From Oceanicoccus sp. KOV_DT_Chl (lineage in GTDB: Bacteria > Pseudomonadota > Gammaproteobacteria > Pseudomonadales > Dasaniaceae), in the NCBI RefSeq assembly GCF_900120175.1, contig NZ_FQLF01000001.1:124001-188000 (forward strand): a stretch of 64,000 nt of DNA, in the 5' to 3' direction. The position numbers were made by a program, and so were the translations under genes. The notes below the pieces were generated by a model. It was not told the DNA's origin and did not search any database. It saw only the letters and a list, made by a program, of their open reading frames with translations. Below, one piece after another: positions 1 to 64,000 of the stretch (within the stretch, counting starts at the first letter, position 1; every line of letters begins with the position of its first letter).

Positions 1-245
1 AGCGATGTCTATTAATGCTGAGTCCAATCTTTTATGAAATACCATCATATGAAGATCAATTCAGTATTCAAGTGCTAAGCATGAATACTACAACAGTTCT
101 TATCAAGTTGTGACTACGGTCACTGAACCGTTGTTAGCTGGTTTTGGTTATAGCGTACGATGATGACGGTTTATAGATATAAAGTGGAATATTAAGTTCC
201 GGTCTTAGGTGTTGTGCGTGCGAGAAAATATTTATTACCGCCGGG

Positions 246-274
246 GTGAGAAATTCTCTATCTGTCCGTATAAT
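246..274 (+). promoter_or_regulatory. Probable sigma-70 promoter of gltX
   Basis: A perfect TATAAT at 269-274 is preceded, with a 17-base spacer, by GTGAGA at 246-251, which keeps four of the six bases of TTGACA. The gltX start lies 43 bases downstream of the -10 box, with AGGA at 308-311 as ribosome binding site. I see no gene in 1-245; the 5' neighbour lies outside the window. Confidence 0.5.
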
Positions 275-316
275 CGTGCGCTTCACAATCGTGCTGGTAA
301 CTAGAATAGGAAAATC

Positions 317-1798
317 ATGACCGTTCGCACCCGAATAGCTCCTTCACCCACCGGCGATCCTCATGTCGGCACCGCGTATATTGCCTTGTTTAACCTGTGT
401 TTTGCCCGCAAGCACGGTGGCCAGTTTATCCTGCGTATTGAGGATACCGATCAGACGCGTTCCGCCACTGATTCAGAGCAGGCGATCTTTGATTCGCTGC
501 GCTGGATGGGGCTGGAGTGGGATGAAGGCCCTGATGTTGGCGGTGATTTTGGTCCCTATCGGCAAAGTGAGCGCAAGCACATCTATGGTCAGTATGCCGA
601 GCAGCTGATCGAAACGGGCCATGCTTTTCGTTGTTATCGCTCCGCAGAGGAGCTCGATGAACTGCGCGCCGGCTTGAAAGAGCAGGGCATAAACCGCGCG
701 TTGAAGCCTTACGACCTGGAATTGCCAAAGGACGAAGTGGCCAAGCGTGAAGCCGCTAATGCGCCTTATGTAATCCGTATGAACGTGCCGATGGAAGGCA
801 AGGTTGAAATCGATGACATGCTGCGCGGCGTAATGGAGCTGGACTGGAACCTGGTCGATGCGCAGATCCTGTTGAAATCCGATGGTATGCCCACTTATCA
901 TCTCGCCAATGTGGTTGATGACCACTTGATGGAAATAACACATGTACTAAGGGGTGAAGAGTGGATTAATTCTGCCCCCAAGCATAAGTTGTTATATGAG
1001 TACTTCGGCTGGGAGATGCCAGTACTCTGCCACCTGCCATTGCTGCGTAACCCGGATAAATCCAAATTAAGTAAGCGCAAAAACCCAACCTCGATTTTAT
1101 ATTACCAACGCATGGGGTATTTACCCGAAGCGTTGGTGAATTATCTCGGGCGAATGGGCTGGTCAATGCCCGATGAGCGAGAAAAATTCAGTCTGGCTGA
1201 AATGCTGGAGCAGTTTGATATCCAGCGCGTCAGTCTCGGTGGTCCTATCTTTGATGTAGAAAAATTAAGTTGGTTAAACGGTTTGTGGATTCGCGAAGAC
1301 TTCAACACCGAGCAGCTGGCCGATCGCTTAATTGACTGGGCATTAAATAGACAAAATCTGTTGCAAGTACTCCCGCATGCACAGCAGCGAATGGAAACCT
1401 TAAGCGACTTCGCGCCGCTGGCGAGCTTTTTAGCCTCCGGTACTTTACCGCTCAACAGCGATAGCTTCGCCGGCTTAAAACTGGATGAAGAGCAGCTCAA
1501 ACAAGTATTGCAGTTTACCTTGTGGCGAATGGAAGCATTGCGCCAGTGGGATCGTGATGCCATTTTCGAAGAGCTGAAAACATTGGCCACCAGCATGGAT
1601 ATCAAACTGAAAGATTTCCTCGTGCCACTGTTCATTGCCATCGCGGGTACCACCGCATCGTTCTCGGTAATGGACTCCATGGTGCTGCTAGGCCCGGACA
1701 TGAGTCGCGCAAGAATTCGCCACGCACTCAATACTGCCTGCGGCGAAATAGGCAAAAAACAGCTTAAAAAGTTGGAAAAAGCCTATTCAGCACTTTAA
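317..1798 (+). CDS. gltX: Glutamyl-tRNA synthetase
   Basis: Charges tRNA-Glu with glutamate in the cytoplasm; a class I aminoacyl-tRNA synthetase of 493 residues, the normal length for the bacterial enzyme. The N-terminal Rossmann fold opens with [15 protein letters not shown], where HVGT is the family's form of the HIGH signature. The second ATP-binding signature is KLSKR (KMSKS type) at about residue 255. The C-terminal third is the helical anticodon-binding region. The ATG is preceded by AGGA at good spacing and by a recognisable promoter. The gene is followed after 45 bases by tRNA-Ala. It appears intact and marks the conserved chromosomal edge of the accessory region that follows. Confidence 0.98.
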
Positions 1799-1843
1799 AG
1801 CGTTGACAATAAGAGGGGGGTTATTAATATGCGCCCCTCTTTT

Positions 1844-1919
1844 GGGGCCTTAGCTCAGCTGGGAGAGCGCAACACTGGCAGTGTTGAGGTCAGCGGTTCG
1901 ATCCCGCTAGGCTCCACCA
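1844..1919 (+). tRNA. tRNA-Ala (anticodon GGC)
   Basis: The 76-base sequence folds as a complete cloverleaf. The acceptor arms GGGGCCT and AGGCTCC pair with the G3:U70 wobble that identifies alanine tRNAs. The anticodon stem CAACA/TGTTG encloses loop CTGGCAG with anticodon GGC, and the T-arm has GGTTCGATCCC. The 3' CCA is encoded. The part from 1875 onward is duplicated at 7408-7452, so this gene served as an attachment site for integrative elements; the copy here is the only one with a 5' half. Confidence 0.98.
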
Positions 1920-2042
1920 AATTTAAAACCTCGTATGTTCTTGAACTGCGAGGTTTTTTTAGTTTTTAAGCCTACTTTTCTTCGCTTCTACCAAGTCCAC
2001 AATACTACTGACTGTGGGAGAATTGTGGGAGCTCTTATACTG
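1875..2042 (+). repeat. Attachment-site direct repeat, copy 1
   Basis: This 168-bp block matches 7408-7574 with one base missing in copy 2 and one substitution. It contains the tRNA-Ala 3' half from the anticodon loop, the terminator, and on the minus strand the last 28 codons of a tyrosine recombinase (stop at 1959-1961). The similarity ends sharply at 2042, where IS110-type sequence begins. The integrase tail shows that an element with its own integrase once sat directly at the tRNA and lost the rest of that gene. Confidence 0.9.
1927..1960 (+). terminator. Rho-independent terminator after tRNA-Ala
   Basis: Inverted arms AACCTCG (1927-1933) and CGAGGTT (1949-1955) are followed by a run of T to 1960. 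It sits seven bases after the tRNA CCA. The same structure is carried in the duplicated copy near 7458-7490, so it belongs to the mobile repeat unit. Confidence 0.8.
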
Positions 2043-2049
2043 TAAGCGA

Positions 2050-2111
2050 TGTATGGACTCCACCACCCTAGCTAAGTAGGCTGGCGTCGACGAAACCAAG
2101 GAGTCCATACA
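2050..2111 (+). promoter_or_regulatory. Hairpin covering the IS110 transposase ribosome binding site
   Basis: Two perfect 12-base inverted arms, TGTATGGACTCC at 2050-2061 and GGAGTCCATACA at 2100-2111, flank a 38-base loop and end immediately before the ATG at 2112. The right arm includes the GGAG ribosome binding site. In a read-through transcript the hairpin would hide that site, a known protective arrangement in insertion sequences. That role here is an inference. Confidence 0.55.
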
Positions 2112-2303
2112 ATGAATAAGTCTAATGTGATTGGTATTGATTTAGCAAAGACCGTTATCCAAGCATGCAAAATCGATAAGCATGGTGAGCTAATATCCAA
2201 TAAAGCGATGAGCCCTAAGAAACTTAAAGAGCTTCTAGTCAAGTCAGTTCCGTGTCTATGGCGAATTACTAATTTAAACAGCTTGTCCGAAGTTGGGAGC
2301 TAA
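2112..2303 (+). pseudogene. IS110-family transposase, N-terminal remnant
   Basis: The first 45 residues have the start typical of IS110 (DEDD) transposases, with GIDLAKTVIQAC followed by the usual D..G....K pattern. Full-length proteins have roughly 300-400 residues, so only the start of the RuvC-like catalytic domain survives. From about 2253 the sequence changes into the end of a different insertion sequence, and the last 17 codons before the stop are not transposase. The remnant begins eight bases after the attachment repeat. Only the start of the element and its short leader remain, so it cannot be mobile. Confidence 0.8.
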
Positions 2304-2330
2304 AAAAGCCCACGACAAAATGATTGTCGG
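2253..2330. mobile_element. Relict terminal fragment of a rve-type insertion sequence
   Basis: About 75 bases beginning TGTCTATGGCGAATTACTAA resemble the end of the insertion sequence at 11545 onward, including the shared stretch CCCACGACAAAATGATTG. The match has several differences in the middle, so this is a diverged relative, not a recent copy. It interrupts the IS110 transposase. No transposase sequence accompanies it. Confidence 0.7.
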
Positions 2331-2796
2331 GTGGTTACTATAAATCATCTAAACGCTATAAGACCCCGTTGGTTGGAGATTATCTAAATTTAGCAAGTGA
2401 CTTCTCTGCCAGTTACAAGAAAGAGTAGAAGGGGGGCTCTGTATACGTTCCTAGTTGCAAGATCTATAATGATAATGGCCGAAAGTGGTGGTAGGTTTTC
2501 TTCTCCACATTATAGGGTCAGGGTAATGAGATAAAAGTCATTACGAAAACATATCAGCGGTTAATTAACCGTTACTGATATATGTGCGAGTAAAAAACAC
2601 GGAGGTTTGAAAGATCCTCAGTAGATTTTTTATAAGCCAACCGAATAGCCTTGCGGTTAAATCGGAATTTTACACAGCCTGCCTATTAGCGGCTGTTTGA
2701 GAAATTCCTCACTGACCCTAAAGGGCCCTGATTATGTGAATATAAGGGGCCGGGCTATCATGCTTTTAAACCTACAGCCAGTTCAAGGAATGAGTA
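2331..2796. other. Non-coding stretch with several inverted repeats
   Basis: I see no convincing gene here. The stretch is rich in inverted repeats: a nested palindrome at 2551-2581 (separate entry), ACAGCC/GGCTGT at 2674-2696, and GGCCCT paired with AGGGGCC near 2725-2751. They precede the membrane protein gene at 2797. It could encode a structured RNA or be scarred mobile DNA; nothing in the sequence decides this. Confidence 0.4.
2551..2581. repeat. Nested palindrome
   Basis: A perfect 14-base palindrome CGGTTAATTAACCG at 2558-2571 is flanked by outer arms ATATCAG (2551-2557) and CTGATAT (2575-2581). The arms are offset by three extra bases on the right. It lies 216 bases upstream of the membrane protein gene and could be an operator or a recombination relic. 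Confidence 0.6.
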
Positions 2797-3402
2797 ATGA
2801 AGAAACTATTTATATGGTTATACAAAGCGATTAAAGACTCTTTTTTTCTCGGTACAATTGGTATTTTAATTTTTGGTGGAGTTTCATATTACGAAGTACT
2901 AAGCGGTATCAGGTCGGATATTCAGCAAGCGACAGCGACAGCAAACGAGAATATGTCATTAACGTTGGATGCATTTAAGCTATCTCTTGATAGAATGAAT
3001 AATGAAATTTCTAGCCTAAAAGATCTATCAGGTATTAAGAGATTAGAACAATCACAAAATAGACTGGAGTTTGCACACAAGATTCTTGATCTAATTCAAG
3101 AATCAGGTGCAACGATAGGCACAGATGGATTGTTCGGATCTGAGATTGATAAACCCGTTCATGCAAAAAAATGGGCTGCAAGTGCAAGAGATGAAGCGAG
3201 GTTGATGGCATATAAATCTAGAGATAACAATGAAGTTATATGGGCTCTAGCGACCACTATTACTAAGCAAGATTGGCTAATGCAATTTGGTCAGGCTGAT
3301 CCAGTGCCAATGTATGAGTGGCTCAACAACCAGAGTATATTGGCAAGTAATGGCGTATCAAGTAAGGGAGCAGGAGATGATAATGCCGCGTCTGTGCTTT
3401 AA
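2797..3402 (+). CDS. Membrane-anchored coiled-coil protein of unknown function
   Basis: I do not recognise a family. The 201-residue product has a short basic N-terminus, one transmembrane helix at about residues 14-33, and then a polar, helix-rich stretch at about 35-90 with coiled-coil character. The remainder is soluble and mixed, with a weak Ser/Gly-rich tail. By the positive-inside rule most of the protein would lie in the periplasm. The gene is followed after 46 bases by the HEPN-motif gene in the same direction, so the two are probably co-transcribed. It lies inside the tRNA-Ala island beside toxin-antitoxin and phage-defence type genes. A defence role is inferred from position only. 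Confidence 0.6.
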   Translation: MKKLFIWLYKAIKDSFFLGTIGILIFGGVSYYEVLSGIRSDIQQATATANENMSLTLDAFKLSLDRMNNEISSLKDLSGIKRLEQSQNRLEFAHKILDLIQESGATIGTDGLFGSEIDKPVHAKKWAASARDEARLMAYKSRDNNEVIWALATTITKQDWLMQFGQADPVPMYEWLNNQSILASNGVSSKGAGDDNAASVL

Positions 3403-3448
3403 CGTTAGCCCCAAAACGCAACCTGCTTAATTAGGGAGGCTAAAAATC

Positions 3449-4186
3449 ATGGGTGGTATGTCTGATTTAATGATAGAGCAAGATAATGAAAGGATTGATA
3501 AATGGATTCGTGAGCGGCTTGGTGATGAAAATATAGATGAAGAGTCTGACGAATACAGAGAATTAGCAGACGAATATTATTTTCTTCAAGAACATTTAAG
3601 AGAACAATATGAATTTGAAGAAGATCTAAAGTGGTTAAAGGAAAACGATTCATCAGCAATTCACAGGTATTTCTTTGGTGAACTTGAAGAGCTAGAAAGG
3701 CTAGTTAAGAAAAACATCTCTATTGATAAGCCTTACCTCATTTACAGGATGACTTATGCTCATGCGGTTACATTATTAGAGGTCTTTCTAAGCGATACTG
3801 TAAAGTCTTTAGTAAATGAAAAGTTGACCTATTTTGAAAACGCTAGAAAAATTGATGAGTTGAAGAATGCAAAATATTCATTGGATTTTCTCGCAAAGAA
3901 CGAATCTAATCCAAGAAATATTGCGATCAAAGAGTTATCCAAAATACTGTACCATAACATTCCAAAAGTTAAGCGCATGCTTGAGATTATTCTTGGCCAA
4001 AGAGTCGATATTGACATCTCGAAACTTTCAAAAATCACCAATATCCGCCATGACATAGTACACAGAAATGGAAAAACAACCGAGGGAAACCCAATTTATT
4101 TAGATCAATCTGACTTGCTAGAGATGATTGGTGAAATAAAGATCTTTGCCAAAGAGCTTCAGAAAAAAATTATTCAGCAAGATTAG
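3449..4186 (+). CDS. Protein with HEPN-type RX4H motif, putative ribonuclease
   Basis: A 245-residue acidic protein with a strong ribosome binding site (GGGAGG) before the ATG. The N-terminal third is highly charged. The C-terminal half is helical and contains RHDIVH at residues 200-205, the R-X4-H signature of the HEPN superfamily. In that superfamily these residues line the RNase active site and are usually preceded by a helix with N/D-I-R, seen here as ITNI. I cannot name a subfamily; RiboL-PSP-like and MAE_28990-like HEPN proteins are candidates. It follows the membrane coiled-coil gene and is convergent with hepT. The pair could be a membrane sensor plus RNase effector, but that is inference. 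Confidence is high for a real gene and moderate for HEPN. Confidence 0.65.
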   Translation: MGGMSDLMIEQDNERIDKWIRERLGDENIDEESDEYRELADEYYFLQEHLREQYEFEEDLKWLKENDSSAIHRYFFGELEELERLVKKNISIDKPYLIYRMTYAHAVTLLEVFLSDTVKSLVNEKLTYFENARKIDELKNAKYSLDFLAKNESNPRNIAIKELSKILYHNIPKVKRMLEIILGQRVDIDISKLSKITNIRHDIVHRNGKTTEGNPIYLDQSDLLEMIGEIKIFAKELQKKIIQQD

Positions 4187-4205
4187 CATGGCGTTAACGC
4201 GCTAA
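4183..4205. terminator. Palindromic junction between convergent genes
   Basis: TTAGC (4183-4187) and GCTAA (4201-4205) flank a palindromic centre, GCGTTAACGC (4191-4200). The TAG stops of both convergent genes lie within the arms. It may act as a weak bidirectional terminator, although no T-run follows on either strand. Confidence 0.35.
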
Positions 4206-4609
4206 GCTTGCTCATTAAAACGGTTTTCAAGGAATTCTAGCAACTCTTTGATAGGCGCATGAAATCCGACAATGTCATCATAGTAATTATCAAGGAATGA
4301 CTCGTCTAAATATTCATGGGAAGAAGAATTGCGGTTATCTAATAATTCTTGCCATGCTATTTCCCCGCTTAACCAGCCAGCAGAAAAACCTTGTTTCATC
4401 GTTTCTCTTGGAGTTTTAGGATGAATGCCTTCAAATTTTAAGGCTCTTTGCAAAGTCTTCCAGACAAGCTCAACAATGGTTTCAAAGCGCTGAATTGTGC
4501 CCTCTAATACTAACTCTCTGTCACGAGGTATATTTAGCGCGGCATCAAGTTTATCGAACGCTTTTCGGAAATTTTCTAAACTATCTAATAACTTTCTTTT
4601 GTCCGTCAT
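4202..4609 (-). CDS. hepT: HepT-like HEPN toxin of an MNT-HEPN pair
   Basis: A 135-residue protein of the HI0074 / nucleotidyltransferase substrate-binding family, of typical length and all helical. Residues 93-100 read RNSSSHEY, an exact RX4HXY motif. In the Shewanella HepT-MntA system the R and H form the RNase site and the tyrosine is the residue that the partner AMPylates. The start overlaps the end of the upstream nucleotidyltransferase gene by 29 bases, so translation is probably coupled. All key residues are present, so the toxin should be active when not modified. Its likely role is abortive infection or plasmid/island maintenance. Confidence 0.9.
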   Translation of the reverse strand: MTDKRKLLDSLENFRKAFDKLDAALNIPRDRELVLEGTIQRFETIVELVWKTLQRALKFEGIHPKTPRETMKQGFSAGWLSGEIAWQELLDNRNSSSHEYLDESFLDNYYDDIVGFHAPIKELLEFLENRFNEQA

Positions 4610-4916
4610 AAATTATTAATCCATCTTCTAATATTCTATTTTGCAATCGGCTAGGGTTGCTTACAAAATTGACAATTGATATTTGGAGTACTGTTCTTAC
4701 ATCGTAGTAAGCTGTCATTCTTAGTCTTATCCAATCTTCTCTATTAAAGCTCTCGGCATCAATCGCGAGATCGATATCCGAGTACTTGTCATAGTCATTG
4801 CAGGCTCTTGAGCCAAAAATAATCAGCCTATCGACCTTGGCATGGCAAGATAATTCATGCAGAAACTCAACAACTGACTTAGATAGTGGGCTAATACCCT
4901 GTAAATTTAGAGCCAT
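4581..4916 (-). CDS. mntA: MntA-like minimal nucleotidyltransferase antitoxin
   Basis: A 111-residue minimal nucleotidyltransferase (HI0073 type). The catalytic signature GSX10DXD is complete: G35-S36, then D47-I-D49 within YSDIDLAI. In characterised pairs this protein neutralises HepT by adding AMP units to its tyrosine. It is the first gene of a two-gene unit with hepT, which starts inside its 3' end. The 178-base upstream gap is shared with the divergent abiEi gene and contains two inverted repeats. The ATG has only a weak ribosome binding site. Confidence 0.9.
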   Translation of the reverse strand: MALNLQGISPLSKSVVEFLHELSCHAKVDRLIIFGSRACNDYDKYSDIDLAIDAESFNREDWIRLRMTAYYDVRTVLQISIVNFVSNPSRLQNRILEDGLIIYDGQKKVIR

Positions 4917-4987
4917 AACTTATTTTATACTGAAAAATTAGGTAGTTAAGTATTATCTTGAGAGGTCGAGTTAGCTTTACTAAAATA

Positions 4988-5018
4988 CATGTTATTCATT
5001 GAAAATGAGAATAATATG
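4988..5018. promoter_or_regulatory. Imperfect inverted repeat in the mntA-abiEi divergent promoter
   Basis: CATGTTATTCATT (4988-5000) and AATGAGAATAATATG (5004-5018) form an imperfect inverted repeat. Its half-site (AATGAGAATA) resembles that of the perfect repeat at 5045-5079. AbiEi proteins are known to bind two inverted repeats upstream of their operon, so this is a candidate second operator. Confidence 0.5.
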
Positions 5019-5044
5019 TTGATTATAGTAGTACTATACAAGAA

Positions 5045-5079
5045 AACAATATATTCTTATTAAATGAGAATATATTGTT
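5045..5079. promoter_or_regulatory. Perfect 13-bp inverted repeat, probable AbiEi operator
   Basis: Arms AACAATATATTCT (5045-5057) and AGAATATATTGTT (5067-5079) match perfectly around a 9-base spacer, ending 15 bases before the abiEi start. Position and size fit the autoregulatory AbiEi operators described for AbiE systems. Together with the repeat at 4988-5018 it could also control the divergent mntA gene. Confidence 0.65.
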
Positions 5080-5094
5080 GTTTGGTGTAGTTAT

Positions 5095-5886
5095 ATGGAA
5101 GGTGGATTATCAATAAAGCAGCAGCGCCTAGCTGCCCTATTGCGGGCAACATCGGGAACAATCCGTGCTGGTGATGCTATGGCTGTGTTTGGCCTTGATA
5201 GGTCGCATGCATCCAAACTATTGGCAGGCTGGCATAAGCAGGGTTCCTTGAGGCGAGTAGCACAGGGTTTATACGTGCCGATACAGCCTACGGCTATTGG
5301 CCAGGAACAGGTGCTTGAAGATCCTTGGGTGCTTGTGCCAGAACTTTATGAGCCAGCTTATATTGGCGGGTGGAGTGCGCTTGAGCACTGGGAGCTGACT
5401 GAGCAGCTTTTCAGGTCTGTCTGTGTCTTTACACCCAAGCGGTGCCCCAAGGGAGAGACAACACATCAGGGTGTAAAGTTTTTTATCAAGCATGTTCCTG
5501 TCAAGCAGTTGTTTGGCACAAAAACATTGTGGCGAGAGAGCTGTAAAATTCAAATATCTGATCCGTATAAGACGATACTGGATATTATTGATGACCCTTA
5601 TGTGGGGGCAGGTTTGCAGCATACGGAAGATTGTCTGCTTGAATTCAAAAAAATATTTTCGAAAGAAAGTGATCTTGATACGCTTCTTGAGTATGCCTCC
5701 ATCATTAATAATGGGGCGTTGTTTAAAAAGCTTGGATACTTGGCAGAAAAGCATGGTTTAAACAGCGGTTTTGTAGAAAAGTGTCATAAGCGAATTACCA
5801 AGGGTTTTGCCCATCTTGATAAACAAGCCAATAAAAAGCGGTTAGTGACAAAATGGAGCCTGTGGGTGCCGGAGGAAAATAAATGA
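5095..5886 (+). CDS. abiEi: AbiEi antitoxin / transcriptional regulator
   Basis: A 263-residue AbiEi-family protein. An N-terminal winged helix-turn-helix (about residues 8-62, with DRSHASKLLAGWHKQG as the recognition region) is followed by the AbiEi antitoxin domain. That domain includes the typical stretches ending YVP and GGWSALEHW. It is expected to repress its own promoter and to protect against AbiEii. Its last codons overlap the toxin start in an ATGA arrangement, which indicates translational coupling. Two inverted repeats upstream are the likely binding sites. Intact. Confidence 0.9.
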   Translation: MEGGLSIKQQRLAALLRATSGTIRAGDAMAVFGLDRSHASKLLAGWHKQGSLRRVAQGLYVPIQPTAIGQEQVLEDPWVLVPELYEPAYIGGWSALEHWELTEQLFRSVCVFTPKRCPKGETTHQGVKFFIKHVPVKQLFGTKTLWRESCKIQISDPYKTILDIIDDPYVGAGLQHTEDCLLEFKKIFSKESDLDTLLEYASIINNGALFKKLGYLAEKHGLNSGFVEKCHKRITKGFAHLDKQANKKRLVTKWSLWVPEENK

Positions 5887-7162
5887 TAACCAAGGATGAA
5901 ATCGTCTCGGTTGCAGATGAAACCGGTCTGACGCCTCATGTTGTTGAAAAAGATTATGTCCTTGGCTGGCTGTTGGCCGCCGTTAATGCCAACGACGTGC
6001 TTTCTCAGGCATGGGTTTTTAAGGGCGGCACCTGTTTAAAAAAATGTTATTTTGAAACCTATCGCTTTTCGGAAGATTTGGATTTTACCCTTAAGGACGA
6101 AAACCAAATTAACCAAGAGTTTTTATTAGAACAATTTGGCCTCATATCAGAATGGTTGTATGAAGAATCAGGTATTGAAATACCCATTGATCGGTTGGTT
6201 TTTGATGTCTATGAAAACCCTCGGGGCGTTTGTCTTGCGAGGGGCGCGTTTACTACAAAAGCCATTTTTCCAAGGGTAAGCACAACCTCCCCAAAATTAA
6301 GTTTGATCTGACGGCTGATGAAGTGTTGGTGTTACCACCATCACGGCAACCGGTTATTCATTCTTATTCTGATAGTCCGGAAGAGGGTATTCATATCGAG
6401 AGCTATTCGTATCCAGAGGTGTTTGGTGAAAAGGTGAGGGCGCTTGGTGAGCGTGGCAGGCCGAGAGATCTCTATGATGTTATTAATCTTTATCGAAATG
6501 ATCAACTGCCAGCTTCAGCAGTGATACAAGATGTGCTAGCACAAAAATGCGATTACAAAAACATTCAGCCTCCGGTGCTTGGAGACATGGACGCTTATAG
6601 AAATGTTTTAGAGCAAAACTGGGAACCCATGTTGGCGCATCAATTACCTTCACTGCCAGCCCTGGAGGTGTATTGGGATGCTTTGCCAGAATTTTTTGAA
6701 TGGCTTGCAGGTGAGGCCTCTGTAGATAGACCGCAACTAGCAGCGGTAACTCAAAGCGACATTGTTTACCGTCCGTCCTATGGACAATTGGGATTAAGAG
6801 CACTTAACGGACAGTCTTTAGAAATTATCCGTTTTGCGGCGGGCAACCATTTATGTGTTGACCTTGATTACACAGATAATAATGGAAACCGTAGAAGCCG
6901 AATTATAGAGCCTTATTCCCTGCGACGAGCAGGGACAGGGAACATCCTTCTCTATGCTCTTCGAGCCGATGGTGGCGGTATAAGGGCTTACAAGATTACA
7001 CAGATTAATAATGCTTCTGTGACTAACCAAGTTTTTGATCCCAAATACCAAATCGAATTGACCCCTTCCATGGGCGGCGATGCAGTTCCGTCGGCGGAAA
7101 GCACTGCTAATAGTCTTGGAATTCCGAGAATGACACGGGGACGTCGCAGACCTATTCACTGA
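5883..7162 (+). CDS. abiEii: AbiEii toxin with C-terminal WYL-like domain (one-base frameshift)
   Basis: Nucleotidyltransferase toxin of the type IV-like AbiE system. Frame 1 carries KGGTCLKK and FSEDLDFTL, the GS/DXD metal- and NTP-binding motifs. Frame 2 resumes at about 6230 with SCEGRVYY and the conserved EKVRALGERGRPRDLYDV. Adding one G to the GGGG run at 6223-6226 joins them into a protein of about 425 residues. AbiEii proteins usually end soon after the RDLYD region. Here a further segment at about residues 311-377 resembles a WYL ligand-binding domain: an IRFA start, a DYTDNNGNRRSRIIEPYSL-type strand pair, then LLYALRADGG. The fusion is in a single frame and is not created by the frameshift. 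The frameshift may be a sequencing artefact. Confidence 0.8.
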
Positions 7163-7407
7163 TAGAACGAGTAAGCCCAATTCAGGTCCGAAACTGGGAG
7201 TCATACGGATTGTCTCAACGAAGTTTTTTGCAGGGAGTTGATCACTGGCTTGTTGGGCTGCTGTATCCTAAATGTGCGGATAATGTGCGGGTTTCCTGGC
7301 AATAACTGGCATTTGCTGTCATTTACTGGCGATAAATTACACAGGGTGGCTGAGTAACTACCTGATTTATATGGGTTTAATATTCGGGTTTGATAATAAT
7401 AGATACT

Positions 7408-7574
7408 CTGGCAGTGTTGAGGTCAGCGGTTCGATCCCGCTAGGCTCCACCAAATTTAAACCTCGTATGTTCTTGAACTGCGAGGTTTTTTTAGTTTTTA
7501 AGCCTACTTTTCTTCACTTCTACCAAGTCCACAATACTACTGACTGTGGGAGAATTGTGGGAGCTCTTATACTG
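7408..7574 (+). repeat. Attachment-site direct repeat, copy 2 (contains tRNA-Ala 3' fragment)
   Basis: This 167-bp copy matches 1875-2042. It carries the tRNA-Ala 3' part (7408-7452, no 5' half, not a functional tRNA), the terminator, and the 3' end of the integrase gene in its natural context. It closes a 5.5-kb unit that starts at the tRNA. Upstream, between 7163 and 7407, I see no gene. Confidence 0.9.
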
Positions 7575-8144
7575 CGTGCCCCTAACCTTCGCCAATGTCA
7601 GCAATGGCTTGACCATATCTGCACAAGCTTTGTTGGACGAAGCAATTAAATTGCTGACCTCAGCCTGAGAGTAATACGTGGTCATACTGCCACTTGAGTG
7701 TCCTAATAAATCCTTTCTGTCTTCATGCGACACACCGGCGGCGCGTAATCGAGTGGCATAAGTATGCCGTAAATTATGCACGCCTTGGCGTATCATTTTA
7801 TCTTGGGGCAAGTGACTTGCTGCCCAAGCTTTTCTCCACGCTCTTGATCGCAAGTTTCGCAGTGGCTTGCCTCGGTAGCTGAAAACAAACTCGCCATGTT
7901 GGCCGCGAACGTCTTTTAATACCGTTTGTGCTGCATCGTTGGGGACTAAAATTCTATCCTGTTTGTTCTTGGTTAACTGTTTGGGTAAAACAAACAGAGA
8001 CCTATCATCAAGCTGAATTTCCCATTCCCAGCGCAGCTGGCAAACCTCCTGCTCTCTTGCACCACAGTTCACATCGAACAAACAGGCTTGTCGTAAATAG
8101 AGGGGGAGTCGGCTAGCAGATTCAATCACCTTCGTAGAAGCTGA
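7491..8144 (-). pseudogene. Tyrosine recombinase (site-specific integrase), N-terminally truncated
   Basis: The catalytic domain is present and complete: arginine I in CGAREQEV, HNLRHTYATRL with the H-x-x-R box, and LLGHSSGSMTTYYSQ with the final histidine and nucleophilic tyrosine. About 215 residues remain against the usual 320-420. The N-terminal SAM-like core-binding domain is missing because the open frame begins at a stop at 8145-8147. The first possible start is the GTG at 8129. The gene points toward the tRNA-derived repeat, as expected for an integrase at its own att site. Without the DNA-binding domain it is probably inactive. Confidence 0.85.
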
Positions 8145-8157
8145 TCAAGGTAAATTA

Positions 8158-8466
8158 TTGATCAAGCTATTAACCAAGCAAACAGATGCTATCTTTACCT
8201 CTGCTTTGTCGATGAGCAGAATTCCCGAATATATTCGATCAAAGCTATCAATTGTCAGTTTGAATTATGAGGCAATACCCGCCGGTGTGCTCCTTGCTAA
8301 ACAAGGGACGAACCCCAATTTGTTAATTGCCTTTCACGAAGCCTTAATTAGCGTACCTGACCCAGTGGGTTACGAGGTCAATTACGAGTTGCTTACGGAG
8401 AATGATGTTGACGCGATTGAGGCCGTACTTGGTTTGAAAGAGGTAGCTGAATGTACGGAGGATTGA
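8158..8466 (+). pseudogene. Unrecognised fragment, possibly the end of a PhnD-like binding protein
   Basis: An open frame of about 100 residues with no ribosome binding site; it stays open upstream into the integrase region, so the TTG start is arbitrary. The middle (AIPAGVLLAKQGTNPNL, then a short helix ending SVPDPVG) weakly resembles the C-terminal lobe of phosphate/phosphonate-type periplasmic binding proteins. Position next to a truncated integrase suggests a 3' gene remnant joined at an element boundary. Family assignment is tentative. Confidence 0.35.
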
Positions 8467-8852
8467 ACAAGAATTGATTGGCCGCAATTTTGAGAAAATT
8501 ATTATTTCTCTCGATATTTGAAGCTCGATTTTATACGAAGCTTAGGTACTAAAATTAAGATTTTTTAAAATTTCGACTGCTTTAAACCTTTAAATTTACA
8601 GAATAATAGTCTGTTTTCAATGTGATATTAAGACAATACGATTTGGTTAAATATTTACTTAGAATTACGTATATTGAGCTTAAACAAATATCAACCTAGC
8701 AAGCAGAAATAATTTTCTGTTTCAGTTGAGATGATATCTATCAGTCCTGCCTTCCTTTTTTGAAAACGTTCCTCACGCTGTGAAACCTTTTTCGTAGCCG
8801 TTTCGACGCCAAATCTTTGATCATACTACCCATGGTTTAATCAAGCGGGGTT
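8467..8852. other. AT-rich stretch without a gene
   Basis: I see no gene, RNA or strong repeat in these 386 bases. The sequence is AT-rich and lies between two gene remnants, consistent with decayed mobile DNA. Confidence 0.5.
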
Positions 8853-9227
8853 GTGGCGTTGAACTTTGTCATCAAATTAATTTTATTCGTCGGATACTGT
8901 ATTGGTATTTCCCCGTTTTCCTGGACAGATGCTGCTCTATGGCCTGAATCTGTCATCGTCGTAACCTCAAATCAACGGCCAGTTTCCAACATAAACGCCA
9001 CTTCTATTTATGCAAACGATGCACAACCGGATATACAAATTCTCAACCTGGATGCGGTGACCAAGGTAGAGCAGCGTCTTAGCGATGGTTTGCCCGTAGA
9101 TCCGCTACAAGCACGAACAATGGTGGATCAACGAATTTCTCAGATTGGCCGCTCACAACTGGATAATGAATTACGTGCTGCGTACTTACCCCTTGGAACG
9201 ATGATGGCATATGCCCTTGATCGTTAA
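8853..9227 (+). pseudogene. Integrative conjugative element protein remnant (TIGR03757/DUF1525-like)
   Basis: A 124-residue frame starting at GTG, with a hydrophobic signal-like N-terminus (about residues 4-28). The body contains IVVTSNQRPVSN, QILNLDAVTKVEQRLSDGLP and DPLQARTMVDQRI, a pattern I associate with the PFL_4709/TIGR03757 family of periplasmic conjugative-element proteins. The family normally continues with a thioredoxin-like end containing a P-A-V-V-strand; here the frame stops at LDR, so the C-terminus is lost. No other transfer genes are visible. The family call is from pattern recognition only. Confidence 0.45.
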
Positions 9228-9536
9228 AGGGCTGGAAGTTTTGACGTTACCGTCATCATTAGAGCCAGATGGACGTTCGTTTGGCGAAAAAATTGTGGGC
9301 TCAATAAAGTCTGGTGCAATTCAGGCAGCAGGCGGCGCTGCCAAATCTGCAATTACAAAAGGGCTAGGACTTGTTCTCGGTAGTGCATAACAAGCGCCGG
9401 CAGTTCGCCCTTTCGGAGCAGTTCGCATTGAAAATGCAGATGGGCTCCAAGTACTCGGTGGAATGTATGTGCATTCCGATTATATGCGACGGGGAATTGT
9501 CTGGATTGCTTTGACGAAATACAGCCAATCGTCATT
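9228..9536. other. Remnant coding-like sequence between element fragment and dehydrogenase
   Basis: On the plus strand 9221-9390 reads as an open stretch without a start (VKGLEVLTLPSS onward, ending VLGSA and a stop). The same frame stays open again to about 9536 (RPFGAVRIENADG). Neither piece has a start codon with a ribosome binding site and I do not recognise the family. They look like gene debris. Confidence 0.35.
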
Positions 9537-11206
9537 CTATTCCTTCGGAGCACTTGAAACTGCTCCCTTCTCAATCGGGTCAGACTTTTTCAAAACCCAA
9601 AACACGTTACCACCTTTTCTATACGCACTGGCAGGACCAGCGTAACCGGAATTAAAAAAGAGCATGCCATTTGCAGCAACGACGCCGCCAGCATCCATCG
9701 CTCCTCCATGTGCCGTCATCCCATTTACGGTTTCCGTTTCTACAGTGGAATCAAATTTCCAAACTACCTCTCCTTTTTCCTTCGAAAAAGCATAGAGAAT
9801 TCCGTTTAGTCCAGGAGCCAAAATTGCGCCGGGAATACCTGTTATTGCTGCTGAAAAATGGACTTTGCATGCCTCTTTGTCGCTGCAATTCTCGCTGGCA
9901 GAAGAACTCCAAATTAGCTCTCCAGTTCTAAGATCGAGTCGATTTAGCCCAGGCTTACTTGTGTGGGAGGATTCATCACCTGAAAGAGGGACGGACGCAT
10001 CAGAAACTGGCACGTACAGATCTCGAGTGTCTGCCGCCATCCCCCAGTGAACGCCTCCTAACAACCCGCCTTTGCCAAGCTTGCGTTTCCACACTAGTTG
10101 ACCTTGATTATCCGGATCCAGAGCGTACGCTATTCCGGACTTGGCGCCAGCTAATACCCAGTCTTTCCCGTCAACGTCAGTAACGATAATCGGAGGCGCG
10201 CCAAAATCGAAGTCGTGGTTTTCAGCTGAAGGGCAATTAATTCCAAAAATTCCCAGTGGGCACGCTACGTTCCAGGCGTCCTTCGGCCATAATTTCTGCT
10301 TCCAGACGAGTCGCCCGGTTTCGATATCAATGGCAAGAATTGCGTTAGATAGATCAGTCATCGGCAGAGAATAATCCTGGCCAGTGCCTACATAGATTAG
10401 CCGTCGTTTTGTATCGATAGTGGGAGCGCTCCATATTGCGGCGCCGGCAGGACCATATTGCTTCCCGCCTAATACATTTCTTTTAACGAAGGTCGCTGGT
10501 TCTGTGACTGTGTAGGTCCTCCAGTTCTCCTTTCCCGACACAGCATTCAGAGAAACAAGCGACCCTCTAAATGTACAACAACCTCCCCAGGGATTGACTG
10601 CAATCCCAACTTCCTTTGAGGAGACTGGTATAAAGACATTCCCGCGTAATAGACAGGTGACCCGGTGATAACGGCCTGTTTGTGCGCTTCAACACGTTTT
10701 TCCCACAGCTTACGTCCGTTTATTGCATCGATCGCATAGACTGTGGCGTCGTCGTTCGCGACAAATACCACCGGAATTTCGCCGCCATTTACTTGTGCGA
10801 CCTTCGCTACAGTCACGGCGGCACGAATTGATGCGGTAGTCTGGAATTTCCAAAAGCCGCAACCGCTATTTGCATCGAGCGCAAATACCGCCCCCTCCTG
10901 ACTTCCAATGAAGACTGCTTGATCGGTAACCGCCGGAAGGGAACGTGGCTGATCCGCATCTTCAAAACCAAAAGCCCAGGCAACTTTCAAGGTTCGCAGA
11001 TCGTCTATGGATAATCCAGATTGACCAAAAGTGTAGGTACGCTGCTGAGATAGATCTCTACTCCACCCAGAACTCAGAATGGTCAAATCAGGCTGCAATG
11101 TATGACTGCAAGCTTGGTATTGAGTTTCTGCTAGCGCCTCTATTGACGAGAGGGCACTAATAATAAAAAAGATGATTGACGTTATCCGTTGACTGCAACA
11201 CGTCAT
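9537..11206 (-). CDS. PQQ-dependent beta-propeller dehydrogenase, polyvinyl-alcohol-dehydrogenase-like (one-base frameshift)
   Basis: A periplasmic alcohol dehydrogenase-like protein of about 556 residues. The ATG at 11206 has GGAGG upstream and begins a signal peptide (ISALSSIEALA). At least six propeller repeats are visible by their endings, for example ALDANSGCGFWKF, AIDAINGRKLWEK, AIDIETGRLVWKQ and AFSKEKGEVVWKF. Two frames are joined by adding one T to the TTT run (AAA at 10632-10634), giving a continuous SFIPVSSKEVGIAVNPWGG. No cytochrome c CXXCH motif is visible, so electrons would pass to a separate carrier. It stands alone on the minus strand between element remnants and an insertion sequence. 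Confidence 0.7.
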
Positions 11207-11544
11207 TATAGACCTCCGGTAGGATAGAGCTTTGTCGTTAGGATGTTGACCAAGACCCCGAGAATTCTGTAGCCGAGTTCGATACATTTTCCGTCGTCTG
11301 AATGCCATTCTCGGAACGATTGTTCGCGCGCTATCGGTTGCTGAACTAACACAAGACCCCGGCTCAATTCATTTACTGTTATCTAATGGCAGTGCAGCTT
11401 GGCTATAGTGTATGTCAATACGTCTATCGCAATAAGTCCATCATCGGAATTTCACTGTAGACAGTTGCGGATCAATGAAAGAGGAATCAATGAGTAGGGG
11501 GGGCACATCCCCACAATGGGTTCCATCCAGGCATCAGGCGGTGG
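11207..11544. other. Intergenic DNA upstream of the dehydrogenase
   Basis: Apart from the ribosome binding site of the minus-strand dehydrogenase at about 11213-11217, I see no gene. An open frame runs on upstream from the dehydrogenase start to 11308 but has no ribosome binding site of its own. The right edge is the left end of the insertion sequence. Confidence 0.4.
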
Positions 11545-12777
11545 TGTCTATGGCGAATTACTAATTTAAACCGTGAGGCGGCAGTCGGAAGCTGAAAAAA
11601 ACCCACGACAAAATGATTGCCAGCCATGGTTTTTCAACTCAGCTGGTCTTATTTCGGAATCTTTCACCGGTGTTTGGCCATTTTGAGACGTATAAACTCG
11701 ACATGGGTTGTAATAACGCTGGTATTCGCCAAGCTTTCTCTCAAGATCATTCGAGTTCCAGTAAAAAGTTTGGTCCAGAAGCTCTCGCCTAACGCTGCCA
11801 ATCAGTCGCTCTACAAAAGGGTGTGATATTGGGGTGTAGGGTACGGACTTTACTTCTTCAATATCTAAAATTCGTAAATTGGCCTGCCATCGCTGATATT
11901 TGAATAGTGGGTCGTTATCTGAACTGAGGTAAGTGGGAAGGTTGTTTTTGGACATAACTTCGTTGAATAAACGGCATAAGGTCACACCAACTACCGGCCC
12001 TGCATGAACACCAAAGCCTATAGTGCGTCGTGTGCATTGATCCATTACAACCAGCACCCAATGCCTTTTCAGTAATATTGATTCGCAGCGAAATAGATCA
12101 ATACTCCACAAACTGTCCTTGGTGTGGCCGAGCGTTGTCAGCCATGACGGTCCTTGATTCGTTGGATCGGGTTTATAGTGCTTTTCTAAAATTCGTCGAA
12201 CGATATCTTTATTAATGTCTAATCCAAAAGCTAAATTAATTTGTTGAGCAATTCGAGGGCATCCGTAACGAGGGTTACGCCGTTTCATTTCAATAATAAC
12301 TTTGATTAATTCTTGTGAAGGACCTTTGGGGTCAGTTTTGTTGTAGATTTTAGGTGAAAAAATAAAGTGGTATTTCTTTTTGATCAGTGCCCGGTGAAAT
12401 CGTTGTAGGGTAGAAGGCTTGATGATAATTGCCGCTCTTGCTAGCTTTCTGGGATTCAGCCATAGACTTAGCAAGCTCATCAGAATTCGATCGAGGTTGG
12501 TGAGAGCGGGTGAGTGTTTGCCTCTGCTGTTTTGAACTTGCAGCTGATGTTTGTGTAACAAGTTTTCAGCGACTAATGCTTTTGATGCACCGGATTTGCT
12601 AAGGGTAGTCAGAGCAACAAGCAGATCTAAAAATAAATATAGGAACAACTTGTACTGTTCTTTCGATTTGCCGATGGTTATGAACAGTCGTTCGTCCGTT
12701 CAATGAAGCTTCTCGTCTGTGTAGAACGGACATGTATGCTGAAGAACAGACAGCAAATATGACCGGATCGTTAGACA
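11545..12777 (-). mobile_element. Insertion sequence with rve-type DDE transposase
   Basis: The boundaries are tentative. The left end TGTCTATGGCGAATTACTAA is also found at the relict copy at 2253, which fixes that edge. The proposed right edge is TAGACA at 12772-12777, inverted relative to TGTCTA. No target-site duplication is evident. A perfect inverted repeat GTCCGTTC/GAACGGAC at 12694-12731 lies upstream of the transposase. Confidence 0.55.
11566..12648 (-). CDS. Transposase with integrase (rve) catalytic core
   Basis: A 360-residue DDE transposase. The N-terminal third is basic and helix-rich (ENLLHKHQLQVQNS and following), as in IS3/IS481-like DNA-binding regions. The retroviral-integrase core supplies the acidic triad in WSIDLFRCES, LSSDNDPLF and HPFVERLIGSVRRE. 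Unlike IS3 proper, one reading frame holds both parts and I see no separate orfA. The frame is intact, so the copy may still be active. Exact IS family not assigned. Confidence 0.85.
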   Translation of the reverse strand: MFLYLFLDLLVALTTLSKSGASKALVAENLLHKHQLQVQNSRGKHSPALTNLDRILMSLLSLWLNPRKLARAAIIIKPSTLQRFHRALIKKKYHFIFSPKIYNKTDPKGPSQELIKVIIEMKRRNPRYGCPRIAQQINLAFGLDINKDIVRRILEKHYKPDPTNQGPSWLTTLGHTKDSLWSIDLFRCESILLKRHWVLVVMDQCTRRTIGFGVHAGPVVGVTLCRLFNEVMSKNNLPTYLSSDNDPLFKYQRWQANLRILDIEEVKSVPYTPISHPFVERLIGSVRRELLDQTFYWNSNDLERKLGEYQRYYNPCRVYTSQNGQTPVKDSEIRPAELKNHGWQSFCRGFFSASDCRLTV

Positions 12778-13003
12778 GTTAACACTGTTTAGAAAAAATA
12801 AATTAAAATATTAAATTGCGCTACTGGAATGTGAGTTAAATATGGTATGTATAAGATTGGATTGCATGTTTTCGGTTTAGAAAGAATTATGTAAAATAAA
12901 GTGGGTGGTTTATAATCATTGGAATTAAATAAAAAAGGGCTGGGGTGATGCAAGGTTTTAGGTTTTTTTTCTATAGTCTCGTTATAAGTATTAGAGGCCT
13001 GTG
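12778..13003. other. Very AT-rich intergenic stretch
   Basis: AT-rich DNA between the insertion sequence and the small secreted protein gene. No gene seen. It probably holds the promoter for 13004-13366. Confidence 0.4.
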
Positions 13004-13366
13004 ATGAAAGTTTCAATATTTACGATATTTATATTGATTTTAGCTCCTTCAATTTATGCTCAAGATATGGGTGAAGGTATTTGGTTAACAGGAGAAGATG
13101 GCAGAAAGGTAAAAACCTATTATAGAAATGGAGAGTGGTTCGGAAAGCTTATTTCTTCAGATAATGCTGGAGCGCCAATAGGAACTGATGTTTTGCGTCA
13201 TATTATACTTGAGAATGGCGTATGGAAAGGGCAAGTATATGCTGTAAAACGGGATATGTTAATAGACGCTATAATTGAGCCTGCGGATGAAAAAATAGTA
13301 ATAAACATTTCAGTAGGAATGTTTTCTAAAACATTGGAGTGGTATAAAGAGACTGTTCCAAAATAG
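13004..13366 (+). CDS. DUF2147-like secreted protein
   Basis: A 120-residue protein with a clear signal peptide (hydrophobic residues 4-17 ending IYAQ). The mature part has the layout of DUF2147 proteins: an early GIWLTGEDGRKVKTYY strand pair, then GKLISSDNAGAPIGTDVLR, a W-x-G-Q-VY repeat and a closing TLEWYKE. DUF2147 proteins are small periplasmic proteins of unknown function. I chose the ATG at 13004 over the adjacent GTG at 13001 because AGAGG lies about 7-8 bases upstream. The local AT content is higher than in neighbouring metabolic genes. Confidence 0.6.
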   Translation: MKVSIFTIFILILAPSIYAQDMGEGIWLTGEDGRKVKTYYRNGEWFGKLISSDNAGAPIGTDVLRHIILENGVWKGQVYAVKRDMLIDAIIEPADEKIVINISVGMFSKTLEWYKETVPK

Positions 13367-13647
13367 AAAGTCTAGTGATGAATCGGCAGTTTCTAGTGTT
13401 TAGTTCGATAAAGCCCACAAATAGGTAGGGTGTCGTACTTGGTATATGAAATCGACAAACAGTTGTTGGAACAATACTGCCCTATTTTATACAATGATGA
13501 ATTGATAGAAATTCTGCACTCTCATTTATAATTGGCTGTATGATTTGCTCTGGGCCGATATCTCGCCAGAACATATCTACTGAAATTTCGTGTAAGCACC
13601 TTCAATGAACTTCAAAAAATTATATTCAGGTAAGTTTTGATTAAAAA

Positions 13648-14565
13648 CTACAATTTTGTTTGAGTATATGCAGAGGCTTTATCAAGAAATTTTTCTGACT
13701 GCTTTAAGCCTGAGGCCAATTCGGACTGGTTGCTGGCATCGTTAATCGCCGCCCAGTTTTCAAGGACTTTCTCAGGCGTTTGTTTTTCTGCTGGCAGGAA
13801 AGTACCTTCAGTTTCAAATAAACGTGTACTAGCATAACCACCCGCACCGGCACATAAAATCATCCGGTTTGGTGCGTTATCATGGCATAGTGTTAACGCA
13901 CCGGCAGTTACTGCCTCTGGTGTTAATCTCGCTAGCATTTCCGGCGACATCAAATCTTCAGTCATGCGTGTCCCTGCTACTGGTGCCAGTGCGTTGACCC
14001 GAATGTCGTATTTCATCCCTTCTAACACCAGGGTGTTCATCAAGCCTAAAACAGCCATTTTTGCTGCGCCGTAATTAGTTTGACCAAAATTACCGTACAT
14101 GCCGCTAGAAGATGTGGTCATAACGATACGACCATAACCTTGCTCTTTCATGATTTCCCAAACAGCTTTACAGCAGTTAACAGAGCCCATCAAATGTACA
14201 TCCATGACTAATTGAAAATCTGCGAGCTCCATTTTAGAAAATGATTTATCACGCAGGATGCCGGCATTATTAATTAATATATCAACCCGCCCCCACATTG
14301 CTATTGCCTGTTTGACCATGTCTTCAACTTCATCAAACTTGGCAACATTGGCGCCGTGCGCAATAGCCTCACCGCCATTTTCTTTGATTAATGCAACAAC
14401 TTCTTTGGCTGCTTCCGAACTGCTACCGCTACCATCGCGCGCGCCGCCCAAATCATTAACAACGACTTTGGCGCCACGAGCTGCTAATTCCAGTGCGTGT
14501 GAACGACCCAAGCCGTTACCTGCGCCAGTAACAATTGCGACTTTACTTTCGAAATTAATACTCAT
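13648..14565 (-). CDS. SDR family 3-hydroxyacyl-CoA dehydrogenase-like enzyme (17-beta-HSD type 4-like)
   Basis: A short-chain dehydrogenase of about 305 residues. It has GAGNGLGRSHA as the cofactor-binding glycine motif, NNAGILRDKSF, a serine in TTSSSGMYGNFGQ and the catalytic YGAAK. The VNDLGGARDGSG insert after the second strand is characteristic of the multifunctional-enzyme type 2 / (3R)-hydroxyacyl-CoA dehydrogenase branch, which acts on CoA esters including steroid side chains. The start ATG at 14565 follows the SIP gene stop by 17 bases, so the two form an operon. Substrate is inferred from family and from the nearby ring-cleavage genes. Confidence 0.85.
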   Translation of the reverse strand: MSINFESKVAIVTGAGNGLGRSHALELAARGAKVVVNDLGGARDGSGSSSEAAKEVVALIKENGGEAIAHGANVAKFDEVEDMVKQAIAMWGRVDILINNAGILRDKSFSKMELADFQLVMDVHLMGSVNCCKAVWEIMKEQGYGRIVMTTSSSGMYGNFGQTNYGAAKMAVLGLMNTLVLEGMKYDIRVNALAPVAGTRMTEDLMSPEMLARLTPEAVTAGALTLCHDNAPNRMILCAGAGGYASTRLFETEGTFLPAEKQTPEKVLENWAAINDASNQSELASGLKQSEKFLDKASAYTQTKL

Positions 14566-14582
14566 CCATTCTCTCGGCTCTG

Positions 14583-15308
14583 TTAAACAGCTACAGTGTT
14601 CTCTTTGTATTTCCAATAACTGCTAGCGTATATATCTCGTTTTAATACATTCTTTTCATTCTTGAAATAATCTTTCAGTGTGCGTGTCGTTTCGAACTCT
14701 GCAGCAACCCATACATTTAAATTGCCGGGTAGCCATGGACATTTTTTTACAGCATCCAGCGCTAGATTCGCACTTTTATGGTGATCGCTATTAATAATCC
14801 AGTGTAATTCAACACCTTTAGGCTTATCGATTCTCTGCTTATCGTTCTCATTTTTTATTTCAACAATGGCATAACCCCTTGCCGTATCTTTCATATTTTC
14901 CAGATTTACGCTTAAAGCGGGTAGTGATGTCATGTCGCCGACAAGAAAATACCAATCAGCTATGGGATTAACCATCTTTCGAGTGGCGGGGCCCTTTATT
15001 TTAAGTTGGTCGCCTATGTTGGCGCTCAATGCCCACTTGGAAGCCGGACCCTCATCGCCGTGGCAAACAAAATCTACATCTATCTCGCATCGCTCTGGGT
15101 ACGCTCTTCTCACCGTATAGCTTCTTTTTATCGGTTTATTATCACCGGTCTGCTCGAAAAATAACTTGATGTATGCGCCTTCATCGTTAGCACTAACACC
15201 TTTTAGGTCTTTGCCTCCAAATGTAATCCGATTCATGTTAGTGGTTAGTTTTTGGTTCCAAACAACAGTGACATTTTTTGATTTTATAAAAAACATAAGC
15301 TTTGCCAA
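14583..15308 (-). CDS. Siderophore-interacting protein (ViuB-like FAD reductase)
   Basis: A 241-residue FAD/NAD(P)H-type reductase of the SIP family. It has KRSYTVRR for FAD binding, a DVDFVCHGDEGPASKWA strand, LVGDMTSLPAL for the nucleotide-binding half, and the family's closing SSYWKYKEN. SIP proteins reduce ferric siderophores in the cytoplasm. A TTG start at 15308 is supported by AAGGA at 9-base spacing; an ATG lies four codons later. It is the first gene of a unit with the SDR downstream. No siderophore synthesis or receptor genes flank it, so it might serve another ferric or flavin substrate here. Confidence 0.85.
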   Translation of the reverse strand: MAKLMFFIKSKNVTVVWNQKLTTNMNRITFGGKDLKGVSANDEGAYIKLFFEQTGDNKPIKRSYTVRRAYPERCEIDVDFVCHGDEGPASKWALSANIGDQLKIKGPATRKMVNPIADWYFLVGDMTSLPALSVNLENMKDTARGYAIVEIKNENDKQRIDKPKGVELHWIINSDHHKSANLALDAVKKCPWLPGNLNVWVAAEFETTRTLKDYFKNEKNVLKRDIYASSYWKYKENTVAV

Positions 15309-15374
15309 TATATTATGTGTCCTTATTTCGCAATGAAATAATTGAACATAGAGTATCGCGAGGATTAGAAAATG

Positions 15375-16367
15375 CTACCAAGGGAGATATTCATTTTTGG
15401 TAAAAGACTTGATGATTTGTACAAGATGATTCAAACCGAGCTCAGATGAAAACCTGCCGGGTATTTCATGTCCCCAAGTGCTCATATTCGGGTAAGTCAA
15501 ACCTTCCTCCCATGAAGATTCATTGACGACTAAAGCATCCCATCCTAGTTCGAATTCAAACCCGGACGGTGTTGTGACGTAAAAGGACAATTCTTTGTCA
15601 TTAGGGTGTTGGCCTATATTTCGTGTAAATTTACAATTTAACGCTTTACATCGCTCATAGGCTGATGACAGGTCATCTAGCTTTGCTACTTCAAAATTCA
15701 AGTGTTGTATACGTGTCCTGTACATGTCTAGCGGCAGGCCTTTTGTTGCTGCTATGGCGACAGAGTGATGACGTGGGTTCATACGTAAAAAGGTTACTCC
15801 TATAACCTCGCGATTGCCTACTGACATGTCGATGTTGTCACTGACCCTGGCGTCGAAGATTTCTTGCCAGAATTCTATATTACGCTCAGGCTCTCTCGAC
15901 ATTATCGACACATGTCCTAAGCCAGCTTCGCCAGTAATAAAACCTCCATTAAGCATGTCCAGAGGGCTTTCTGCTTCTTCTGGTTGGGTAAACAAATCTA
16001 TCATCAGGCCTTTGGGGCCAATGAACTGGTGAAATGCGGTGACGCCGCGGAGTTCGGCGCGCTCATCGTCAATATACTCAACTGGCACATTCCTGTTTGA
16101 CAGCCGCTTCAATACAATTTCCAGTATCATATCGTTATCTAGCTGCCAGCCCGTTGCAATTATATCTTCGGCATCATCTTCTTGAATAATTAACCGACGG
16201 GCATGATTGTCCAGACGGAATGCCAATTGATCTGTTGATTCAAACGCAAGCTGTAAGCCTATTCCATCTTTGGCGAACTGTTTCCATTCGGGTAACTTAC
16301 GCGAACCTACGAGGATATAGCCAAGGCGCACTGCACCAAAAATATCCTCTTTGACAGACTCTTGCAT
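15375..16367 (-). CDS. Type I extradiol dioxygenase (HsaC/BphC-like)
   Basis: Opens a catechol ring next to the hydroxyl groups, using ferrous iron. The 330-residue two-domain protein has all expected ligands: H152 in GLGHVSIM, H222 in QHLNFEV and E273 in FEFELGW. Supporting active-site residues lie in NPRHHSVAIA and GQHPNDKELSFYVTTPSG. This layout is shared by 2,3-dihydroxybiphenyl and 3,4-dihydroxy-seco-steroid (HsaC/TesB) dioxygenases, and the length is near normal. The other pathway members lie 18-27 kb away in this window, so the product probably feeds the HsaD-like hydrolase at 41.4 kb. The substrate itself cannot be read from the sequence. Confidence 0.9.
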   Translation of the reverse strand: MQESVKEDIFGAVRLGYILVGSRKLPEWKQFAKDGIGLQLAFESTDQLAFRLDNHARRLIIQEDDAEDIIATGWQLDNDMILEIVLKRLSNRNVPVEYIDDERAELRGVTAFHQFIGPKGLMIDLFTQPEEAESPLDMLNGGFITGEAGLGHVSIMSREPERNIEFWQEIFDARVSDNIDMSVGNREVIGVTFLRMNPRHHSVAIAATKGLPLDMYRTRIQHLNFEVAKLDDLSSAYERCKALNCKFTRNIGQHPNDKELSFYVTTPSGFEFELGWDALVVNESSWEEGLTYPNMSTWGHEIPGRFSSELGLNHLVQIIKSFTKNEYLPW

Positions 16368-16714
16368 CAGAACATCCTATATTAAAGTTTTACGGGGGTT
16401 TGATGAACCCGCCTAACAATTAGATAAATACTTTTACTAAGGGTTGATAGGTCCGTTTGATTTCTCAATTGGAAGCTGCCATCAAATCCTATTTAGCTCG
16501 ATCTTCTCAACGGAATCCTATACGTCGTTATTGAAATTGAATACCTTTATTGCGGATTAAGACTGTTTCCAATTAGATGGAAGTGAGTTGGAGTAAGACG
16601 CAAGTGTATATGTATATTTTCGACCTGAACCTACAGAGAAAAGTATTAGGGTGTATAGATAATACACTCGCTTCAACGGTCTATATTCATATTTCAAACC
16701 AGTGACCCAGGCGC
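16368..16714. other. Intergenic region upstream of the dioxygenase
   Basis: No gene seen. It is expected to hold the promoter for the minus-strand dioxygenase (start at 16367) and the end of the transporter unit. Confidence 0.4.
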
Positions 16715-17575
16715 CTAATCCAATGAGTTGCTCCGTCTATATATCGGAATAATTAGCAGTGCGGAGAGAGTCATAATAACTGAGTATATTGCGGTGGGTG
16801 TACTCAGCATAATGTCGTCGAAAACGTTTACAGCAATAAAGAACGCTACTGCGCTATTTTGGATGCCTACCTCAATGACTAGAGTGGTTTCCTGTCGGGG
16901 CTTAAATCGAGCCGCTTTTGCTATTAAATATCCACTAAGGCAGGTCAAGATAAGTAATAAAGCGGTTGCTATGCCCGCTTGTTTAAAAGCGTTAACAATT
17001 TCGTTCCATTGGGTATACCACATAAAGGCAATTAAACTAAAAAACAATAGGCTCACGACCAGCAAGACCTTTTCTTCAATGCCCATGATAAATGCTGGGA
17101 AAAAATGTCGTAATGACATGCCTATGATCAACGGTAGAAAAGTGATGAAAACTAACTGTTGAATTAAAAACGATACTGGTATAGATACGACTTCGGTGTC
17201 ATCTGCTGACAACAAATATTGTCCAAGAAAAAGTAATAAGGGTATCGTTAGCGCGGCACATAATGAGTGCATGGCTGTTAACGAGATGGAAAGTGCAGTG
17301 TCACCGCCTGCAAGCCGAGTAAATAGATTGGATGATGCTCCTCCCGGGGAAACCGCAATTAGCAATAGACCTAGTGAAAGCGGCGCAGAAAGTTGCATTA
17401 TTTTCGAAATCAATACAGCACAGAAAGGTATTACTAAAAGTTGGCAAAAAAAGGCAATAAACAGGGTCTTTGGTGATCTGATAACACGTATAAAATCGGC
17501 TTTGGTCAAACTCATGCCTACACTAAACAGAATCAAGCATAGTGTGATTGCGAGTAATATTTTTGTTATGTCCAT
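16715..17575 (-). CDS. Bile acid:sodium symporter family transporter (BASS)
   Basis: An inner-membrane protein of 286 residues with about nine to ten hydrophobic helices. The two crossover-region signatures of the family are visible: SPGGASSNLFTRLAGGDTALS (helix 4) and EVGIQNSAVAF (helix 9). These line the sodium and substrate sites in bacterial ASBT homologues. The family carries bile acids, pantoate and other organic anions. With steroid-type catabolic genes around it, uptake of a steroid acid or breakdown intermediate is plausible. The ATG has AAGG upstream. Confidence 0.88.
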   Translation of the reverse strand: MDITKILLAITLCLILFSVGMSLTKADFIRVIRSPKTLFIAFFCQLLVIPFCAVLISKIMQLSAPLSLGLLLIAVSPGGASSNLFTRLAGGDTALSISLTAMHSLCAALTIPLLLFLGQYLLSADDTEVVSIPVSFLIQQLVFITFLPLIIGMSLRHFFPAFIMGIEEKVLLVVSLLFFSLIAFMWYTQWNEIVNAFKQAGIATALLLILTCLSGYLIAKAARFKPRQETTLVIEVGIQNSAVAFFIAVNVFDDIMLSTPTAIYSVIMTLSALLIIPIYRRSNSLD

Positions 17576-18316
17576 TTATCTGGGCCTTCTTTTGAAAAGG
17601 TGGTTCATAGCACTAAGGTCTGAGTGCGTTGTTGAGAAAAGAATTATTAGCAAATAAATAACTGACGCCAAATATTGTGGTATCGAGAGAGTCTATCGTC
17701 TAACAACTCGGTTTAATTTTTTAATATATGTACCGTGTGTTTCAGGAAGCTGCAGATACTATTTTATATTAGTTATTGTTGGGCAGGAAAGTTGCCGTTA
17801 ATATTTACTTTGGAGGTTGGCGAAAGTGGTATGGTTTCTTTTAGTGGCGTATAGATGGTGGTGGTGTGAATATCTATTCTGGCCAGCCACTTATTTTTCC
17901 TAAATTTACTCTGCATTTTATTCATCAATAGGTCTTCATGTGAAGAGTCAGTTAGGTGACTCTGATTGGAGAGGGTTCTATTCTAATGGTTAAAGTCCGT
18001 CGATTTTAACCTGAATACATAATTGATCACCATCTGAAAACAATGTAACTACAAGTAGGTGCTTTTCACCTTTTTCCATATGCCATATATTCGTTTGGAT
18101 GAGCAGCAATCCGGCGCAGTAATTAAACTAGATTATTTCGGTTGGTGAGTATGTTTGTCAACGGCGCTTTGTTGGTAGGTATGTGAAGTGTGGTGGCTGG
18201 CGTTCAGAGAGCGTGTTGTACGCTAAAGGGTAAGGCGTCCAGCTTGGCTACAAACCTCTCAGATTCTATATTTTAACCTTTTGTAATAATACAACTACAT
18301 CTTTAGGGAGGTCGTA
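17576..18316. other. Long intergenic region with a motif shared with the sulfatase upstream region
   Basis: I find no gene in these 741 bases. The only structure I can point to is the sequence at 18047-18077 that is repeated, diverged, at 20267-20297 (separate entries). The region separates the minus-strand symporter from the plus-strand SCP2 gene, so it should hold both promoters. Confidence 0.45.
18047..18077 (+). repeat. Conserved upstream motif, copy A
   Basis: ACAATGTAACTACAAGTAGG followed by TGCTTTTCACC resembles ACAATGTAATTGCGAGTAGG plus TGCTTCTCTCC at 20267, with roughly 26 of 31 positions equal. It lies 240 bases upstream of the SCP2 gene. Both copies precede plus-strand genes of the catabolic region. 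Confidence 0.55.
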
Positions 18317-18631
18317 ATGACTTTAGATGAGCTTCTGGATAGACTAAATAAATTTTTTAACACTAGTGGTGCTGCGGATATTGATGGTGTATTTCAATTT
18401 ATTCTCAAAGATTCTGAGGACTTTTGGATAGCAGTTAAAAATGGCGACAAGGAAATCGGCAAGGGTAGCTACGATGCACCTTCTGTTACGGTTACTACAA
18501 GCTTGCCTGTTCTTGTTGGTGTTCTTGACGGTTCTGTTAATGGCATGCAGGCTTTTATGACTGGCAAGGTGAAAGCCAAGGGTAACGTTTTGCTAGCTCA
18601 GAAGATGAGTAGCATCTTTCTAATCGCTTAA
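18317..18631 (+). CDS. SCP2 sterol-binding domain protein
   Basis: A single-domain 104-residue SCP2 protein. The lipid-binding fold is recognisable by GDKEIGKGSYDAPSVTVTT and the closing GVLDGSVNGMQAFMTGKVKA, KGNVLLAQKM. SCP2 domains bind sterols, fatty acids and acyl-CoAs and present them to enzymes in the cytoplasm. The gene has a strong GGGAGG site. It stands alone on the plus strand in a steroid-type catabolic region, where a carrier for hydrophobic intermediates fits well. Confidence 0.9.
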   Translation: MTLDELLDRLNKFFNTSGAADIDGVFQFILKDSEDFWIAVKNGDKEIGKGSYDAPSVTVTTSLPVLVGVLDGSVNGMQAFMTGKVKAKGNVLLAQKMSSIFLIA

Positions 18632-18655
18632 CTCTATCGGTGCGTTTAAATCTTT

Positions 18656-18693
18656 ATCATTAGCTAGGTAGCGTGTCCTCTCTAGCTAATGAT
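18656..18693 (+). terminator. Perfect 12-bp inverted repeat between convergent genes
   Basis: ATCATTAGCTAG (18656-18667) and CTAGCTAATGAT (18682-18693) pair perfectly around a 14-base loop. It lies just after the SCP2 stop and before the end of the convergent SDR gene. No T-run follows, so terminator function is likely but not certain. Confidence 0.5.
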
Positions 18694-18841
18694 CTCGTCG
18701 CACTGGGCTGTGGAAGTACTTTGCAAGAAACATTGAATAAAAATTTTATAATAGCTTATGCCCATTGGCAGGTACTCCACAAGATACTCATATCAGGTCG
18801 TTGACTCGACCGATTATTCTTAAGCTTAATTATGGTGACAT

Positions 18842-19855
18842 TCAAAGCAGTTGTGGTTTGCTCTGGATTTGTTGCGCTGTTTCAATCAGGCTCAGCCTTA
18901 TATCCCGTGGGTACCAGTCGAGTATTCGTTTAGCTTTGTCGGCAGGCGTTATCCTTTTTTGACCAAGAATCTTTGCAGAGCTTTTTAGGTCACGATTAAA
19001 AACCATAAATATATAAGCAAGGGCATTTGGAAGTTCGAATCGTGGTGCCTTGCTGTAACCTTGATCACGCAATAACCGGGCTGCATCTTTAATCCATAGT
19101 TCTTGCTCGGATATGATGAAACGGTGTCCATCAGAGCGCTTATTTTTCATAGCCAGGATATGGGCTGCCGCCACATCACGAACATCAACATAGCCAAAGT
19201 GAAGGGCAATAGTCGCAGGGGCGGCGCCTGTGATCAATTGCTCAATTAATTGATTTGAGATGCCTATATCATTGCTGAGAGAAGGGCCAATGATCATGCT
19301 AGGGTGAATGCATGTTAATGCCATGTTTGAATCTTTTTCCTGCTTGGAAACAAAATCCCAGGCGGCGCGTTCAGCAAGTGTTTTGCTTTTAAAATAGGTC
19401 GATAGCCTTGATAGGTGGGGGTCTGTCCAATCATTCTCAGTAAAGATATCGCTACTTTTATTGTTTTCCGTAATAGCCCCACATGATGAAGTCAGTACCG
19501 TTTTCTTTACTCCCGCAGCGCTTGCAGTGCGAAGTACACGCAATGTTCCTTCGGTTGCAAGATTTATCCAGTATTCTGGATTGTCCGGCTCTCCGATAAA
19601 AAAAGGTGACGCAATATGCAGTACATAGTCACAGTCCGTCATCGCTGCTTGCCAACCCTTGGCGTTGCCAAGGTCGACTTCAACCAAGTTAAGGTTGTCG
19701 TGGTTGATTCCTTGTTTGGATAATGCCTGGCGAAGTTCGGGTTCACTTTCGAGTGAGCGTACAGTGCCTCTAACGATATAGCCTTGTTCCAATAGTTGGG
19801 CAATACAATGTAGTCCGATGAAGCCGGTGGCTCCAGTTACCAAGACGCGTTCCAA
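18842..19855 (-). CDS. Extended SDR, dihydroflavonol-reductase / 3-beta-HSD-like
   Basis: An NAD(P)-dependent extended short-chain dehydrogenase of about 337 residues. It has RVLVTGATGFIG at the N-terminus, a serine in LTSSCGAI and YFKSK as the catalytic Y-x3-K, plus the HPSMIIGP and GYVDVRDVAAAH stretches typical of the dihydroflavonol-4-reductase and 3-beta-hydroxysteroid dehydrogenase branch. I chose a TTG start at 19855 because GAGGAG lies 7 bases upstream; the longer frame starting at 19888 lacks a site. It is convergent with the SCP2 gene. Oxidation or reduction of a ring hydroxyl on a steroid-like substrate is a plausible role. Confidence 0.82.
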   Translation of the reverse strand: MERVLVTGATGFIGLHCIAQLLEQGYIVRGTVRSLESEPELRQALSKQGINHDNLNLVEVDLGNAKGWQAAMTDCDYVLHIASPFFIGEPDNPEYWINLATEGTLRVLRTASAAGVKKTVLTSSCGAITENNKSSDIFTENDWTDPHLSRLSTYFKSKTLAERAAWDFVSKQEKDSNMALTCIHPSMIIGPSLSNDIGISNQLIEQLITGAAPATIALHFGYVDVRDVAAAHILAMKNKRSDGHRFIISEQELWIKDAARLLRDQGYSKAPRFELPNALAYIFMVFNRDLKSSAKILGQKRITPADKAKRILDWYPRDIRLSLIETAQQIQSKPQLL

Positions 19856-20438
19856 TAATTTCTCCTCGTAAGTGGGGTTAGCGATCAATGCAAGTCGGTC
19901 GCGGTGTTGGGAGGTAGCTGCCTTCAGATGAATGGGCTCTAAATTACGCTTGATTCATTGTATTGATAAGAGAGCTGGAGCGGATGCTTTGTTTCCATAC
20001 AAAAACAATGGTGTGCAAACGGAAGGATAGTGATGGCCCCTTGCTTGTTTTTAATCATAATTATTTTGTCTGGCTTGGAGTGTGGCACCACGGGCGGCTA
20101 GAAATCTGCTACAGCGCTATTATTGGAAGCTATAATGCGGGGCATAGAGTGTTTGCTGTGTGCGATACGATAGCACCACTAAGCCACCGTTTAGACAATA
20201 TCTACGCCTGTATATTTACTATAATTGTTGGCAGTCAAGTCTTAGGGATTGGCTGTTATTTGGAGACAATGTAATTGCGAGTAGGTGCTTCTCTCCGTCT
20301 GCTATTTAATTTATATTTTTAGATTGGTTGTGGTGTGAGGGTCGTAGCTTATAGTGCCGGCATTTCACTAGACACTCAAACATATTCCCTAATAATCCGG
20401 AGTCCAACTATCATGCTACTGCCTGAAGACAATTATGG
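19856..20438. other. Intergenic region upstream of the sulfatase
   Basis: No convincing gene. An open frame at 19963-20274 has no ribosome binding site and no recognisable domain. The region contains the motif copy at 20267-20297 and should hold divergent promoters for the SDR and the sulfatase. Confidence 0.45.
20267..20297 (+). repeat. Conserved upstream motif, copy B
   Basis: Second copy of the motif at 18047-18077, sharing ACAATGTAA, the spacing, and AGTAGGTGCTT exactly. It lies about 140 bases upstream of the sulfatase start. It could be a regulator site or a 5' leader element. Confidence 0.55.
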
Positions 20439-22207
20439 ATGGGGCAGCTGCGTATCCGAATTTATACCGTGTTTCAGTTGTTGCTTTCTTTGCTGTTGTT
20501 CTCGTCAAATGTTTATGCCTCGTCGGCAGCCCCTAGTTTTTTAGTGATTGTTGCTGATGATATGGGGTGGTCGGATATTGGGGCATTCGGGAGTGAGATC
20601 CGCACTCCTGCTCTCGACGCTCTGGCTACCGGAGGCGTAACAATGACTAATTTTTATGTGGCTCCGACATGCTCGCCTACTCGCGCGATGCTAATGACGG
20701 GAGTGGATAGTCATCTTGCCGGTTTAGGCACTATGGACGGAGTGCAGGCCCCAAACCAACTCGGCTCCAGAAATTATGATGCCCAACTTCACCATGATGT
20801 GGTGACCATTGCTGAGGGATTAAAAACAGCGGGCTACGCTACACTAATGAGTGGTAAGTGGCATCTGGGAATTGACGAAAGCCAATACCCGAGCAATCGT
20901 GGTTTCGACCGTTCCTTCGCTTTATTAGAAGGTGGTGCCAGTCACTTCGGTGATGCTGATCCTCTGTACCGCGGAATAGAGGCCACTTATCTTGAGGACG
21001 GGTTAAGGGCTCCATTGCCAGAAGGGTTTTACTCCTCAATTGGCTATACCAATAAAATGTTGGACTATATTCGGGCAGTTGACGAAGATAAACCGATATT
21101 GGCTTATGTCGCATACACAGCGCCACACGATCCCTTGCAAGTACCGGATGATTGGTTGGATAAATATAAGGGCGTTTATGCTGAAGGTCCTGCGGTACTC
21201 CGGGCTCAAAGAGCTAAGCAGTTATCAGTGCTGGGCTTGGTAGACAGTGAGTTGGATCTCTGGACATCACCACAAATCCCCTCGTTCTTACCGGCCCATA
21301 TCAAGCCATGGCCTGAACTTAGTAGCGAAGAGCAGGCGCAAGCGAGCAGGCCAATGGAGATTTATGCGGCCATGATCGAGCTGATGGATCAACAAATACA
21401 ACGATTGATTGATGAGTTAGAGCGTAGCGGCCGTTTAGATAATACTTACGTAATTTTTTTATCGGACAACGGGCCAAATGGTGCTACGCCGTTGTCGTAC
21501 CCTAATAATACCCGTGAGTGGTTTTTGAATAATTATAACCATGAGCTGGATCAACAAGGTAAGCAAGATACTCATACTTATCTCGGCCGTGAGTGGGCAT
21601 CAGCAGCCGCAGCCCCGTTTAAGTTGTACAAAGGGGCTGTAGCTGAAGGCGGTATTCGCGCACCGCTGATAGTTATTGGCCCTTCTGTTGTGGCTAACAG
21701 CAAGTCAAGTCAGGTCGCACAAGTTACGGATCTACCAGCAACATTTTATGAGCTTGCCAGTATCAACCCCGAGACGGCACCTGCATTTGAGGGAAAGATA
21801 TTGCCCGAAGGTCGATCCTTGGTTCGCAATTGGCAAGACACCGATCTTGTCGAGTCGCGCTCTTTTGCAACCGAGCTCTTTGGTCAGCGTGCAGTGGTAT
21901 TTGATAACTGGAAAGCCACCAACTTTCAGCCGCCTTTGGGTCGTGGTAAGTGGGAGTTATATGATCTTTCGAAGGACCCGGTGAAATGAATGATTTGGCC
22001 GAGCAGTACCCTGAAAAACTTCAGGAGTTAATAGCGTTCTACCAAAGCTATCAAACGCGTGTAGGCGTGATCTCGCCAGAGCCACCAATTTCAATTTCAA
22101 TGGGGGATTTGTTTACAACCGAATGTAATTGGTTTTGTCAGATCATAGTTACAATTGTTGACATGCTACTTGAGATTTTCATAGTAATAGGGAATTTTCT
22201 AAATTGA
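20439..22207 (+). CDS. Type I arylsulfatase, secreted (one-base frameshift near the C-terminus)
   Basis: Hydrolyses sulfate esters in the periplasm. A signal peptide (residues 1-27) precedes VIVADDMGWSD with the metal-binding D40-D41. The formylglycine site reads CSPTRAMLMTG (C78, P80, R82), so the enzyme depends on a formylglycine-generating activity not encoded here. SDNGPNG supplies further metal ligands. The frame stops at 21989 after LSKDPVK. One extra G at 21980-21981 would continue it as DPGEMNDLAEQYP for about 75 more residues, ending with a hydrophobic helix, total about 589. It is followed closely by the DUF3604 gene. Removal of sulfate from a conjugated substrate is a likely role. 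Confidence 0.85.
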
Positions 22208-22221
22208 ACGAGGTGCGTCGG

Positions 22222-24122
22222 ATGAATTTATTTAGTGGATTGTTACCATCAATGATTACCAGAATAGCACTGTCAGGACTGTTAGCAGTGCTGGTTAGTT
22301 GTAGTCCGGTTGATGATCCCAGCTTGTACCCGGAGTTTGATCCAGAGACAGCAGTGCCTCCAACACCTAAGCCAATGGTGCCCGAAAATTCAAACCGTAA
22401 CTTATTTTGGGGGATACCCATATCCATACAAGTTTTTCTACTGATGCCTTTATCATGGGCGTGCGTACGCTGCCTGATGATGCTTATACTTTCGCTAAAG
22501 GTGGAGAAATTCAGCATGCGGCTGGCTATGGTATTCGTATTAAAACACCGTTGGATTTTGCCGCTGTAACTGATCATTCGGAATTTCTCGGTGCAATGCG
22601 TCGCTTAAAGCCTGACGTCCCCTTGTCGGCTCGCAGTTTACGTACGCGGTTGCTGAATGATAGCCCGCTCCGTAACACTCTTGCACTAGTACGCACTTTC
22701 ATTGGTTTCAAACCAGGCGATCTTGATGTTCCGAATGCTGATGGTATAGCACATGATGCTTGGCAGGAGATTATTGATGCTGCAGAGCGCCATAATGATC
22801 CAGGCCGCTTCACCAGTTTTATCGGTTACGAGTGGAGTGGCACTCCAGATAACCGTAATCTTCATCGTAATGTACTGTATCGCAGTTCGAAGGTCCCCGA
22901 TATCCCATACAGTTCTGTAGAGTCCAAAGATCCGCGGGATTTATGGACAGCGTTGGAGCAACAGCGCGAGCAAGGAATGCAGAACTTCGCTATTCCGCAT
23001 AATGGTAATCTCAGTGATGGACGAATGTATGACAGCGTTGCTTTTGATGGTACTCGTTTTGATGCAAGTTATGCTGAACGCCGCATGCGTAATGAGCCTC
23101 TTACAGAAATGTTTCAAATAAAAGGGTCCTCTGAAACTAATCCGTTACTGTCACCTGAAGATGAATTTGCTGGCTTTGAAATTTATGATAAGAAATTATT
23201 TACACTGGAGCCTGGCAAAGCGAAGGGCAGTTATATTCGTGATGCTTTGCGCTTAGGGATTGAGTTTTCTCACAACGAAGGTTTTAACCCTTACCGCTTT
23301 GGTGTGTTGGCTGGCACAGACAGCCATAATGCCAGTAGCCCGGTGGATGAAAATAATTATCACGGTAAGCTTCCGCTTCTTGATGGCAGTGCGGGTATCA
23401 GATTAAGTAAAAGCATATTAATACCAGAAGAACGGCGAATGGGGCAACAATGGAGCGCGCAAGGATTGTCTGCTGTATGGGCAGAAAATAATACACGGGC
23501 TTCGTTATTTGATGCAATGCTTCGTAAGGAAACCTATGCTACTTCCGGTCCTCGTATATCAGTACGCTTTTTCGGTGGTTGGCAATTTAGCGAGGCGGAT
23601 ATTCAGCAAGAAGACTTTATTGATATCGGCTATCGCAATGGTGTCCCTATGGGAGGTACTTTGCCTGCATCGACTGCAACAGCGCCAAGCTTTGCCGTTG
23701 TTGCATTGAAAGATCCAGAAAGTGGAAATCTCGATCGAGTTCAGATTATCAAAGGTTGGGTGGATGGCTCTGGTAAAAGTCATGAGCGGATCTATGATGT
23801 CGCACTCTCGGACAGCCGTAAAGTCGACCCGACTACTAACAAAGCGCCAGCCGTTGGTAATACTGTCAACGCTAAAGATGCAACTTACAGTAATTCGATT
23901 GGAGCTACACAACTTGCGGTTGTGTGGAAAGACCCGGACTTTGATCCAAAAAGTGAAGCATTCTACTACGCACGGGTAATTGAAATTCCTACGCCGCGAT
24001 GGTCAACTTTTGATGCCATTAAACTCGGTGTTGATGCGCCAGAGCCTGTTTCGATTCAGGAGCGCGCGGTGACTTCAGCTATCTGGTACGACCCACAAAA
24101 TGAAGGTGTAGCTACTAAATAA
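22222..24122 (+). CDS. DUF3604 lipoprotein (one-base frameshift)
   Basis: A DUF3604 (PHP-like metal-dependent fold) protein. The ATG at 22222 follows GAGGTG and begins a lipoprotein signal ending LVSC. The conserved start of the domain is WGDTHIHTS, with further metal-binding motifs AVTDHSEFLGA, GYEWSG, IPHNGNLS and GTDSHNASS. The N-terminal part and the domain are in different frames. One extra G in the GGGGG run at 22409-22413 gives a continuous NLFWGDTHIHTS and a protein of about 633 residues. It is directly downstream of the sulfatase and probably co-transcribed. Function is not established; genes of this type are often found beside sulfatases. Confidence 0.85.
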
Positions 24123-24249
24123 AAGAGTTATCTGATACAGCCGGATTGATAGATGAAAATTAGTACTCATGAAGAAAGAGCAGTTTTTTGCTAGGATAGA
24201 TATAAATATAAATAGAATGAGATCCTTGCTGCGCAGGAAGGGGAGTTGT

Positions 24250-25407
24250 TCAGCTCTTGGGAGAGTTAGCCACTACGGTATTTCTCCCATTATGTTTAGC
24301 TTCGTAAAGTAATTTATCGGTGATTGATAGCATTTCTTCAAGTGTCATTAAGCCGTTTTCATTGGTGAAAACACCAAAACTTGCGGTAAAACTAAAGTCT
24401 ATATTGCCGACATGACATACTGATTTTTCAATTTTTAGTCTGAGATTTTCGGCTAATTCTAGCGCGGCCAAGCCGGACATGTTTTGCAGCATCAACACAA
24501 ATTCCTCACCGCCCAGACGCACGACTAGGTCCTCTTTTCGGCTGCTATTCAAAAGAATTTTGGCAACCATTATCAGCGCTTGATCGCCTGCATCATGTCC
24601 ATAGAGATCATTTACTACTTTAAACTTATCAATGTCTAGCATAATGAGAGACACGGGATATGAGTGTCTATGTGCGTAGGAAAAAATTTCAGTGGCTCTT
24701 TCGGCTAAGTACCGACGATTAAATAGGTTGGTTAATGGGTCTCTGGTCGCTTGAGCGGTTAATGCTGCAACCATATCGCTCATGTAACTACCAAATGTAA
24801 ATAAAGAAATAGCTGCCATTAAAGCGGGGGATAGTATGATCCAGTCATAGCGATTTGTTTCAGGGTTATCGATAATGATTTCAGTGAGGGCGTATTGTTT
24901 ATAGGCAATGCCGAATAAAATTGCTATTGCAACTAGTGCAATCAGCTTGTCTGCGATGTTGGTTTTGGGTTTTCGCATGATGGTGCAATATGAAATGTAA
25001 GCCATCGTAAGGCACCCGGAAATTGTATAAAGCGTGGTTCTAAATTGTATATCGTGAAGCACATAAAAACTCAGTAGCATATGACAGGCAACTGCAAACA
25101 CAGCAACCCCATAAATGTTATCGTGATGACTGCGCCAGCCAAAGCCAACGGATATACCCCCTAAAAAAATCCCAACAGACCAGCTGATAAGAATAAATGT
25201 CAGTTTCTGCGCTGATGGGGAATCAGCAAAAAATTGCAAGCGCACATAAGTGAGAAGCATGCAAAAAAAGTAAGCTACCAAGCCAACTCGAAAGGCATAT
25301 CTTGCCGGCTTTTCACCAGGCAGGTCGATGATCATAAAAGATGCGATGGCGAGAATTAGCTGTAAGAGCGTATTAGTCATCACTGATGTTATAAACATCT
25401 CGCTCAT
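24250..25407 (-). CDS. Diguanylate cyclase with N-terminal membrane domain
   Basis: Makes cyclic di-GMP from GTP. The N-terminal 210 residues contain about seven membrane helices without a recognised sensor motif. The C-terminal GGDEF domain has RDPLTNLFNRRYL, LDIDKFKVVNDLYGHDAGD and the active-site RLGGEEF. RKED lies exactly five residues before GGEEF, so the inhibitory product-binding I-site is present. All catalytic residues are intact. It stands alone between the sulfatase unit and the receptor cluster. Confidence 0.93.
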   Translation of the reverse strand: MSEMFITSVMTNTLLQLILAIASFMIIDLPGEKPARYAFRVGLVAYFFCMLLTYVRLQFFADSPSAQKLTFILISWSVGIFLGGISVGFGWRSHHDNIYGVAVFAVACHMLLSFYVLHDIQFRTTLYTISGCLTMAYISYCTIMRKPKTNIADKLIALVAIAILFGIAYKQYALTEIIIDNPETNRYDWIILSPALMAAISLFTFGSYMSDMVAALTAQATRDPLTNLFNRRYLAERATEIFSYAHRHSYPVSLIMLDIDKFKVVNDLYGHDAGDQALIMVAKILLNSSRKEDLVVRLGGEEFVLMLQNMSGLAALELAENLRLKIEKSVCHVGNIDFSFTASFGVFTNENGLMTLEEMLSITDKLLYEAKHNGRNTVVANSPKS

Positions 25408-25815
25408 AGATAATCAGTCGCTTGTGGGCATGATAGGAATGATTTTAGTATAGGTTTTAATTGGGTGAAATCAATACGCCTATTTTTGTACCAGCTAAAA
25501 ATGACACATTTCTACCGTTAGTGCTATATGTTATATAAACACAATGGCAGGTGCATAAAGCGTCTCTGTTTGAAAAGTAGGGTGACTACCTAAGGGGGGC
25601 TAAGTCATTTTTTGATTGAGGTTTTAGCCCATCTATTAAAGCCATGAAACTTGTATCCACAGCCTGCTTAAAGGGATGCTAGAGAGTCTTGGGGTACCCT
25701 TGAGGGTTATGAGGCAAATTTTCGTAGTAGACATAACAAAGCAGAAAACTATTGGCTTCACAAATTGCACTAAAGTAGTAGAGTAAAAACGCTGATAAAA
25801 TCAATTAGGAAAACA
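25408..25815. other. Intergenic region without recognised features
   Basis: No gene, tRNA or strong repeat seen in these 408 bases. The left part should contain the cyclase promoter on the minus strand. Confidence 0.45.
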
Positions 25816-26196
25816 TCAATGTGATTGCAGGAGCTCTATTCGGTAGCCATCTGGATCAATAATAAAAGCGACGGTCACTGGCCACTCTTCTAAGCGCTGA
25901 GGTTCCATTTCTGATTGACAGCCGTAATCTAGCGCTGCTTGGTATGTTGTTTCTATATCATCAATATATAGGTAGAACTTCCACAATGCATTGCCGTGAT
26001 CTATCGGGCCAGTGATATCTTCACGCTGCGCCAGTTGAATTTTATTGTCAGAGCCCGCTGCCCCTAGCACGATTTCTCTTGCGCCTTCAATCTCGATGCG
26101 TTGCAGAACTTGCAAGCCAATAATGCGTGTATAGAAATCTTCTGAGCGTTTAAGGTCTGTGACTGCAACGCAATATTGTCCAAGTCTTGCCGCCAT
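25816..26196 (-). CDS. VOC-family (glyoxalase/dioxygenase fold) protein
   Basis: A 126-residue single-module vicinal oxygen chelate protein. It opens with GQYCVAVTDLKRSEDFYTRIIGL and closes with AFIIDPDGYRIELLQ, the paired beta-alpha-beta modules of the family, with a likely metal-binding glutamate in the last strand. Members include glyoxalase I, epimerases and small dioxygenases. The substrate cannot be told. It lies upstream of the receptor gene on the same strand, separated by a terminator-like hairpin. Confidence 0.85.
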   Translation of the reverse strand: MAARLGQYCVAVTDLKRSEDFYTRIIGLQVLQRIEIEGAREIVLGAAGSDNKIQLAQREDITGPIDHGNALWKFYLYIDDIETTYQAALDYGCQSEMEPQRLEEWPVTVAFIIDPDGYRIELLQSH

Positions 26197-26337
26197 TATT
26201 TATTACTCCGTAAGTTTGTGTTTAGGTAGGGCTGAATATGTTGAAATACAAATTTTGTAGATCGATAAATTCTAGTTATTCATTAGTCATTACGAGTGAC
26301 CTGCATAGTTCGCTGGTTACTTTGTTTTTAAAGTTTA

Positions 26338-26363
26338 GCCCCCTTTTTATTTAAGAAGGGGGC
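26338..26363. terminator. Hairpin between receptor and VOC genes
   Basis: GCCCCCTT (26338-26345) and AAGGGGGC (26356-26363) form a perfect 8-bp GC-rich stem ten bases or so downstream of the receptor stop on the minus strand. A weak T-rich tail follows on that strand. Confidence 0.65.
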
Positions 26364-26371
26364 CGCTTTCA

Positions 26372-28662
26372 TTAAAAGTCGAACGCTATTTCTAAACCGT
26401 AGCTGCGCGGGTCTGCCCACTGGTTGACGGTGTATACGCTCAAATTAATTGCCGCATTCCAATACTCTTCATCTGTTAGGTTTTTCCCCCAAGCGGCAAC
26501 TCGTATGTGGCTATTCCCAACAGCTATTTCAGTGAGTTCTGCGCGAGCGCTGAGTAGTCCGAAGGCGTCAACATTGGTCGTAGGGTCATCAGTAATCGTG
26601 ACGAAATAGTCATCTGTCCAGGAGTAATCTAGCCGAAGCGCCAGCGTTCCAATACTAAATGGGTCAAAGGTATACTTTGCGGATGCAAAAACTGTTTGCT
26701 CTGGTGAATAGGCAAAAAATCGATCATTCGAAATATCGACACCATTACTTTCCTTAAAGTTTTGATATTCGGTATCGAGCCATCCGTAGTTCAGGGATAA
26801 TTCCAGATGGGTGCTTGGGCGCGCTGTTAGCTCTATTTCAACCCCCTGCATTGAGGCTTCGCCAGCATTAAGCACTACCGTACCTACAACCTCTTCAAGA
26901 AATAAGCCTGCCTGAAAATTTTCATAATCATTATAAAAATAAGACATATTTAGTTGCACTCGATTGTCAGCGAGGCGACTTTTTAAGCCTACTTCATAGG
27001 TGGTCATTTCTTCTGGATCAAAGCCTCTTCTGAATGAGGCGTTATTAGTGGCTACGCCATCAAAACCACCGCTTTTAAAGCCAGTTGAGATTTTTGCGTA
27101 GCCATTGATATTTTCATTAAAGCGCCAACTGGCCACAGCCATAGGCGTTACTTCCTCCCAGGTATCTTTGGCTTCCATAGGAATAAGTTCGCCATTGCTA
27201 TCAAATACTGGATTACCCAAGCTGTCACGCAAGTAGACACCCGCGTTTGGGTCAGTCAGGTCCGTGTTATAGATGCTGATGTCTTGCCATAGTGCATATA
27301 CATCCTTGGTCTCCCGGGTCCAACGTAAACCCCCGGTCAAGTCTAGCCGGTTATCAAAGCCACCAGGTGTCCATGTCAATTGCCCAAACGCTGCAATAGA
27401 TTCGTCTTTTGCACCACGCTTACTGGTGTCAAAATCATTACCACCAAATTGAAAAGTCCAACGCGGATTATCAGTGTCCCATTGGTCTTCGTAGTAGAAC
27501 AGGCCAACGGTATACTTTAGTTGTTCACTAGTGCCCAATAATTGAAATTCTTGAGTAGTTTGTTCAAACTCATTTTCTAAATTGAAACGGAACAGGTCGA
27601 GATGGGTGCCGTCAAAATCTGATTGGCTCAGTGTATAAAGATCGCGATAACCTGTAATCGATTTAAACGTCAGATCACCTATAGCGGTATCTGTAATGTC
27701 GTAGGTGAGTATCAATGTATGTCCTTCGATGTCCACATCGCTAGCATTGCTGCTGTTATTGGCAATGCTGTCTGGGCGATCGCTGCTAGTCGCTGCTTGT
27801 ATAACGGGGTACAGACTGGGAATAATATTGGCAAAACTTTCCGATTCAGTGATGGCTAGCATGGTCGGGTTTTGGTCTGCTTCGAAACGGTCATAAGCAT
27901 ATTCGATACTTAAATTATCCAGAACTTGCAGGCGTAAATCGATTCGGCCGCCCCATTGGTCCTTATTATCAAAGTCGCTATTTGATGGGTCATCATTCTC
28001 AAAAAAACCATCACGCTCTCGGTAAAACCTGAGGCACGTAAACTTAATTCTCCAAGCCCCTCACCAACGGCACCTGCTTTAGGAAGGTCCATTGAACCAC
28101 GAACTTCCAACAAATCTTTATTTCCAATTCCCACACTTAAATTGCCACCGAGTTCACCACTGGGCTTTTTAGGAATTAAGTTGATAGCGCCGCCAATTGT
28201 ATTTTTGCCGTACAAAGTTCCTTGTGGCCCTCTCAAAATCTCGATGCGTTCAAGGTCAACGCTATCAAAAATAGCGCCAGATGTTTTCCCTATGGGAACA
28301 CCGTTCAGATATAAACCTACCGCATTGTCTCTACTGAGATTGTTGTTGGCGTTGATAGCCCCGCGAATATTGATAGCTGCATTAACTGAGCCGCCAATCG
28401 TCGGTGTGATTTGCAGGTTCGGTGTGAAATCTGAAATACCTTTAATATCGGTCGCTCTTAAGTCATTTAGCGTTGTGTTATCCAAGGCTGTTACTGAAAG
28501 GGGCGATTGCTGTAAATTTTCCTCTCGACGTTGGGCGGTAATGATAACTTCTTCCAGAATTGCTGGTGCTGCCTGAGTCAATGGCGTAGCCACGCTGCCA
28601 GCGGCGAGTGTACCGATGCTCATAATCGAGGCACTGATGCGTTTTATAGTTATCGTCTGCAT
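26372..28662 (-). CDS. TonB-dependent outer-membrane receptor (one-base frameshift)
   Basis: Energy-dependent uptake across the outer membrane. A signal peptide is followed by a TonB-box-like EEVIITAQRREEN, a plug domain (PLSVTALDN to the conserved ERIEILRGPQGTLYGKNTIGGAINL), and a beta-barrel ending in phenylalanine (IAFDF). The two frames join when one T is added to the TTTT run (AAAA at 28024-28027), giving SGFYRERDGFFEND; the corrected protein has about 763 residues. The plug type with IGGAIN is typical of the large proteobacterial receptor group for sterol-like, aromatic and siderophore substrates. It is followed upstream by an MFS transporter on the same strand, and a second receptor lies beyond. 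Confidence 0.9.
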
Positions 28663-28698
28663 TGTAAGTTCCTTTTGTTGTTGAATAACTGAGAGAAA

Positions 28699-30032
28699 TT
28701 AGTGTCGGTCGCTCCAGTCCCTGGCTTCTAAGGCACAGTGCCTGTAATACTTAAGTCCGCGCCATAAAATTAAAACGATACAAGGAGTGATAATTGCGGA
28801 GGCCAATGCGATTGAATAGCGCAGTGCATTGTCATCGGCGAATAAAAAATCAGTTAGTATTGCGATTAAAGTCGAGCCTAGGCCAAGGCCGAGAATGTTG
28901 ACTAAAAACAGCATGATGGCAAGCAGCTGGGCACGCATTTCGTTAGGGGTGATTTCCATTAGTGCTGCTGTGCTAACACCTACAGAGACTTGTCCCATAA
29001 AAGTTGCGATAGCCATACAGGCTAAAGCAAGCTCTGCGGTTGGCATTAGCGGCCCTGCAATCAGCGGTAAAATCTTACAGCTCGCGGCAATCAACATGAT
29101 GCGCATATTGGTATCGATATAGCCGCGTCGCATTAGCACGCCACTTAACCAACCCCGCAGAGTACGCCCGCTGTACCGCAAAAACCCATCACTAAGCCAA
29201 AGGAGTAACCTGCCTCACTGGCACTCATGTCATAGGTTCTGATTAAAAATGTTGGATACCAAATTGCTGTGCCGATGGCTAACATTCCAAGAAAGCTAAC
29301 GGAGCTAAGGTGGGCGCCAAAGGCTTGCCAGCGCTGGCGGATAAAATGCCACAACACGCTTAGCTCGACGCTTTGACCTTCTTGACAATGAAGACGATCC
29401 TGGCGCGCAGGTTCTCGAAAGCTGAACATTAAGCCTGCTATTAATAACCCAGGTAGCCCAACAATAATAAAAGCCAGTTGCCAAGCTCGAAACTCACCTG
29501 CCCATCCTAAATTGACTTGCTCAACACCATCCAGTGCACTGAGAACCAGACCGCCAATAATCAGAGCAAGACCGCCACCAATTGGATACCCAAGATGATA
29601 AACGCTATAAGCCATGGCGCGTTTTTCTGGCGCAAAGCTGTCAGCAATCAGTGAAGATGCTGCAGGGCTTAAGGATGCTTCACCCACGCCGACCCCCATT
29701 CGTGCGAGGAATAATTGCCAATAAGTGTTTGAGAGGCCGCAAGCAGCGGTCATCATGCACCAAAAACTAATCCCACAGGCAATGATGCTACGGCGATTGC
29801 GAACGTCTGCTAAGCGCCCCAGTGGGAGGCCAACAACTGCAAATAACAATGAGAATGCAAAGCCTTGTAATAAACTAATTTCAAAATCGCTTAACTGAAG
29901 ATCTGCTCGCACAGGCTCCACTAGCAACGTGAGTATTTGTCTATCGATCGCAGAAAATGTATAGGCTATAAAAAGCACTACCACCATATACCAAGCTTTA
30001 GATGGATGCGGGTAGCTTTTCACAGTCGGCAT
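28699..30032 (-). CDS. MFS transporter (one-base frameshift)
   Basis: An inner-membrane transporter of about 444 residues with 12 predicted helices. The signature between helices 2 and 3 reads GLPLGRLADVRNRR, and ARMGVGVGEASLSPAASSLI marks helix 4 of the spinster/hexuronate-like group common beside aromatic catabolic genes. The two frames are joined by adding one G to the GGGG run (CCCC at 29153-29156), giving GVLCGGWLSGVLMRRG. The ATG has AGGA upstream. The gene is 36 bases from the receptor downstream, so outer- and inner-membrane uptake are likely co-expressed. Confidence 0.88.
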
Positions 30033-30509
30033 GATTTTCCTGAATAATTATTGTTATTGAACCGTAAAAATAACCGATATGCCTGTGGGCGATAAGCACT
30101 GTAATGAGCAAGCTATGTTTCCAATTGATTGTTAATTACTAGAAGTATTCAACATGATTTATAAATTAACGTCAGCAGCTGAGGGGCGAGCATCAAGGTG
30201 ACGAGATTGACCAAGACTTAATACGCATAAGTTTTTCAGTGTCAGAATGGGTAACAATAGAGGGGAAACATAATAAAAATTTTAGAAGGGGTAGTGTGGT
30301 TGGAGCTAAACAGAGTCAGATTTGGTTACTGCTAATGCATTCGTAGTAAGTTTTTGGCAGGTATAAAAAAAGGCCATAGAAAAATCTACAGCCTTGCCCA
30401 ATGAAACGATACCACTTAGATACCAGTTATAGGCCAACAGAGATTATGTAGTACATACCTCCGAGGAAACAGCATTTACAATGTCGATATGCCTATGTCT
30501 CAGAGCGAC
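30033..30509. other. Intergenic region holding a terminator
   Basis: Contains the minus-strand terminator at 30364-30394 and probably the promoter for the MFS-receptor unit. No gene seen. Confidence 0.5.
30364..30394 (-). terminator. Rho-independent terminator of the second receptor gene
   Basis: Read on the minus strand, AGGCTGTAG and CTATGGCCT pair over nine positions (two G-T), followed directly by seven T. It lies about 115 bases after the receptor stop. Confidence 0.75.
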
Positions 30510-32839
30510 CTACATTTTATAGGTGGCTGAAAGGAAGTAGCGCCGTGGCGCGGTAAATGAGCCATCTACCGAGCCAAATGCATCTACAGCGAAGCCGCCA
30601 TTGAGCCTTCTCTCGTCGGTTAGGTTGGTGCCACGTAGTGCAACTTGCCATTTTTCATCTTGTGTCGTGAAGATGATTGCTGCATCGACAGTTGTGTATG
30701 CATCTTCGTGTAGCAGATCAAAGCCTACCGACTCAGTGTCGTTGCTGTAAAAAACATCATCCTTATAGGCGAGGTCGGTGCGCAAGACAATGTCATGCCC
30801 ACTTTCCAGGAAAAATTGGTATTGTAAACCTAGGTGGCCAGTAAACTCAGGCGTATTCGCGAAGGGGCGGTCAGTACTATCTTCGACAATAAATTCACCG
30901 GGTTTAATGGATCTGCTGCTAGCGTGTCGAACTCATCATATTCTGGATTGATGTAGCCCACTGACCCATTTACGGTAAAACCGTCAATTGGCAGGTATGA
31001 AAACTCCAGTTCAACCCCGGATAGGCTTGACTTACCCGCGTTGTCAACCACGAGTGATAGTGCGCTCGAAGCTGATGCAGACGCGCGATTAACGAGGAAC
31101 TGTTGATCTTCGTAATCGTTATAGAAAATAGCGCCATTGATGCGCAATCGGCCATTGGCTAAGTCTGTTTTATATCCCAATTCATAGCTAGTAAGGTATT
31201 CAGGGTCGGCTACTGAAATTTGTGAGCTGGAAGTTGGTCTTCCGTTAAACACCCCGCTTCGAAAACCGCGTGAGGCTCGTACATAAGTCATCACATCTTG
31301 TGTGACCTGCCAGTCGAGGCCCACGAGTGGAGAGAAAGCTGTCCAGGATTCGTCACAACTAAACTGACTGCCCACACCCCAAGCTGTAACATCGGTACAT
31401 ACATCTGGATCTGTCGGTCCAAGCGCTAAAATTGGTGCCTGGCTTCCTTTTTTCAGCGATTCCACATCCAGCTCTTTTGCTTCATAGGTGAAGCGACCAG
31501 CCACTGTGAGTTTCAGGCTATCAGTCATCTCATATATCGTGTGGACGTAAGCCGCAGCACTTTCTGTTTCTTGCTGGCGGTCATAGAAGAGTTCAAAGTC
31601 CACTGACGAGGCTATAGGGGCGAGGGGGGTAACAGTCAGAGCATCGTAAAGTCCAGCTGCAACATTAACGTTGGAGATTTGGCTGCTTTTTTCCTGAAAG
31701 TAATACAATCCAGCTGCCCAGTCGAGTCGATCGTTCAGTGCGTAGCCCGAAAAGATGAGCTCCTGACTATACTGCTCTTGGTCAATATGGTTTTTTGTCG
31801 ACTGGTAATCAACGGTACTTGTGTTGTCACTTTGTCGGTTTGTGTCATTGTTCAAGTGACGATATCCGGTAATGGATTTAATTGAATAGTTGTCATTTTC
31901 CCATTCATTAGTCCAGCCCAGTCCTTGGGTTTTCAGATTGTCAAAATCTTCACTGCCGTTGATGTTACTACGATCAATGTCGCTATTGGGTGTACAGCAT
32001 GGGGCGACATAAGTGTTGAATAAATTAGGAATAGCTTTGGTATCGTCAAACGCTAAAAGAACACGAGGATAAACATTTTGTTCCTGCCAGACGCCATCAA
32101 TAGCGAGGTGTGAAACAAACTCGTCAGTTGGTGTCCAATATAAGTGTGCTCGTCCTCCCCACATATCTTCATCGCCGGCGTCTCTACCAGGACGCTCTTG
32201 CCATCCGTCAGAACTGTTGCGCATAATTGTCAAGCTAGCAGATAATGTGTCTTCAATAATTGGCGTTTCGAAATAACCATTGAACCCCAGATAGTTATCA
32301 CTACCAACTTTAGTCTCAAGTGAGTAGGAGGTATTACCAGTAGGGACTTTTGTTTTTATATCGATGGCACCACCGATTGTGTTTTTGCCGAATAGTGTGC
32401 CTTGGGGGCCGCGTAATACACTGATGTACTCAATATCAGCGAATTGTATATTGGCACCGGTAGTTCGCGCCTGATAAACCCCATCAATATAAATTGCCAC
32501 GCCCGGATCAGTCGTAATTGAAAAATCAAATTGACCAACACCTCGAACAAAGGCTTGCGCAGTAGAGCTACCACCGTCAGAGCTGGTTGCGAATGACAGG
32601 TTCGGTGAAACGCGTTCAAGACTATTGACGTCATTAATGCCGGCGGACTTCATGTCCTCTCCGCTTAGTACTGTCATAGAAATTGGTACGTCCTGTACAG
32701 ATTCTAGTCTTTTCTGTGCAGTAACGAGAATTTCTTCCAGTGTGTTGGCTTGTTCTTGTGCATAGGATGGTGCTGCAGCAGTTGCGCAAAGCAACCATGA
32801 TGCATGTGAAATGGCTGAAGCTAGACTTAAACGTTTCAT
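30510..32839 (-). CDS. TonB-dependent outer-membrane receptor (one-base frameshift)
   Basis: A receptor of about 776 residues. It has a signal peptide ending SYAQ, EEILVTAQKR as the TonB-box region, a plug with ISVLRGPQGTLFGKNTIGGAIDI, and a barrel ending RRYFLSATYKM. The main frame runs to 30830 but leaves the conserved sequence near 30899. Adding one G (CC at 30898-30899 on the plus strand) gives LNPGEFIVEDSTDRPFANTP and continues through the last strands to 30510. A good ribosome binding site (AGGGG) precedes the ATG. It is a distinct gene from the receptor at 26.4 kb, so two receptors flank the MFS gene. Confidence 0.9.
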
Positions 32840-33308
32840 GTTTTCCCCTTATTCTATTATATTGGACAATTGCTTATAGCAGGCAATTTGGTTCGATTTT
32901 TTAGCAAAGCCCAAGAGATGAACACTTTAACCGTAATTCTTTCTCTTAGAGAAGAGCGTGAAAGGAATTTGATTGTTCTCAATAGGCTCGCAATCAAATT
33001 GTAAATATATGCTCCATTCTTAGTGAAAATACTAAGAGTGTTAACTCTATTGCTAAGGCGCAGGGCGATACACTGCAATAAGTATTGTGCTTGCAATCCT
33101 AATATTACAAAATCTGCTAAAAGCTAGGCAGATCGAGTGGATTTGTAATAAGTCTTTGAACAGGTCATGGAAAGGACTATAAGTCATTACGTTGTTGCCG
33201 AGTGTAGGTCGACTAACTTTTTCAATGAAAGATATTTTTTGGGTTGGTCGAGATAAAGTATCACACGGTGGCGGTGGCTTTTTTTAGAGTTCACCTCACC
33301 GTGCATTC
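32840..33308. other. Intergenic region upstream of the second receptor
   Basis: No gene seen. A TATAAT lies on the minus strand about 20 bases before the receptor start, without a clear -35 box. The right end holds a hairpin (33264-33303) after the aldolase gene. Confidence 0.45.
33264..33303 (-). terminator. Hairpin after the aldolase gene
   Basis: CACGGTG (33264-33270) and CACCGTG (33297-33303) pair perfectly and are extended inward by GGTG/CACC with a bulge. The structure begins six bases after the aldolase stop on the minus strand. The T-run is within the loop, so efficiency is uncertain. Confidence 0.5.
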
Positions 33309-34337
33309 TTAAAGATTGGTAGTCTTTTTAGCCATATCCAAAGCCAAATCCTCGATCATATCCTCCTGACCACCAACCGTGCGGCGACGACCCAACTCCA
33401 TTAAAATTTCCCGTGAGGACAGACCGTATTTGGCAGCTGCACGCTTGGCAAATAATAGGAAAGAGGAATAGACCCCTGCGTAACCCAGCGTCAGTGCATC
33501 ACGGTCAACTCGCACCAGTTGATCCATCATCGGCACAATAATATCTTCTGCGATATCCATCACTTTAAATAAGTCGACGCCGGTTTCTACACCCATACGG
33601 TCCAACACTGCTGCCAATACTTCCAGCGGTGTGTTACCAGCACCGGCGCCCAAGCCCGCAACCGACCCATCAACACGATTAGCGCCAGCCTCAATGGCCG
33701 CTACTGTATTCCATACACCAAGACTTAAATTGTGGTGGCCATGAAAACCCAGTTCGGTTTCCGGCTTTAGCTCTTTACGCGCCAGTGCCACATATTCGGT
33801 TACTTGTTGCGGCAACAAGTAGCCCGCAGAGTCGGTGATATACACACAGTTAGCACCATAAGATTCCATCAGCTTCAATTGCTCTAACAATGCTTCTGGG
33901 GAAGTCATATGCACCATCATTAAAAAGCCAACGGTATCCAACCCCATTGCCGCCGCCATACCGATATGCTGTTCGGTGACATCTGCCTCAGTACAGTGGC
34001 TGGCTATACGAATGGTATCGATGCCACAATCAGCAGCCATTTTTAAATGGTCAACGGTGCCGATGCCCGGCAATAACAAGGCGGAGACTTTGGTGTTTTT
34101 AACCACACCACAGACGGCGCGTAAATACTCTTCATCACTGGCTGCGGGAAAACCGTAGTTAACTGAACGCCCACCCAAACCATCACCATGAGTGACCTCA
34201 ATCATCGGCATGCCAGCATCGTCCATCGCCTTGGCAACCGTGATCATTTCTTCAACGGTTATTTGATGCTGCTTGGGATGCATACCATCGCGCAAACACA
34301 TATCGTGAAGAGTGACTTTTCTACCTTTTAAATTCAT
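33309..34337 (-). CDS. 4-hydroxy-2-oxovalerate-type aldolase (HsaF/BphI/DmpG-like)
   Basis: Splits 4-hydroxy-2-oxoacids into pyruvate and an aldehyde, the last step but one of meta-cleavage routes. The 342-residue HMGL-like barrel has [17 protein letters not shown] (catalytic R-D and metal aspartate), [11 protein letters not shown] (metal histidines) and the C-terminal communication domain that binds the partner dehydrogenase. Length and motifs match characterised enzymes. It is the last gene of a three-gene unit with the acylating dehydrogenase and hydratase. The unit appears richer in GC than its neighbours. Confidence 0.95.
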
Positions 34338-34421
34338 AACATTTTCCTATGTTGCTCTGCTGCCCCGATTAGAAGACAGCAACTCAATATGTGGTTTTAG
34401 CGGCTACCCAAACGGGGTGAA

Positions 34422-35330
34422 CTAAGCTGCTGTTGGCACAAAGCGGCCGGCCAAAATTTCTTCTGCATACATTTCTGCCGTGCGTAAACCGGCGGCGGTC
34501 ATGATGTCCAGGTTACCCGCATACTTCGGCAGGAAATCTCCCAGCCCTTCAACTTCCATATAGATAGACACCCTATTACCGTCAAACACCGGGCCGTTTT
34601 TCAAGGTATAGCCAGGCACGTATTTTTGAACTTCTTTAATCATGTCGTGAATCGATTGGGTGATCGCCGCCTGATCTGGCTCTGTCGCCGTTAAGCAATG
34701 CACCGTATCGCGCATGATCAACGGGGGCTCAGCAGGATTAATAATGATAATGGCCTTACCCTCACCGGCACCGCCAACTTTTTCAATACCGCTGGCAGTC
34801 GTACGGGTAAATTCATCGATATTTTTACGGGTACCTGGACCCGCTGATTTGGAGGAAACCGTCGCCACGATTTCACCATAAGTGACTTCCTGCACCCGAC
34901 TCACCGCCGCGACTAAAGGAATCGTCGCCTGACCACCACAGGTCACCATATTTACATTCATCGCTTTGGCTGCGACTGCCTGCTCTAAATTCACTGGCGG
35001 AATACAAAACGGGCCTATCGCTGCGGGAGTCAGATCAATCATCACCGCCCCTTGCTCGTTTACTTTGCGTGAATTTTCCGCGTGCACATACGCCGATGTA
35101 GCATCAAAACAAATTTGTACACCGTCCGCTTTCATGGTCGGTATCATACCGTCAACACCATCGGCAGTAATTTTCAACCCCAGCTCTTTCGCTCTGGCCA
35201 AGCCTGGCGAATCAGGGATAACCCCCACCATCCACACCGGCTCAATCACATCTGATCGCATCGCCTTCATCAACAAGTCAGTACCGATATTGCCGGGACC
35301 AATGATGGCAGCTTTAATTTTTTTACTCAT
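34422..35330 (-). CDS. Acetaldehyde dehydrogenase (acylating), HsaG/BphJ/MhpF-like
   Basis: Converts the aldehyde made by the aldolase to its acyl-CoA with NAD and CoA; the two proteins form a channelling complex. The 302-residue protein has an N-terminal Rossmann motif [11 protein letters not shown], the catalytic cysteine in [10 protein letters not shown], and the conserved [20 protein letters not shown]. The product is acetyl-CoA or propionyl-CoA; the steroid pathway gives propionyl-CoA. AAGGA precedes the ATG. It sits between hydratase and aldolase, the usual order in meta-cleavage operons. Confidence 0.95.
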
Positions 35331-35383
35331 GGTAGTTCCTTTTCAATCAACGGCGACAAGCACACAATGCCGGTCACTAAAAG

Positions 35384-36172
35384 CTAAACAAATTTGACGC
35401 TGGCGGTGCCAATGCCATGCAACTCTAACTGCATGACGTCACCCGCCACCACTGGCTCTAACGGCACCAAAGAGCCGGATAAAATAACTTCACCGGCCTT
35501 AAAGGGAATATCGTATTCACCTAAGGTGTTAGCCAACCAAGCCACCGCAGTTAAGGGATTACCTTGTACCGCACTGCCCAGACCTTCACTTAAAGGCTGA
35601 CCATTTTTAGTGACCGTGATTTTTAAATTCGGTAGATCATGATCGCGCGGATCAGCGGTTTGCTGACCCAGCACATAAACACCGCAGGAAGCGTTATCGG
35701 CGATTGTGTCTTCAATTTTTATTTTCCAGTCATCGATCCGGGAATCAACGATTTCAAAACAAGGGATAATACTTTCGGTAGCGTCGAGAACATCTTGCTC
35801 GGTAACGCCGGGACCCACTAAATCTTTTTTCAGGCGAAAACCAATTTCAGCTTCAGCCCGGGGTTGAATTAAATTACCCGCAATGGGGATTTCAGCGCCA
35901 TCGGGATATTCCATCGCATCAGTCAAAAAACCAAAGTCAGGTTGAAAAACACCGAGCATTTCTTGCACCGCAGCACTGGTCACACCAATTTTTTTACCGA
36001 CAATTTTTTCGCCATCATCGCTGACCCGGCGGCTGACCATGCGCAATGAGATATGATAAGAATCATCAATCTCGATATCAGGCTCGCGCTCAGTAAACGG
36101 CTTTAACGTAGTTTGCGAGCGCAGCGCTTGATAGAGCTCATCGCCCAGCTGATTAATTTTTGCTTTATTCAT
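35384..36172 (-). CDS. 2-hydroxypenta-2,4-dienoate-type hydratase (HsaE/MhpD/BphH-like)
   Basis: Adds water to a 2-hydroxy-2,4-dienoate to give the aldolase substrate. About 262 residues from the ATG at 36172, which has GGGAAAG upstream; the open frame continues ten codons further without a site. Metal-binding and fold motifs GKKIGVTSAAVQ, RAEAEIGFRLKKDL, EIVDSRIDDWKIKIEDTIADN and LSGSLVPLEPV are typical of the family. It is the first gene of the lower-pathway unit. Confidence 0.94.
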   Translation of the reverse strand: MNKAKINQLGDELYQALRSQTTLKPFTEREPDIEIDDSYHISLRMVSRRVSDDGEKIVGKKIGVTSAAVQEMLGVFQPDFGFLTDAMEYPDGAEIPIAGNLIQPRAEAEIGFRLKKDLVGPGVTEQDVLDATESIIPCFEIVDSRIDDWKIKIEDTIADNASCGVYVLGQQTADPRDHDLPNLKITVTKNGQPLSEGLGSAVQGNPLTAVAWLANTLGEYDIPFKAGEVILSGSLVPLEPVVAGDVMQLELHGIGTASVKFV

Positions 36173-36485
36173 TTCTTTCCCATTACTGCCTTGTTCAGGC
36201 ATTGCAAGATGAGGACTAGCGGGGCATCTGTTGTTTTTATGTTGCTAAGGGTAAGTAATGCCGGGCTAGGATTTGTGCAGTGTGTTTCCATAGTGTGTTG
36301 GTGCCCACGAGCTTATGATATGAATTTAATTGTTTATCAGGTGCTCAGTGAACCCCTGTGTCGGGTGTTGATAGTGGGGGAGTTGCAACGTTGGTTATTT
36401 AACATTTTGAAGTTCACTACCCGCTATAGCTACATAAGATAGGCTTATAGCGGACAGTGATTGCTGATTTTCTATGAATCGCCGG
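36173..36485. other. Promoter region of the lower-pathway unit
   Basis: These 313 bases lie between the hydratase start and the end of the upstream SDR, both on the minus strand. No gene or clear repeat seen; it should hold the hydratase promoter. Confidence 0.4.
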
Positions 36486-37307
36486 TTAGTCGAATTCAAC
36501 TTCAGCATATGTTGGGTTAGAACCACTCAAAATTGCATCAGTTTGTTCTTTGTAGTATCCAGTGAAAGGGTGGCTGAATATCCAGAACTTGCGTGCTTTT
36601 ATTGCCTCAAATACGCAAGCTGCACACTGTTCTGGAGTAATGAAACCAGGCTGATCGGCCATCATGTGATCGCTGGAGTCGATTTCTTCGTTGGTGCTTT
36701 CGATGCCCATAATATCATTGGCTATGGAGGTCATTACTGGTCCGGGACAAAGTAACGAAACATCTATAGTTGCTTCCTCACCGGCTAGTTCGTGAGCAAG
36801 ACATTCGGTAATGCCCCGGACGGCCATTTTGCATGCAGTGTACTGCGCCATGCCTGGTGCAGCGACCAATGAGCCGACAGATCCTGTGTTTACTATGTGA
36901 CAATGCCTTCCAGAGCTGATCATCTCAGGTACAAAAGCATTAATACCATTAACCACTCCCATCACATTGATTGACAGCATAGTTTCCCATTCAGCATGGG
37001 TATGTTCCCATAACTGCCCAATCCGGAGGATGCCGGCATTATTAAATAAAAGGTCCACAGGGCCTAGCTCTGCGCGGCACAATTTTGCAAAGTTCTGCAT
37101 TGAGGTTGTACTTGAAACGTCAACTTCTTGTGCCAGTACCTTAACCCCTTTCGCGCGGAGTTGATTGGCGAGAGAGGATAGTTTGTCGATGGAGATGTCT
37201 GCAAGAGCGACGTTCATTCCTTCTTCAGCGCAGCGCAGAGCTATTGCTCTCCCGATGCCGCTTGCTGCGCCGGTAACAACTGCAAGCTTATCTTTGAAAT
37301 CGTCCAT
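36486..37307 (-). CDS. Classical SDR oxidoreductase
   Basis: A 273-residue short-chain dehydrogenase with VTGAASGIGRAIA, NNAGILRIGQLWEHT, a serine in NTGSVGSL and catalytic YTACK. D37-type residues after the second strand (LADIS) suggest NAD preference. The C-terminal extension (KFWIFSHPFTGYYKEQTDAI) is shared in character with the SDR at 42.4 kb, and both end in a similar SNPTYA/TNPILA tail, so they may be paralogues. It is divergent from the amidohydrolase unit. Likely acts on a ring hydroxyl or keto group; the substrate is not readable. Confidence 0.85.
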   Translation of the reverse strand: MDDFKDKLAVVTGAASGIGRAIALRCAEEGMNVALADISIDKLSSLANQLRAKGVKVLAQEVDVSSTTSMQNFAKLCRAELGPVDLLFNNAGILRIGQLWEHTHAEWETMLSINVMGVVNGINAFVPEMISSGRHCHIVNTGSVGSLVAAPGMAQYTACKMAVRGITECLAHELAGEEATIDVSLLCPGPVMTSIANDIMGIESTNEEIDSSDHMMADQPGFITPEQCAACVFEAIKARKFWIFSHPFTGYYKEQTDAILSGSNPTYAEVEFD

Positions 37308-37729
37308 TATTGTTCTACCTCATTGTTTTAAATCTTTCAGGGATTAAGTGGGTTAGCCAAGTGTGCGTAATAGTGTGACATCGTTTCTGATTGTCAATGC
37401 TGGATACTAACAGTACCTCGAACTCGTTTTTTGGTGTACTGCTTTTATGATGAGTCGGTTTGATTCATCTGAAATTGTTCGTTGACTAACAATAAGCTGA
37501 ACTCTACCTCGTGAAATGTCTCCAGGTAAGACATTGTTCGGAATTTGATTGTTTCCAATGGTATATAAATAGCCGGACATTAAACTTCTTTAATGAACTT
37601 TAAGCTATGGCAGGGTGGCTGGATATTGTGTTCCTGCTGTAAACAGTCAAGTCGCGCTCCGCATCTTTTCTTTCGAAACGTCTAGGCATAAATTGTAATG
37701 GTTGAAGAAAATCACAATATAGGCTTTTT
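37308..37729. other. Divergent promoter region
   Basis: These 422 bases lie between the minus-strand SDR and the plus-strand amidohydrolase unit. I see no gene and no perfect long inverted repeat. Confidence 0.4.
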
Positions 37730-38911
37730 ATGGAACGTTATCTCATAGTATCAACAGATGGTCATGCAGGGTTGCCGATGGAAGGTTACCGGGATTATCT
37801 GGACAAAAAATATCACCGGGCATTTGATGAGGCGCTACCTGTTCAGAAGGAAATGACCCGCAAGTTTGAAGAGTCGCTGTTGTTGACTGAGTTCAATGAC
37901 AAGTGGCGCGAAGAAACTGCTAACGGTTTAGCAGGTGCATGGGATGGAGCTGTGCGAAACCGGGTGATTGATGGCGATGGTGTGGCTGCCGAAGTGCTGT
38001 TTCCGGATGGTATTACTGAAATGAATTCACCTCCATTTGGTGCTGGCCTTAGTTTAAAGCCGTGGGGAGTTGACCCGGATTTACAGTGGGCGGGTGCGCG
38101 TGCTCACAACCGATGGATGGCAGAATTTTGCAAAGAGGATCCTGTTCGAAGAATTGGGCTGGCTATTGTGCTTATGCTTTACGATGTAGATGTCGCTTTG
38201 GCAGAAATAAAGTGGGCGCATAAAAACGGATTTCGCGGCATTCTGATTCCTCCGTTGATGGGTGAGAGAGACGCCTATAATCATCCTAAATATTACCCTA
38301 TATGGGAATATTGTCAGGAACACGGCATCGTTATTCACACGCATTCTGGTCCATCGCCTGACTATGACATGACCCTTCCCGGCGCGATTGGTGTATTTGT
38401 TACCGAGTTTGCTTGGTGGGCAGCCCGTCCCTTGTGGTTTTTGGTCTTTGGTGGTGTGTTCGAGTTATTCCCTAGATTAAAGTTTGTGATTACTGAGGTC
38501 AGTGAGTTCTGGATACCGCACGTTTTAGAATTGATGGATGTACGTGCATCAACAAAACATACGACAGGTAAGTTGGGAGACTTTCGCAGTAACCTGACGA
38601 TGAAGCCGAGTGAATACTTTAATCGAAATTGCTGGGTTGGGGCGTCTGCTTTATTTGATGAGGGTTCAACTGCTGTTCGTAACGAAATCGGTATTAACAA
38701 TGTTATGTGGGGTACAGATTATCCGCACCCTGAAGGCAGTTGGCCGCATACGCATGAGAAAATGCTGAAATATTTGAAAGGCGTTCCTGAGAGAGAATTA
38801 GAACTTATGTTGAGTGGTAACGCTGTTGATTGTTACGGACTTGATTTGAAGCCGCTTAATACAATTGCCGAACGTATTGGTCCCTTAAAATCAGATTTTG
38901 TTGCTGACTAA
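37730..38911 (+). CDS. Amidohydrolase-superfamily (COG2159) enzyme
   Basis: A 393-residue TIM-barrel metal enzyme of the decarboxylase/hydrolase type. The first-strand motif is STDGHAGLP (in place of the common DxHxH). Later metal and active-site segments are IHTHSGPSP, FVITEVSEFWIPHVLE and the closing MWGTDYPHPEGSWPHT with the final aspartate. Relatives include ACMSD and gamma-resorcylate decarboxylase and many uncharacterised proteins of aromatic catabolism. The gene heads a plus-strand run with Rieske oxygenase, HsaA-like, HsaD-like and SDR genes. Its reaction is unknown; decarboxylation or hydrolysis of a ring intermediate is possible. Confidence 0.85.
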   Translation: MERYLIVSTDGHAGLPMEGYRDYLDKKYHRAFDEALPVQKEMTRKFEESLLLTEFNDKWREETANGLAGAWDGAVRNRVIDGDGVAAEVLFPDGITEMNSPPFGAGLSLKPWGVDPDLQWAGARAHNRWMAEFCKEDPVRRIGLAIVLMLYDVDVALAEIKWAHKNGFRGILIPPLMGERDAYNHPKYYPIWEYCQEHGIVIHTHSGPSPDYDMTLPGAIGVFVTEFAWWAARPLWFLVFGGVFELFPRLKFVITEVSEFWIPHVLELMDVRASTKHTTGKLGDFRSNLTMKPSEYFNRNCWVGASALFDEGSTAVRNEIGINNVMWGTDYPHPEGSWPHTHEKMLKYLKGVPERELELMLSGNAVDCYGLDLKPLNTIAERIGPLKSDFVAD

Positions 38912-38933
38912 AGACAGTATTATGGAGAAAATA

Positions 38934-39902
38934 ATGACAAAGAGATTTCCAATGCCGATGCCTTTCGGTTGGTTCGCAATTGGGTATAGTGATGAGTTAG
39001 CTATTTCTGAGATTAAAAACATTTATTACTTTGACCGCGAAATGGTGTTGTTTCGCACAGAAGCTGGGAAAGTGAGTTTAATTGATCCTGCTTGTCCGCA
39101 TTTGGGTGCTCATCTGGGGCATGGTGGAACGGTGCAGGGTGAGTCGATTCGCTGCCCTTTTCATCATTGGCAATTCGACACCGAGGGGGTAATTAGTGAT
39201 ATCCCCTATGCGCAGCGTATACCCGCCAAGTGGGAGGGCAAGGCTTGCCTTAAAACGTACTCTGTCTGCGAGAAGAATAATGTCATCTGGGCTTGGTATC
39301 ATCCTGAGGATGAGGCACCGGATCATGATGTTATTGAGCTAACTGAGGCCACTGACCCTGAGTGGTCTGAGCCGCGTCGTTATATGTGGACAATTAAATC
39401 CTGTCCACAGGAAATAGCGGAAAACGGTGTTGATAAGGCGCATTTTAAATTCGTTCATAATATGGAGGCGGTGCCAGAGGGAAAAACCACTTACGACGGA
39501 CGGGTACGTAAATCATCAGTGAGTGGCGTTAGTCAAATGGTGATTAATGAAGCGGGTGATGAAATGACGGTAGAGCGAAACGTGCAAGTTGTGCAAAACG
39601 GTGCGGGGCAAAAATGGACTCGATTCTCTGGTTTGATTGATTATTTGTTGCAGGTGTTAGTTACGCCAGTGAATGACGAGCTTGTTGAAATTCGGTTTTC
39701 TTATACGCATCCTAATTGGCCGGAAGATTCAATTAACCACATGATATTTGATGCGGCGGTGGACGCTACAAACGGCCAGACAGGTGTGGAGGGAGATATT
39801 CCTATTTGGAATAAAAAATTCCATCATGTTAACCCAATTCTGTGTGATGGTGATGGTCCCGTGATGCAATTTCGAAAATACTTTGCACAATTCTATATTT
39901 AG
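38934..39902 (+). CDS. Rieske [2Fe-2S] oxygenase subunit (KshA/DAF-36-like)
   Basis: The terminal oxygenase of a Rieske monooxygenase; 322 residues from the ATG at 38934, chosen for GGAG at 7-base spacing. The Rieske cluster is bound by C54-P-H56 in CPHLGAHLGHGG and C74/H77 in CPFHHW. The mononuclear iron site is in ENGVDKAHFKFVH (D..H....H). The N-terminal MPFGWFAIGYSDEL resembles the group containing 3-ketosteroid 9-alpha-hydroxylase and cholesterol 7-desaturase. It needs a ferredoxin/reductase, and no such gene is adjacent. Ring hydroxylation of a steroid-like substrate is the best guess. Confidence 0.88.
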   Translation: MTKRFPMPMPFGWFAIGYSDELAISEIKNIYYFDREMVLFRTEAGKVSLIDPACPHLGAHLGHGGTVQGESIRCPFHHWQFDTEGVISDIPYAQRIPAKWEGKACLKTYSVCEKNNVIWAWYHPEDEAPDHDVIELTEATDPEWSEPRRYMWTIKSCPQEIAENGVDKAHFKFVHNMEAVPEGKTTYDGRVRKSSVSGVSQMVINEAGDEMTVERNVQVVQNGAGQKWTRFSGLIDYLLQVLVTPVNDELVEIRFSYTHPNWPEDSINHMIFDAAVDATNGQTGVEGDIPIWNKKFHHVNPILCDGDGPVMQFRKYFAQFYI

Positions 39903-40072
39903 AATAGACCCGAAAGTATTTAAGTTTATTGCATAGAATTAAGGTTTACATGAAAACTATGAAGTAATGACTGCTCAAGCGATGAATAGCTGGGACGTGT
40001 TGTCAGAGATTCGATTTTAGCTATGCAAACTCGTTAGTATATATCGTGAAAAAAACGAAGAGGAACACTATT

Positions 40073-41280
40073 GTGAATATGATTGAATTGGGTAGAAGCG
40101 GTGGTATCTACAGTATGGGTTCACCCCGTGCAGAAGAATTAATACAAAAAGCGAAGGAATTACAGCCTGTGTTACGTGAGCGGGCGGCGCAATGTAAGGC
40201 GGACAAAAGAGTTCCTGATGAAACTGTTAAAGATTTTCAGAAAGCTGGTTTTTTTAAGATACTGCAGTCTGAAGAGTATGGTGGTTATTCGATGGATCCT
40301 CAGGTTTTTTATTCTGTGGTACTCGAGTTAGCTAAGGCGTGTATGTCTTCAGCATGGATTTTTTCAGTCATAGGTGTGCATAACTGGCAACTAAACTTGT
40401 TTGATAAGCAGGCTTCTAAGGATGTTTGGGGTAGTGATCCTGCGACATTAATCTCTTCTTCTTACGCCCCTATGGGGGGGGTTACACCTGTTGAAGGAGG
40501 TTTCAAGCTGACTGGTCGTTGGAGTTTTTCCAGTGGTTGTGAGCATTGCGATTGGGTCTTCGTTGGCGCAGTAGTACCGACAGAAGAGGAGCCTTGGAAT
40601 ATGTTGAATTATCGCACCTTTCTACTGCCGAAGGAGGATTACGAAATCTTTCAAAACTGGGATGTAGTTGGTCTTGAAGGAACAGGAAGCCATGACATTG
40701 TTGTTATGGATAAGTTTGTTCCGGAGCACCGAACGCATAAAATGCTAGAAGATATGAGTGGCGAAAAACATGCATCTAAGCCCCTCTGTATCGATTGCCA
40801 TTTATGCAGGTATTTTCCAGAGCAGTTTGCACTGCATCTTTAGGTGCGGTCGAAAGTGTGCTTGACGCTTATGTTGAAGTTGCTAAAACACGTGTCGCTG
40901 GTCCGGTACCTATGTGTGATGACCCGGGTGCGAAGAAAGTTGCTGCTAGAGCGAAATCTGAAATTGAGCATATGAAACTGATTATGTATAGCAATTTTGA
41001 TCACATGTTAGATGCTGCTAGTAAAGGAGAAGCTGTGCCAATGGTTGACCGCGCTCGGTATAGATATGATGCGTCCATGGTTGCAGATCAGTGCTTGGAG
41101 CTCTCTTCACTTATGCTTAAAGCAGGTGGTTCTGGAGGTATACGACTTGGTAGTGAAATGCTGGATCGTCATCTTGATATTTTTGCTAGCCAGGCTCATA
41201 TCGCAAATATTTCTGAACCTTTCGCCGTTAATTTAGGTGGTATATTGTTTGGACAGGAACCTTCAGACCCTAGCCTTTAA
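40073..41280 (+). CDS. Acyl-CoA-dehydrogenase-fold flavin monooxygenase (HsaA-like), one-base frameshift
   Basis: A group D flavin monooxygenase hydroxylating an aromatic ring, as HsaA does on seco-steroids. The reconstructed protein has about 402 residues. The N-terminal part has RERAAQCKADKRVPDETVKDFQ and GFFKILQSEEYGGY, and the C-terminal part the family's ACAD_2-type helices. Frame 1 ends in a run of cysteine and histidine codons after SKPL. Adding one C to CCCC at 40781-40784 gives PPLYRLPFMQVFSRAVCTASLGAVESVL. I chose GTG at 40073 because GAGG lies about 9 bases upstream. The enzyme needs reduced flavin from a separate reductase (HsaB), which is not in the window. Confidence 0.85.
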
Positions 41281-41305
41281 ATAGTTATTGTTGAATACAG
41301 CTGCG

Positions 41306-41334
41306 TGCGAGCAAATCTCTTGCTCGCATTATTT
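41306..41334 (+). terminator. Rho-independent terminator between HsaA-like and HsaD-like genes
   Basis: TGCGAGCAA (41306-41314) and TTGCTCGCA (41320-41328) pair perfectly over nine bases with a five-base loop, followed by TTATTT. It lies 26 bases after the HsaA-like stop and 24 bases before the HsaD-like start. Confidence 0.8.
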
Positions 41335-41357
41335 AGAATAAGTCAGAGGATAGGTAG

Positions 41358-42185
41358 ATGGGGTTAAATGGAGTATTACCTGAGGGTAATTATGCAGATT
41401 GTGCTAACGGTCACCGTATGCATTATCTTGATGTTGGTGAAGGTCCTGTAGTCGTTTTTCTTCATGGTTCGGGACCTGGTGCCAGTGGCCACAGTAATTT
41501 TAAAGGTAACTATCTTTGGCTGGTGGAGCAGGGTTATCGCTGCCTGGTACTTGATCTTGTCGGCTTTGGTTTTTCTGATAAACCAGATGATGTTGATCAT
41601 CCGCTGTCCTTCTTTGTGGAATGCGTCAAGCAAACGCTGGACGTGATTGGTGTTAAAAACTGTGCGGTAGTGGGGAATTCTTTAGGTGGCGCTATTGCCA
41701 TAGGTCTTGCTCTGGAATGCCCGAAATTAGTAGAGAAGTTAATTCTGTTAGCGCCTGGTGGCATGAGTCCAACAGAAGAATATATGGAAATGAGCGGCAT
41801 GCTTAAAATGATCGAGGTATATGGTTCCGGTGAACCTATTACAGCGGAGGTCATGAAGGAGTTATTTTCTTTTGGTTTAATGCACGACCCAAAATATGCC
41901 ACAGATGAGCTCGTGGCTGAGCGGTTACAGATAATGGAAATCATGAATTTCCACGTAATGATGACCATGCAAATACCTCATTTGGTAGAAAAACTTCCAG
42001 AATTAGCTTGCCCGGTTTTAGCATTCTGGGGTACCAATGAAAGAATGATGCCTGATAGTGGAATTTTGGGGCTGGCAAAAAATTGTGAAAATTTAAAAAT
42101 GATTCTCGTATCGGAATGTGGTCATTGGGTACAGGTGGAGCATGAAGAAATGTTCAATCGTGAATCTCTTGAGTTTTTGTCTTAA
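41358..42185 (+). CDS. Meta-cleavage product hydrolase, alpha/beta fold (HsaD-like)
   Basis: Cleaves the carbon-carbon bond of the ring-fission product. The 275-residue protein has FLHGSGPGASG (oxyanion loop), the nucleophile in VVGNSLGGAIA, and the histidine in CGHWVQVEH, closely matching HsaD/BphD enzymes. The segment that normally carries the catalytic aspartate (WG-x-x-D-R) reads WGTNERMMP, so glutamate replaces aspartate. AGAGGATAGG precedes the ATG. It is preceded by a terminator and followed by an SDR. The natural substrate should be the product of the extradiol dioxygenase at 15.4 kb. Confidence 0.9.
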   Translation: MGLNGVLPEGNYADCANGHRMHYLDVGEGPVVVFLHGSGPGASGHSNFKGNYLWLVEQGYRCLVLDLVGFGFSDKPDDVDHPLSFFVECVKQTLDVIGVKNCAVVGNSLGGAIAIGLALECPKLVEKLILLAPGGMSPTEEYMEMSGMLKMIEVYGSGEPITAEVMKELFSFGLMHDPKYATDELVAERLQIMEIMNFHVMMTMQIPHLVEKLPELACPVLAFWGTNERMMPDSGILGLAKNCENLKMILVSECGHWVQVEHEEMFNRESLEFLS

Positions 42186-42382
42186 ATCTCTCAGTGCGAC
42201 TTAAATTGAGCTCAGGCAAACCGAAGTGATTTGGCTTTGAAGATTAATGCTACTGGATTAACTCCGCCGATACTAAAATATGTTGCGGACTATTCGGGGC
42301 CAACAATCTCTTTTAAGTTAGGTAAGGTGTTTATTGCTTGGTTGTAACTGCTGACACTGACATATTATTGGAAACACAAAAA

Positions 42383-43252
42383 ATGAATGACTTTAAAGGT
42401 AAAACTGCCGTTGTAACTGGCGGTGCCAGTGGCATTGGTCGCTGCCTCTGTGATGTTTTTGCTCGAGAGGGTATGAATATCGTTGTCGCAGACATAGAAG
42501 AGAAAGTTTTGGATGTGGCTGTCTCAGAGCTTATTGCAGCGGGTGTCAATGCTATTGGTGTTGTGACAGATGTAACTGAACCGAAATCGGTTTTGGCATT
42601 GGCTGACAAAGCCTTCGAGGTCTATGGCAATGTTCATATTCTTTGCAACAATGCAGGAGTAGGCATTAAAGAAGCTGCTCGCCGAATCTGGACATTGACC
42701 CCTAACGACTGGCAATGGGGTTACAGTGTTAATGTTATGGGTGCTGTGAATGGAATTAGTGCGTTCGTTCCCCGTATGTTGGAGAATGGGGAAGAGGGTC
42801 ATGTTGTCAATACTACGTCAGGCAATGGCGGATGTTATCCTTTTCCAACGACACCTATTTATGCGTCTTCAAAAGCGGCTGTGACTAGTTTAACAGAAGT
42901 GTTGCATTACCAGTTTTTGATGGATGCAGCGTCGATACAGGCACACCTGTTATACCCTGGGCCACATCTAGTTAATACTCAGATACTTGCTTCACAGCGT
43001 AACCGTCAGGAGGCTTTCAAAGATGACGACGAGGTTGAAGATTATCTGTCCATGGAAGATTTGAAGAAAGCGAGTGTCGGTCAGGATGTCGAATTCAAAT
43101 TGACTGAGCCAGCTGAGGTTGCAGAAAGCTGTATAGAAGGTATTCGCAATGGTCAATTCTGGATTCGCCCCTATATTGACGAACATCAAGAGAAGATTAA
43201 GGCCCGTTGTGAAAGCCTCTTGAACAATACCAATCCAATACTTGCCGGTTAG
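42383..43252 (+). CDS. Classical SDR oxidoreductase
   Basis: A 289-residue short-chain dehydrogenase with VTGGASGIGRCLC, NNAGVGIKEAARRIW, a serine in NTTSGNGG and catalytic YASSK. The start ATG at 42383 was chosen because the protein from there begins like other family members (MNDFKGKTAVVTGG); GGAA lies upstream. The long C-terminal tail with QFWIRPYIDEHQEKI resembles that of the SDR at 36.5 kb. It ends the plus-strand ring-degradation run and is followed by a strong hairpin. Confidence 0.85.
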   Translation: MNDFKGKTAVVTGGASGIGRCLCDVFAREGMNIVVADIEEKVLDVAVSELIAAGVNAIGVVTDVTEPKSVLALADKAFEVYGNVHILCNNAGVGIKEAARRIWTLTPNDWQWGYSVNVMGAVNGISAFVPRMLENGEEGHVVNTTSGNGGCYPFPTTPIYASSKAAVTSLTEVLHYQFLMDAASIQAHLLYPGPHLVNTQILASQRNRQEAFKDDDEVEDYLSMEDLKKASVGQDVEFKLTEPAEVAESCIEGIRNGQFWIRPYIDEHQEKIKARCESLLNNTNPILAG

Positions 43253-43565
43253 CGATATTATCCAACCTATCGTTTGATATTAACGTTATCAAACGATAGG
43301 TACCAGGTCAGTCCGGTTAAGGTGAATGGTTAAAATATTATTTTGCCAAGCTTGTTATTGGACGCAGTAATTCTGTGATTAACGCTACTTGGTTACTTTA
43401 GTTAAGAAAGAGCATTTGTAACTTGCGAGTTCGCTGTAATTAACGCAATTTTTTATTCTAAAAGCACGAGCCATTAATCCGCGTTATAAACGATTAATTC
43501 AAAATATTGGGGATAAAAAACAGCGCTGTCCCACTCTGCAATTTTCCTCATAATGGAGTTTATCC
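43253..43565. other. Intergenic region with a 14-bp inverted repeat
   Basis: Contains the perfect inverted repeat at 43266-43300 and then AT-rich DNA leading to the efflux genes. No gene seen. Confidence 0.5.
43266..43300 (+). terminator. Perfect 14-bp inverted repeat after the SDR gene
   Basis: CCTATCGTTTGATA (43266-43279) and TATCAAACGATAGG (43287-43300) pair perfectly around TTAACGT. It starts 13 bases after the stop codon, so a terminator is the simplest reading, but there is no T-run. It could also be a regulator site for the efflux genes 265 bases downstream. Confidence 0.5.
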
Positions 43566-44765
43566 ATGCTTGAACGCTTGTGTTGCAGCACTATCATTCC
43601 TCTACTTTTATCTTCAGTTCTACTCGCTAGCTGTAGTGATAAGCAGCCCGTTTCCGGAAAAAAAATTGTGGAAGACGCACTACAGGTGCAAACCTTGATG
43701 TTGCAACCACAACACTGGCGCAGTAGCTTCGACAGTTATGGATATTTAGAATCTACTGAAACTGTTGATATTAGTATTGATTTCTCCGGCACTGTTCGAG
43801 AAGTAAATTTCAAGGAAGGAGAAGTCATACGTGCTGGACAGGTACTGATCAGACTGGATCGAAAAAAGCAGGAATTAAAACTCAAGCAGGCTGAAGCCTA
43901 TCTGGAAAGCGCCAAAGCCGAGCTGAGTAAATCCCAGAGCACTTACCAGCGCCATCGTAACTTGGTGACCACTGGCGCACTTTCACAGGAGCAGTTCAAA
44001 CAAAGCGAAGCAAACTTTACCCGTGCAGCCGCTGCGCTGAGTGAAGCCGAAGCAGCGCTGGCGCTGGCGCAACAGGATTTACGCGAAACAACCATTATTA
44101 GCCCTGTGGATGGGATCGTTGACCAGCGCAATGCGGAGCCAGGGCAAACTGTACTACCAGGCAATTCATTAGCTGTAGTTGAAGTTACCGATACCCTGCG
44201 TGCGGTAACCTATGTGAGTCAGCGCGAAGTTAACTTGTTGCGACTGGGTGAAGTAGCTGCCATGACCTGCCCTGGTGTACCAGGTCGAGAATATATAGCT
44301 CGCGTGGAGTTGGTCGGTAATAGTGCCGACCCGCAAACAGGTAATTTTGAGGTGAAGCTGACAGTAGGTAACAATGACCGTCAGCTCCGTGCAGGTATGT
44401 CAGTGAGGTTACGCCTTAAGGGTATGTTGAGAGAGAACACTATTCTTATTCCAGAGGCGGCATTGGTGGATAGAAATCGGCGCCGGGTAGTTTTCCGAAT
44501 TGCTAATGGTCGCGCACAGGAAGTAGAACCGATGATTGGTGTAGGTGGGGATGGCCAAATCCCCATTTTTTCTGGACTGAGAGCGGGTGATCAATTGATT
44601 CTGGGGCCATTGCCGCTATTGCAACATGGCAGCCTGGTTACATCCAAAAACAGTGAAGATACTAGTGCTGATACTCAGCCGTATAACAACACGGAAATTT
44701 CAAGAGAGCTTACTGAAAGTGTGCCTGTCACTGCTGAAGAAAGTGTTGAGAGTAGCGCCAAGTGA
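43566..44765 (+). CDS. RND efflux periplasmic adaptor lipoprotein (HlyD/MexA family)
   Basis: The membrane-fusion subunit of a tripartite efflux pump, 399 residues. The signal ends at a lipobox (LLASC), so it is anchored by lipid. SIDFSGTVREVNFKEGEVIRAGQ begins the lipoyl half, an alpha-hairpin follows (KQAEAYLESAKAELSKSQSTY), and RETTIISPVDGIVDQRNAEPGQ closes the lipoyl domain. GGAG precedes the ATG. The stop overlaps the permease start in a GTGA arrangement. The last 60 residues are a polar Ser/Thr/Glu-rich tail. No outer-membrane channel gene follows. Confidence 0.94.
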   Translation: MLERLCCSTIIPLLLSSVLLASCSDKQPVSGKKIVEDALQVQTLMLQPQHWRSSFDSYGYLESTETVDISIDFSGTVREVNFKEGEVIRAGQVLIRLDRKKQELKLKQAEAYLESAKAELSKSQSTYQRHRNLVTTGALSQEQFKQSEANFTRAAAALSEAEAALALAQQDLRETTIISPVDGIVDQRNAEPGQTVLPGNSLAVVEVTDTLRAVTYVSQREVNLLRLGEVAAMTCPGVPGREYIARVELVGNSADPQTGNFEVKLTVGNNDRQLRAGMSVRLRLKGMLRENTILIPEAALVDRNRRRVVFRIANGRAQEVEPMIGVGGDGQIPIFSGLRAGDQLILGPLPLLQHGSLVTSKNSEDTSADTQPYNNTEISRELTESVPVTAEESVESSAK

Positions 44766-47700
44766 AATCTCTTATTGCATTTTTCGCTCGTCGTACGTTG
44801 CTGGTCAATATGATTCTAGCCATGATAATAATGGCGGGAATTATGGTGTTACGTTCTCAGGAGTACAGCAGTTACCCGTCAATGGATCTCGGTAACTTCA
44901 CCATTACCACCATTCAACCCGGCGCTAGTGCCAACGATGTCGAGCTATCTGTCACAGTGCCATTGGAGGAACAAATACTTGAGTTGGACGGGTTAGATGA
45001 AATGGTCTCCAGTAGTATGGAGGGCGTCTCTAGTATTTTGGTTAAGGCAAACCCTGATAATAACGTCAGTCAAAATGCCAAATTTGCAGTTGACCTGCAA
45101 AAGGCTATTGATCGTGCTGATGCCCACCTACCTAAGAACCTGCCGTTAAAGCCTGATATACATCGTCACAATCCGGATGTTATTCCCGTCATGGAGTTAT
45201 TGTTACATGGCAATGTATCCGAAGAAACGCTTCGGCATACCGCACGACAATTACACACAGAGCTGATGCAATTACCTGATGTGGCCGGTGTTGATAAAGA
45301 GGGTTATAGAAACAAGGAAGTAAAAATCTTACTCGACCCGCAGCGGGTACACCAGTTGGGCATCAGCTACGATGAAATAATTGCTGCGGTTACTGGCCGA
45401 AACGTACGAGATTCCGGAGGCTCTCTTAACTCATTCAAAAGTGAGAAAGATATTATTACGGTCGGCGAGTTTCGCGATCCCAAGGAGTTAGCCGAAGTTA
45501 TCATTCGGGTCAATGGCCCCGCCAATTATTTACGTGTTCGTGATATTGCTGAAGTCGTTATTGATTACGAAGACTGGAGTATTCAATCATTCACAGATGG
45601 TACGCCGGGTATTAGTCTGTTGGTAAAAAAAGAAGCCGATGCCGATGGTCTTAAGGTCGCCAGGCAACTGCGTGTCTTTGTTGAAGAAGCCAATCTGCGA
45701 TTGCCACATGGCGTTACATTATCTACGTTTAATGATACTACACGTTACACGCGCAACATGCTGACTTCGCTGGTGAATAATGCAATCGCAGGCATTATTC
45801 TTGTATTTCTTGTGCTCATGTCTTTTTTTCCCTTTCGCTTTACCATTTGGGTTGCGGCGGGAATTCCTACTGCAATTATGCTGGCGTTTATCTTTATGGT
45901 GTTTTTTGATATGAGCATCAATCAGACCAGTATTGGTGCTTTAATCCTGATGTTAGGGATATTGGTGGATGATGCTATCGTTGTCGCTGAAAATATTTTC
46001 CAACACAAAGAAGCGGGTGAAGACCCTATCAATGCAGCTATTAATGGTACCTATGGAATAGCTGCACCGGTGCTTACTAGCTCTGCAACAACGTTGTTTG
46101 CTTTTGCGCCTTTGTTATTTTTATCCGGTATTGAAGGCAAGTTTATGTGGGTTATTCCCGCAATGGTAATGATGGTGTTGGCGGCCTCGATACTGGAATG
46201 TAATTTGATGTTGCCCGCGCATATGGCTTCGGCACTAAAATCACAAGATAAAAAAGCCGCCAAGGGTTTTCGTAATTGGTTTAAGCCGGTTGAAAGGTTC
46301 TATCGTTGGTGGCTAAGCCATGTTCTCAGTCATCGTTATTTGGCATTTATCGCAACCACTATTGGCGCTGTTCTGATAGGGTGGGTCAGCATTCAATCGA
46401 TAGACATAAACCTTTATCCCGATGGGGATATCGATAATATTCTAATCAAGACAGAGTTACCTGTAGGTACTTCGTTTGAGCAAACCCGTAACGCTTTGGC
46501 ATCGATGGATGCAGAAATTAGAGCCCTGGTAGCGGCCGAAGATATCCTCAATATTAAATTTACTGTTGGCCATCATGACAACGGTGACGTAAATAGTGTG
46601 ACGGAAGGGCGCCAGCCTTCATGGGGTTTAATTAGCATATTTTTAGTGCCTTTAGAGGAGCGCGAAAATGATGCCCTAAGCATTCTTTCCAAGTTGAGAA
46701 AGAATTTTTCCAACCGCGAAGATTACAATAGTATTGTGGTCGAACCCTATCGCAATACGCCGCCAACTGGGCGTTCGGTCGAGGTGGATATTATTGGCAA
46801 TCATGAGCACCGCTATCTAGTGGCCGATGCGCTCACTAATCTGTTGCAAGCACAACCGGGTGTTAGTGAAGTCTGGACTACTTACAGTCCCGGTAAAGAC
46901 CTGATTGAGCTTGAGCTTAATCACGAGGCAATTGCCGATTATGGTCTCACCGTTTCTAGTATCACCCGCGCAGTGCGCATTGCTTTTGATGGCCTGTTGA
47001 TTGATGAGCTCCAAACCGTGGATGAACGTATTAAATTCCGCTTGCAATTTCAGCAGCCGGAACAGGGAAAACTGGAAACGCTATATGGCCTGACGATCAT
47101 CAATAATCGTGGTGAGCCAGTGTTATTACGCAGTGTTGCCGAGCTAGTCAGTCATCCTGGTGAATCGTCTATTCGCCATTTTTTCGGTGATCGTAGTATT
47201 ACCGTTTATGCGGAAATTGATAAATCTTTTATTTCCGTTGCTAAGATTAATCAAATTGTTACCAGCTATATAGAAGATAATCAATTACGCGCTCGCTACC
47301 CACAGCTTCGTATTCTGCAGGGCGGTGAGGTGAAGCGACAAAAAGATGCGCTTGGCAATGTGGGTAATGCGGCGGTGTTAGCAATGGCTGGAATTCTGTT
47401 TTTGCTGGTATTGCTGTTTAGCTCTGTTAGCCAGCCGTTGTTGGTGATGCTGGTTATTCCATTGGGTATGGTTGGTGTTTTTCTAGCTTTTGCGGTGCAG
47501 GGTTTTGATTTAAGTATGTCGGCTATGGTGGGAATGACCGGTTTGGCAGGGATATTAATAAATGACTCTCTGATTATGATTGATCGTCTAAACAAAAATA
47601 GAGGTGAGGGGCCGTTAAGTCAGCGACAAATTGTAGACGCCGCTGGTTCGCGTTTGCGCCCCGTTTTTATTACGACACTAACAACCGTCGCGGGTTTATT

Positions 47701-47872
47701 TCCTGCTGCCTATGGCATCATGGGCGACAATTCTTTTTTACGGCCGATGATTATGACGATGTTCTGGGGTGTTTTATTTGGTAGTCTAGTTACGTTGTTG
47801 TACTTACCTTGCTTGTACGCTATGGATCAGGACTTTCGACGCTGGCTGAAAAAAATACGAAAAACTGTCTGA
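44762..47872 (+). CDS. RND efflux transporter permease (AcrB/MdtB-like)
   Basis: The proton-driven inner-membrane pump, 1036 residues, normal for the family. It has 12 membrane helices in two repeats with large periplasmic loops. Helix 4 has the proton-relay pair in GILVDDAIVVAEN. The start is GTG at 44762, overlapping the adaptor stop. The pump may export toxic substrates or intermediates of the catabolic region, but this is inferred from position. The frame is intact over 3.1 kb. Confidence 0.95.
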   Translation: MKSLIAFFARRTLLVNMILAMIIMAGIMVLRSQEYSSYPSMDLGNFTITTIQPGASANDVELSVTVPLEEQILELDGLDEMVSSSMEGVSSILVKANPDNNVSQNAKFAVDLQKAIDRADAHLPKNLPLKPDIHRHNPDVIPVMELLLHGNVSEETLRHTARQLHTELMQLPDVAGVDKEGYRNKEVKILLDPQRVHQLGISYDEIIAAVTGRNVRDSGGSLNSFKSEKDIITVGEFRDPKELAEVIIRVNGPANYLRVRDIAEVVIDYEDWSIQSFTDGTPGISLLVKKEADADGLKVARQLRVFVEEANLRLPHGVTLSTFNDTTRYTRNMLTSLVNNAIAGIILVFLVLMSFFPFRFTIWVAAGIPTAIMLAFIFMVFFDMSINQTSIGALILMLGILVDDAIVVAENIFQHKEAGEDPINAAINGTYGIAAPVLTSSATTLFAFAPLLFLSGIEGKFMWVIPAMVMMVLAASILECNLMLPAHMASALKSQDKKAAKGFRNWFKPVERFYRWWLSHVLSHRYLAFIATTIGAVLIGWVSIQSIDINLYPDGDIDNILIKTELPVGTSFEQTRNALASMDAEIRALVAAEDILNIKFTVGHHDNGDVNSVTEGRQPSWGLISIFLVPLEERENDALSILSKLRKNFSNREDYNSIVVEPYRNTPPTGRSVEVDIIGNHEHRYLVADALTNLLQAQPGVSEVWTTYSPGKDLIELELNHEAIADYGLTVSSITRAVRIAFDGLLIDELQTVDERIKFRLQFQQPEQGKLETLYGLTIINNRGEPVLLRSVAELVSHPGESSIRHFFGDRSITVYAEIDKSFISVAKINQIVTSYIEDNQLRARYPQLRILQGGEVKRQKDALGNVGNAAVLAMAGILFLLVLLFSSVSQPLLVMLVIPLGMVGVFLAFAVQGFDLSMSAMVGMTGLAGILINDSLIMIDRLNKNRGEGPLSQRQIVDAAGSRLRPVFITTLTTVAGLFPAAYGIMGDNSFLRPMIMTMFWGVLFGSLVTLLYLPCLYAMDQDFRRWLKKIRKTV

Positions 47873-47985
47873 GTTTTTGATTCAATAGTATATTAAATTT
47901 TTTCATTGATTTCTGGTGAGATACACATAATTATTTTGATAAATATATAGCAGAAGCCTTATAGACAGGGCTGGAGAATATGTTA

Positions 47986-48666
47986 ATGGATTTAAAGAAC
48001 AAAATTATTGTAGTCACGGGTGGTTTGGGTTCGCTAGGGCGAGCTGTATGCAACGCTGCAGTTCAGGCTGGTGCCATCGTTGTCGCCGTTGATGTTGTTG
48101 AGGGTGAGGCTGTAGCCGGGGTGGAGAGTTCGCCTGCCTTTGATTTGGGGGATGCTGAAGCTACTAAAACGGGTCTGAGTGCAATCGCGAAAAAATATGG
48201 TCGTATTGATGCTTTGGTGAATGTTGCTGGTGGTTTTCGCTGGGAAACAGTTGCTGACGGCTCTATTGAGACTTGGGACTTGCTGTATCAAATGAATGTA
48301 CGTACCGCTGTTAATGCGAGTCGCGGTGCGTTAGCATTTTTTCCTGCCAGTGGGGGACGTATTGTCAGCATTAGCGCAGCCGGTGCAATGAAAGCAGATC
48401 TAGGTATGGGGGCATACGCTGCATCAAAATCTGGTGTGGCCCGGTTTACTGAGGCGCTTGCGGAAGAGTTAAAGCCGCGTAATATTACTGTGAATGCAGT
48501 GCTGCCGAGTATTATTGATACGCAGCCTAATCGAAATGATATGCCTGATGCTGATTTTTCAACTTGGGTCACGCCGGCAGCTTTAGCGGATGTAATTCTG
48601 TTTCTATTGAGTGATCGCGCAGACGTAATCACTGGTGCTTTGATTCCGGTAACTGGAAGAGTTTAA
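47986..48666 (+). CDS. Short SDR oxidoreductase
   Basis: A 226-residue short-chain dehydrogenase with VTGGLGSLGRAVC, NVAGGFRWETV, serine in SISAAGAM and catalytic YAASK. It is close to the minimum SDR length and ends TGALIPVTGRV. I chose the second ATG (47986), since GGAG is nine bases upstream of it and only three from the first ATG at 47980. It is a single gene convergent with the acyl-CoA ligase, separated by two palindromes. Function unknown beyond NAD(P)-dependent oxidoreduction. Confidence 0.82.
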   Translation: MDLKNKIIVVTGGLGSLGRAVCNAAVQAGAIVVAVDVVEGEAVAGVESSPAFDLGDAEATKTGLSAIAKKYGRIDALVNVAGGFRWETVADGSIETWDLLYQMNVRTAVNASRGALAFFPASGGRIVSISAAGAMKADLGMGAYAASKSGVARFTEALAEELKPRNITVNAVLPSIIDTQPNRNDMPDADFSTWVTPAALADVILFLLSDRADVITGALIPVTGRV

Positions 48667-48843
48667 GAATACCTTAACCGTAAATTTTGAGCAGATATCG
48701 AAAAATTTAAGATGGCAATCGTTGGTTAGAAAAATAGCAAAGTAATAGGAATAATAAATTATTTTAACCAAGTCTTTATCTTATCAGCCATAGTGATTGA
48801 TTTTCTATTTGGCTGAGTAAGTTAAACGTTACTTCTGCGGCGC

Positions 48844-48879
48844 TTATCCGGATAATTTTCCGTAAAGATATCCGGATAA
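48844..48879. terminator. Paired palindromes between convergent genes
   Basis: TATCCGGATA occurs at 48845-48854 and 48869-48878. Each copy is itself a palindrome, and the two can pair as a 10-bp stem with a 14-base loop. The element lies between the convergent SDR and ligase genes, a good place for a bidirectional terminator. Confidence 0.5.
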
Positions 48880-48906
48880 TTGTTTGCAGTAGAGTAGAGT
48901 TTTTTT

Positions 48907-50453
48907 CTAGCTATTGTTCTCACAGAGCGTTTTTCGAAGGTCAGCTTTTAATATTTTTCCCGCACCCGATATGGGTAGGGGTTCTTGCTGAAATGTTATG
49001 CTTCGTGGGCACTTAAAAGCGGATATTAATGTGCGGCAATGTTCAATAAGTTCAGCTTCCGCAAGTGTTTTTCCTTTTTCGAGCATCACTATTGCGTGTA
49101 CCTGCTCACCCCATTTTTCACTAGGTATGCCGATCACGGCACACTGTTCGACAGCAGGATGTTGATAGATGGCATTTTCTACCTCTATCGAATAAATATT
49201 TTCTCCTCCAGAGATTATCATGTCTTTTACCCTGTCGAGAATAAATAGAAAACCTTCTGCATCCAAGTAACCGCTGTCGCCAGTATGGAGCCAGCCTGTT
49301 TGTATTGTTGCTGCCGTTTGTTCAGATAAATTATAGTAGCCCAACATCACATTTGGCCCGCGCACACATATCTCTCCGACTTCATCTGCTGTAAGTACCT
49401 GATTATTTCCATCCATTATGACAAGGTCTATTCCAGGCATGGCGCGCCCAGCGGATTTTAATTTTCCCGAGAGAGGACCATCTAACACATGATATCTGGA
49501 TGCTAGACCGGTAATGAATGGAGCTGTTTCTGTTTGGCCGTAAGCTTGGAAAAACCGGGTGTGGGCAGCATTTCAAGAGCTTTGCTGATTACAGCTTCAG
49601 GCATGGGGGAGGCCCCATAGAGTATGTCGACAAGTGATGATAGATCGTATTTTTTAAAAGCTGGATTATGGACCAGCATATTAATCATTGTGGGTACTAA
49701 CATTGATTGCTCAATCTTAGCGCTTTCGACCGTTTGCATGAATTTTTCGGGATCAAAGCTGGCAATGAAGTGGTTTGACGCTGCAACCAGGGTTGATGCT
49801 AGGCACTGAGAAGTACATGCAATATGAAAAATTGGGGCGGCATGAAGGATGCGCTTGTTTGCCTTCAGGTTTAGAAAAGACGATGACTGCAATGAGTTGG
49901 CTACTAAGTTTTGGTGGCTTAACATGACACCCTTTGATCGACCGGTAGTACCGCCGGTGTAGTAAATGGCAGCCAAGTCATCATTGCTGCGACCTGCGTC
50001 ATCAACAACACCGTATTCGAGTAGCTGTGCATACTCGATATAGCCACTGGGTGCGTGTTCTTGTTCCATGTATATCAGCGTTTGCAAGTCTTTGAGCTGA
50101 GGTTGTAACAGTTTAACTCGATCGGCAAAGTTGTTGTCGACCAGTATTATTTTTGCTCCGGAGTCCTCAAGCCAATACGCTATTTCTGGGTCTGCCAGGC
50201 GACAGTTAATGGGTGTAATGACGCCGCCGGCCCAGGGAATGGCAAAGAGGTTTTCAAAGTAACGTTCACTATTATTGGCCAGAATAGCAACGCGATCTCC
50301 AGGTTTAAGTCCCTGTCTTTGGAGGCCTGCAGCGATACAAGCAATTCGTTTGCGTAGTTCGGTCCAGCTAGTCTCTCTGTCATCCATTGCGCAAGCAATG
50401 CCATTGGGATTAATCTGGGCTGCACGGTTTAAAATTTGAGTTAGCGAAAAAAT
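48907..50453 (-). CDS. AMP-dependent acyl-CoA ligase (one-base frameshift, possible ATT start)
   Basis: Activates a carboxylic acid to its CoA thioester. The reconstructed protein has about 515 residues. The phosphate-binding loop reads YYTGGTTGRSKGVMLSH, followed by AYGQTETAP, GWLHTGDSGYLD and DRVKDMIISGGENIYSIEVE, with the catalytic lysine in GAGKILKADLR. The frames meet near 49550-49556; one more base in AAAAACC (TTTTT or GG on the coding strand) restores PGFFQAYGQTE. The only good ribosome binding site, AGGAGG, lies six bases before an ATT at 50453, and a TTG eight codons upstream has none. An AtuH-like role is suggested by the cluster. Confidence 0.88.
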
Positions 50454-50524
50454 GGTCGGCCTCCTGATAATATACAATTTAAGCGCTTTGCATTAATAAT
50501 GAATAAGCAGTAGCTGGATTATTG

Positions 50525-51202
50525 TTAGAGTAATTTGTTTAATTTTTTGATCAGTCTTGCTGCTTCACTGCTTTCAACTTCCGTGGTATGTACTCGAATA
50601 CCATTAAAGACCATGTCAGTGAAATCTTTAGCTGTTTTGGCAACATCCAGAGTTTCTCCATCGGATAATAAATTCCATAGTGCGTGCTCGATACTACCGT
50701 AGACAGTATTAGATACCATGGAGATGGATATCTCAGGATTAATTTCGCCATTGGCTACCCCTTCCTGAATGACTTGCCTCAGTGGGGCAGTATAGTTACG
50801 GTTAAGTTGATATATGTCTTTGCTAAAAGCTTTGTCCAGGCCGCGAGATTCCCGGAGGATAACGGCACAAAGCGGGGCGTTATCACTAATTACTTTCAGG
50901 TGATGCCAAATAACAAAATGGAGGCGGTTGCGAGTACCTTGGATGCCAGTGATTTCTTCATAAAGACTTTCAGTAATTCCGTTGTAAAAATCTTCCATCA
51001 CTTTTAAAACTAACTTTCTTTTGCTACCGAAATAATGAAATATTGTACCTTCAACGATATCAACTTTTTCGGCAATCTCAGAGATCTTGGCTTGCTCGTA
51101 TCCCTGCTGCTCGAAGGTTTCTCTTGCGGCTTTTAAAATAGATGCGATACGAACATTTTTATTCTTCCTTGGTGATTTTTTTCGTTCTAATGCGTCTGAC
51201 AT
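50525..51202 (-). CDS. TetR-family transcriptional regulator
   Basis: A 225-residue repressor with an N-terminal TetR helix-turn-helix (RIASILKAARETFEQQGYEQ, then KISEIAEKVDIVEGTIFHYF, GSKRKLV) and an all-helical ligand domain. The start ATG at 51202 is preferred; the longer frame to 51298 overlaps the upstream gene and has no family similarity. It lies between the ligase and the rest of the branched acyl-CoA cluster, as AtuR does in Pseudomonas. A ligand such as an acyl-CoA is likely. Candidate operators are in the 54.8-55.2 kb divergent region. Confidence 0.9.
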   Translation of the reverse strand: MSDALERKKSPRKNKNVRIASILKAARETFEQQGYEQAKISEIAEKVDIVEGTIFHYFGSKRKLVLKVMEDFYNGITESLYEEITGIQGTRNRLHFVIWHHLKVISDNAPLCAVILRESRGLDKAFSKDIYQLNRNYTAPLRQVIQEGVANGEINPEISISMVSNTVYGSIEHALWNLLSDGETLDVAKTAKDFTDMVFNGIRVHTTEVESSEAARLIKKLNKLL

Positions 51203-51278
51203 AATTGTTCCAGTATGTTTTTTTGGGGTGGGCACTCTTGTATTAGGAATAAAATAATCCTTTGTGCAATGTTGAGCA

Positions 51279-52280
51279 CTACACCTCACAGATCTCACCC
51301 TGATGGTGAGGCTGAGGCTTTTTCTTTTGTTCTATTGATAGCACGGAAGCAATAACTGCGGCGTCTACGATATCATTTTGTTTGCAGCCTCGCGATAGAT
51401 CTACCCACGTTTTTCTTAGTCCTTGTAGTACTGGTCCAATCGCGTTGGCGCCCCCCAGATGTTCGGTGATTTTATAACCAATATTGCCTGAGTTTAGGTC
51501 GGGAAAAATAAAGACATTGCCTTGTCCCGCTACAGGCGAGTCAGTAGCCTTAATAGCGCCGATATTAGCAACAAAAGCGGTGTCGAATTGTAGTTCGCCA
51601 TCAATACAAAGTTCAGGTTTTTGGGATTTTACGATAGATAAAGCTTTGCGAACGGTATCAATGCTTTTGTGTTGTGCTGAGCCTGTGGTTGAAAATGAAA
51701 GCAGTGCCACTTTGGGGGTTTGCCCTGTTAGAGCAAAGTGGGTTGCCGCACTATCGATAGCTATTTGAGCCAGTTGTTCTGCTGTTGGACAGGGGTTAAC
51801 TGCGCAATCCCCGTAGGTTAATACACAGTTCGGTAGCTCCATCAAAAATGCGCTGGATAATAACTGTGAGTCTGGAATCAGGCCGATGCCTTGAATGGCG
51901 GCTCTTAACACATTGGCGGTAGTAGCGATTGAACCTGCAATACCTGCATCTATATAGCCACAGCGGGTGAGTAGAGCAGAGAGTAGTAGTGGATCTCTCA
52001 GGTCTTGTTTAGCTTGCGCAAGGGTGATGTTTCTGCTTTCGCTAAAAGTGGTCGTGGCTAAATCAAACCATTCGGGGGCATCGGTTTGTTCCCAGAAAAT
52101 TTCACAGTCGGGAATTTTCGGGTTTGAGGTGTTGAGTAGCACGGGTTTGCATAAGCCTTGCTCGACTAATATACCGATTGCCCCTATCACCCTTGGGTCA
52201 GATTGCTCGGGAAAAATAATTCTTTGAGGTTGGCCTCGAGCTTTCCTTCGGAGTAAGTCGAGTACACTAGTAGTTGTCAT
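51279..52280 (-). CDS. Phosphate acetyl/butyryltransferase-like protein
   Basis: A 333-residue member of the Pta family, which exchanges CoA and phosphate on acyl groups. The N-terminal RIIFPEQSDPRVI, central ITLAQAKQDLRDPLLLSA and late SPVAGQGNVFIFPDLNSGNI, GYKITEHLGGANAIGPVLQG are conserved signatures. No acetate or butyrate kinase gene is adjacent. It is on the same strand as the AtuA and hydratase genes, 18 bases downstream of the small AtuA-related gene, so it is probably part of that operon. An acyl-phosphate link in this pathway would be unusual. Confidence 0.85.
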   Translation of the reverse strand: MTTTSVLDLLRRKARGQPQRIIFPEQSDPRVIGAIGILVEQGLCKPVLLNTSNPKIPDCEIFWEQTDAPEWFDLATTTFSESRNITLAQAKQDLRDPLLLSALLTRCGYIDAGIAGSIATTANVLRAAIQGIGLIPDSQLLSSAFLMELPNCVLTYGDCAVNPCPTAEQLAQIAIDSAATHFALTGQTPKVALLSFSTTGSAQHKSIDTVRKALSIVKSQKPELCIDGELQFDTAFVANIGAIKATDSPVAGQGNVFIFPDLNSGNIGYKITEHLGGANAIGPVLQGLRKTWVDLSRGCKQNDIVDAAVIASVLSIEQKKKPQPHHQGEICEV

Positions 52281-52298
52281 CGCGCTTTAAACCTAAGA

Positions 52299-52631
52299 CT
52301 AACTTAACAATTCATCTGGGACTTCCAGGGTCATATGCAGCAGTCCTAAGCCATGTGCTTTACCTTGTGCGTCAGTTAGTAAGGTCTCTGTGCCGCCTCC
52401 GCCGAGTGAATTGCTGAGTAAAAAATTCAAGGATTGGAGGTTAGGTAGCTCATAGCGCACGACTTCGCCAAGGCATATCTCGTTAAAAAAATCTTTGACC
52501 ACTGAGCTGGTTAATGTTTCTTGCAGAAAGTTATAGAGTGCAGGGGAGTTGGCCATGACCCCGATGTTACTGTCGTCGCCTTTGTCACCAGAGCGAGCAA
52601 TCGCAATATCCATCAATCTTACTTGTGCCAT
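52299..52631 (-). CDS. Small AtuA-related protein
   Basis: A 110-residue protein with LMDIAIARSGDKGDDSNIGV at the N-terminus and NSLGGGGTETLLTDAQGKAHG near the end. This is the ferredoxin-fold domain that is fused to the C-terminus of AtuA in Pseudomonas and encoded separately in many other bacteria. The start follows the AtuA stop by one base, and the AGGAG site lies inside the AtuA coding end, so translation is coupled. The function is unknown, although the family is required for growth on acyclic terpenes. Confidence 0.88.
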   Translation of the reverse strand: MAQVRLMDIAIARSGDKGDDSNIGVMANSPALYNFLQETLTSSVVKDFFNEICLGEVVRYELPNLQSLNFLLSNSLGGGGTETLLTDAQGKAHGLGLLHMTLEVPDELLS

Positions 52632-52632
52632 G

Positions 52633-54003
52633 TTAAATCTCCTTCACCGTAACCTGTGTGCTAACTTTGGTTTTATCAATTAGTGCTGGCCAGTAACCGA
52701 CAACCTCGGTAGCTCGTGCTCGCCCGCCTGCAAACCCTGTAATTCCTGGGGGGCCTGAAGTTAATAGTGGTGCGATTTCTGCGCCCAGAATATTTAGCTG
52801 ATCCCGGTTGTCTCCTTTAGCACCCACTCGCATCATGATTTCATGTGGTTGTTCGGCGGCAGGAACCAAGCCTTTGTAAAGCACGTTGGTGCCGAATAAT
52901 TCCAGGAAGCGGTCTTCTTCTGCGATCACCGCGCCATGCATTGCCATGCGTTCAAACACCATATCTGCCAGAACGTGCGCCTTCTCAATGGCATCGGGAC
53001 CTGCGATGCAGAGGGTGCTCAAAATTTTATAGCCGCTTGAATAGGACATGGAAACTTTGTAAGTGGGCGTTGGGGCATAGCCTTTTATGCCGGAAATGGA
53101 AACTCTGTTGGTGTCTTCCTGGGCGATTTCAATGCTGGTGAAATCAGCAATACAGTCGGGACCGAGGTAGTTTTTTGGATCGCCCAGTTCGTAAAGTAAT
53201 TGTGATGTGACGGTTTCGACTGAGACCAGTCCACCGGTATTTTCGTGTTTGGTCACTACAAAGCTGCCATCATCGCTAGCTTCGATGATGGGGTAGCCAA
53301 TACGCGCCATATCGGGAACATCGCGCCAATGGGTGAAGTTGCCGCCGGTGCACTGGGGGCCGCATTCAATGATATGGCCCATGATGGTGCCAGCAGCCAT
53401 TCTGTCATAGTCTTCCATGGACCAGCCGAACTCATGGATCAGTGGCGCGAGGACAAGCGATGGGTCGCTAGCGCGCCCAGTGATGACAATATCGGCTCCC
53501 TGATCTAAGGCGTCTGCGATGGGCTTGGCACCAATGTAAACATTAGCGCTGCTGATGCGGTCGCGAATTTGATCAAGATTATCGCCGGTTTCAAGGTTAT
53601 TAAATAACTCTCCGGATTTTATGAGCTCGGGGAGTGTGTCGAGGATATCATCGCCTTCAACGATACCAACACGGATGCCCGTAAGCCCGAGATCGGTGAT
53701 TACTTTTTCAATAGCCTGAAGGCAGGCCTTTGGGTTTACGCCTGCAGCGTTGGCGATTACTTTGATACCCTTTTGCTGGCAAGTGGGCAAAATCCTGGCG
53801 AGCATGGTAATAAAATCCAGTGCATATCCTGCTTCCGGGTTGCGCATTTTTTGTTTTTGCATGATGCTCATGGTGATCTCAGCTAGATAGTCAAAAGTCA
53901 GATAATCTACTGGACCTTCTTCTACCAAGCGGATTGGCCCAAGCAAGCTGTCTCCCCAAAAGCCTTGTGCATTGGCAACACGCACCATCTTTTTGTTGTT
54001 CAC
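52633..54003 (-). CDS. atuA: AtuA family protein (DUF1446)
   Basis: A 456-residue DUF1446 protein. Conserved stretches include ANAQGFWGDS near the start, DYLAEITMSIMQKQK, VIANAAGVNPKACLQAI, DIVITGRASDPSLVLAPLIH and ECGPQCTGGNFTHW. AtuA is the marker of acyclic terpene utilisation clusters (citronellol and geraniol breakdown); its biochemical step is not established. A GTG start at 54003 has AGGAG upstream. The C-terminal domain of the Pseudomonas protein is a separate gene here. Confidence 0.93.
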   Translation of the reverse strand: MNNKKMVRVANAQGFWGDSLLGPIRLVEEGPVDYLTFDYLAEITMSIMQKQKMRNPEAGYALDFITMLARILPTCQQKGIKVIANAAGVNPKACLQAIEKVITDLGLTGIRVGIVEGDDILDTLPELIKSGELFNNLETGDNLDQIRDRISSANVYIGAKPIADALDQGADIVITGRASDPSLVLAPLIHEFGWSMEDYDRMAAGTIMGHIIECGPQCTGGNFTHWRDVPDMARIGYPIIEASDDGSFVVTKHENTGGLVSVETVTSQLLYELGDPKNYLGPDCIADFTSIEIAQEDTNRVSISGIKGYAPTPTYKVSMSYSSGYKILSTLCIAGPDAIEKAHVLADMVFERMAMHGAVIAEEDRFLELFGTNVLYKGLVPAAEQPHEIMMRVGAKGDNRDQLNILGAEIAPLLTSGPPGITGFAGGRARATEVVGYWPALIDKTKVSTQVTVKEI

Positions 54004-54038
54004 TCTTTTCTCCTGTTGTGATGTTTGGCTAGACGTTT

Positions 54039-54821
54039 TTATGTCCAGTTGGGTGGGCGTTTTTCAAGAAAGGCGCTGAGACCTTCCCGGCCTTCATCGG
54101 TATGGCGAATGTCAGCGATGAAGCTCACGGTGTCTTTAATCATTGACTCGGTGATATCGCCAGCAGCCACATCAAAGATAATTTGTTTGGCTTTTTGCAT
54201 GCCTGTTGGGGCATTTTTAAGGAGTGATTCCACAATCGTGTCGACGGTAACATCGAGATCATCAGCAGAAACAACTTCACTCAGTAAGCCTATCGCCAAC
54301 GCTTTTTCAGCGCTGATAACTTCTGCAGTAGTAAAAAATCTGCGGGCAGCTCTAGTACCGATAGCCCGGACAACATAAGGCGCAATAGTGGCAGGTGCCA
54401 TGCCTACTTTGACTTCACTAAGTGCAAAGCGGGCGTTCGGTGTACCGATTGCGATGTCGCAGCAGCTGACAAGACCTACGGCGCCTCCAAAGGTAGCGCC
54501 TTGCACTCTGGCAACAGTTGGTTTGGTCAGGAAGTTGAGGGTCTTCATCAGTCGCGCTAACTGTGCGGCGTCAGCCAGGTTTTCTTCGTAGCTGTTGCTG
54601 CTCATTCGTTTCATGTAGTTAAGATCGCCGCCGGCAGAGAAGCTTTTCCCGCTACTGGCAAGCACGACGACGCGCACTGCCGGGTCGTCATTGGCCCGAT
54701 CAAGAGCCTCAATCAGGCGTATTGCTTGATGGTCGTCGAAGGCGTTGTGTACTTCGGGTCGATTCATCGTGAGTCGTAGCACTCCATTGGGTGAGAGTTC
54801 GACCGCTAATTGAGTAGGCAT
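54039..54821 (-). CDS. Enoyl-CoA hydratase/isomerase (AtuE/LiuC-like)
   Basis: A 260-residue crotonase-fold protein. The oxyanion-hole loops are seen as SSGKSFSAGGDLNYMKRM and QGATFGGAVGLVSCCDI; the EVKVGMAPATIAPYV segment carries the first catalytic-position glutamate. In the atu pathway the equivalent enzyme hydrates isohexenyl-glutaconyl-CoA after carboxylation. AAGGA precedes the ATG. It is the first gene of the minus-strand unit and divergent from the carboxylase genes. Confidence 0.92.
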   Translation of the reverse strand: MPTQLAVELSPNGVLRLTMNRPEVHNAFDDHQAIRLIEALDRANDDPAVRVVVLASSGKSFSAGGDLNYMKRMSSNSYEENLADAAQLARLMKTLNFLTKPTVARVQGATFGGAVGLVSCCDIAIGTPNARFALSEVKVGMAPATIAPYVVRAIGTRAARRFFTTAEVISAEKALAIGLLSEVVSADDLDVTVDTIVESLLKNAPTGMQKAKQIIFDVAAGDITESMIKDTVSFIADIRHTDEGREGLSAFLEKRPPNWT

Positions 54822-55032
54822 GGCTGATCCTTTTGAAGAAATGTCAGTACATTTAAATGTTAAGTGTGAGTGGAGCCTAGCTCTGTCAAATTAGCCAATA
54901 GCTTATTATGTTGGACTCAGTTTATATGGGGTAGTTTTTCTGTCAAGCTTGGGAGTGTGGTTTTCGATTTAAGGGGTTGATAAGATTAAAATATAAGTTA
55001 TTGATTTTATTAAATTAATATATTTTTTACAA

Positions 55033-55071
55033 AAATATGAGTTATTTTTTATGTAAAAATAATTCATATTT
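55033..55071. repeat. 17-bp inverted repeat, AT-rich hairpin
   Basis: AAATATGAGTTATTTTT (55033-55049) and AAAAATAATTCATATTT (55055-55071) pair with one mismatch (G-T in RNA) around a five-base loop. It lies within the divergent promoter region. Confidence 0.6.
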
Positions 55072-55072
55072 G

Positions 55073-55087
55073 TTGAGTTTGACTCAA
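55073..55087. promoter_or_regulatory. Candidate TetR-type operator
   Basis: TTGAGTTTGACTCAA is an inverted repeat with 6-bp arms and a 3-base centre, directly after the larger hairpin and 130 bases before the carboxylase start. Size and position suit a TetR-family operator; the match to the regulator is unproven. Confidence 0.4.
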
Positions 55088-55217
55088 AATAACAATATAT
55101 TGCGCATTCAGATGCCGTATTTGGTAGCAGAGTGATCGTCGTTGAGGCGCTGTGGTTTGGTTTTGCGGTCTGTGTCCGCAAGGTTCTTGTCAGGTAGTTG
55201 GTTAGCATGATGAATGT

Positions 55218-56702
55218 ATGAGTATGGATAAGCTGTTTTCGAAAGTATTGATTGCCAACAGGGGGGAGATTGCCCTCCGGGTGTTGAGCTGTTTGCAGAA
55301 AATGAATATCGCCTCTGTGGTGGTTTTCCATGATAGTGACAGGAATTCTCCAGTTGTCCGCCAGGCTGATGAAGCGGTAGAGATTACTGGGGAGTCGCCG
55401 TCGGCAGCCTATTTGGATATTGCTCAAATAGTTGATATTTGCCAGAGCTTTGGTGTTGATGCGGTGCATCCTTGTTACGGCTTTCTCGCGGAAAATGCCG
55501 AATTTGCTAGAGCGCTAGAGGCTGCGGGAGTCTGTTTTATTGGTCCGTCGCCCGAAGTCATTGAGCTAATGGGAGATAAGATTCGATCTCGTGAGTTTGT
55601 TGTCGAGCATGGTTTTCCTGTTGCTCCTTCTGTTGTGATGGATGCTGACGAGCCGGGCTTTCTGGATGCGGTTTCCCATATGGGTCTGCCGCTAGTGGTT
55701 AAAGCATCTGCTGGTGGTGGTGGCAAGGGCATGAGTATTGTCAGGTCCCTCGATGAGCTGTCCAGTACATTAAAAGTTGCAGCGTCTGAGGCCGAAAAAT
55801 ATTTTGGCGATAAGCGCGTGTACGTCGAGCGTTATTTTGATAGCGCCAGACATATTGAAGTGCAGATATTGGGCGATGGAAAGCGTGTTATTCACTTGGG
55901 GGAGCGCGAGTGTTCTGTGCAGCGCCGCTTTCAAAAAATCATAGAGGAGTCACCTTCACCTGCGTTGGATGAGGCCTACCGTGAAAGTCTTTGTGAAGTG
56001 GCTGTCGGCATTGCACAAGCTGCAAATTACAGTAGTGCAGGAACAGTAGAGTTTTTATATACCCCGGAAGGCGAATTTTTCTTTCTGGAAATGAATACTC
56101 GTATTCAAGTCGAGCATGCCGTCACTGAAATGGTGACAGGTATTGATTTAGTTGCTGAGCAAATTCGAATCGCTTCAGGTCAGGGGCTTGGTGTTAGTCA
56201 AGACAAAATAAGCCTCCATGGGCATTCTATTGAATGCCGTATTTGTGCTGAGGATACTTACGATAACTTTTTGCCTGAGACGGGTAAGGTTCTTTATTTA
56301 CAAGAGCCAAGTGGCAAGGGTGTACGTTTCGATAGTGGTCTGTATCAAAATCAGTTAGTCACTACAGCCTATGACCCGATGTTAGCCAAGCTCGTTGTGC
56401 ATGCTTCTTCACGTGAAAAAGCTATTGAGAAGGCCATTAAAGCGCTGCAAGAATTCGTATTGCTTGGTGTAAAAGTTAATACTGATTTTCTAGTGCAGGT
56501 ACTGTCACATGACGCATTTGTGAGTGGAGAATTCGATACTAATTTTATTACTAAATACGCTGAATACTTAACCGCTAGGGAGGCAACGCCTGATGAGCGT
56601 GTTGCGTTGTTATCTGCTGTTGTGCTCGCGGATAGGGCTATAAAAACGATGATGGAGAAAACGCCGGCCCCCTATGGAGCTATTGGATGTTGGAGAAATT
56701 AG
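55218..56702 (+). CDS. Biotin carboxylase subunit of an acyl-CoA carboxylase
   Basis: Carboxylates biotin with ATP and bicarbonate. The 494-residue protein has the three ATP-grasp parts: KVLIANRGEIALRV, the glycine-rich KASAGGGGKGMSIV, and catalytic FLEMNTRIQVEHAVTEM. It ends GAIGCWRN, the point where the fused alpha subunits of methylcrotonyl- and geranyl-CoA carboxylases (about 660 residues) continue into the biotin carrier. Here a TAG stop follows and the carrier is a separate gene one base later. The ribosome binding site is weak at both candidate ATGs (55218 and 55224). Confidence 0.93.
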   Translation: MSMDKLFSKVLIANRGEIALRVLSCLQKMNIASVVVFHDSDRNSPVVRQADEAVEITGESPSAAYLDIAQIVDICQSFGVDAVHPCYGFLAENAEFARALEAAGVCFIGPSPEVIELMGDKIRSREFVVEHGFPVAPSVVMDADEPGFLDAVSHMGLPLVVKASAGGGGKGMSIVRSLDELSSTLKVAASEAEKYFGDKRVYVERYFDSARHIEVQILGDGKRVIHLGERECSVQRRFQKIIEESPSPALDEAYRESLCEVAVGIAQAANYSSAGTVEFLYTPEGEFFFLEMNTRIQVEHAVTEMVTGIDLVAEQIRIASGQGLGVSQDKISLHGHSIECRICAEDTYDNFLPETGKVLYLQEPSGKGVRFDSGLYQNQLVTTAYDPMLAKLVVHASSREKAIEKAIKALQEFVLLGVKVNTDFLVQVLSHDAFVSGEFDTNFITKYAEYLTAREATPDERVALLSAVVLADRAIKTMMEKTPAPYGAIGCWRN

Positions 56703-56703
56703 T

Positions 56704-57210
56704 ATGCAGCCAAAATATATTTTGAATGGCGTCACGCATACAGCTGCACCTGTTCGAGTAGCAGATGAAATTACGCTGAATATTGATAGCCACTTAGTAT
56801 CTGTCCGTATAGAGAAACTTGGTTTACACCACTATGAATTATTTTTAAATGGTGTTCATTATCCATGCTATGTGGCACAGGATGGCGAGAATATTTTTAT
56901 TCATATGCATGGCAAGAGTTGGTCACTTGAGTTGGCTAGTGAGTTTTCTTCAGCGGGATCTGGTGAAAATGTTGGTGGAGGTGTAGTGCGTGCACCGATG
57001 CCTGGTGTTGTAGTTGATGTTTATGTCGCTAATGGTGATCAGGTTGTTGAAGGTCAAAGTCTCATGTTGATTGAAAGTATGAAGTTGCAGACAGAAGTCA
57101 AAGCAGCTATCTCTGGCATTGTTGATCAAGTAAATGTTGAGAGTGGTAATACATTTGAAAAATCCTCTGTTTTAGCATTAATTGCGGTTGCTGAGGGTGA
57201 ATTAGCATGA
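56704..57210 (+). CDS. Biotin carboxyl carrier subunit
   Basis: A 168-residue protein with a C-terminal biotinyl domain; the biotinylated lysine lies in LIESMKLQTEVKA, and VRAPMPGVVVDV opens the domain. The N-terminal 90 residues are a beta-rich linker like that of methylcrotonyl-CoA carboxylase alpha. ATG at 56704 has GGAG eight bases upstream, inside the end of the carboxylase gene, which supports a real separate start. The stop overlaps the next ATG (ATGA). The open frame begins ten codons earlier but without a site. Confidence 0.88.
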   Translation: MQPKYILNGVTHTAAPVRVADEITLNIDSHLVSVRIEKLGLHHYELFLNGVHYPCYVAQDGENIFIHMHGKSWSLELASEFSSAGSGENVGGGVVRAPMPGVVVDVYVANGDQVVEGQSLMLIESMKLQTEVKAAISGIVDQVNVESGNTFEKSSVLALIAVAEGELA

Positions 57211-58811
57211 GAAAAATTGCATCGAAACTGAATACTCACTCAGATGAGTTTAAGCAGTACAGCACGCACAATAAAAAAATACTGAGCGAGTTTTATGAGC
57301 GGCAGGATGCTGCTAGAAATAAGCGCCCTGATAAAGACATTCAGCGCTTGCTGCGGGATAAGAAAATGCTGCCCCGAGAGCGATTAGAGCTGTTGCTTGA
57401 CCCTGGTACACCTTTTTTGGAATTTTCTTCATTGGCTGCGAACTGTGCTTATGATGGAGAGGCGCCTTCGGCGAGCTGTATTACTGGTTTAGGTATTGTC
57501 AGTGGTAGGGAAGTGGTTATCCATGCTGGTGACGCTAGTGTGAAGGGAGGAGCCTGGTATCCCTTAACAGTAAAAAAAATTGTACGGGCTTTAGATATTG
57601 CCATTGAAAATAAACTGCCGGTTATCCATTTGTGTGATAGTGCGGGCGGTTTTTTACCACTGCAATCCCAGTTATTTGGTGACAGTAATATGGCTGGGAG
57701 AATATTTCGTAATCAGGCCATTTTGTCAAAAATGGGATGCAAACAATTATCGCTAGTTTTTGGCCACTGCACTGCGGGCGGTGCTTATATCCCGGGGTTA
57801 TCTGATTACTCGGTGATTGTTGAAGGAACAGGTGCAGTTTTTCTAGGTGGTCCGCCACTGGTAAAAGCGGCAACCGGAGAAGATGTCAGTGTTGCTGAAC
57901 TTGGTGGCGCAGCTATGCATACATCTGTCAGCGGTACTTGTGATTATTATGCCAAGACTGAGCGCGAAGCTATAGCTATTGGTCGTGAAGTTGTATCCCA
58001 GTGGGATGCGCCAAAAAAGTGGGCCTGCCAGCGTGATACGCCTGAGGCGCCTTACTACGATCCAGCAGAGCTTTACGGGATTATCCCCGACAACATAAAA
58101 AAACAATTTGATATTAAAGAAGTTATTGCCCGGATGGTGGATGGCAGTCGCTTTCATGAATATCAGCCTGATTATGGTGAAACCCTGGTTTGTGGTTTTG
58201 CAAATATCTGGGGCTATAAAGTTGGCATCCTTGGTAATAACGGAGTTTTGTTGAACGAGAGCTCTCTTAAAGCCGCGCATTTTATGCAGCTGTGTAATCA
58301 AAACCATACGCCTTTAGTTTTTTTGCAAAACATTACGGGCTATATGATTGGCAAAGAATACGAGCAGCGGGCATCACTAAGGATGGTGCCAAGATGATCA
58401 TGGTACAGGCCTGTTCTGACGTGCCTAAATTTACGGTTATGACTAATGGCTCATTCGGTGCGGGTAACTACGGTATGTGCGGTCGTGCATTTGATGCGCG
58501 CTTTACGTTTAGTTGGCCCAATAGTCAGATCTCGGTTATGGGGCCGACCAAGCGGCAAACACACTTGTTACGATCAAGCTCGCGCAGTTAGCTCGGGAGG
58601 GCGTGAGCCTTCTGCTGAAGAGATTGAGCACATTCGTAGCCAAATTACTGACGACTTTATTCATCAAAGTAGTGCCTATTATGCAACATCTGAAATTTGG
58701 GATGACGGCATCATTGACCCTGTGGCTACTCGTAATGCGTTGGGAATGTCGATAGCCGCATCATTGAATGCGCCGATAGCTGACGGTCGATATGGCGTCT
58801 TAAGGCTGTAG
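57207..58811 (+). CDS. atuC: Acyl-CoA carboxylase carboxyltransferase subunit (AtuC/LiuB-like), three one-base frameshifts
   Basis: Transfers the carboxyl from biotin to a branched enoyl-CoA. The reconstructed protein has about 535 residues, the usual length. Landmarks are [51 protein letters not shown] and [15 protein letters not shown]. The frame is broken three times, each repaired by one base: G in GGG at 58369-58371 ([17 protein letters not shown]), C in CC at 58548-58549 ([19 protein letters not shown]), and G in GGG at 58599-58601 ([18 protein letters not shown]). The protein then ends [10 protein letters not shown]. The ATG overlaps the carrier stop. Geranyl- versus methylcrotonyl-CoA preference cannot be decided. 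Confidence 0.85.
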
Positions 58812-58843
58812 TTATAAATTCTAAGATTTAAGGATCATAAGTT

Positions 58844-60019
58844 ATGTCATCAATTAACGCCTTCAGTTTGACCGATGAGCAGCAATCTCTGCTCGATCAC
58901 GTGGACCGTTTTGCCCGTGAAAAAATTTATCCATTAGCACAAAAGATGGATGACGAAGAATGGTGGCCTGAAGATATTTTTAAAGAAATGGGTGAGCTTG
59001 GGTTATTGGGAGTCACTGTCGATCCGCAATACGGTGGTGCCGGTATGGATTTAGTGAGTGCAGGTCTAATAGAGCAGGCATTTTCTCGTTGGAATCATGC
59101 GCTTGCATTAAGCTGGGTTGCTCATGATAACTTATGTGCCAATAATATTTACCGTAATGGTTCAGAGTTTATACGTAAAAAATATTTACCCAAGCTATGT
59201 TCAGGTGAGCATATTGGTGCGCTTGGCTTAACTGAGCCCGGTGCTGGTTCTGATGCACTCGGATCGATGCGCACAACTGCAAAACGAGAGGGTGATTATT
59301 ACGTTTTAAATGGCAGCAAAATATTTATTACCAATGGACCTATTGCTGATGTGTTGTTGGTTTACGCTAAAACTGACCTCAATGCTGGTAGTAAAGGAAT
59401 TTCTGCTTTTGTAGTTGAAAAAGATTTTCCCGGTTTTAGTGTTGCCCAAAAGCTAATTAAGATGGGTTTTAGGGGGAGCCAGACTGCCGAACTTGTATTC
59501 GATAATTGTCGCGTGCCAGTAGAAAACATTGTGGGTAAAGAAAACGAAGGCCATAAAGTGGTTATGAGTGGCTTGGATCTTGAGCGTGCAATGATATCTC
59601 CCCTTTTGCTTGGGATTTGTGAGCGCGCACTGGATCTATCGGTTGAGTACGCGAATACACGTCAGCAATTTGGTCAGCCTATTGGCAACTTTCAGATGAT
59701 ACAGTCAAAGCTTGCAGAAATGTATGTAGGTCTTGAAACCATGCGAACCTTTACCTATCAGGTGTTAAGTGAGGCGGCGCAGGTGGAAGCCGGTGAGGGT
59801 GGGCGTGGCAAAATTCATATGCAAACGGCGGCATCGGTAATGTATGCCGGGAATACTTCAAATCGTATTTTGGATGAAATGGTACAGATTCACGGTGGTT
59901 ATGGGTATATCTGGGAATCTGAGGTTAACCGATTATTTCGTGCGACGAAGTTACTGGAAATAGGGGCAGGAACTACTGAGGTTCGCAAACTAATTATTTC
60001 TCAGGCACTGCTGAAGTAA
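58844..60019 (+). CDS. Acyl-CoA dehydrogenase (isovaleryl/citronellyl-CoA type, AtuD-like)
   Basis: An FAD enzyme making a 2,3-double bond, 391 residues. The signatures GALGLTEPGAGSDALGSMRTTA and QIHGGYGYIWESEVNRLFRA are complete. The usual catalytic glutamate near the C-terminus is replaced (IGAGTTEVRKLI), while LDLERAMIS on helix G supplies it instead. This is the arrangement of isovaleryl-CoA and long-chain dehydrogenases. AGGATCATAAG precedes the ATG. Directly after the carboxyltransferase, it would make the substrate for carboxylation. Confidence 0.93.
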   Translation: MSSINAFSLTDEQQSLLDHVDRFAREKIYPLAQKMDDEEWWPEDIFKEMGELGLLGVTVDPQYGGAGMDLVSAGLIEQAFSRWNHALALSWVAHDNLCANNIYRNGSEFIRKKYLPKLCSGEHIGALGLTEPGAGSDALGSMRTTAKREGDYYVLNGSKIFITNGPIADVLLVYAKTDLNAGSKGISAFVVEKDFPGFSVAQKLIKMGFRGSQTAELVFDNCRVPVENIVGKENEGHKVVMSGLDLERAMISPLLLGICERALDLSVEYANTRQQFGQPIGNFQMIQSKLAEMYVGLETMRTFTYQVLSEAAQVEAGEGGRGKIHMQTAASVMYAGNTSNRILDEMVQIHGGYGYIWESEVNRLFRATKLLEIGAGTTEVRKLIISQALLK

Positions 60020-60031
60020 TCGGGGTTTATC

Positions 60032-61114
60032 ATGAATCGCCAGCCTGTTAAAAACCTTAAAGTTGATGGCGCAATATTCCCCGGTACTGATAATTTGCAT
60101 TTGTATGAAGGCGATTTATCGATAGTGCCAGAGCGAGCTCGGCTGTTGGAGAAAATGGGGTTTGATGGTGTTTTTACGCTCGATACTAACATCGACCCAT
60201 TTTTTAATTTGTTATTGGCGGCAGAGCATACCGAGCGACTTGAATTAATAACTGGTGTCGCCGTTGCTTTTGCACGTTCGCCGATGACGTTGGCGCAGCA
60301 AGCCTGGAATTTACATAAATATTCTCAAGGAAGAGTGATTTTAGGTTTGGGGACGCAAGTCAAAGCTCATATTGAAAAGCGTTTTAATATGCCCTGGCAC
60401 GGGCCTGCTATGCAGATGCGGGAATATGTGTTGGCATTAAGAGCTATATGGCATTCATGGCAGACCGGAGAGCCTTTAAAGTTCAGGGGGGAATTCTATC
60501 AGCATACATTGATGACACCAGTTTTTAGTCCTGGTGCTATTAGCTATCCAGCGCCAAAAATTTATGTAGGGGCACTGGGTCCAAAAATGGTAGAAGTCGC
60601 TGCAGAGGTTGGTGACGGTATTTATGGCCACCCTTTTAATACTGTGAAATTCATCCGAGAAATGCAGTTGCCTAGTTTGCGTCGCGGACTGGAGAAAAGT
60701 GGTAAAGATTTTTCTGATTTTGATATGCCCGCGATGATCTTAACAGTCACTGGGCGTAATAAAAAAGAAATGTCCATCGCGGAAAATGCAGTCAAGAGAC
60801 TGTTGGCGTTCTATGGCTCAACACCGGCATATTATCCGGTGCTTGAGGCGCACGGTTGGGGTGAGTTGGGGCCGCGTCTAAACCAGATGTCCAAGCTTGG
60901 TCAGTGGTATGAAATGGCTCAGCTATTTAGTGACGAAATGATGCAGGCGTTTTGCGTTATTGGTGCGCCTGAAGATATTCCTGATTTAGTCGCGCAACGC
61001 TGTGATGGAATGGTTGATCGTCTCACTCTTTATGCACCATACCCTTCTGCTGATGAGATATGGCCAGAGATAGTTCGAGGCATTCAATCCAGGCCTGGAA
61101 AAACGTTGATTTAA
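60032..61114 (+). CDS. Luciferase-like (LLM, TIGR03617-type) oxidoreductase
   Basis: A 360-residue TIM-barrel protein of the bacterial luciferase / F420-dependent oxidoreductase superfamily. It has DGVFTLDTNIDPF, GVAVAFARSPMTLAQQAWNL and GRVILGLGTQVKAHIEKRF, then KIYVGALGPKMVEVAAEVGD. Cofactor (F420 or FMN) cannot be told from sequence alone; F420 is rare but not absent in gammaproteobacteria. It lies 12 bases after the acyl-CoA dehydrogenase and is therefore in the same operon. It is not part of the classical atu set, and may oxidise or reduce a CoA-bound intermediate. Confidence 0.87.
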   Translation: MNRQPVKNLKVDGAIFPGTDNLHLYEGDLSIVPERARLLEKMGFDGVFTLDTNIDPFFNLLLAAEHTERLELITGVAVAFARSPMTLAQQAWNLHKYSQGRVILGLGTQVKAHIEKRFNMPWHGPAMQMREYVLALRAIWHSWQTGEPLKFRGEFYQHTLMTPVFSPGAISYPAPKIYVGALGPKMVEVAAEVGDGIYGHPFNTVKFIREMQLPSLRRGLEKSGKDFSDFDMPAMILTVTGRNKKEMSIAENAVKRLLAFYGSTPAYYPVLEAHGWGELGPRLNQMSKLGQWYEMAQLFSDEMMQAFCVIGAPEDIPDLVAQRCDGMVDRLTLYAPYPSADEIWPEIVRGIQSRPGKTLI

Positions 61115-61162
61115 GTAGCAGTCAGATATTTTTAATTACTAAAAATAGATAACGAGTAAATT

Positions 61163-62026
61163 ATGGCTGAACAACATAATACCTTTGGTATGAGCAATGA
61201 TGAAATGGCAAGTCGTAAGACGGTCTATGCCAATGACACGTTTGCGGGCAAGCGGGTATTGATTTCAGGTGGTGGTAGCGGCATAGGTAAAGCGTCTGCC
61301 TGGCTTTATGGTCGACTGGGAGCCAATGTGGTTATCTGTGGTCGTACTTTGGAAAAGTTAGAGTCGGCAGCGGCTGCTATGTGTGACGCAGGATTAAATG
61401 TTACAAGCTATCCCGTCAATATTCGTGACCCGGAAAATGTTGAGCTGTTATTTGAAACCGTGTGGGAGAAAGAAGGTGCCATCGATATTGTAGTTAATAG
61501 CGCAGGCGGCCAGTTTCCGCAGCCGGCTCTCGACTTTTCTCCCAATGGCTGGAAATCAGTTGTAGATACTAATCTTAATGGTACCTGGTTCATGATGCAG
61601 GCGGCTGCCAAAAAATGGCGGGATCATAATAGGCCGGGCAATATCATCAATATGGTTGTCGTCATTGATCGGGGTATGTGGGGGATGGCTCATACCTGCG
61701 CGGCCAGAGCGGGAGTTATTTATGCGTCTAAATCGGTGGCCGTAGAGTGGGCGCCGCTGAATATTCGTATTAACTGTATAGCGCCTGGGATTATAAATAC
61801 TGAGGGAATGAAAGTTTACCCAGATGAAGCACGCTCACACTTTACCAGATCTAATGCCATGCGACGGTTTGCTTCTCCGTGGGAAATTGCTGAAGCCTGT
61901 GCATTTTTAGGAAGTGATGCCTCTAACTTTATGACCGGCGAGGTAATCACGATGGATGGTGGTGGTCATCTATGGGGCGATTTATGGCCTTTAGGTAAGC
62001 CTGAGTATTTCAAAACCGGTGATTAA
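61163..62026 (+). CDS. SDR oxidoreductase (2,4-dienoyl-CoA-reductase-like)
   Basis: A 287-residue short-chain dehydrogenase with ISGGGSGIGKASA, CGRTLEKL after the second strand and NSAGGQFPQPALDFSPNGW; GEVITMDGGGHLWGDLW is near the end. The NSAGGQF and C-terminal pattern resemble the peroxisomal 2,4-dienoyl-CoA reductase branch and AtuB/AtuG proteins. A tyrosine-lysine pair occurs in IYASKSVAVEWAP. GAGT lies upstream of the ATG. It is followed after 35 bases by a second SDR of the same type. Confidence 0.87.
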   Translation: MAEQHNTFGMSNDEMASRKTVYANDTFAGKRVLISGGGSGIGKASAWLYGRLGANVVICGRTLEKLESAAAAMCDAGLNVTSYPVNIRDPENVELLFETVWEKEGAIDIVVNSAGGQFPQPALDFSPNGWKSVVDTNLNGTWFMMQAAAKKWRDHNRPGNIINMVVVIDRGMWGMAHTCAARAGVIYASKSVAVEWAPLNIRINCIAPGIINTEGMKVYPDEARSHFTRSNAMRRFASPWEIAEACAFLGSDASNFMTGEVITMDGGGHLWGDLWPLGKPEYFKTGD

Positions 62027-62061
62027 CATTTTTATGGTCGCTGACTGCGGGTAATTACGCG

Positions 62062-62859
62062 ATGTTTACAGAATATATTTTAGAAAATAGAACGGCATTT
62101 ATCTCCGGTGGCACCAGTGGGATTAACTTGGGTATTGCGAAGGGGCTTGCAAAGCTTGGTGCAAGGGTCTGTGTCATTGGGCGCGATCTGACAAAAGCGC
62201 AAAAGGCTGCGACAGAAATTATGGCTGAGTCTGGCGTCGAGGCTATCGGCCTGTCTGCTGATGTTAGAGATTACGAGGCGGTCGAAGGTGCGATGAAAAT
62301 TGCCTGTAATCGTTTCGGCGAGCTGGATATCGTGATTGCCGGTGCCGCCGGTAATTTTTTTGCACCTGCGGTTAGTATTAGCTCAAAAGGTTTTAAAACC
62401 GTTGTCGATATTGATTTGATAGGTACCTATAACGTATTTAAAGCCGCTTTTGATTGCTGTAAAAAACCCGGCTCCTCTTTTATTGCAATTACTGCAGGGC
62501 AGGCTGTTAATCCGATGCCTTATCAAGCCCATGTTTGTGCAGCTAAGGCTGGTGTTAATGCCCTGTTAAAAACGCTGGCAATGGAGTGGGGTGCTGCTGG
62601 TATTCGGGTGAACGGTATTTCTCCAGGGCCTATTGAGGGAACTGAAGGTGTTGAGCGGTTAGCACCAACCGATGAAGAAAAGAATGCGATTATAAAAAAA
62701 ATTGCGCTGCGTCGTTTTGGGCAAGCTGAGGATGTTGCGAATGCGGCTATTTTCCTCAGTTCCTCATTGGGCCAATATGTAACAGGGGCTATTTTTGATA
62801 TTGAGGGTGGATTTCAGCTAGGTGACTCTTCTATGGATTGTCTTTCCCCAACACGTTAA
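62062..62859 (+). CDS. SDR oxidoreductase (2,4-dienoyl-CoA-reductase-like)
   Basis: A 265-residue short-chain dehydrogenase with ISGGTSGINLGIAKGL, GRDLTKAQ and AGAAGNFFAPAVSISSKGF. Catalytic positions are unusual: after ITAGQAVNPMPYQAHV the tyrosine is replaced, and AAKAGVNALLKTLAMEWG keeps the lysine. This loss of the SDR tyrosine is known in 2,4-dienoyl-CoA reductases, which use a different active site. It is related to the preceding SDR and in the same operon. Reduction of a dienoyl-CoA from an unsaturated branched chain is a reasonable role. Confidence 0.85.
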   Translation: MFTEYILENRTAFISGGTSGINLGIAKGLAKLGARVCVIGRDLTKAQKAATEIMAESGVEAIGLSADVRDYEAVEGAMKIACNRFGELDIVIAGAAGNFFAPAVSISSKGFKTVVDIDLIGTYNVFKAAFDCCKKPGSSFIAITAGQAVNPMPYQAHVCAAKAGVNALLKTLAMEWGAAGIRVNGISPGPIEGTEGVERLAPTDEEKNAIIKKIALRRFGQAEDVANAAIFLSSSLGQYVTGAIFDIEGGFQLGDSSMDCLSPTR

Positions 62860-62884
62860 CACAAAAAATTGATGGAGCTGTACA

Positions 62885-63679
62885 GTGGAAAATAAATTTA
62901 TAGATATTGTTGAGTATGAAGGTGTTAAGGAAATCATACTTAATGATGAACACAGTTTAAATAGTCTGTCTGAAAATTTGTCCCGTGAACTATTGGCTGA
63001 AATTAACAGTGCCGAGGCTGATCCAGACGTAAGGGTTCTGGTGATTAGTGGGCGCGGTAAACTGTTTTGCTCAGGCGGTAATCTGAAAGAGTTTTTAGCT
63101 GCCGGTGATCAAATAGCGGTTTCTATCGATCGATTGATTGAAGAGGTATATAACCCGTTGGCGAGTTGTATTCGAAATTTATCCAAACCGGTGTTGTCGG
63201 CGATCAATGGTTCAGTAATCGGTGCAGGGGTTGGCTTGGCGTTATGTGCCGATGTGGTTTACGCCTCTGAAGAGGCTTCATTTACTTTGCCGTTTGTCCC
63301 TCGTATGGGATTAGTACCCGATTTCGGTAGTTCCTGGTTATTACCGCGTTTGTTGGGCGGGAGTAAAGCGGCGGCGATGATTTTGACCGGAGAGTCGATG
63401 ACGGCGGCTGAAGCAGAAAAAGCCGGAATGATTTGGAAAGTAGTAGCAAAAAATGAACTGTCTTCGGTAGTGAGAGAAGCGGCTATCAAATTATCGAAGT
63501 TGCCACCAGAGGCGGTTGCACTTGCCAAACAGGCTCTGAATGCCGCCCAGACAAATAGTTTTGATGAGCAACTAGAGCTTGAGCAAGAGTTACAAGTGGC
63601 CTGTTTTCGTGGGCGCGAAGTGCAGGAAGGGATTAGTGCTTTTGCCGAGCGTCGTGAACCCAATTTTAGTGAGCTATAG
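62885..63679 (+). CDS. Enoyl-CoA hydratase/isomerase
   Basis: A 264-residue crotonase-fold protein with SGRGKLFCSGGNLKEFLAAG and NGSVIGAGVGLALCADVVYA as oxyanion loops, and LPFVPRMGLVPDFGSSWLLPR in the catalytic region. An aspartate (PDFGSS) stands where hydratases often have the second glutamate, the pattern of isomerase-type members. The GTG start at 62885 has GGAG upstream. It is the second crotonase of the cluster, and its stop is two bases before the next ATG. Confidence 0.88.
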   Translation: MENKFIDIVEYEGVKEIILNDEHSLNSLSENLSRELLAEINSAEADPDVRVLVISGRGKLFCSGGNLKEFLAAGDQIAVSIDRLIEEVYNPLASCIRNLSKPVLSAINGSVIGAGVGLALCADVVYASEEASFTLPFVPRMGLVPDFGSSWLLPRLLGGSKAAAMILTGESMTAAEAEKAGMIWKVVAKNELSSVVREAAIKLSKLPPEAVALAKQALNAAQTNSFDEQLELEQELQVACFRGREVQEGISAFAERREPNFSEL

Positions 63680-63681
63680 TG

Positions 63682-64000
63682 ATGGCAGTTTATAAAACAC
63701 CTCTTCGTGATATGCAGTTTGTAATGAACGACGTCTTGGATTGCAATTTACACTATCAAAATATTGGCGCTGAAGACACGACGCCCGAGATTGTGGAAAC
63801 GGTATTGGAAGCAGCAGCAAAATTTATTGAAAATGAAGTCGTTCCTTTATATCGCAGTGCGGATGAGCAAGGTTGCCGTTGGGATAATGGCCAAGTTGTT
63901 ACACCAGATGGTTTTATAACGGCTTACCAGCAGTTTATTGCTAACGGGTGGATGGGACTGTCACAGCCGGTTGAGTATGGCGGGCAGGGTTTACCTTTTT
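63682..64000 (+). CDS. Acyl-CoA dehydrogenase, N-terminal part (cut by window end)
   Basis: The first 106 residues of an acyl-CoA dehydrogenase of the long type: YKTPLRDMQFVMNDVLD is the characteristic N-terminal extension, then AAKFIENEVVPLYRSADEQG and GWMGLSQPVEYGGQGLP. The ATG follows the hydratase stop (TAG) by two bases, so it is in the same operon. The rest lies beyond position 64000. Such enzymes often act on bulky or phenylacyl-CoA substrates. Confidence 0.85.
   Translation, partial: MAVYKTPLRDMQFVMNDVLDCNLHYQNIGAEDTTPEIVETVLEAAAKFIENEVVPLYRSADEQGCRWDNGQVVTPDGFITAYQQFIANGWMGLSQPVEYGGQGLPF

Follow-up and report, generated by a model that had tools for sequence, protein, structure and literature searches.

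Ten genes in the stretch of DNA considered here (the window: 64,000 nucleotides of Oceanicoccus sp. KOV_DT_Chl, lying on contig C1 of this genome, G000) are interrupted by frame changes, which raises the question of whether the genes are decaying or the deposited sequence is at fault. Almost certainly, the assembly, which is most likely a long-read one, lost single bases in its consensus, and the organism itself carries unbroken genes. The matter is an ordinary artefact of sequence quality and not biology; in the living bacterium all ten window genes are very probably whole.

Frame changes in the window

The first-pass annotation had placed twelve frame changes in the window, and all twelve were located again from the frames of the open pieces that flank them.

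Site 6223: 6215..6308, plus strand, AbiEii-like gene; pieces 5883-6308 and 6215-7159; missing-base direction
Site 10632: 10550..10688, minus strand, PQQ-dehydrogenase-like gene; pieces 10550-11368 and 9540-10688; one base missing
Site 21980: 21965..21986, plus strand, sulfatase gene near its end; pieces 20427-21986 and 21965-22204; one base missing
Site 22409: 22401..22566, plus strand, DUF3604 gene near its start; pieces 22174-22566 and 22401-24119; missing-base direction
Site 28024: 27913..28060, minus strand, first TonB receptor; pieces 27913-28698 and 26375-28060; missing-base direction
Site 29153: 29148..29214, minus strand, MFS transporter; pieces 29148-30047 and 28702-29214; missing-base direction
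Site 30898: 30833..30932, minus strand, second TonB receptor; pieces 30833-32848 and 30513-30932; missing-base direction
Site 40781: 40780..40840, plus strand, HsaA-like flavin monooxygenase; pieces 39986-40840 and 40780-41277; missing-base direction
Site 49550: 49506..49572, minus strand, acyl-CoA ligase; pieces 49506-50492 and 48910-49572; one base missing
Site 58369: 58365..58370, plus strand, first break of the carboxyltransferase gene 57207-58808; one base missing
Site 58548: 58540..58549, plus strand, second break of the carboxyltransferase gene; one base missing
Site 58599: 58599..58605, plus strand, third break of the carboxyltransferase gene; one base missing, after which the original frame resumes

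It had also been proposed that one added base repairs each gene, and all twelve sites do shift in the direction of one missing base. Frame comparison alone does not distinguish one base missing from two bases extra; gapless alignment to homologues gives a shift of minus one at 10632, 21980, 49550 and 58369. Alignment to homologues, which the annotation had suggested as a check, reads through nine of the twelve sites in one frame, and at two further sites (6223 and 40781) complementary halves of known families lie on either side of the break. The homologues used at the break sites are not necessarily orthologues. Those found are unbroken at the window sites; the nearest relatives compared match the DNA at only about 65-70%.

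The read-through is broadest at the acyl-CoA ligase, where all 24 ligase loci retrieved span the break and the AMP-binding profile is split over the pieces (3-312 and 313-384). The break in the MFS transporter is spanned by 10 homologues among the 24 MFS loci retrieved. The first TonB receptor has its Plug domain in one piece and its barrel in the other, with pieces on both sides in 8 of the 17 homologues matching there; in the second, the barrel profile is divided into 25-360 and 357-436, and 8 of 15 homologues are two-sided. Only 3 of 26 homologues have pieces on both sides of the sulfatase break because the tail is short. The PQQ-dehydrogenase-like gene has a single spanning homologue (L116), which places the break at about 10642 or 10653. 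In the HsaA-like monooxygenase, the N-terminal and middle acyl-CoA dehydrogenase domains fall on one side and the C-terminal domain on the other, and the pieces match residues 12-202 and 211-374 of chain 7f70_A. The AbiEii-like pieces, searched apart, cover 1-50 and 90-230 of the 238 positions of PF08843 (AbiEii); the homologue search at this site returned no match. It returned none at 22409 either, where the DUF3604 profile (8-591 of 591) matches the downstream piece and not the upstream one. The lipoprotein-like upstream piece would nevertheless belong to the DUF3604 gene, and this presumed link makes 22409 the weakest of the twelve sites.

The carboxyltransferase gene carries three losses within about 230 bases. 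Residues 376-388, 389-446, 447-467 and 466-534 of an intact homologue, L012, correspond to window frames 0, 2, 1 and 0, with no residue lost between the four matching segments. A minus-strand call of a missing base at 58367 was left out, as it lies antisense to this gene. A possible thirteenth break, between the biotin carboxylase and carrier genes (55218-57207), was rejected; the L012 homologue (499 aa) stops at the same point.

Frame changes in the rest of the genome and in related genomes

Frame changes were counted by homology in a partly chosen sample of 904 kb (19% of the genome), taken from three (C1, C2 and C5) of the contigs C1 to C7, and in three identically processed genomes of the same genus (G001, G003 and G004). 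A coding HMM built for the purpose, with states for frame changes, had proved too imprecise because gene boundaries within operons were mistaken for frame changes, and the homology-based count was used instead. In the strict count, G000 has 24 missing-base changes and one extra-base change in the 176.5 kb of conserved coding sequence covered, window included, against none in 93.4 kb of G001 and one missing plus two extra in 114.8 kb of G003 and G004 (rate difference, p = 2.8e-6). The one-sidedness of the G000 changes is marked outside the window (21 missing versus 1 extra, p = 1.1e-5) as well as with the window included (24 versus 1, p = 1.5e-6). In this partly chosen sample, a frame change was thus detected about every 7 kb of conserved coding sequence, or about 140 times per Mb covered. 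Two adjacent internal-stop matches were found in G000 and three in G003 and G004. Open reading frames of at least 100 aa average 317 aa in G000 versus 346 and 361 aa in comparison genomes.

With the same query panel from G003 and G004, nine missing-base changes were found in 84.9 kb of G000 and none in 81.8 kb of G001. Two other counts speak against the artefact reading: G001 queries alone gave 18 missing and 2 extra in G000, and when proteins of G000 were also admitted as queries, G001 showed three missing-type events (plus one artefact) in 220.4 kb, and G000 showed 22 raw events in 209.8 kb. In an earlier count, queries that were themselves broken reading frames of G000 had produced one of the G001 events and the single event of G003 and G004; the strict count was therefore rerun without G000 queries, and the remainder, zero in G001 and three in G003 and G004, is reported as found. 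The laxest count comprises 40 missing and 3 extra in 302.5 kb. Eight of its events were weak, their identity being low on one side or on both, and were set aside (L081 17571, L083 3876, L085 11886, L089 583, 2587 and 16469, L095 11272 and L125 14155), as were L083 5733 and L122 11682. The frame changes are not local, being present on C2, on C5 and, within the window, on C1; nine other stretches of C1 had no event in the strict count and one in a laxer count (L122).

Several of the broken genes are ones that a bacterium would be expected to need. The genes rpsD (L081, about 461), murF, ftsQ and rsmH (L273, about 13908, 5313 and 18752) are broken in G000 and are single open frames in G001. In known bacteria, rpsD, murF and ftsQ are essential; their breakage therefore indicates that the sequence is wrong and not the genes. 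MurF was found in G000 only as two adjacent pieces, and the five other matches reach at most 159.1 bits, below the cut-off of 288.6. Against the relatives' proteins, leuC (twice) and genes of the bioA, ubiX and sppA types are broken as well. The broken fusA of the str operon was dropped as a decisive case because an intact second fusA-like gene is present. The count that contains the rpsD, murF, ftsQ and rsmH breaks yielded seven raw events in G000, one of which, of the extra type (L081 7082), came from a minus-strand reading frame used as query. Among the eight raw control events (two in G001, six in G003 and G004), three trace to the broken rpsD query of G000 and three to minus-strand reading frames read as antisense. 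The remaining two, L278 1564 and L280 1877, are both among the three control events of the strict count; the third of these, L279 11357, is one of the antisense-query events.

Sequence context of the losses

The context was compared at the 12 window sites and at 21 sites outside; the latter are the missing-base events of the strict count outside the window, less L136 13607, whose break is poorly placed, plus L092 14831 (for L092 14831 and L094 13614, positions are rough). The first-pass annotation had described a run of 2-5 identical bases at every break. As a test this is nearly empty because a G/C run of at least 2 lies within 8 bases of about 82% of coding positions drawn at random; the informative part concerns longer runs. 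A G/C run of at least 4 lies within 8 bases of 11/21 outside and 5/12 window sites, compared with 4.5% of random coding positions. For A/T runs of at least 4 there is no excess within 8 bases (3/21 outside, 3/12 inside, null 16.9%). The losses thus favour G/C runs and not homopolymers generally, which refines the earlier description. Conformingly, the ratio of G/C 5-runs to 4-runs is 0.185 in G000, versus 0.236 in G001 and 0.222 in G003 and G004; for 6-runs to 5-runs, G000 (0.155) does not fall below G001 (0.153) or G003 and G004 (0.131). At 7 of the 33 sites the G/C runs within 8 bases reach a length of only 2.

Three of the twelve breaks had also been reported to sit at CCCGG; two do so within 8 bases, and the figure of three holds within 12 bases. 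CCCGG or CCGGG occurs within 8 bases of 6/33 sites, where their G/C runs would predict 2.1 (p = 0.016), and of 4/21 sites outside the window (p = 0.044). These figures suggest a weak link of the losses to CCCGG.

Lost bases, gene decay, modified DNA or slippage

Could the region, or the whole genome, be decaying by single-base deletions into real pseudogenes? Several genes of the window serve catabolism or transport and can be lost, and integrase- and transposase-like reading frames are present in the window. Such decay is nonetheless highly improbable: rpsD, murF and ftsQ carry the same losses, and the middle segment of the carboxyltransferase is still 88% identical to its intact homologue despite its three breaks. 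Decay should, as the annotation had argued, leave a mixture of insertions, deletions and stops, and the 24 missing bases are accompanied by few other lesions, namely the single extra base and the two adjacent internal stops. Programmed ribosomal frameshifting at G/C runs, pervasive in this one species, would accommodate both the clustering at such runs and the damage to genes expected to be essential; the deposited sequence would then be right and decoded by slippage. The same genes are, however, in one frame in relatives of the same genus, and 17/33 sites have no G/C run of at least 4 within 8 bases. As there are about 3,300 such runs per Mb against about 140 detected frame changes per Mb of covered coding sequence, the run alone causes no shift, and this explanation is so improbable as to be negligible.

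A modified motif such as CCCGGG that misleads nanopore basecalling is very improbable as the cause of even part of the losses. It would account for the excess of CCCGG and CCGGG, and motif-linked nanopore errors are known from Dcm sites (PMC6591954) and from other modifications (PMC10687267); with these cases G000 shares systematic consensus errors tied to context. In G000, however, no fixed motif accounts for most sites (27/33 lack CCCGG or CCGGG within 8 bases), and the Modpolish case (PMC10687267) concerns mismatches and not homopolymer indels. CCCGGG is not specially depleted either, its observed/expected ratio in G000 (0.82) lying between those of G001 (0.67) and of G003 and G004 (0.87). 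Two methylase families, PF00145 and PF01555, have no match in G000, against matches in 10 and 11, respectively, of 14 control genomes. In a reading milder than pervasive slippage, though still very improbable, DNA modification outside these two families would shorten the basecalls of G/C runs.

Residual single-base losses in the assembly, as the annotation had proposed, agree best with the same one-directional losses on C2 and C5 and in genes expected to be needed for growth, and with their scarcity in the same-genus genomes. Many of the single bases dropped from the consensus would have stood in short runs of G or C, whose lengths were probably under-called by the basecaller or at the consensus step. 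A long-read platform, presumably nanopore-like, is suggested by the error type and by the 7 contigs for 4.8 Mb. Homopolymer indels of nanopore assemblies (PMC9262707, PMC8486125 and PMC12007338) are alike in being single-base deletions often at short homopolymers and in leaving many broken genes in a near-complete genome of few contigs. According to PMC8486125, nanopore sequencing calls longer C/G runs worse than A/T runs and tends to underestimate lengths. In one nanopore draft described in PMC12007338, homopolymer errors were about twice as frequent at A/T runs as at G/C runs; this bias is opposite to that of G000, and platform and basecaller are therefore uncertain.

At the level of reading frames, this genome's gene calls, its pseudogene counts and statements on its pathways should not be relied on. 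The assembly is rated 99.96% complete despite about one detected frame change per 7 kb of the conserved coding sequence sampled, so that the completeness score gives no sign of the problem. The direction ratio, together with the G/C-run test, could quickly screen such assemblies.

Frame breaks within the window

The window spans C1:124001-188000 of the Oceanicoccus sp. KOV_DT_Chl assembly (4,825,034 bases in seven contigs; completeness 99.96% and contamination 1.42% by the tool's figures). Its frame breaks are very probably an artefact of assembly, marked by G/C runs, and not biology, and the value of the finding is as a warning on this genome. The first-pass annotation had proposed twelve breaks in ten genes, each by the loss of one base; a site-by-site comparison of the reading frames in the two flanking open pieces shows the missing-base direction at all twelve. 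Complementary Pfam halves are found in the AbiEii gene (site 6223; profile 1-50 and 90-230), the acyl-CoA ligase (49550; 3-312 and 313-384), the second TonB receptor (30898; 25-360 and 357-436) and the carboxyltransferase (58369, 58548 and 58599; 7-350 and 348-410), while the first TonB receptor (28024) has its Pfam plug in one piece and its barrel in the other. The HsaA-like pieces (40781) correspond to two stretches of a single solved chain, 7f70_A (residues 12-202 and 211-374); for the MFS gene (29153), the family match of the downstream piece is marginal (E 0.084).

Alignment with intact homologues, the check suggested earlier, gave in-frame homologues spanning nine of the twelve sites: 24 at the ligase site, ten at the MFS site, eight at either TonB receptor site, three at the sulfatase site (21980) and one at the PQQ dehydrogenase site (10632). 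All three carboxyltransferase sites are covered by a single intact homologue, matched piecewise. This protein, encoded at locus L012 of a Pseudomonadales metagenome-assembled genome, is the nearest one in the named genome collection (the window's own genome possibly excluded), its best segment being 80% identical. At the DUF3604 site (22409), the weakest of the twelve, the profile match begins at position 8, and the upstream piece would, by our reading, be the lipoprotein-like start of the same gene.

A domain scan of 30 more window ORFs, one of them a carboxyltransferase piece, and inspection of same-strand neighbours revealed no convincing thirteenth break in this set, close relatives covering the window only partly. 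The biotin carboxylase/carrier pair was suspected, and its junction is a natural gene boundary. In one 9-kb DNA search, five of the six same-genus genomes matched the window DNA, with 65-69% identity over the longer matches and higher values only in short stretches.

Genome-wide count and essential genes

Proteins of other genomes were aligned to 904 kb of the KOV_DT_Chl assembly (42 stretches of 20 kb plus the window; contigs C1, C2 and C5 of C1 to C7), a non-random sample, since some stretches were picked around essential clusters, and to same-genus controls, namely 840 kb of G001 and 480 kb of G003 and G004. Adjacent matches in different frames were scored as events; for the strict count, identity had to reach 40% on either side of the break, and KOV_DT_Chl proteins were excluded as queries.

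Table. Frame-change events (missing, as by one base lost; extra, as by one base gained) per length covered
Strict count: KOV_DT_Chl, 24 missing and 1 extra/176.5 kb; G001, 0/93.4 kb; G003+G004, 1 missing and 2 extra/114.8 kb
G003+G004 queries alone: KOV_DT_Chl, 9 missing/84.9 kb; G001, 0/81.8 kb
G001 queries alone: KOV_DT_Chl, 18 missing and 2 extra/132.2 kb; G003+G004, 1 missing and 2 extra/108.2 kb
Separately fetched homologue loci as sole queries: KOV_DT_Chl, 3/21.4 kb; other two sets, 0/22.5 and 0/22.4 kb
Earlier pass, KOV_DT_Chl queries allowed for controls, raw events: KOV_DT_Chl, 22/209.8 kb; G001, 4/220.4 kb; G003+G004, 1/120.8 kb

The bias towards missing bases is significant (p = 1.5e-6, or 1.1e-5 when only events outside the window are counted), as is the difference in event rate from the controls (p = 2.8e-6). 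The earlier observation holds, and from this one-sided count, the controls and the essential genes its main interpretation, residual assembly indels, is right. Strict events outside the window all fall on C2 and C5. In nine further stretches of C1 there was no strict event, and a laxer pass gave one (stretch L122). The strict count picks up only three of the twelve window sites, since the remaining ones have no homologue or one that is too distant, and it therefore underdetects real sites. Three missing-type events in G001, seen only with KOV_DT_Chl protein queries (L109 at about 4341 and 4649, L115 at about 6880), may be real errors in this single-contig relative, which would then have the same type of error less often.

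Missing-base changes also affect rpsD, murF, ftsQ and rsmH in the ribosomal and cell-wall clusters, all single open frames in G001. The names are NCBIfam matches of the G001 proteins; for ftsQ, which scored 110.9 of 366 bits and thus under the model's cut-off, the name also follows, by our reading, from its position beside ftsA and ftsZ. The genes rpsD, murF and ftsQ are established as indispensable in known bacteria; rsmH is not known to be so. Evidence on other copies covers murF and the EF-G genes. The murF profile is found in two side-by-side pieces (1-139 and 134-418), and five further matches, by our reading other Mur-type ligases, reach at most 159.1 bits against a cut-off of 288.6. The str-operon EF-G gene is broken as well; it is not relied on, because a second EF-G-like gene is intact (C5:242761-245645). 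The ORF adjoining the latter is EF-Tu by our reading. The rpoB match sits in a whole frame of 1380 codons.

Sequence context of the sites

A G/C run of at least four lies within 8 bases of 11 of the 21 outside sites (p = 3.5e-10) and 5 of the 12 window sites (p = 1e-4), compared with 4.5% of 20,000 random coding positions. The outside positions were set by protein alignments blind to runs, whereas the window positions are those of the first-pass annotation, picked with runs in mind, and the outside set is therefore the fair test. A/T runs of at least four within 8 bases show no excess (3/21 outside and 3/12 in the window vs 16.9%). Not every site is explained by runs, since 7 of the 33 have no G/C run longer than 2 within 8 bases. 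Relative to 4-runs, G/C 5-runs are scarcer in KOV_DT_Chl (ratio 0.185 vs 0.236 and 0.222 in relatives), but 6-runs are not scarcer relative to 5-runs (0.155 vs 0.153 and 0.131).

In the literature, nanopore calling is described as worse for longer C/G than A/T runs, with lengths tending to be underestimated (PMC8486125), and homopolymer consensus indels as often frameshifting called genes, many frameshifts being still compatible with a high-quality tier (PMC9262707). One draft had its deletions most often in runs of 4-5 bases, yet errors were about twice as common in A/T as in G/C runs (PMC12007338), whereas the present sites favour G/C runs. Errors at Dcm sites (PMC6591954) and from other modifications (PMC10687267) are likewise described.

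A possible CCCGG link, proposed in the first-pass annotation from the window sites themselves, was borne out only as a weak excess: CCCGG or CCGGG lies within 8 bases of 6 of the 33 sites vs 2.1 expected given their G/C runs (p = 0.016; outside 4/21, p = 0.044; window 2/12, p = 0.16). Against it, no methylase match to the two Pfam families searched was found in the genome, and the observed/expected ratio of CCCGGG, 0.82, lies between those of the relatives (0.67 in G001, 0.87 in G003+G004). The motif effect is small, if present at all.

Gene sets around the sites

The following features (1844-12648) possibly make up a small mobile region:

1844-1919, tRNA-Ala
7494-8129, tyrosine integrase-like ORF
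11569-12648, transposase-like ORF (IS481 model, under cut-off)

An ORF at 5095-5886, AbiEi-like by our reading, adjoins the AbiEii-like gene (region 5095-7162), whose downstream piece has a borderline WYL match (PF13280) that looks unusual and scores 21.8 bits, equal to the cut-off. A steroid-degradation-like set at 13651-43249 comprises KshA, the HsaA-like gene, a BphC-like dioxygenase, a DmpG-like aldolase, acetaldehyde dehydrogenase and a 3-beta-HSD-like gene. At 52302-60016, biotin carboxylase, carrier and carboxyltransferase adjoin AtuA and AtuA ferredoxin-like genes, a set that looks like one for the breakdown of an acyclic terpene or a branched acyl-CoA.
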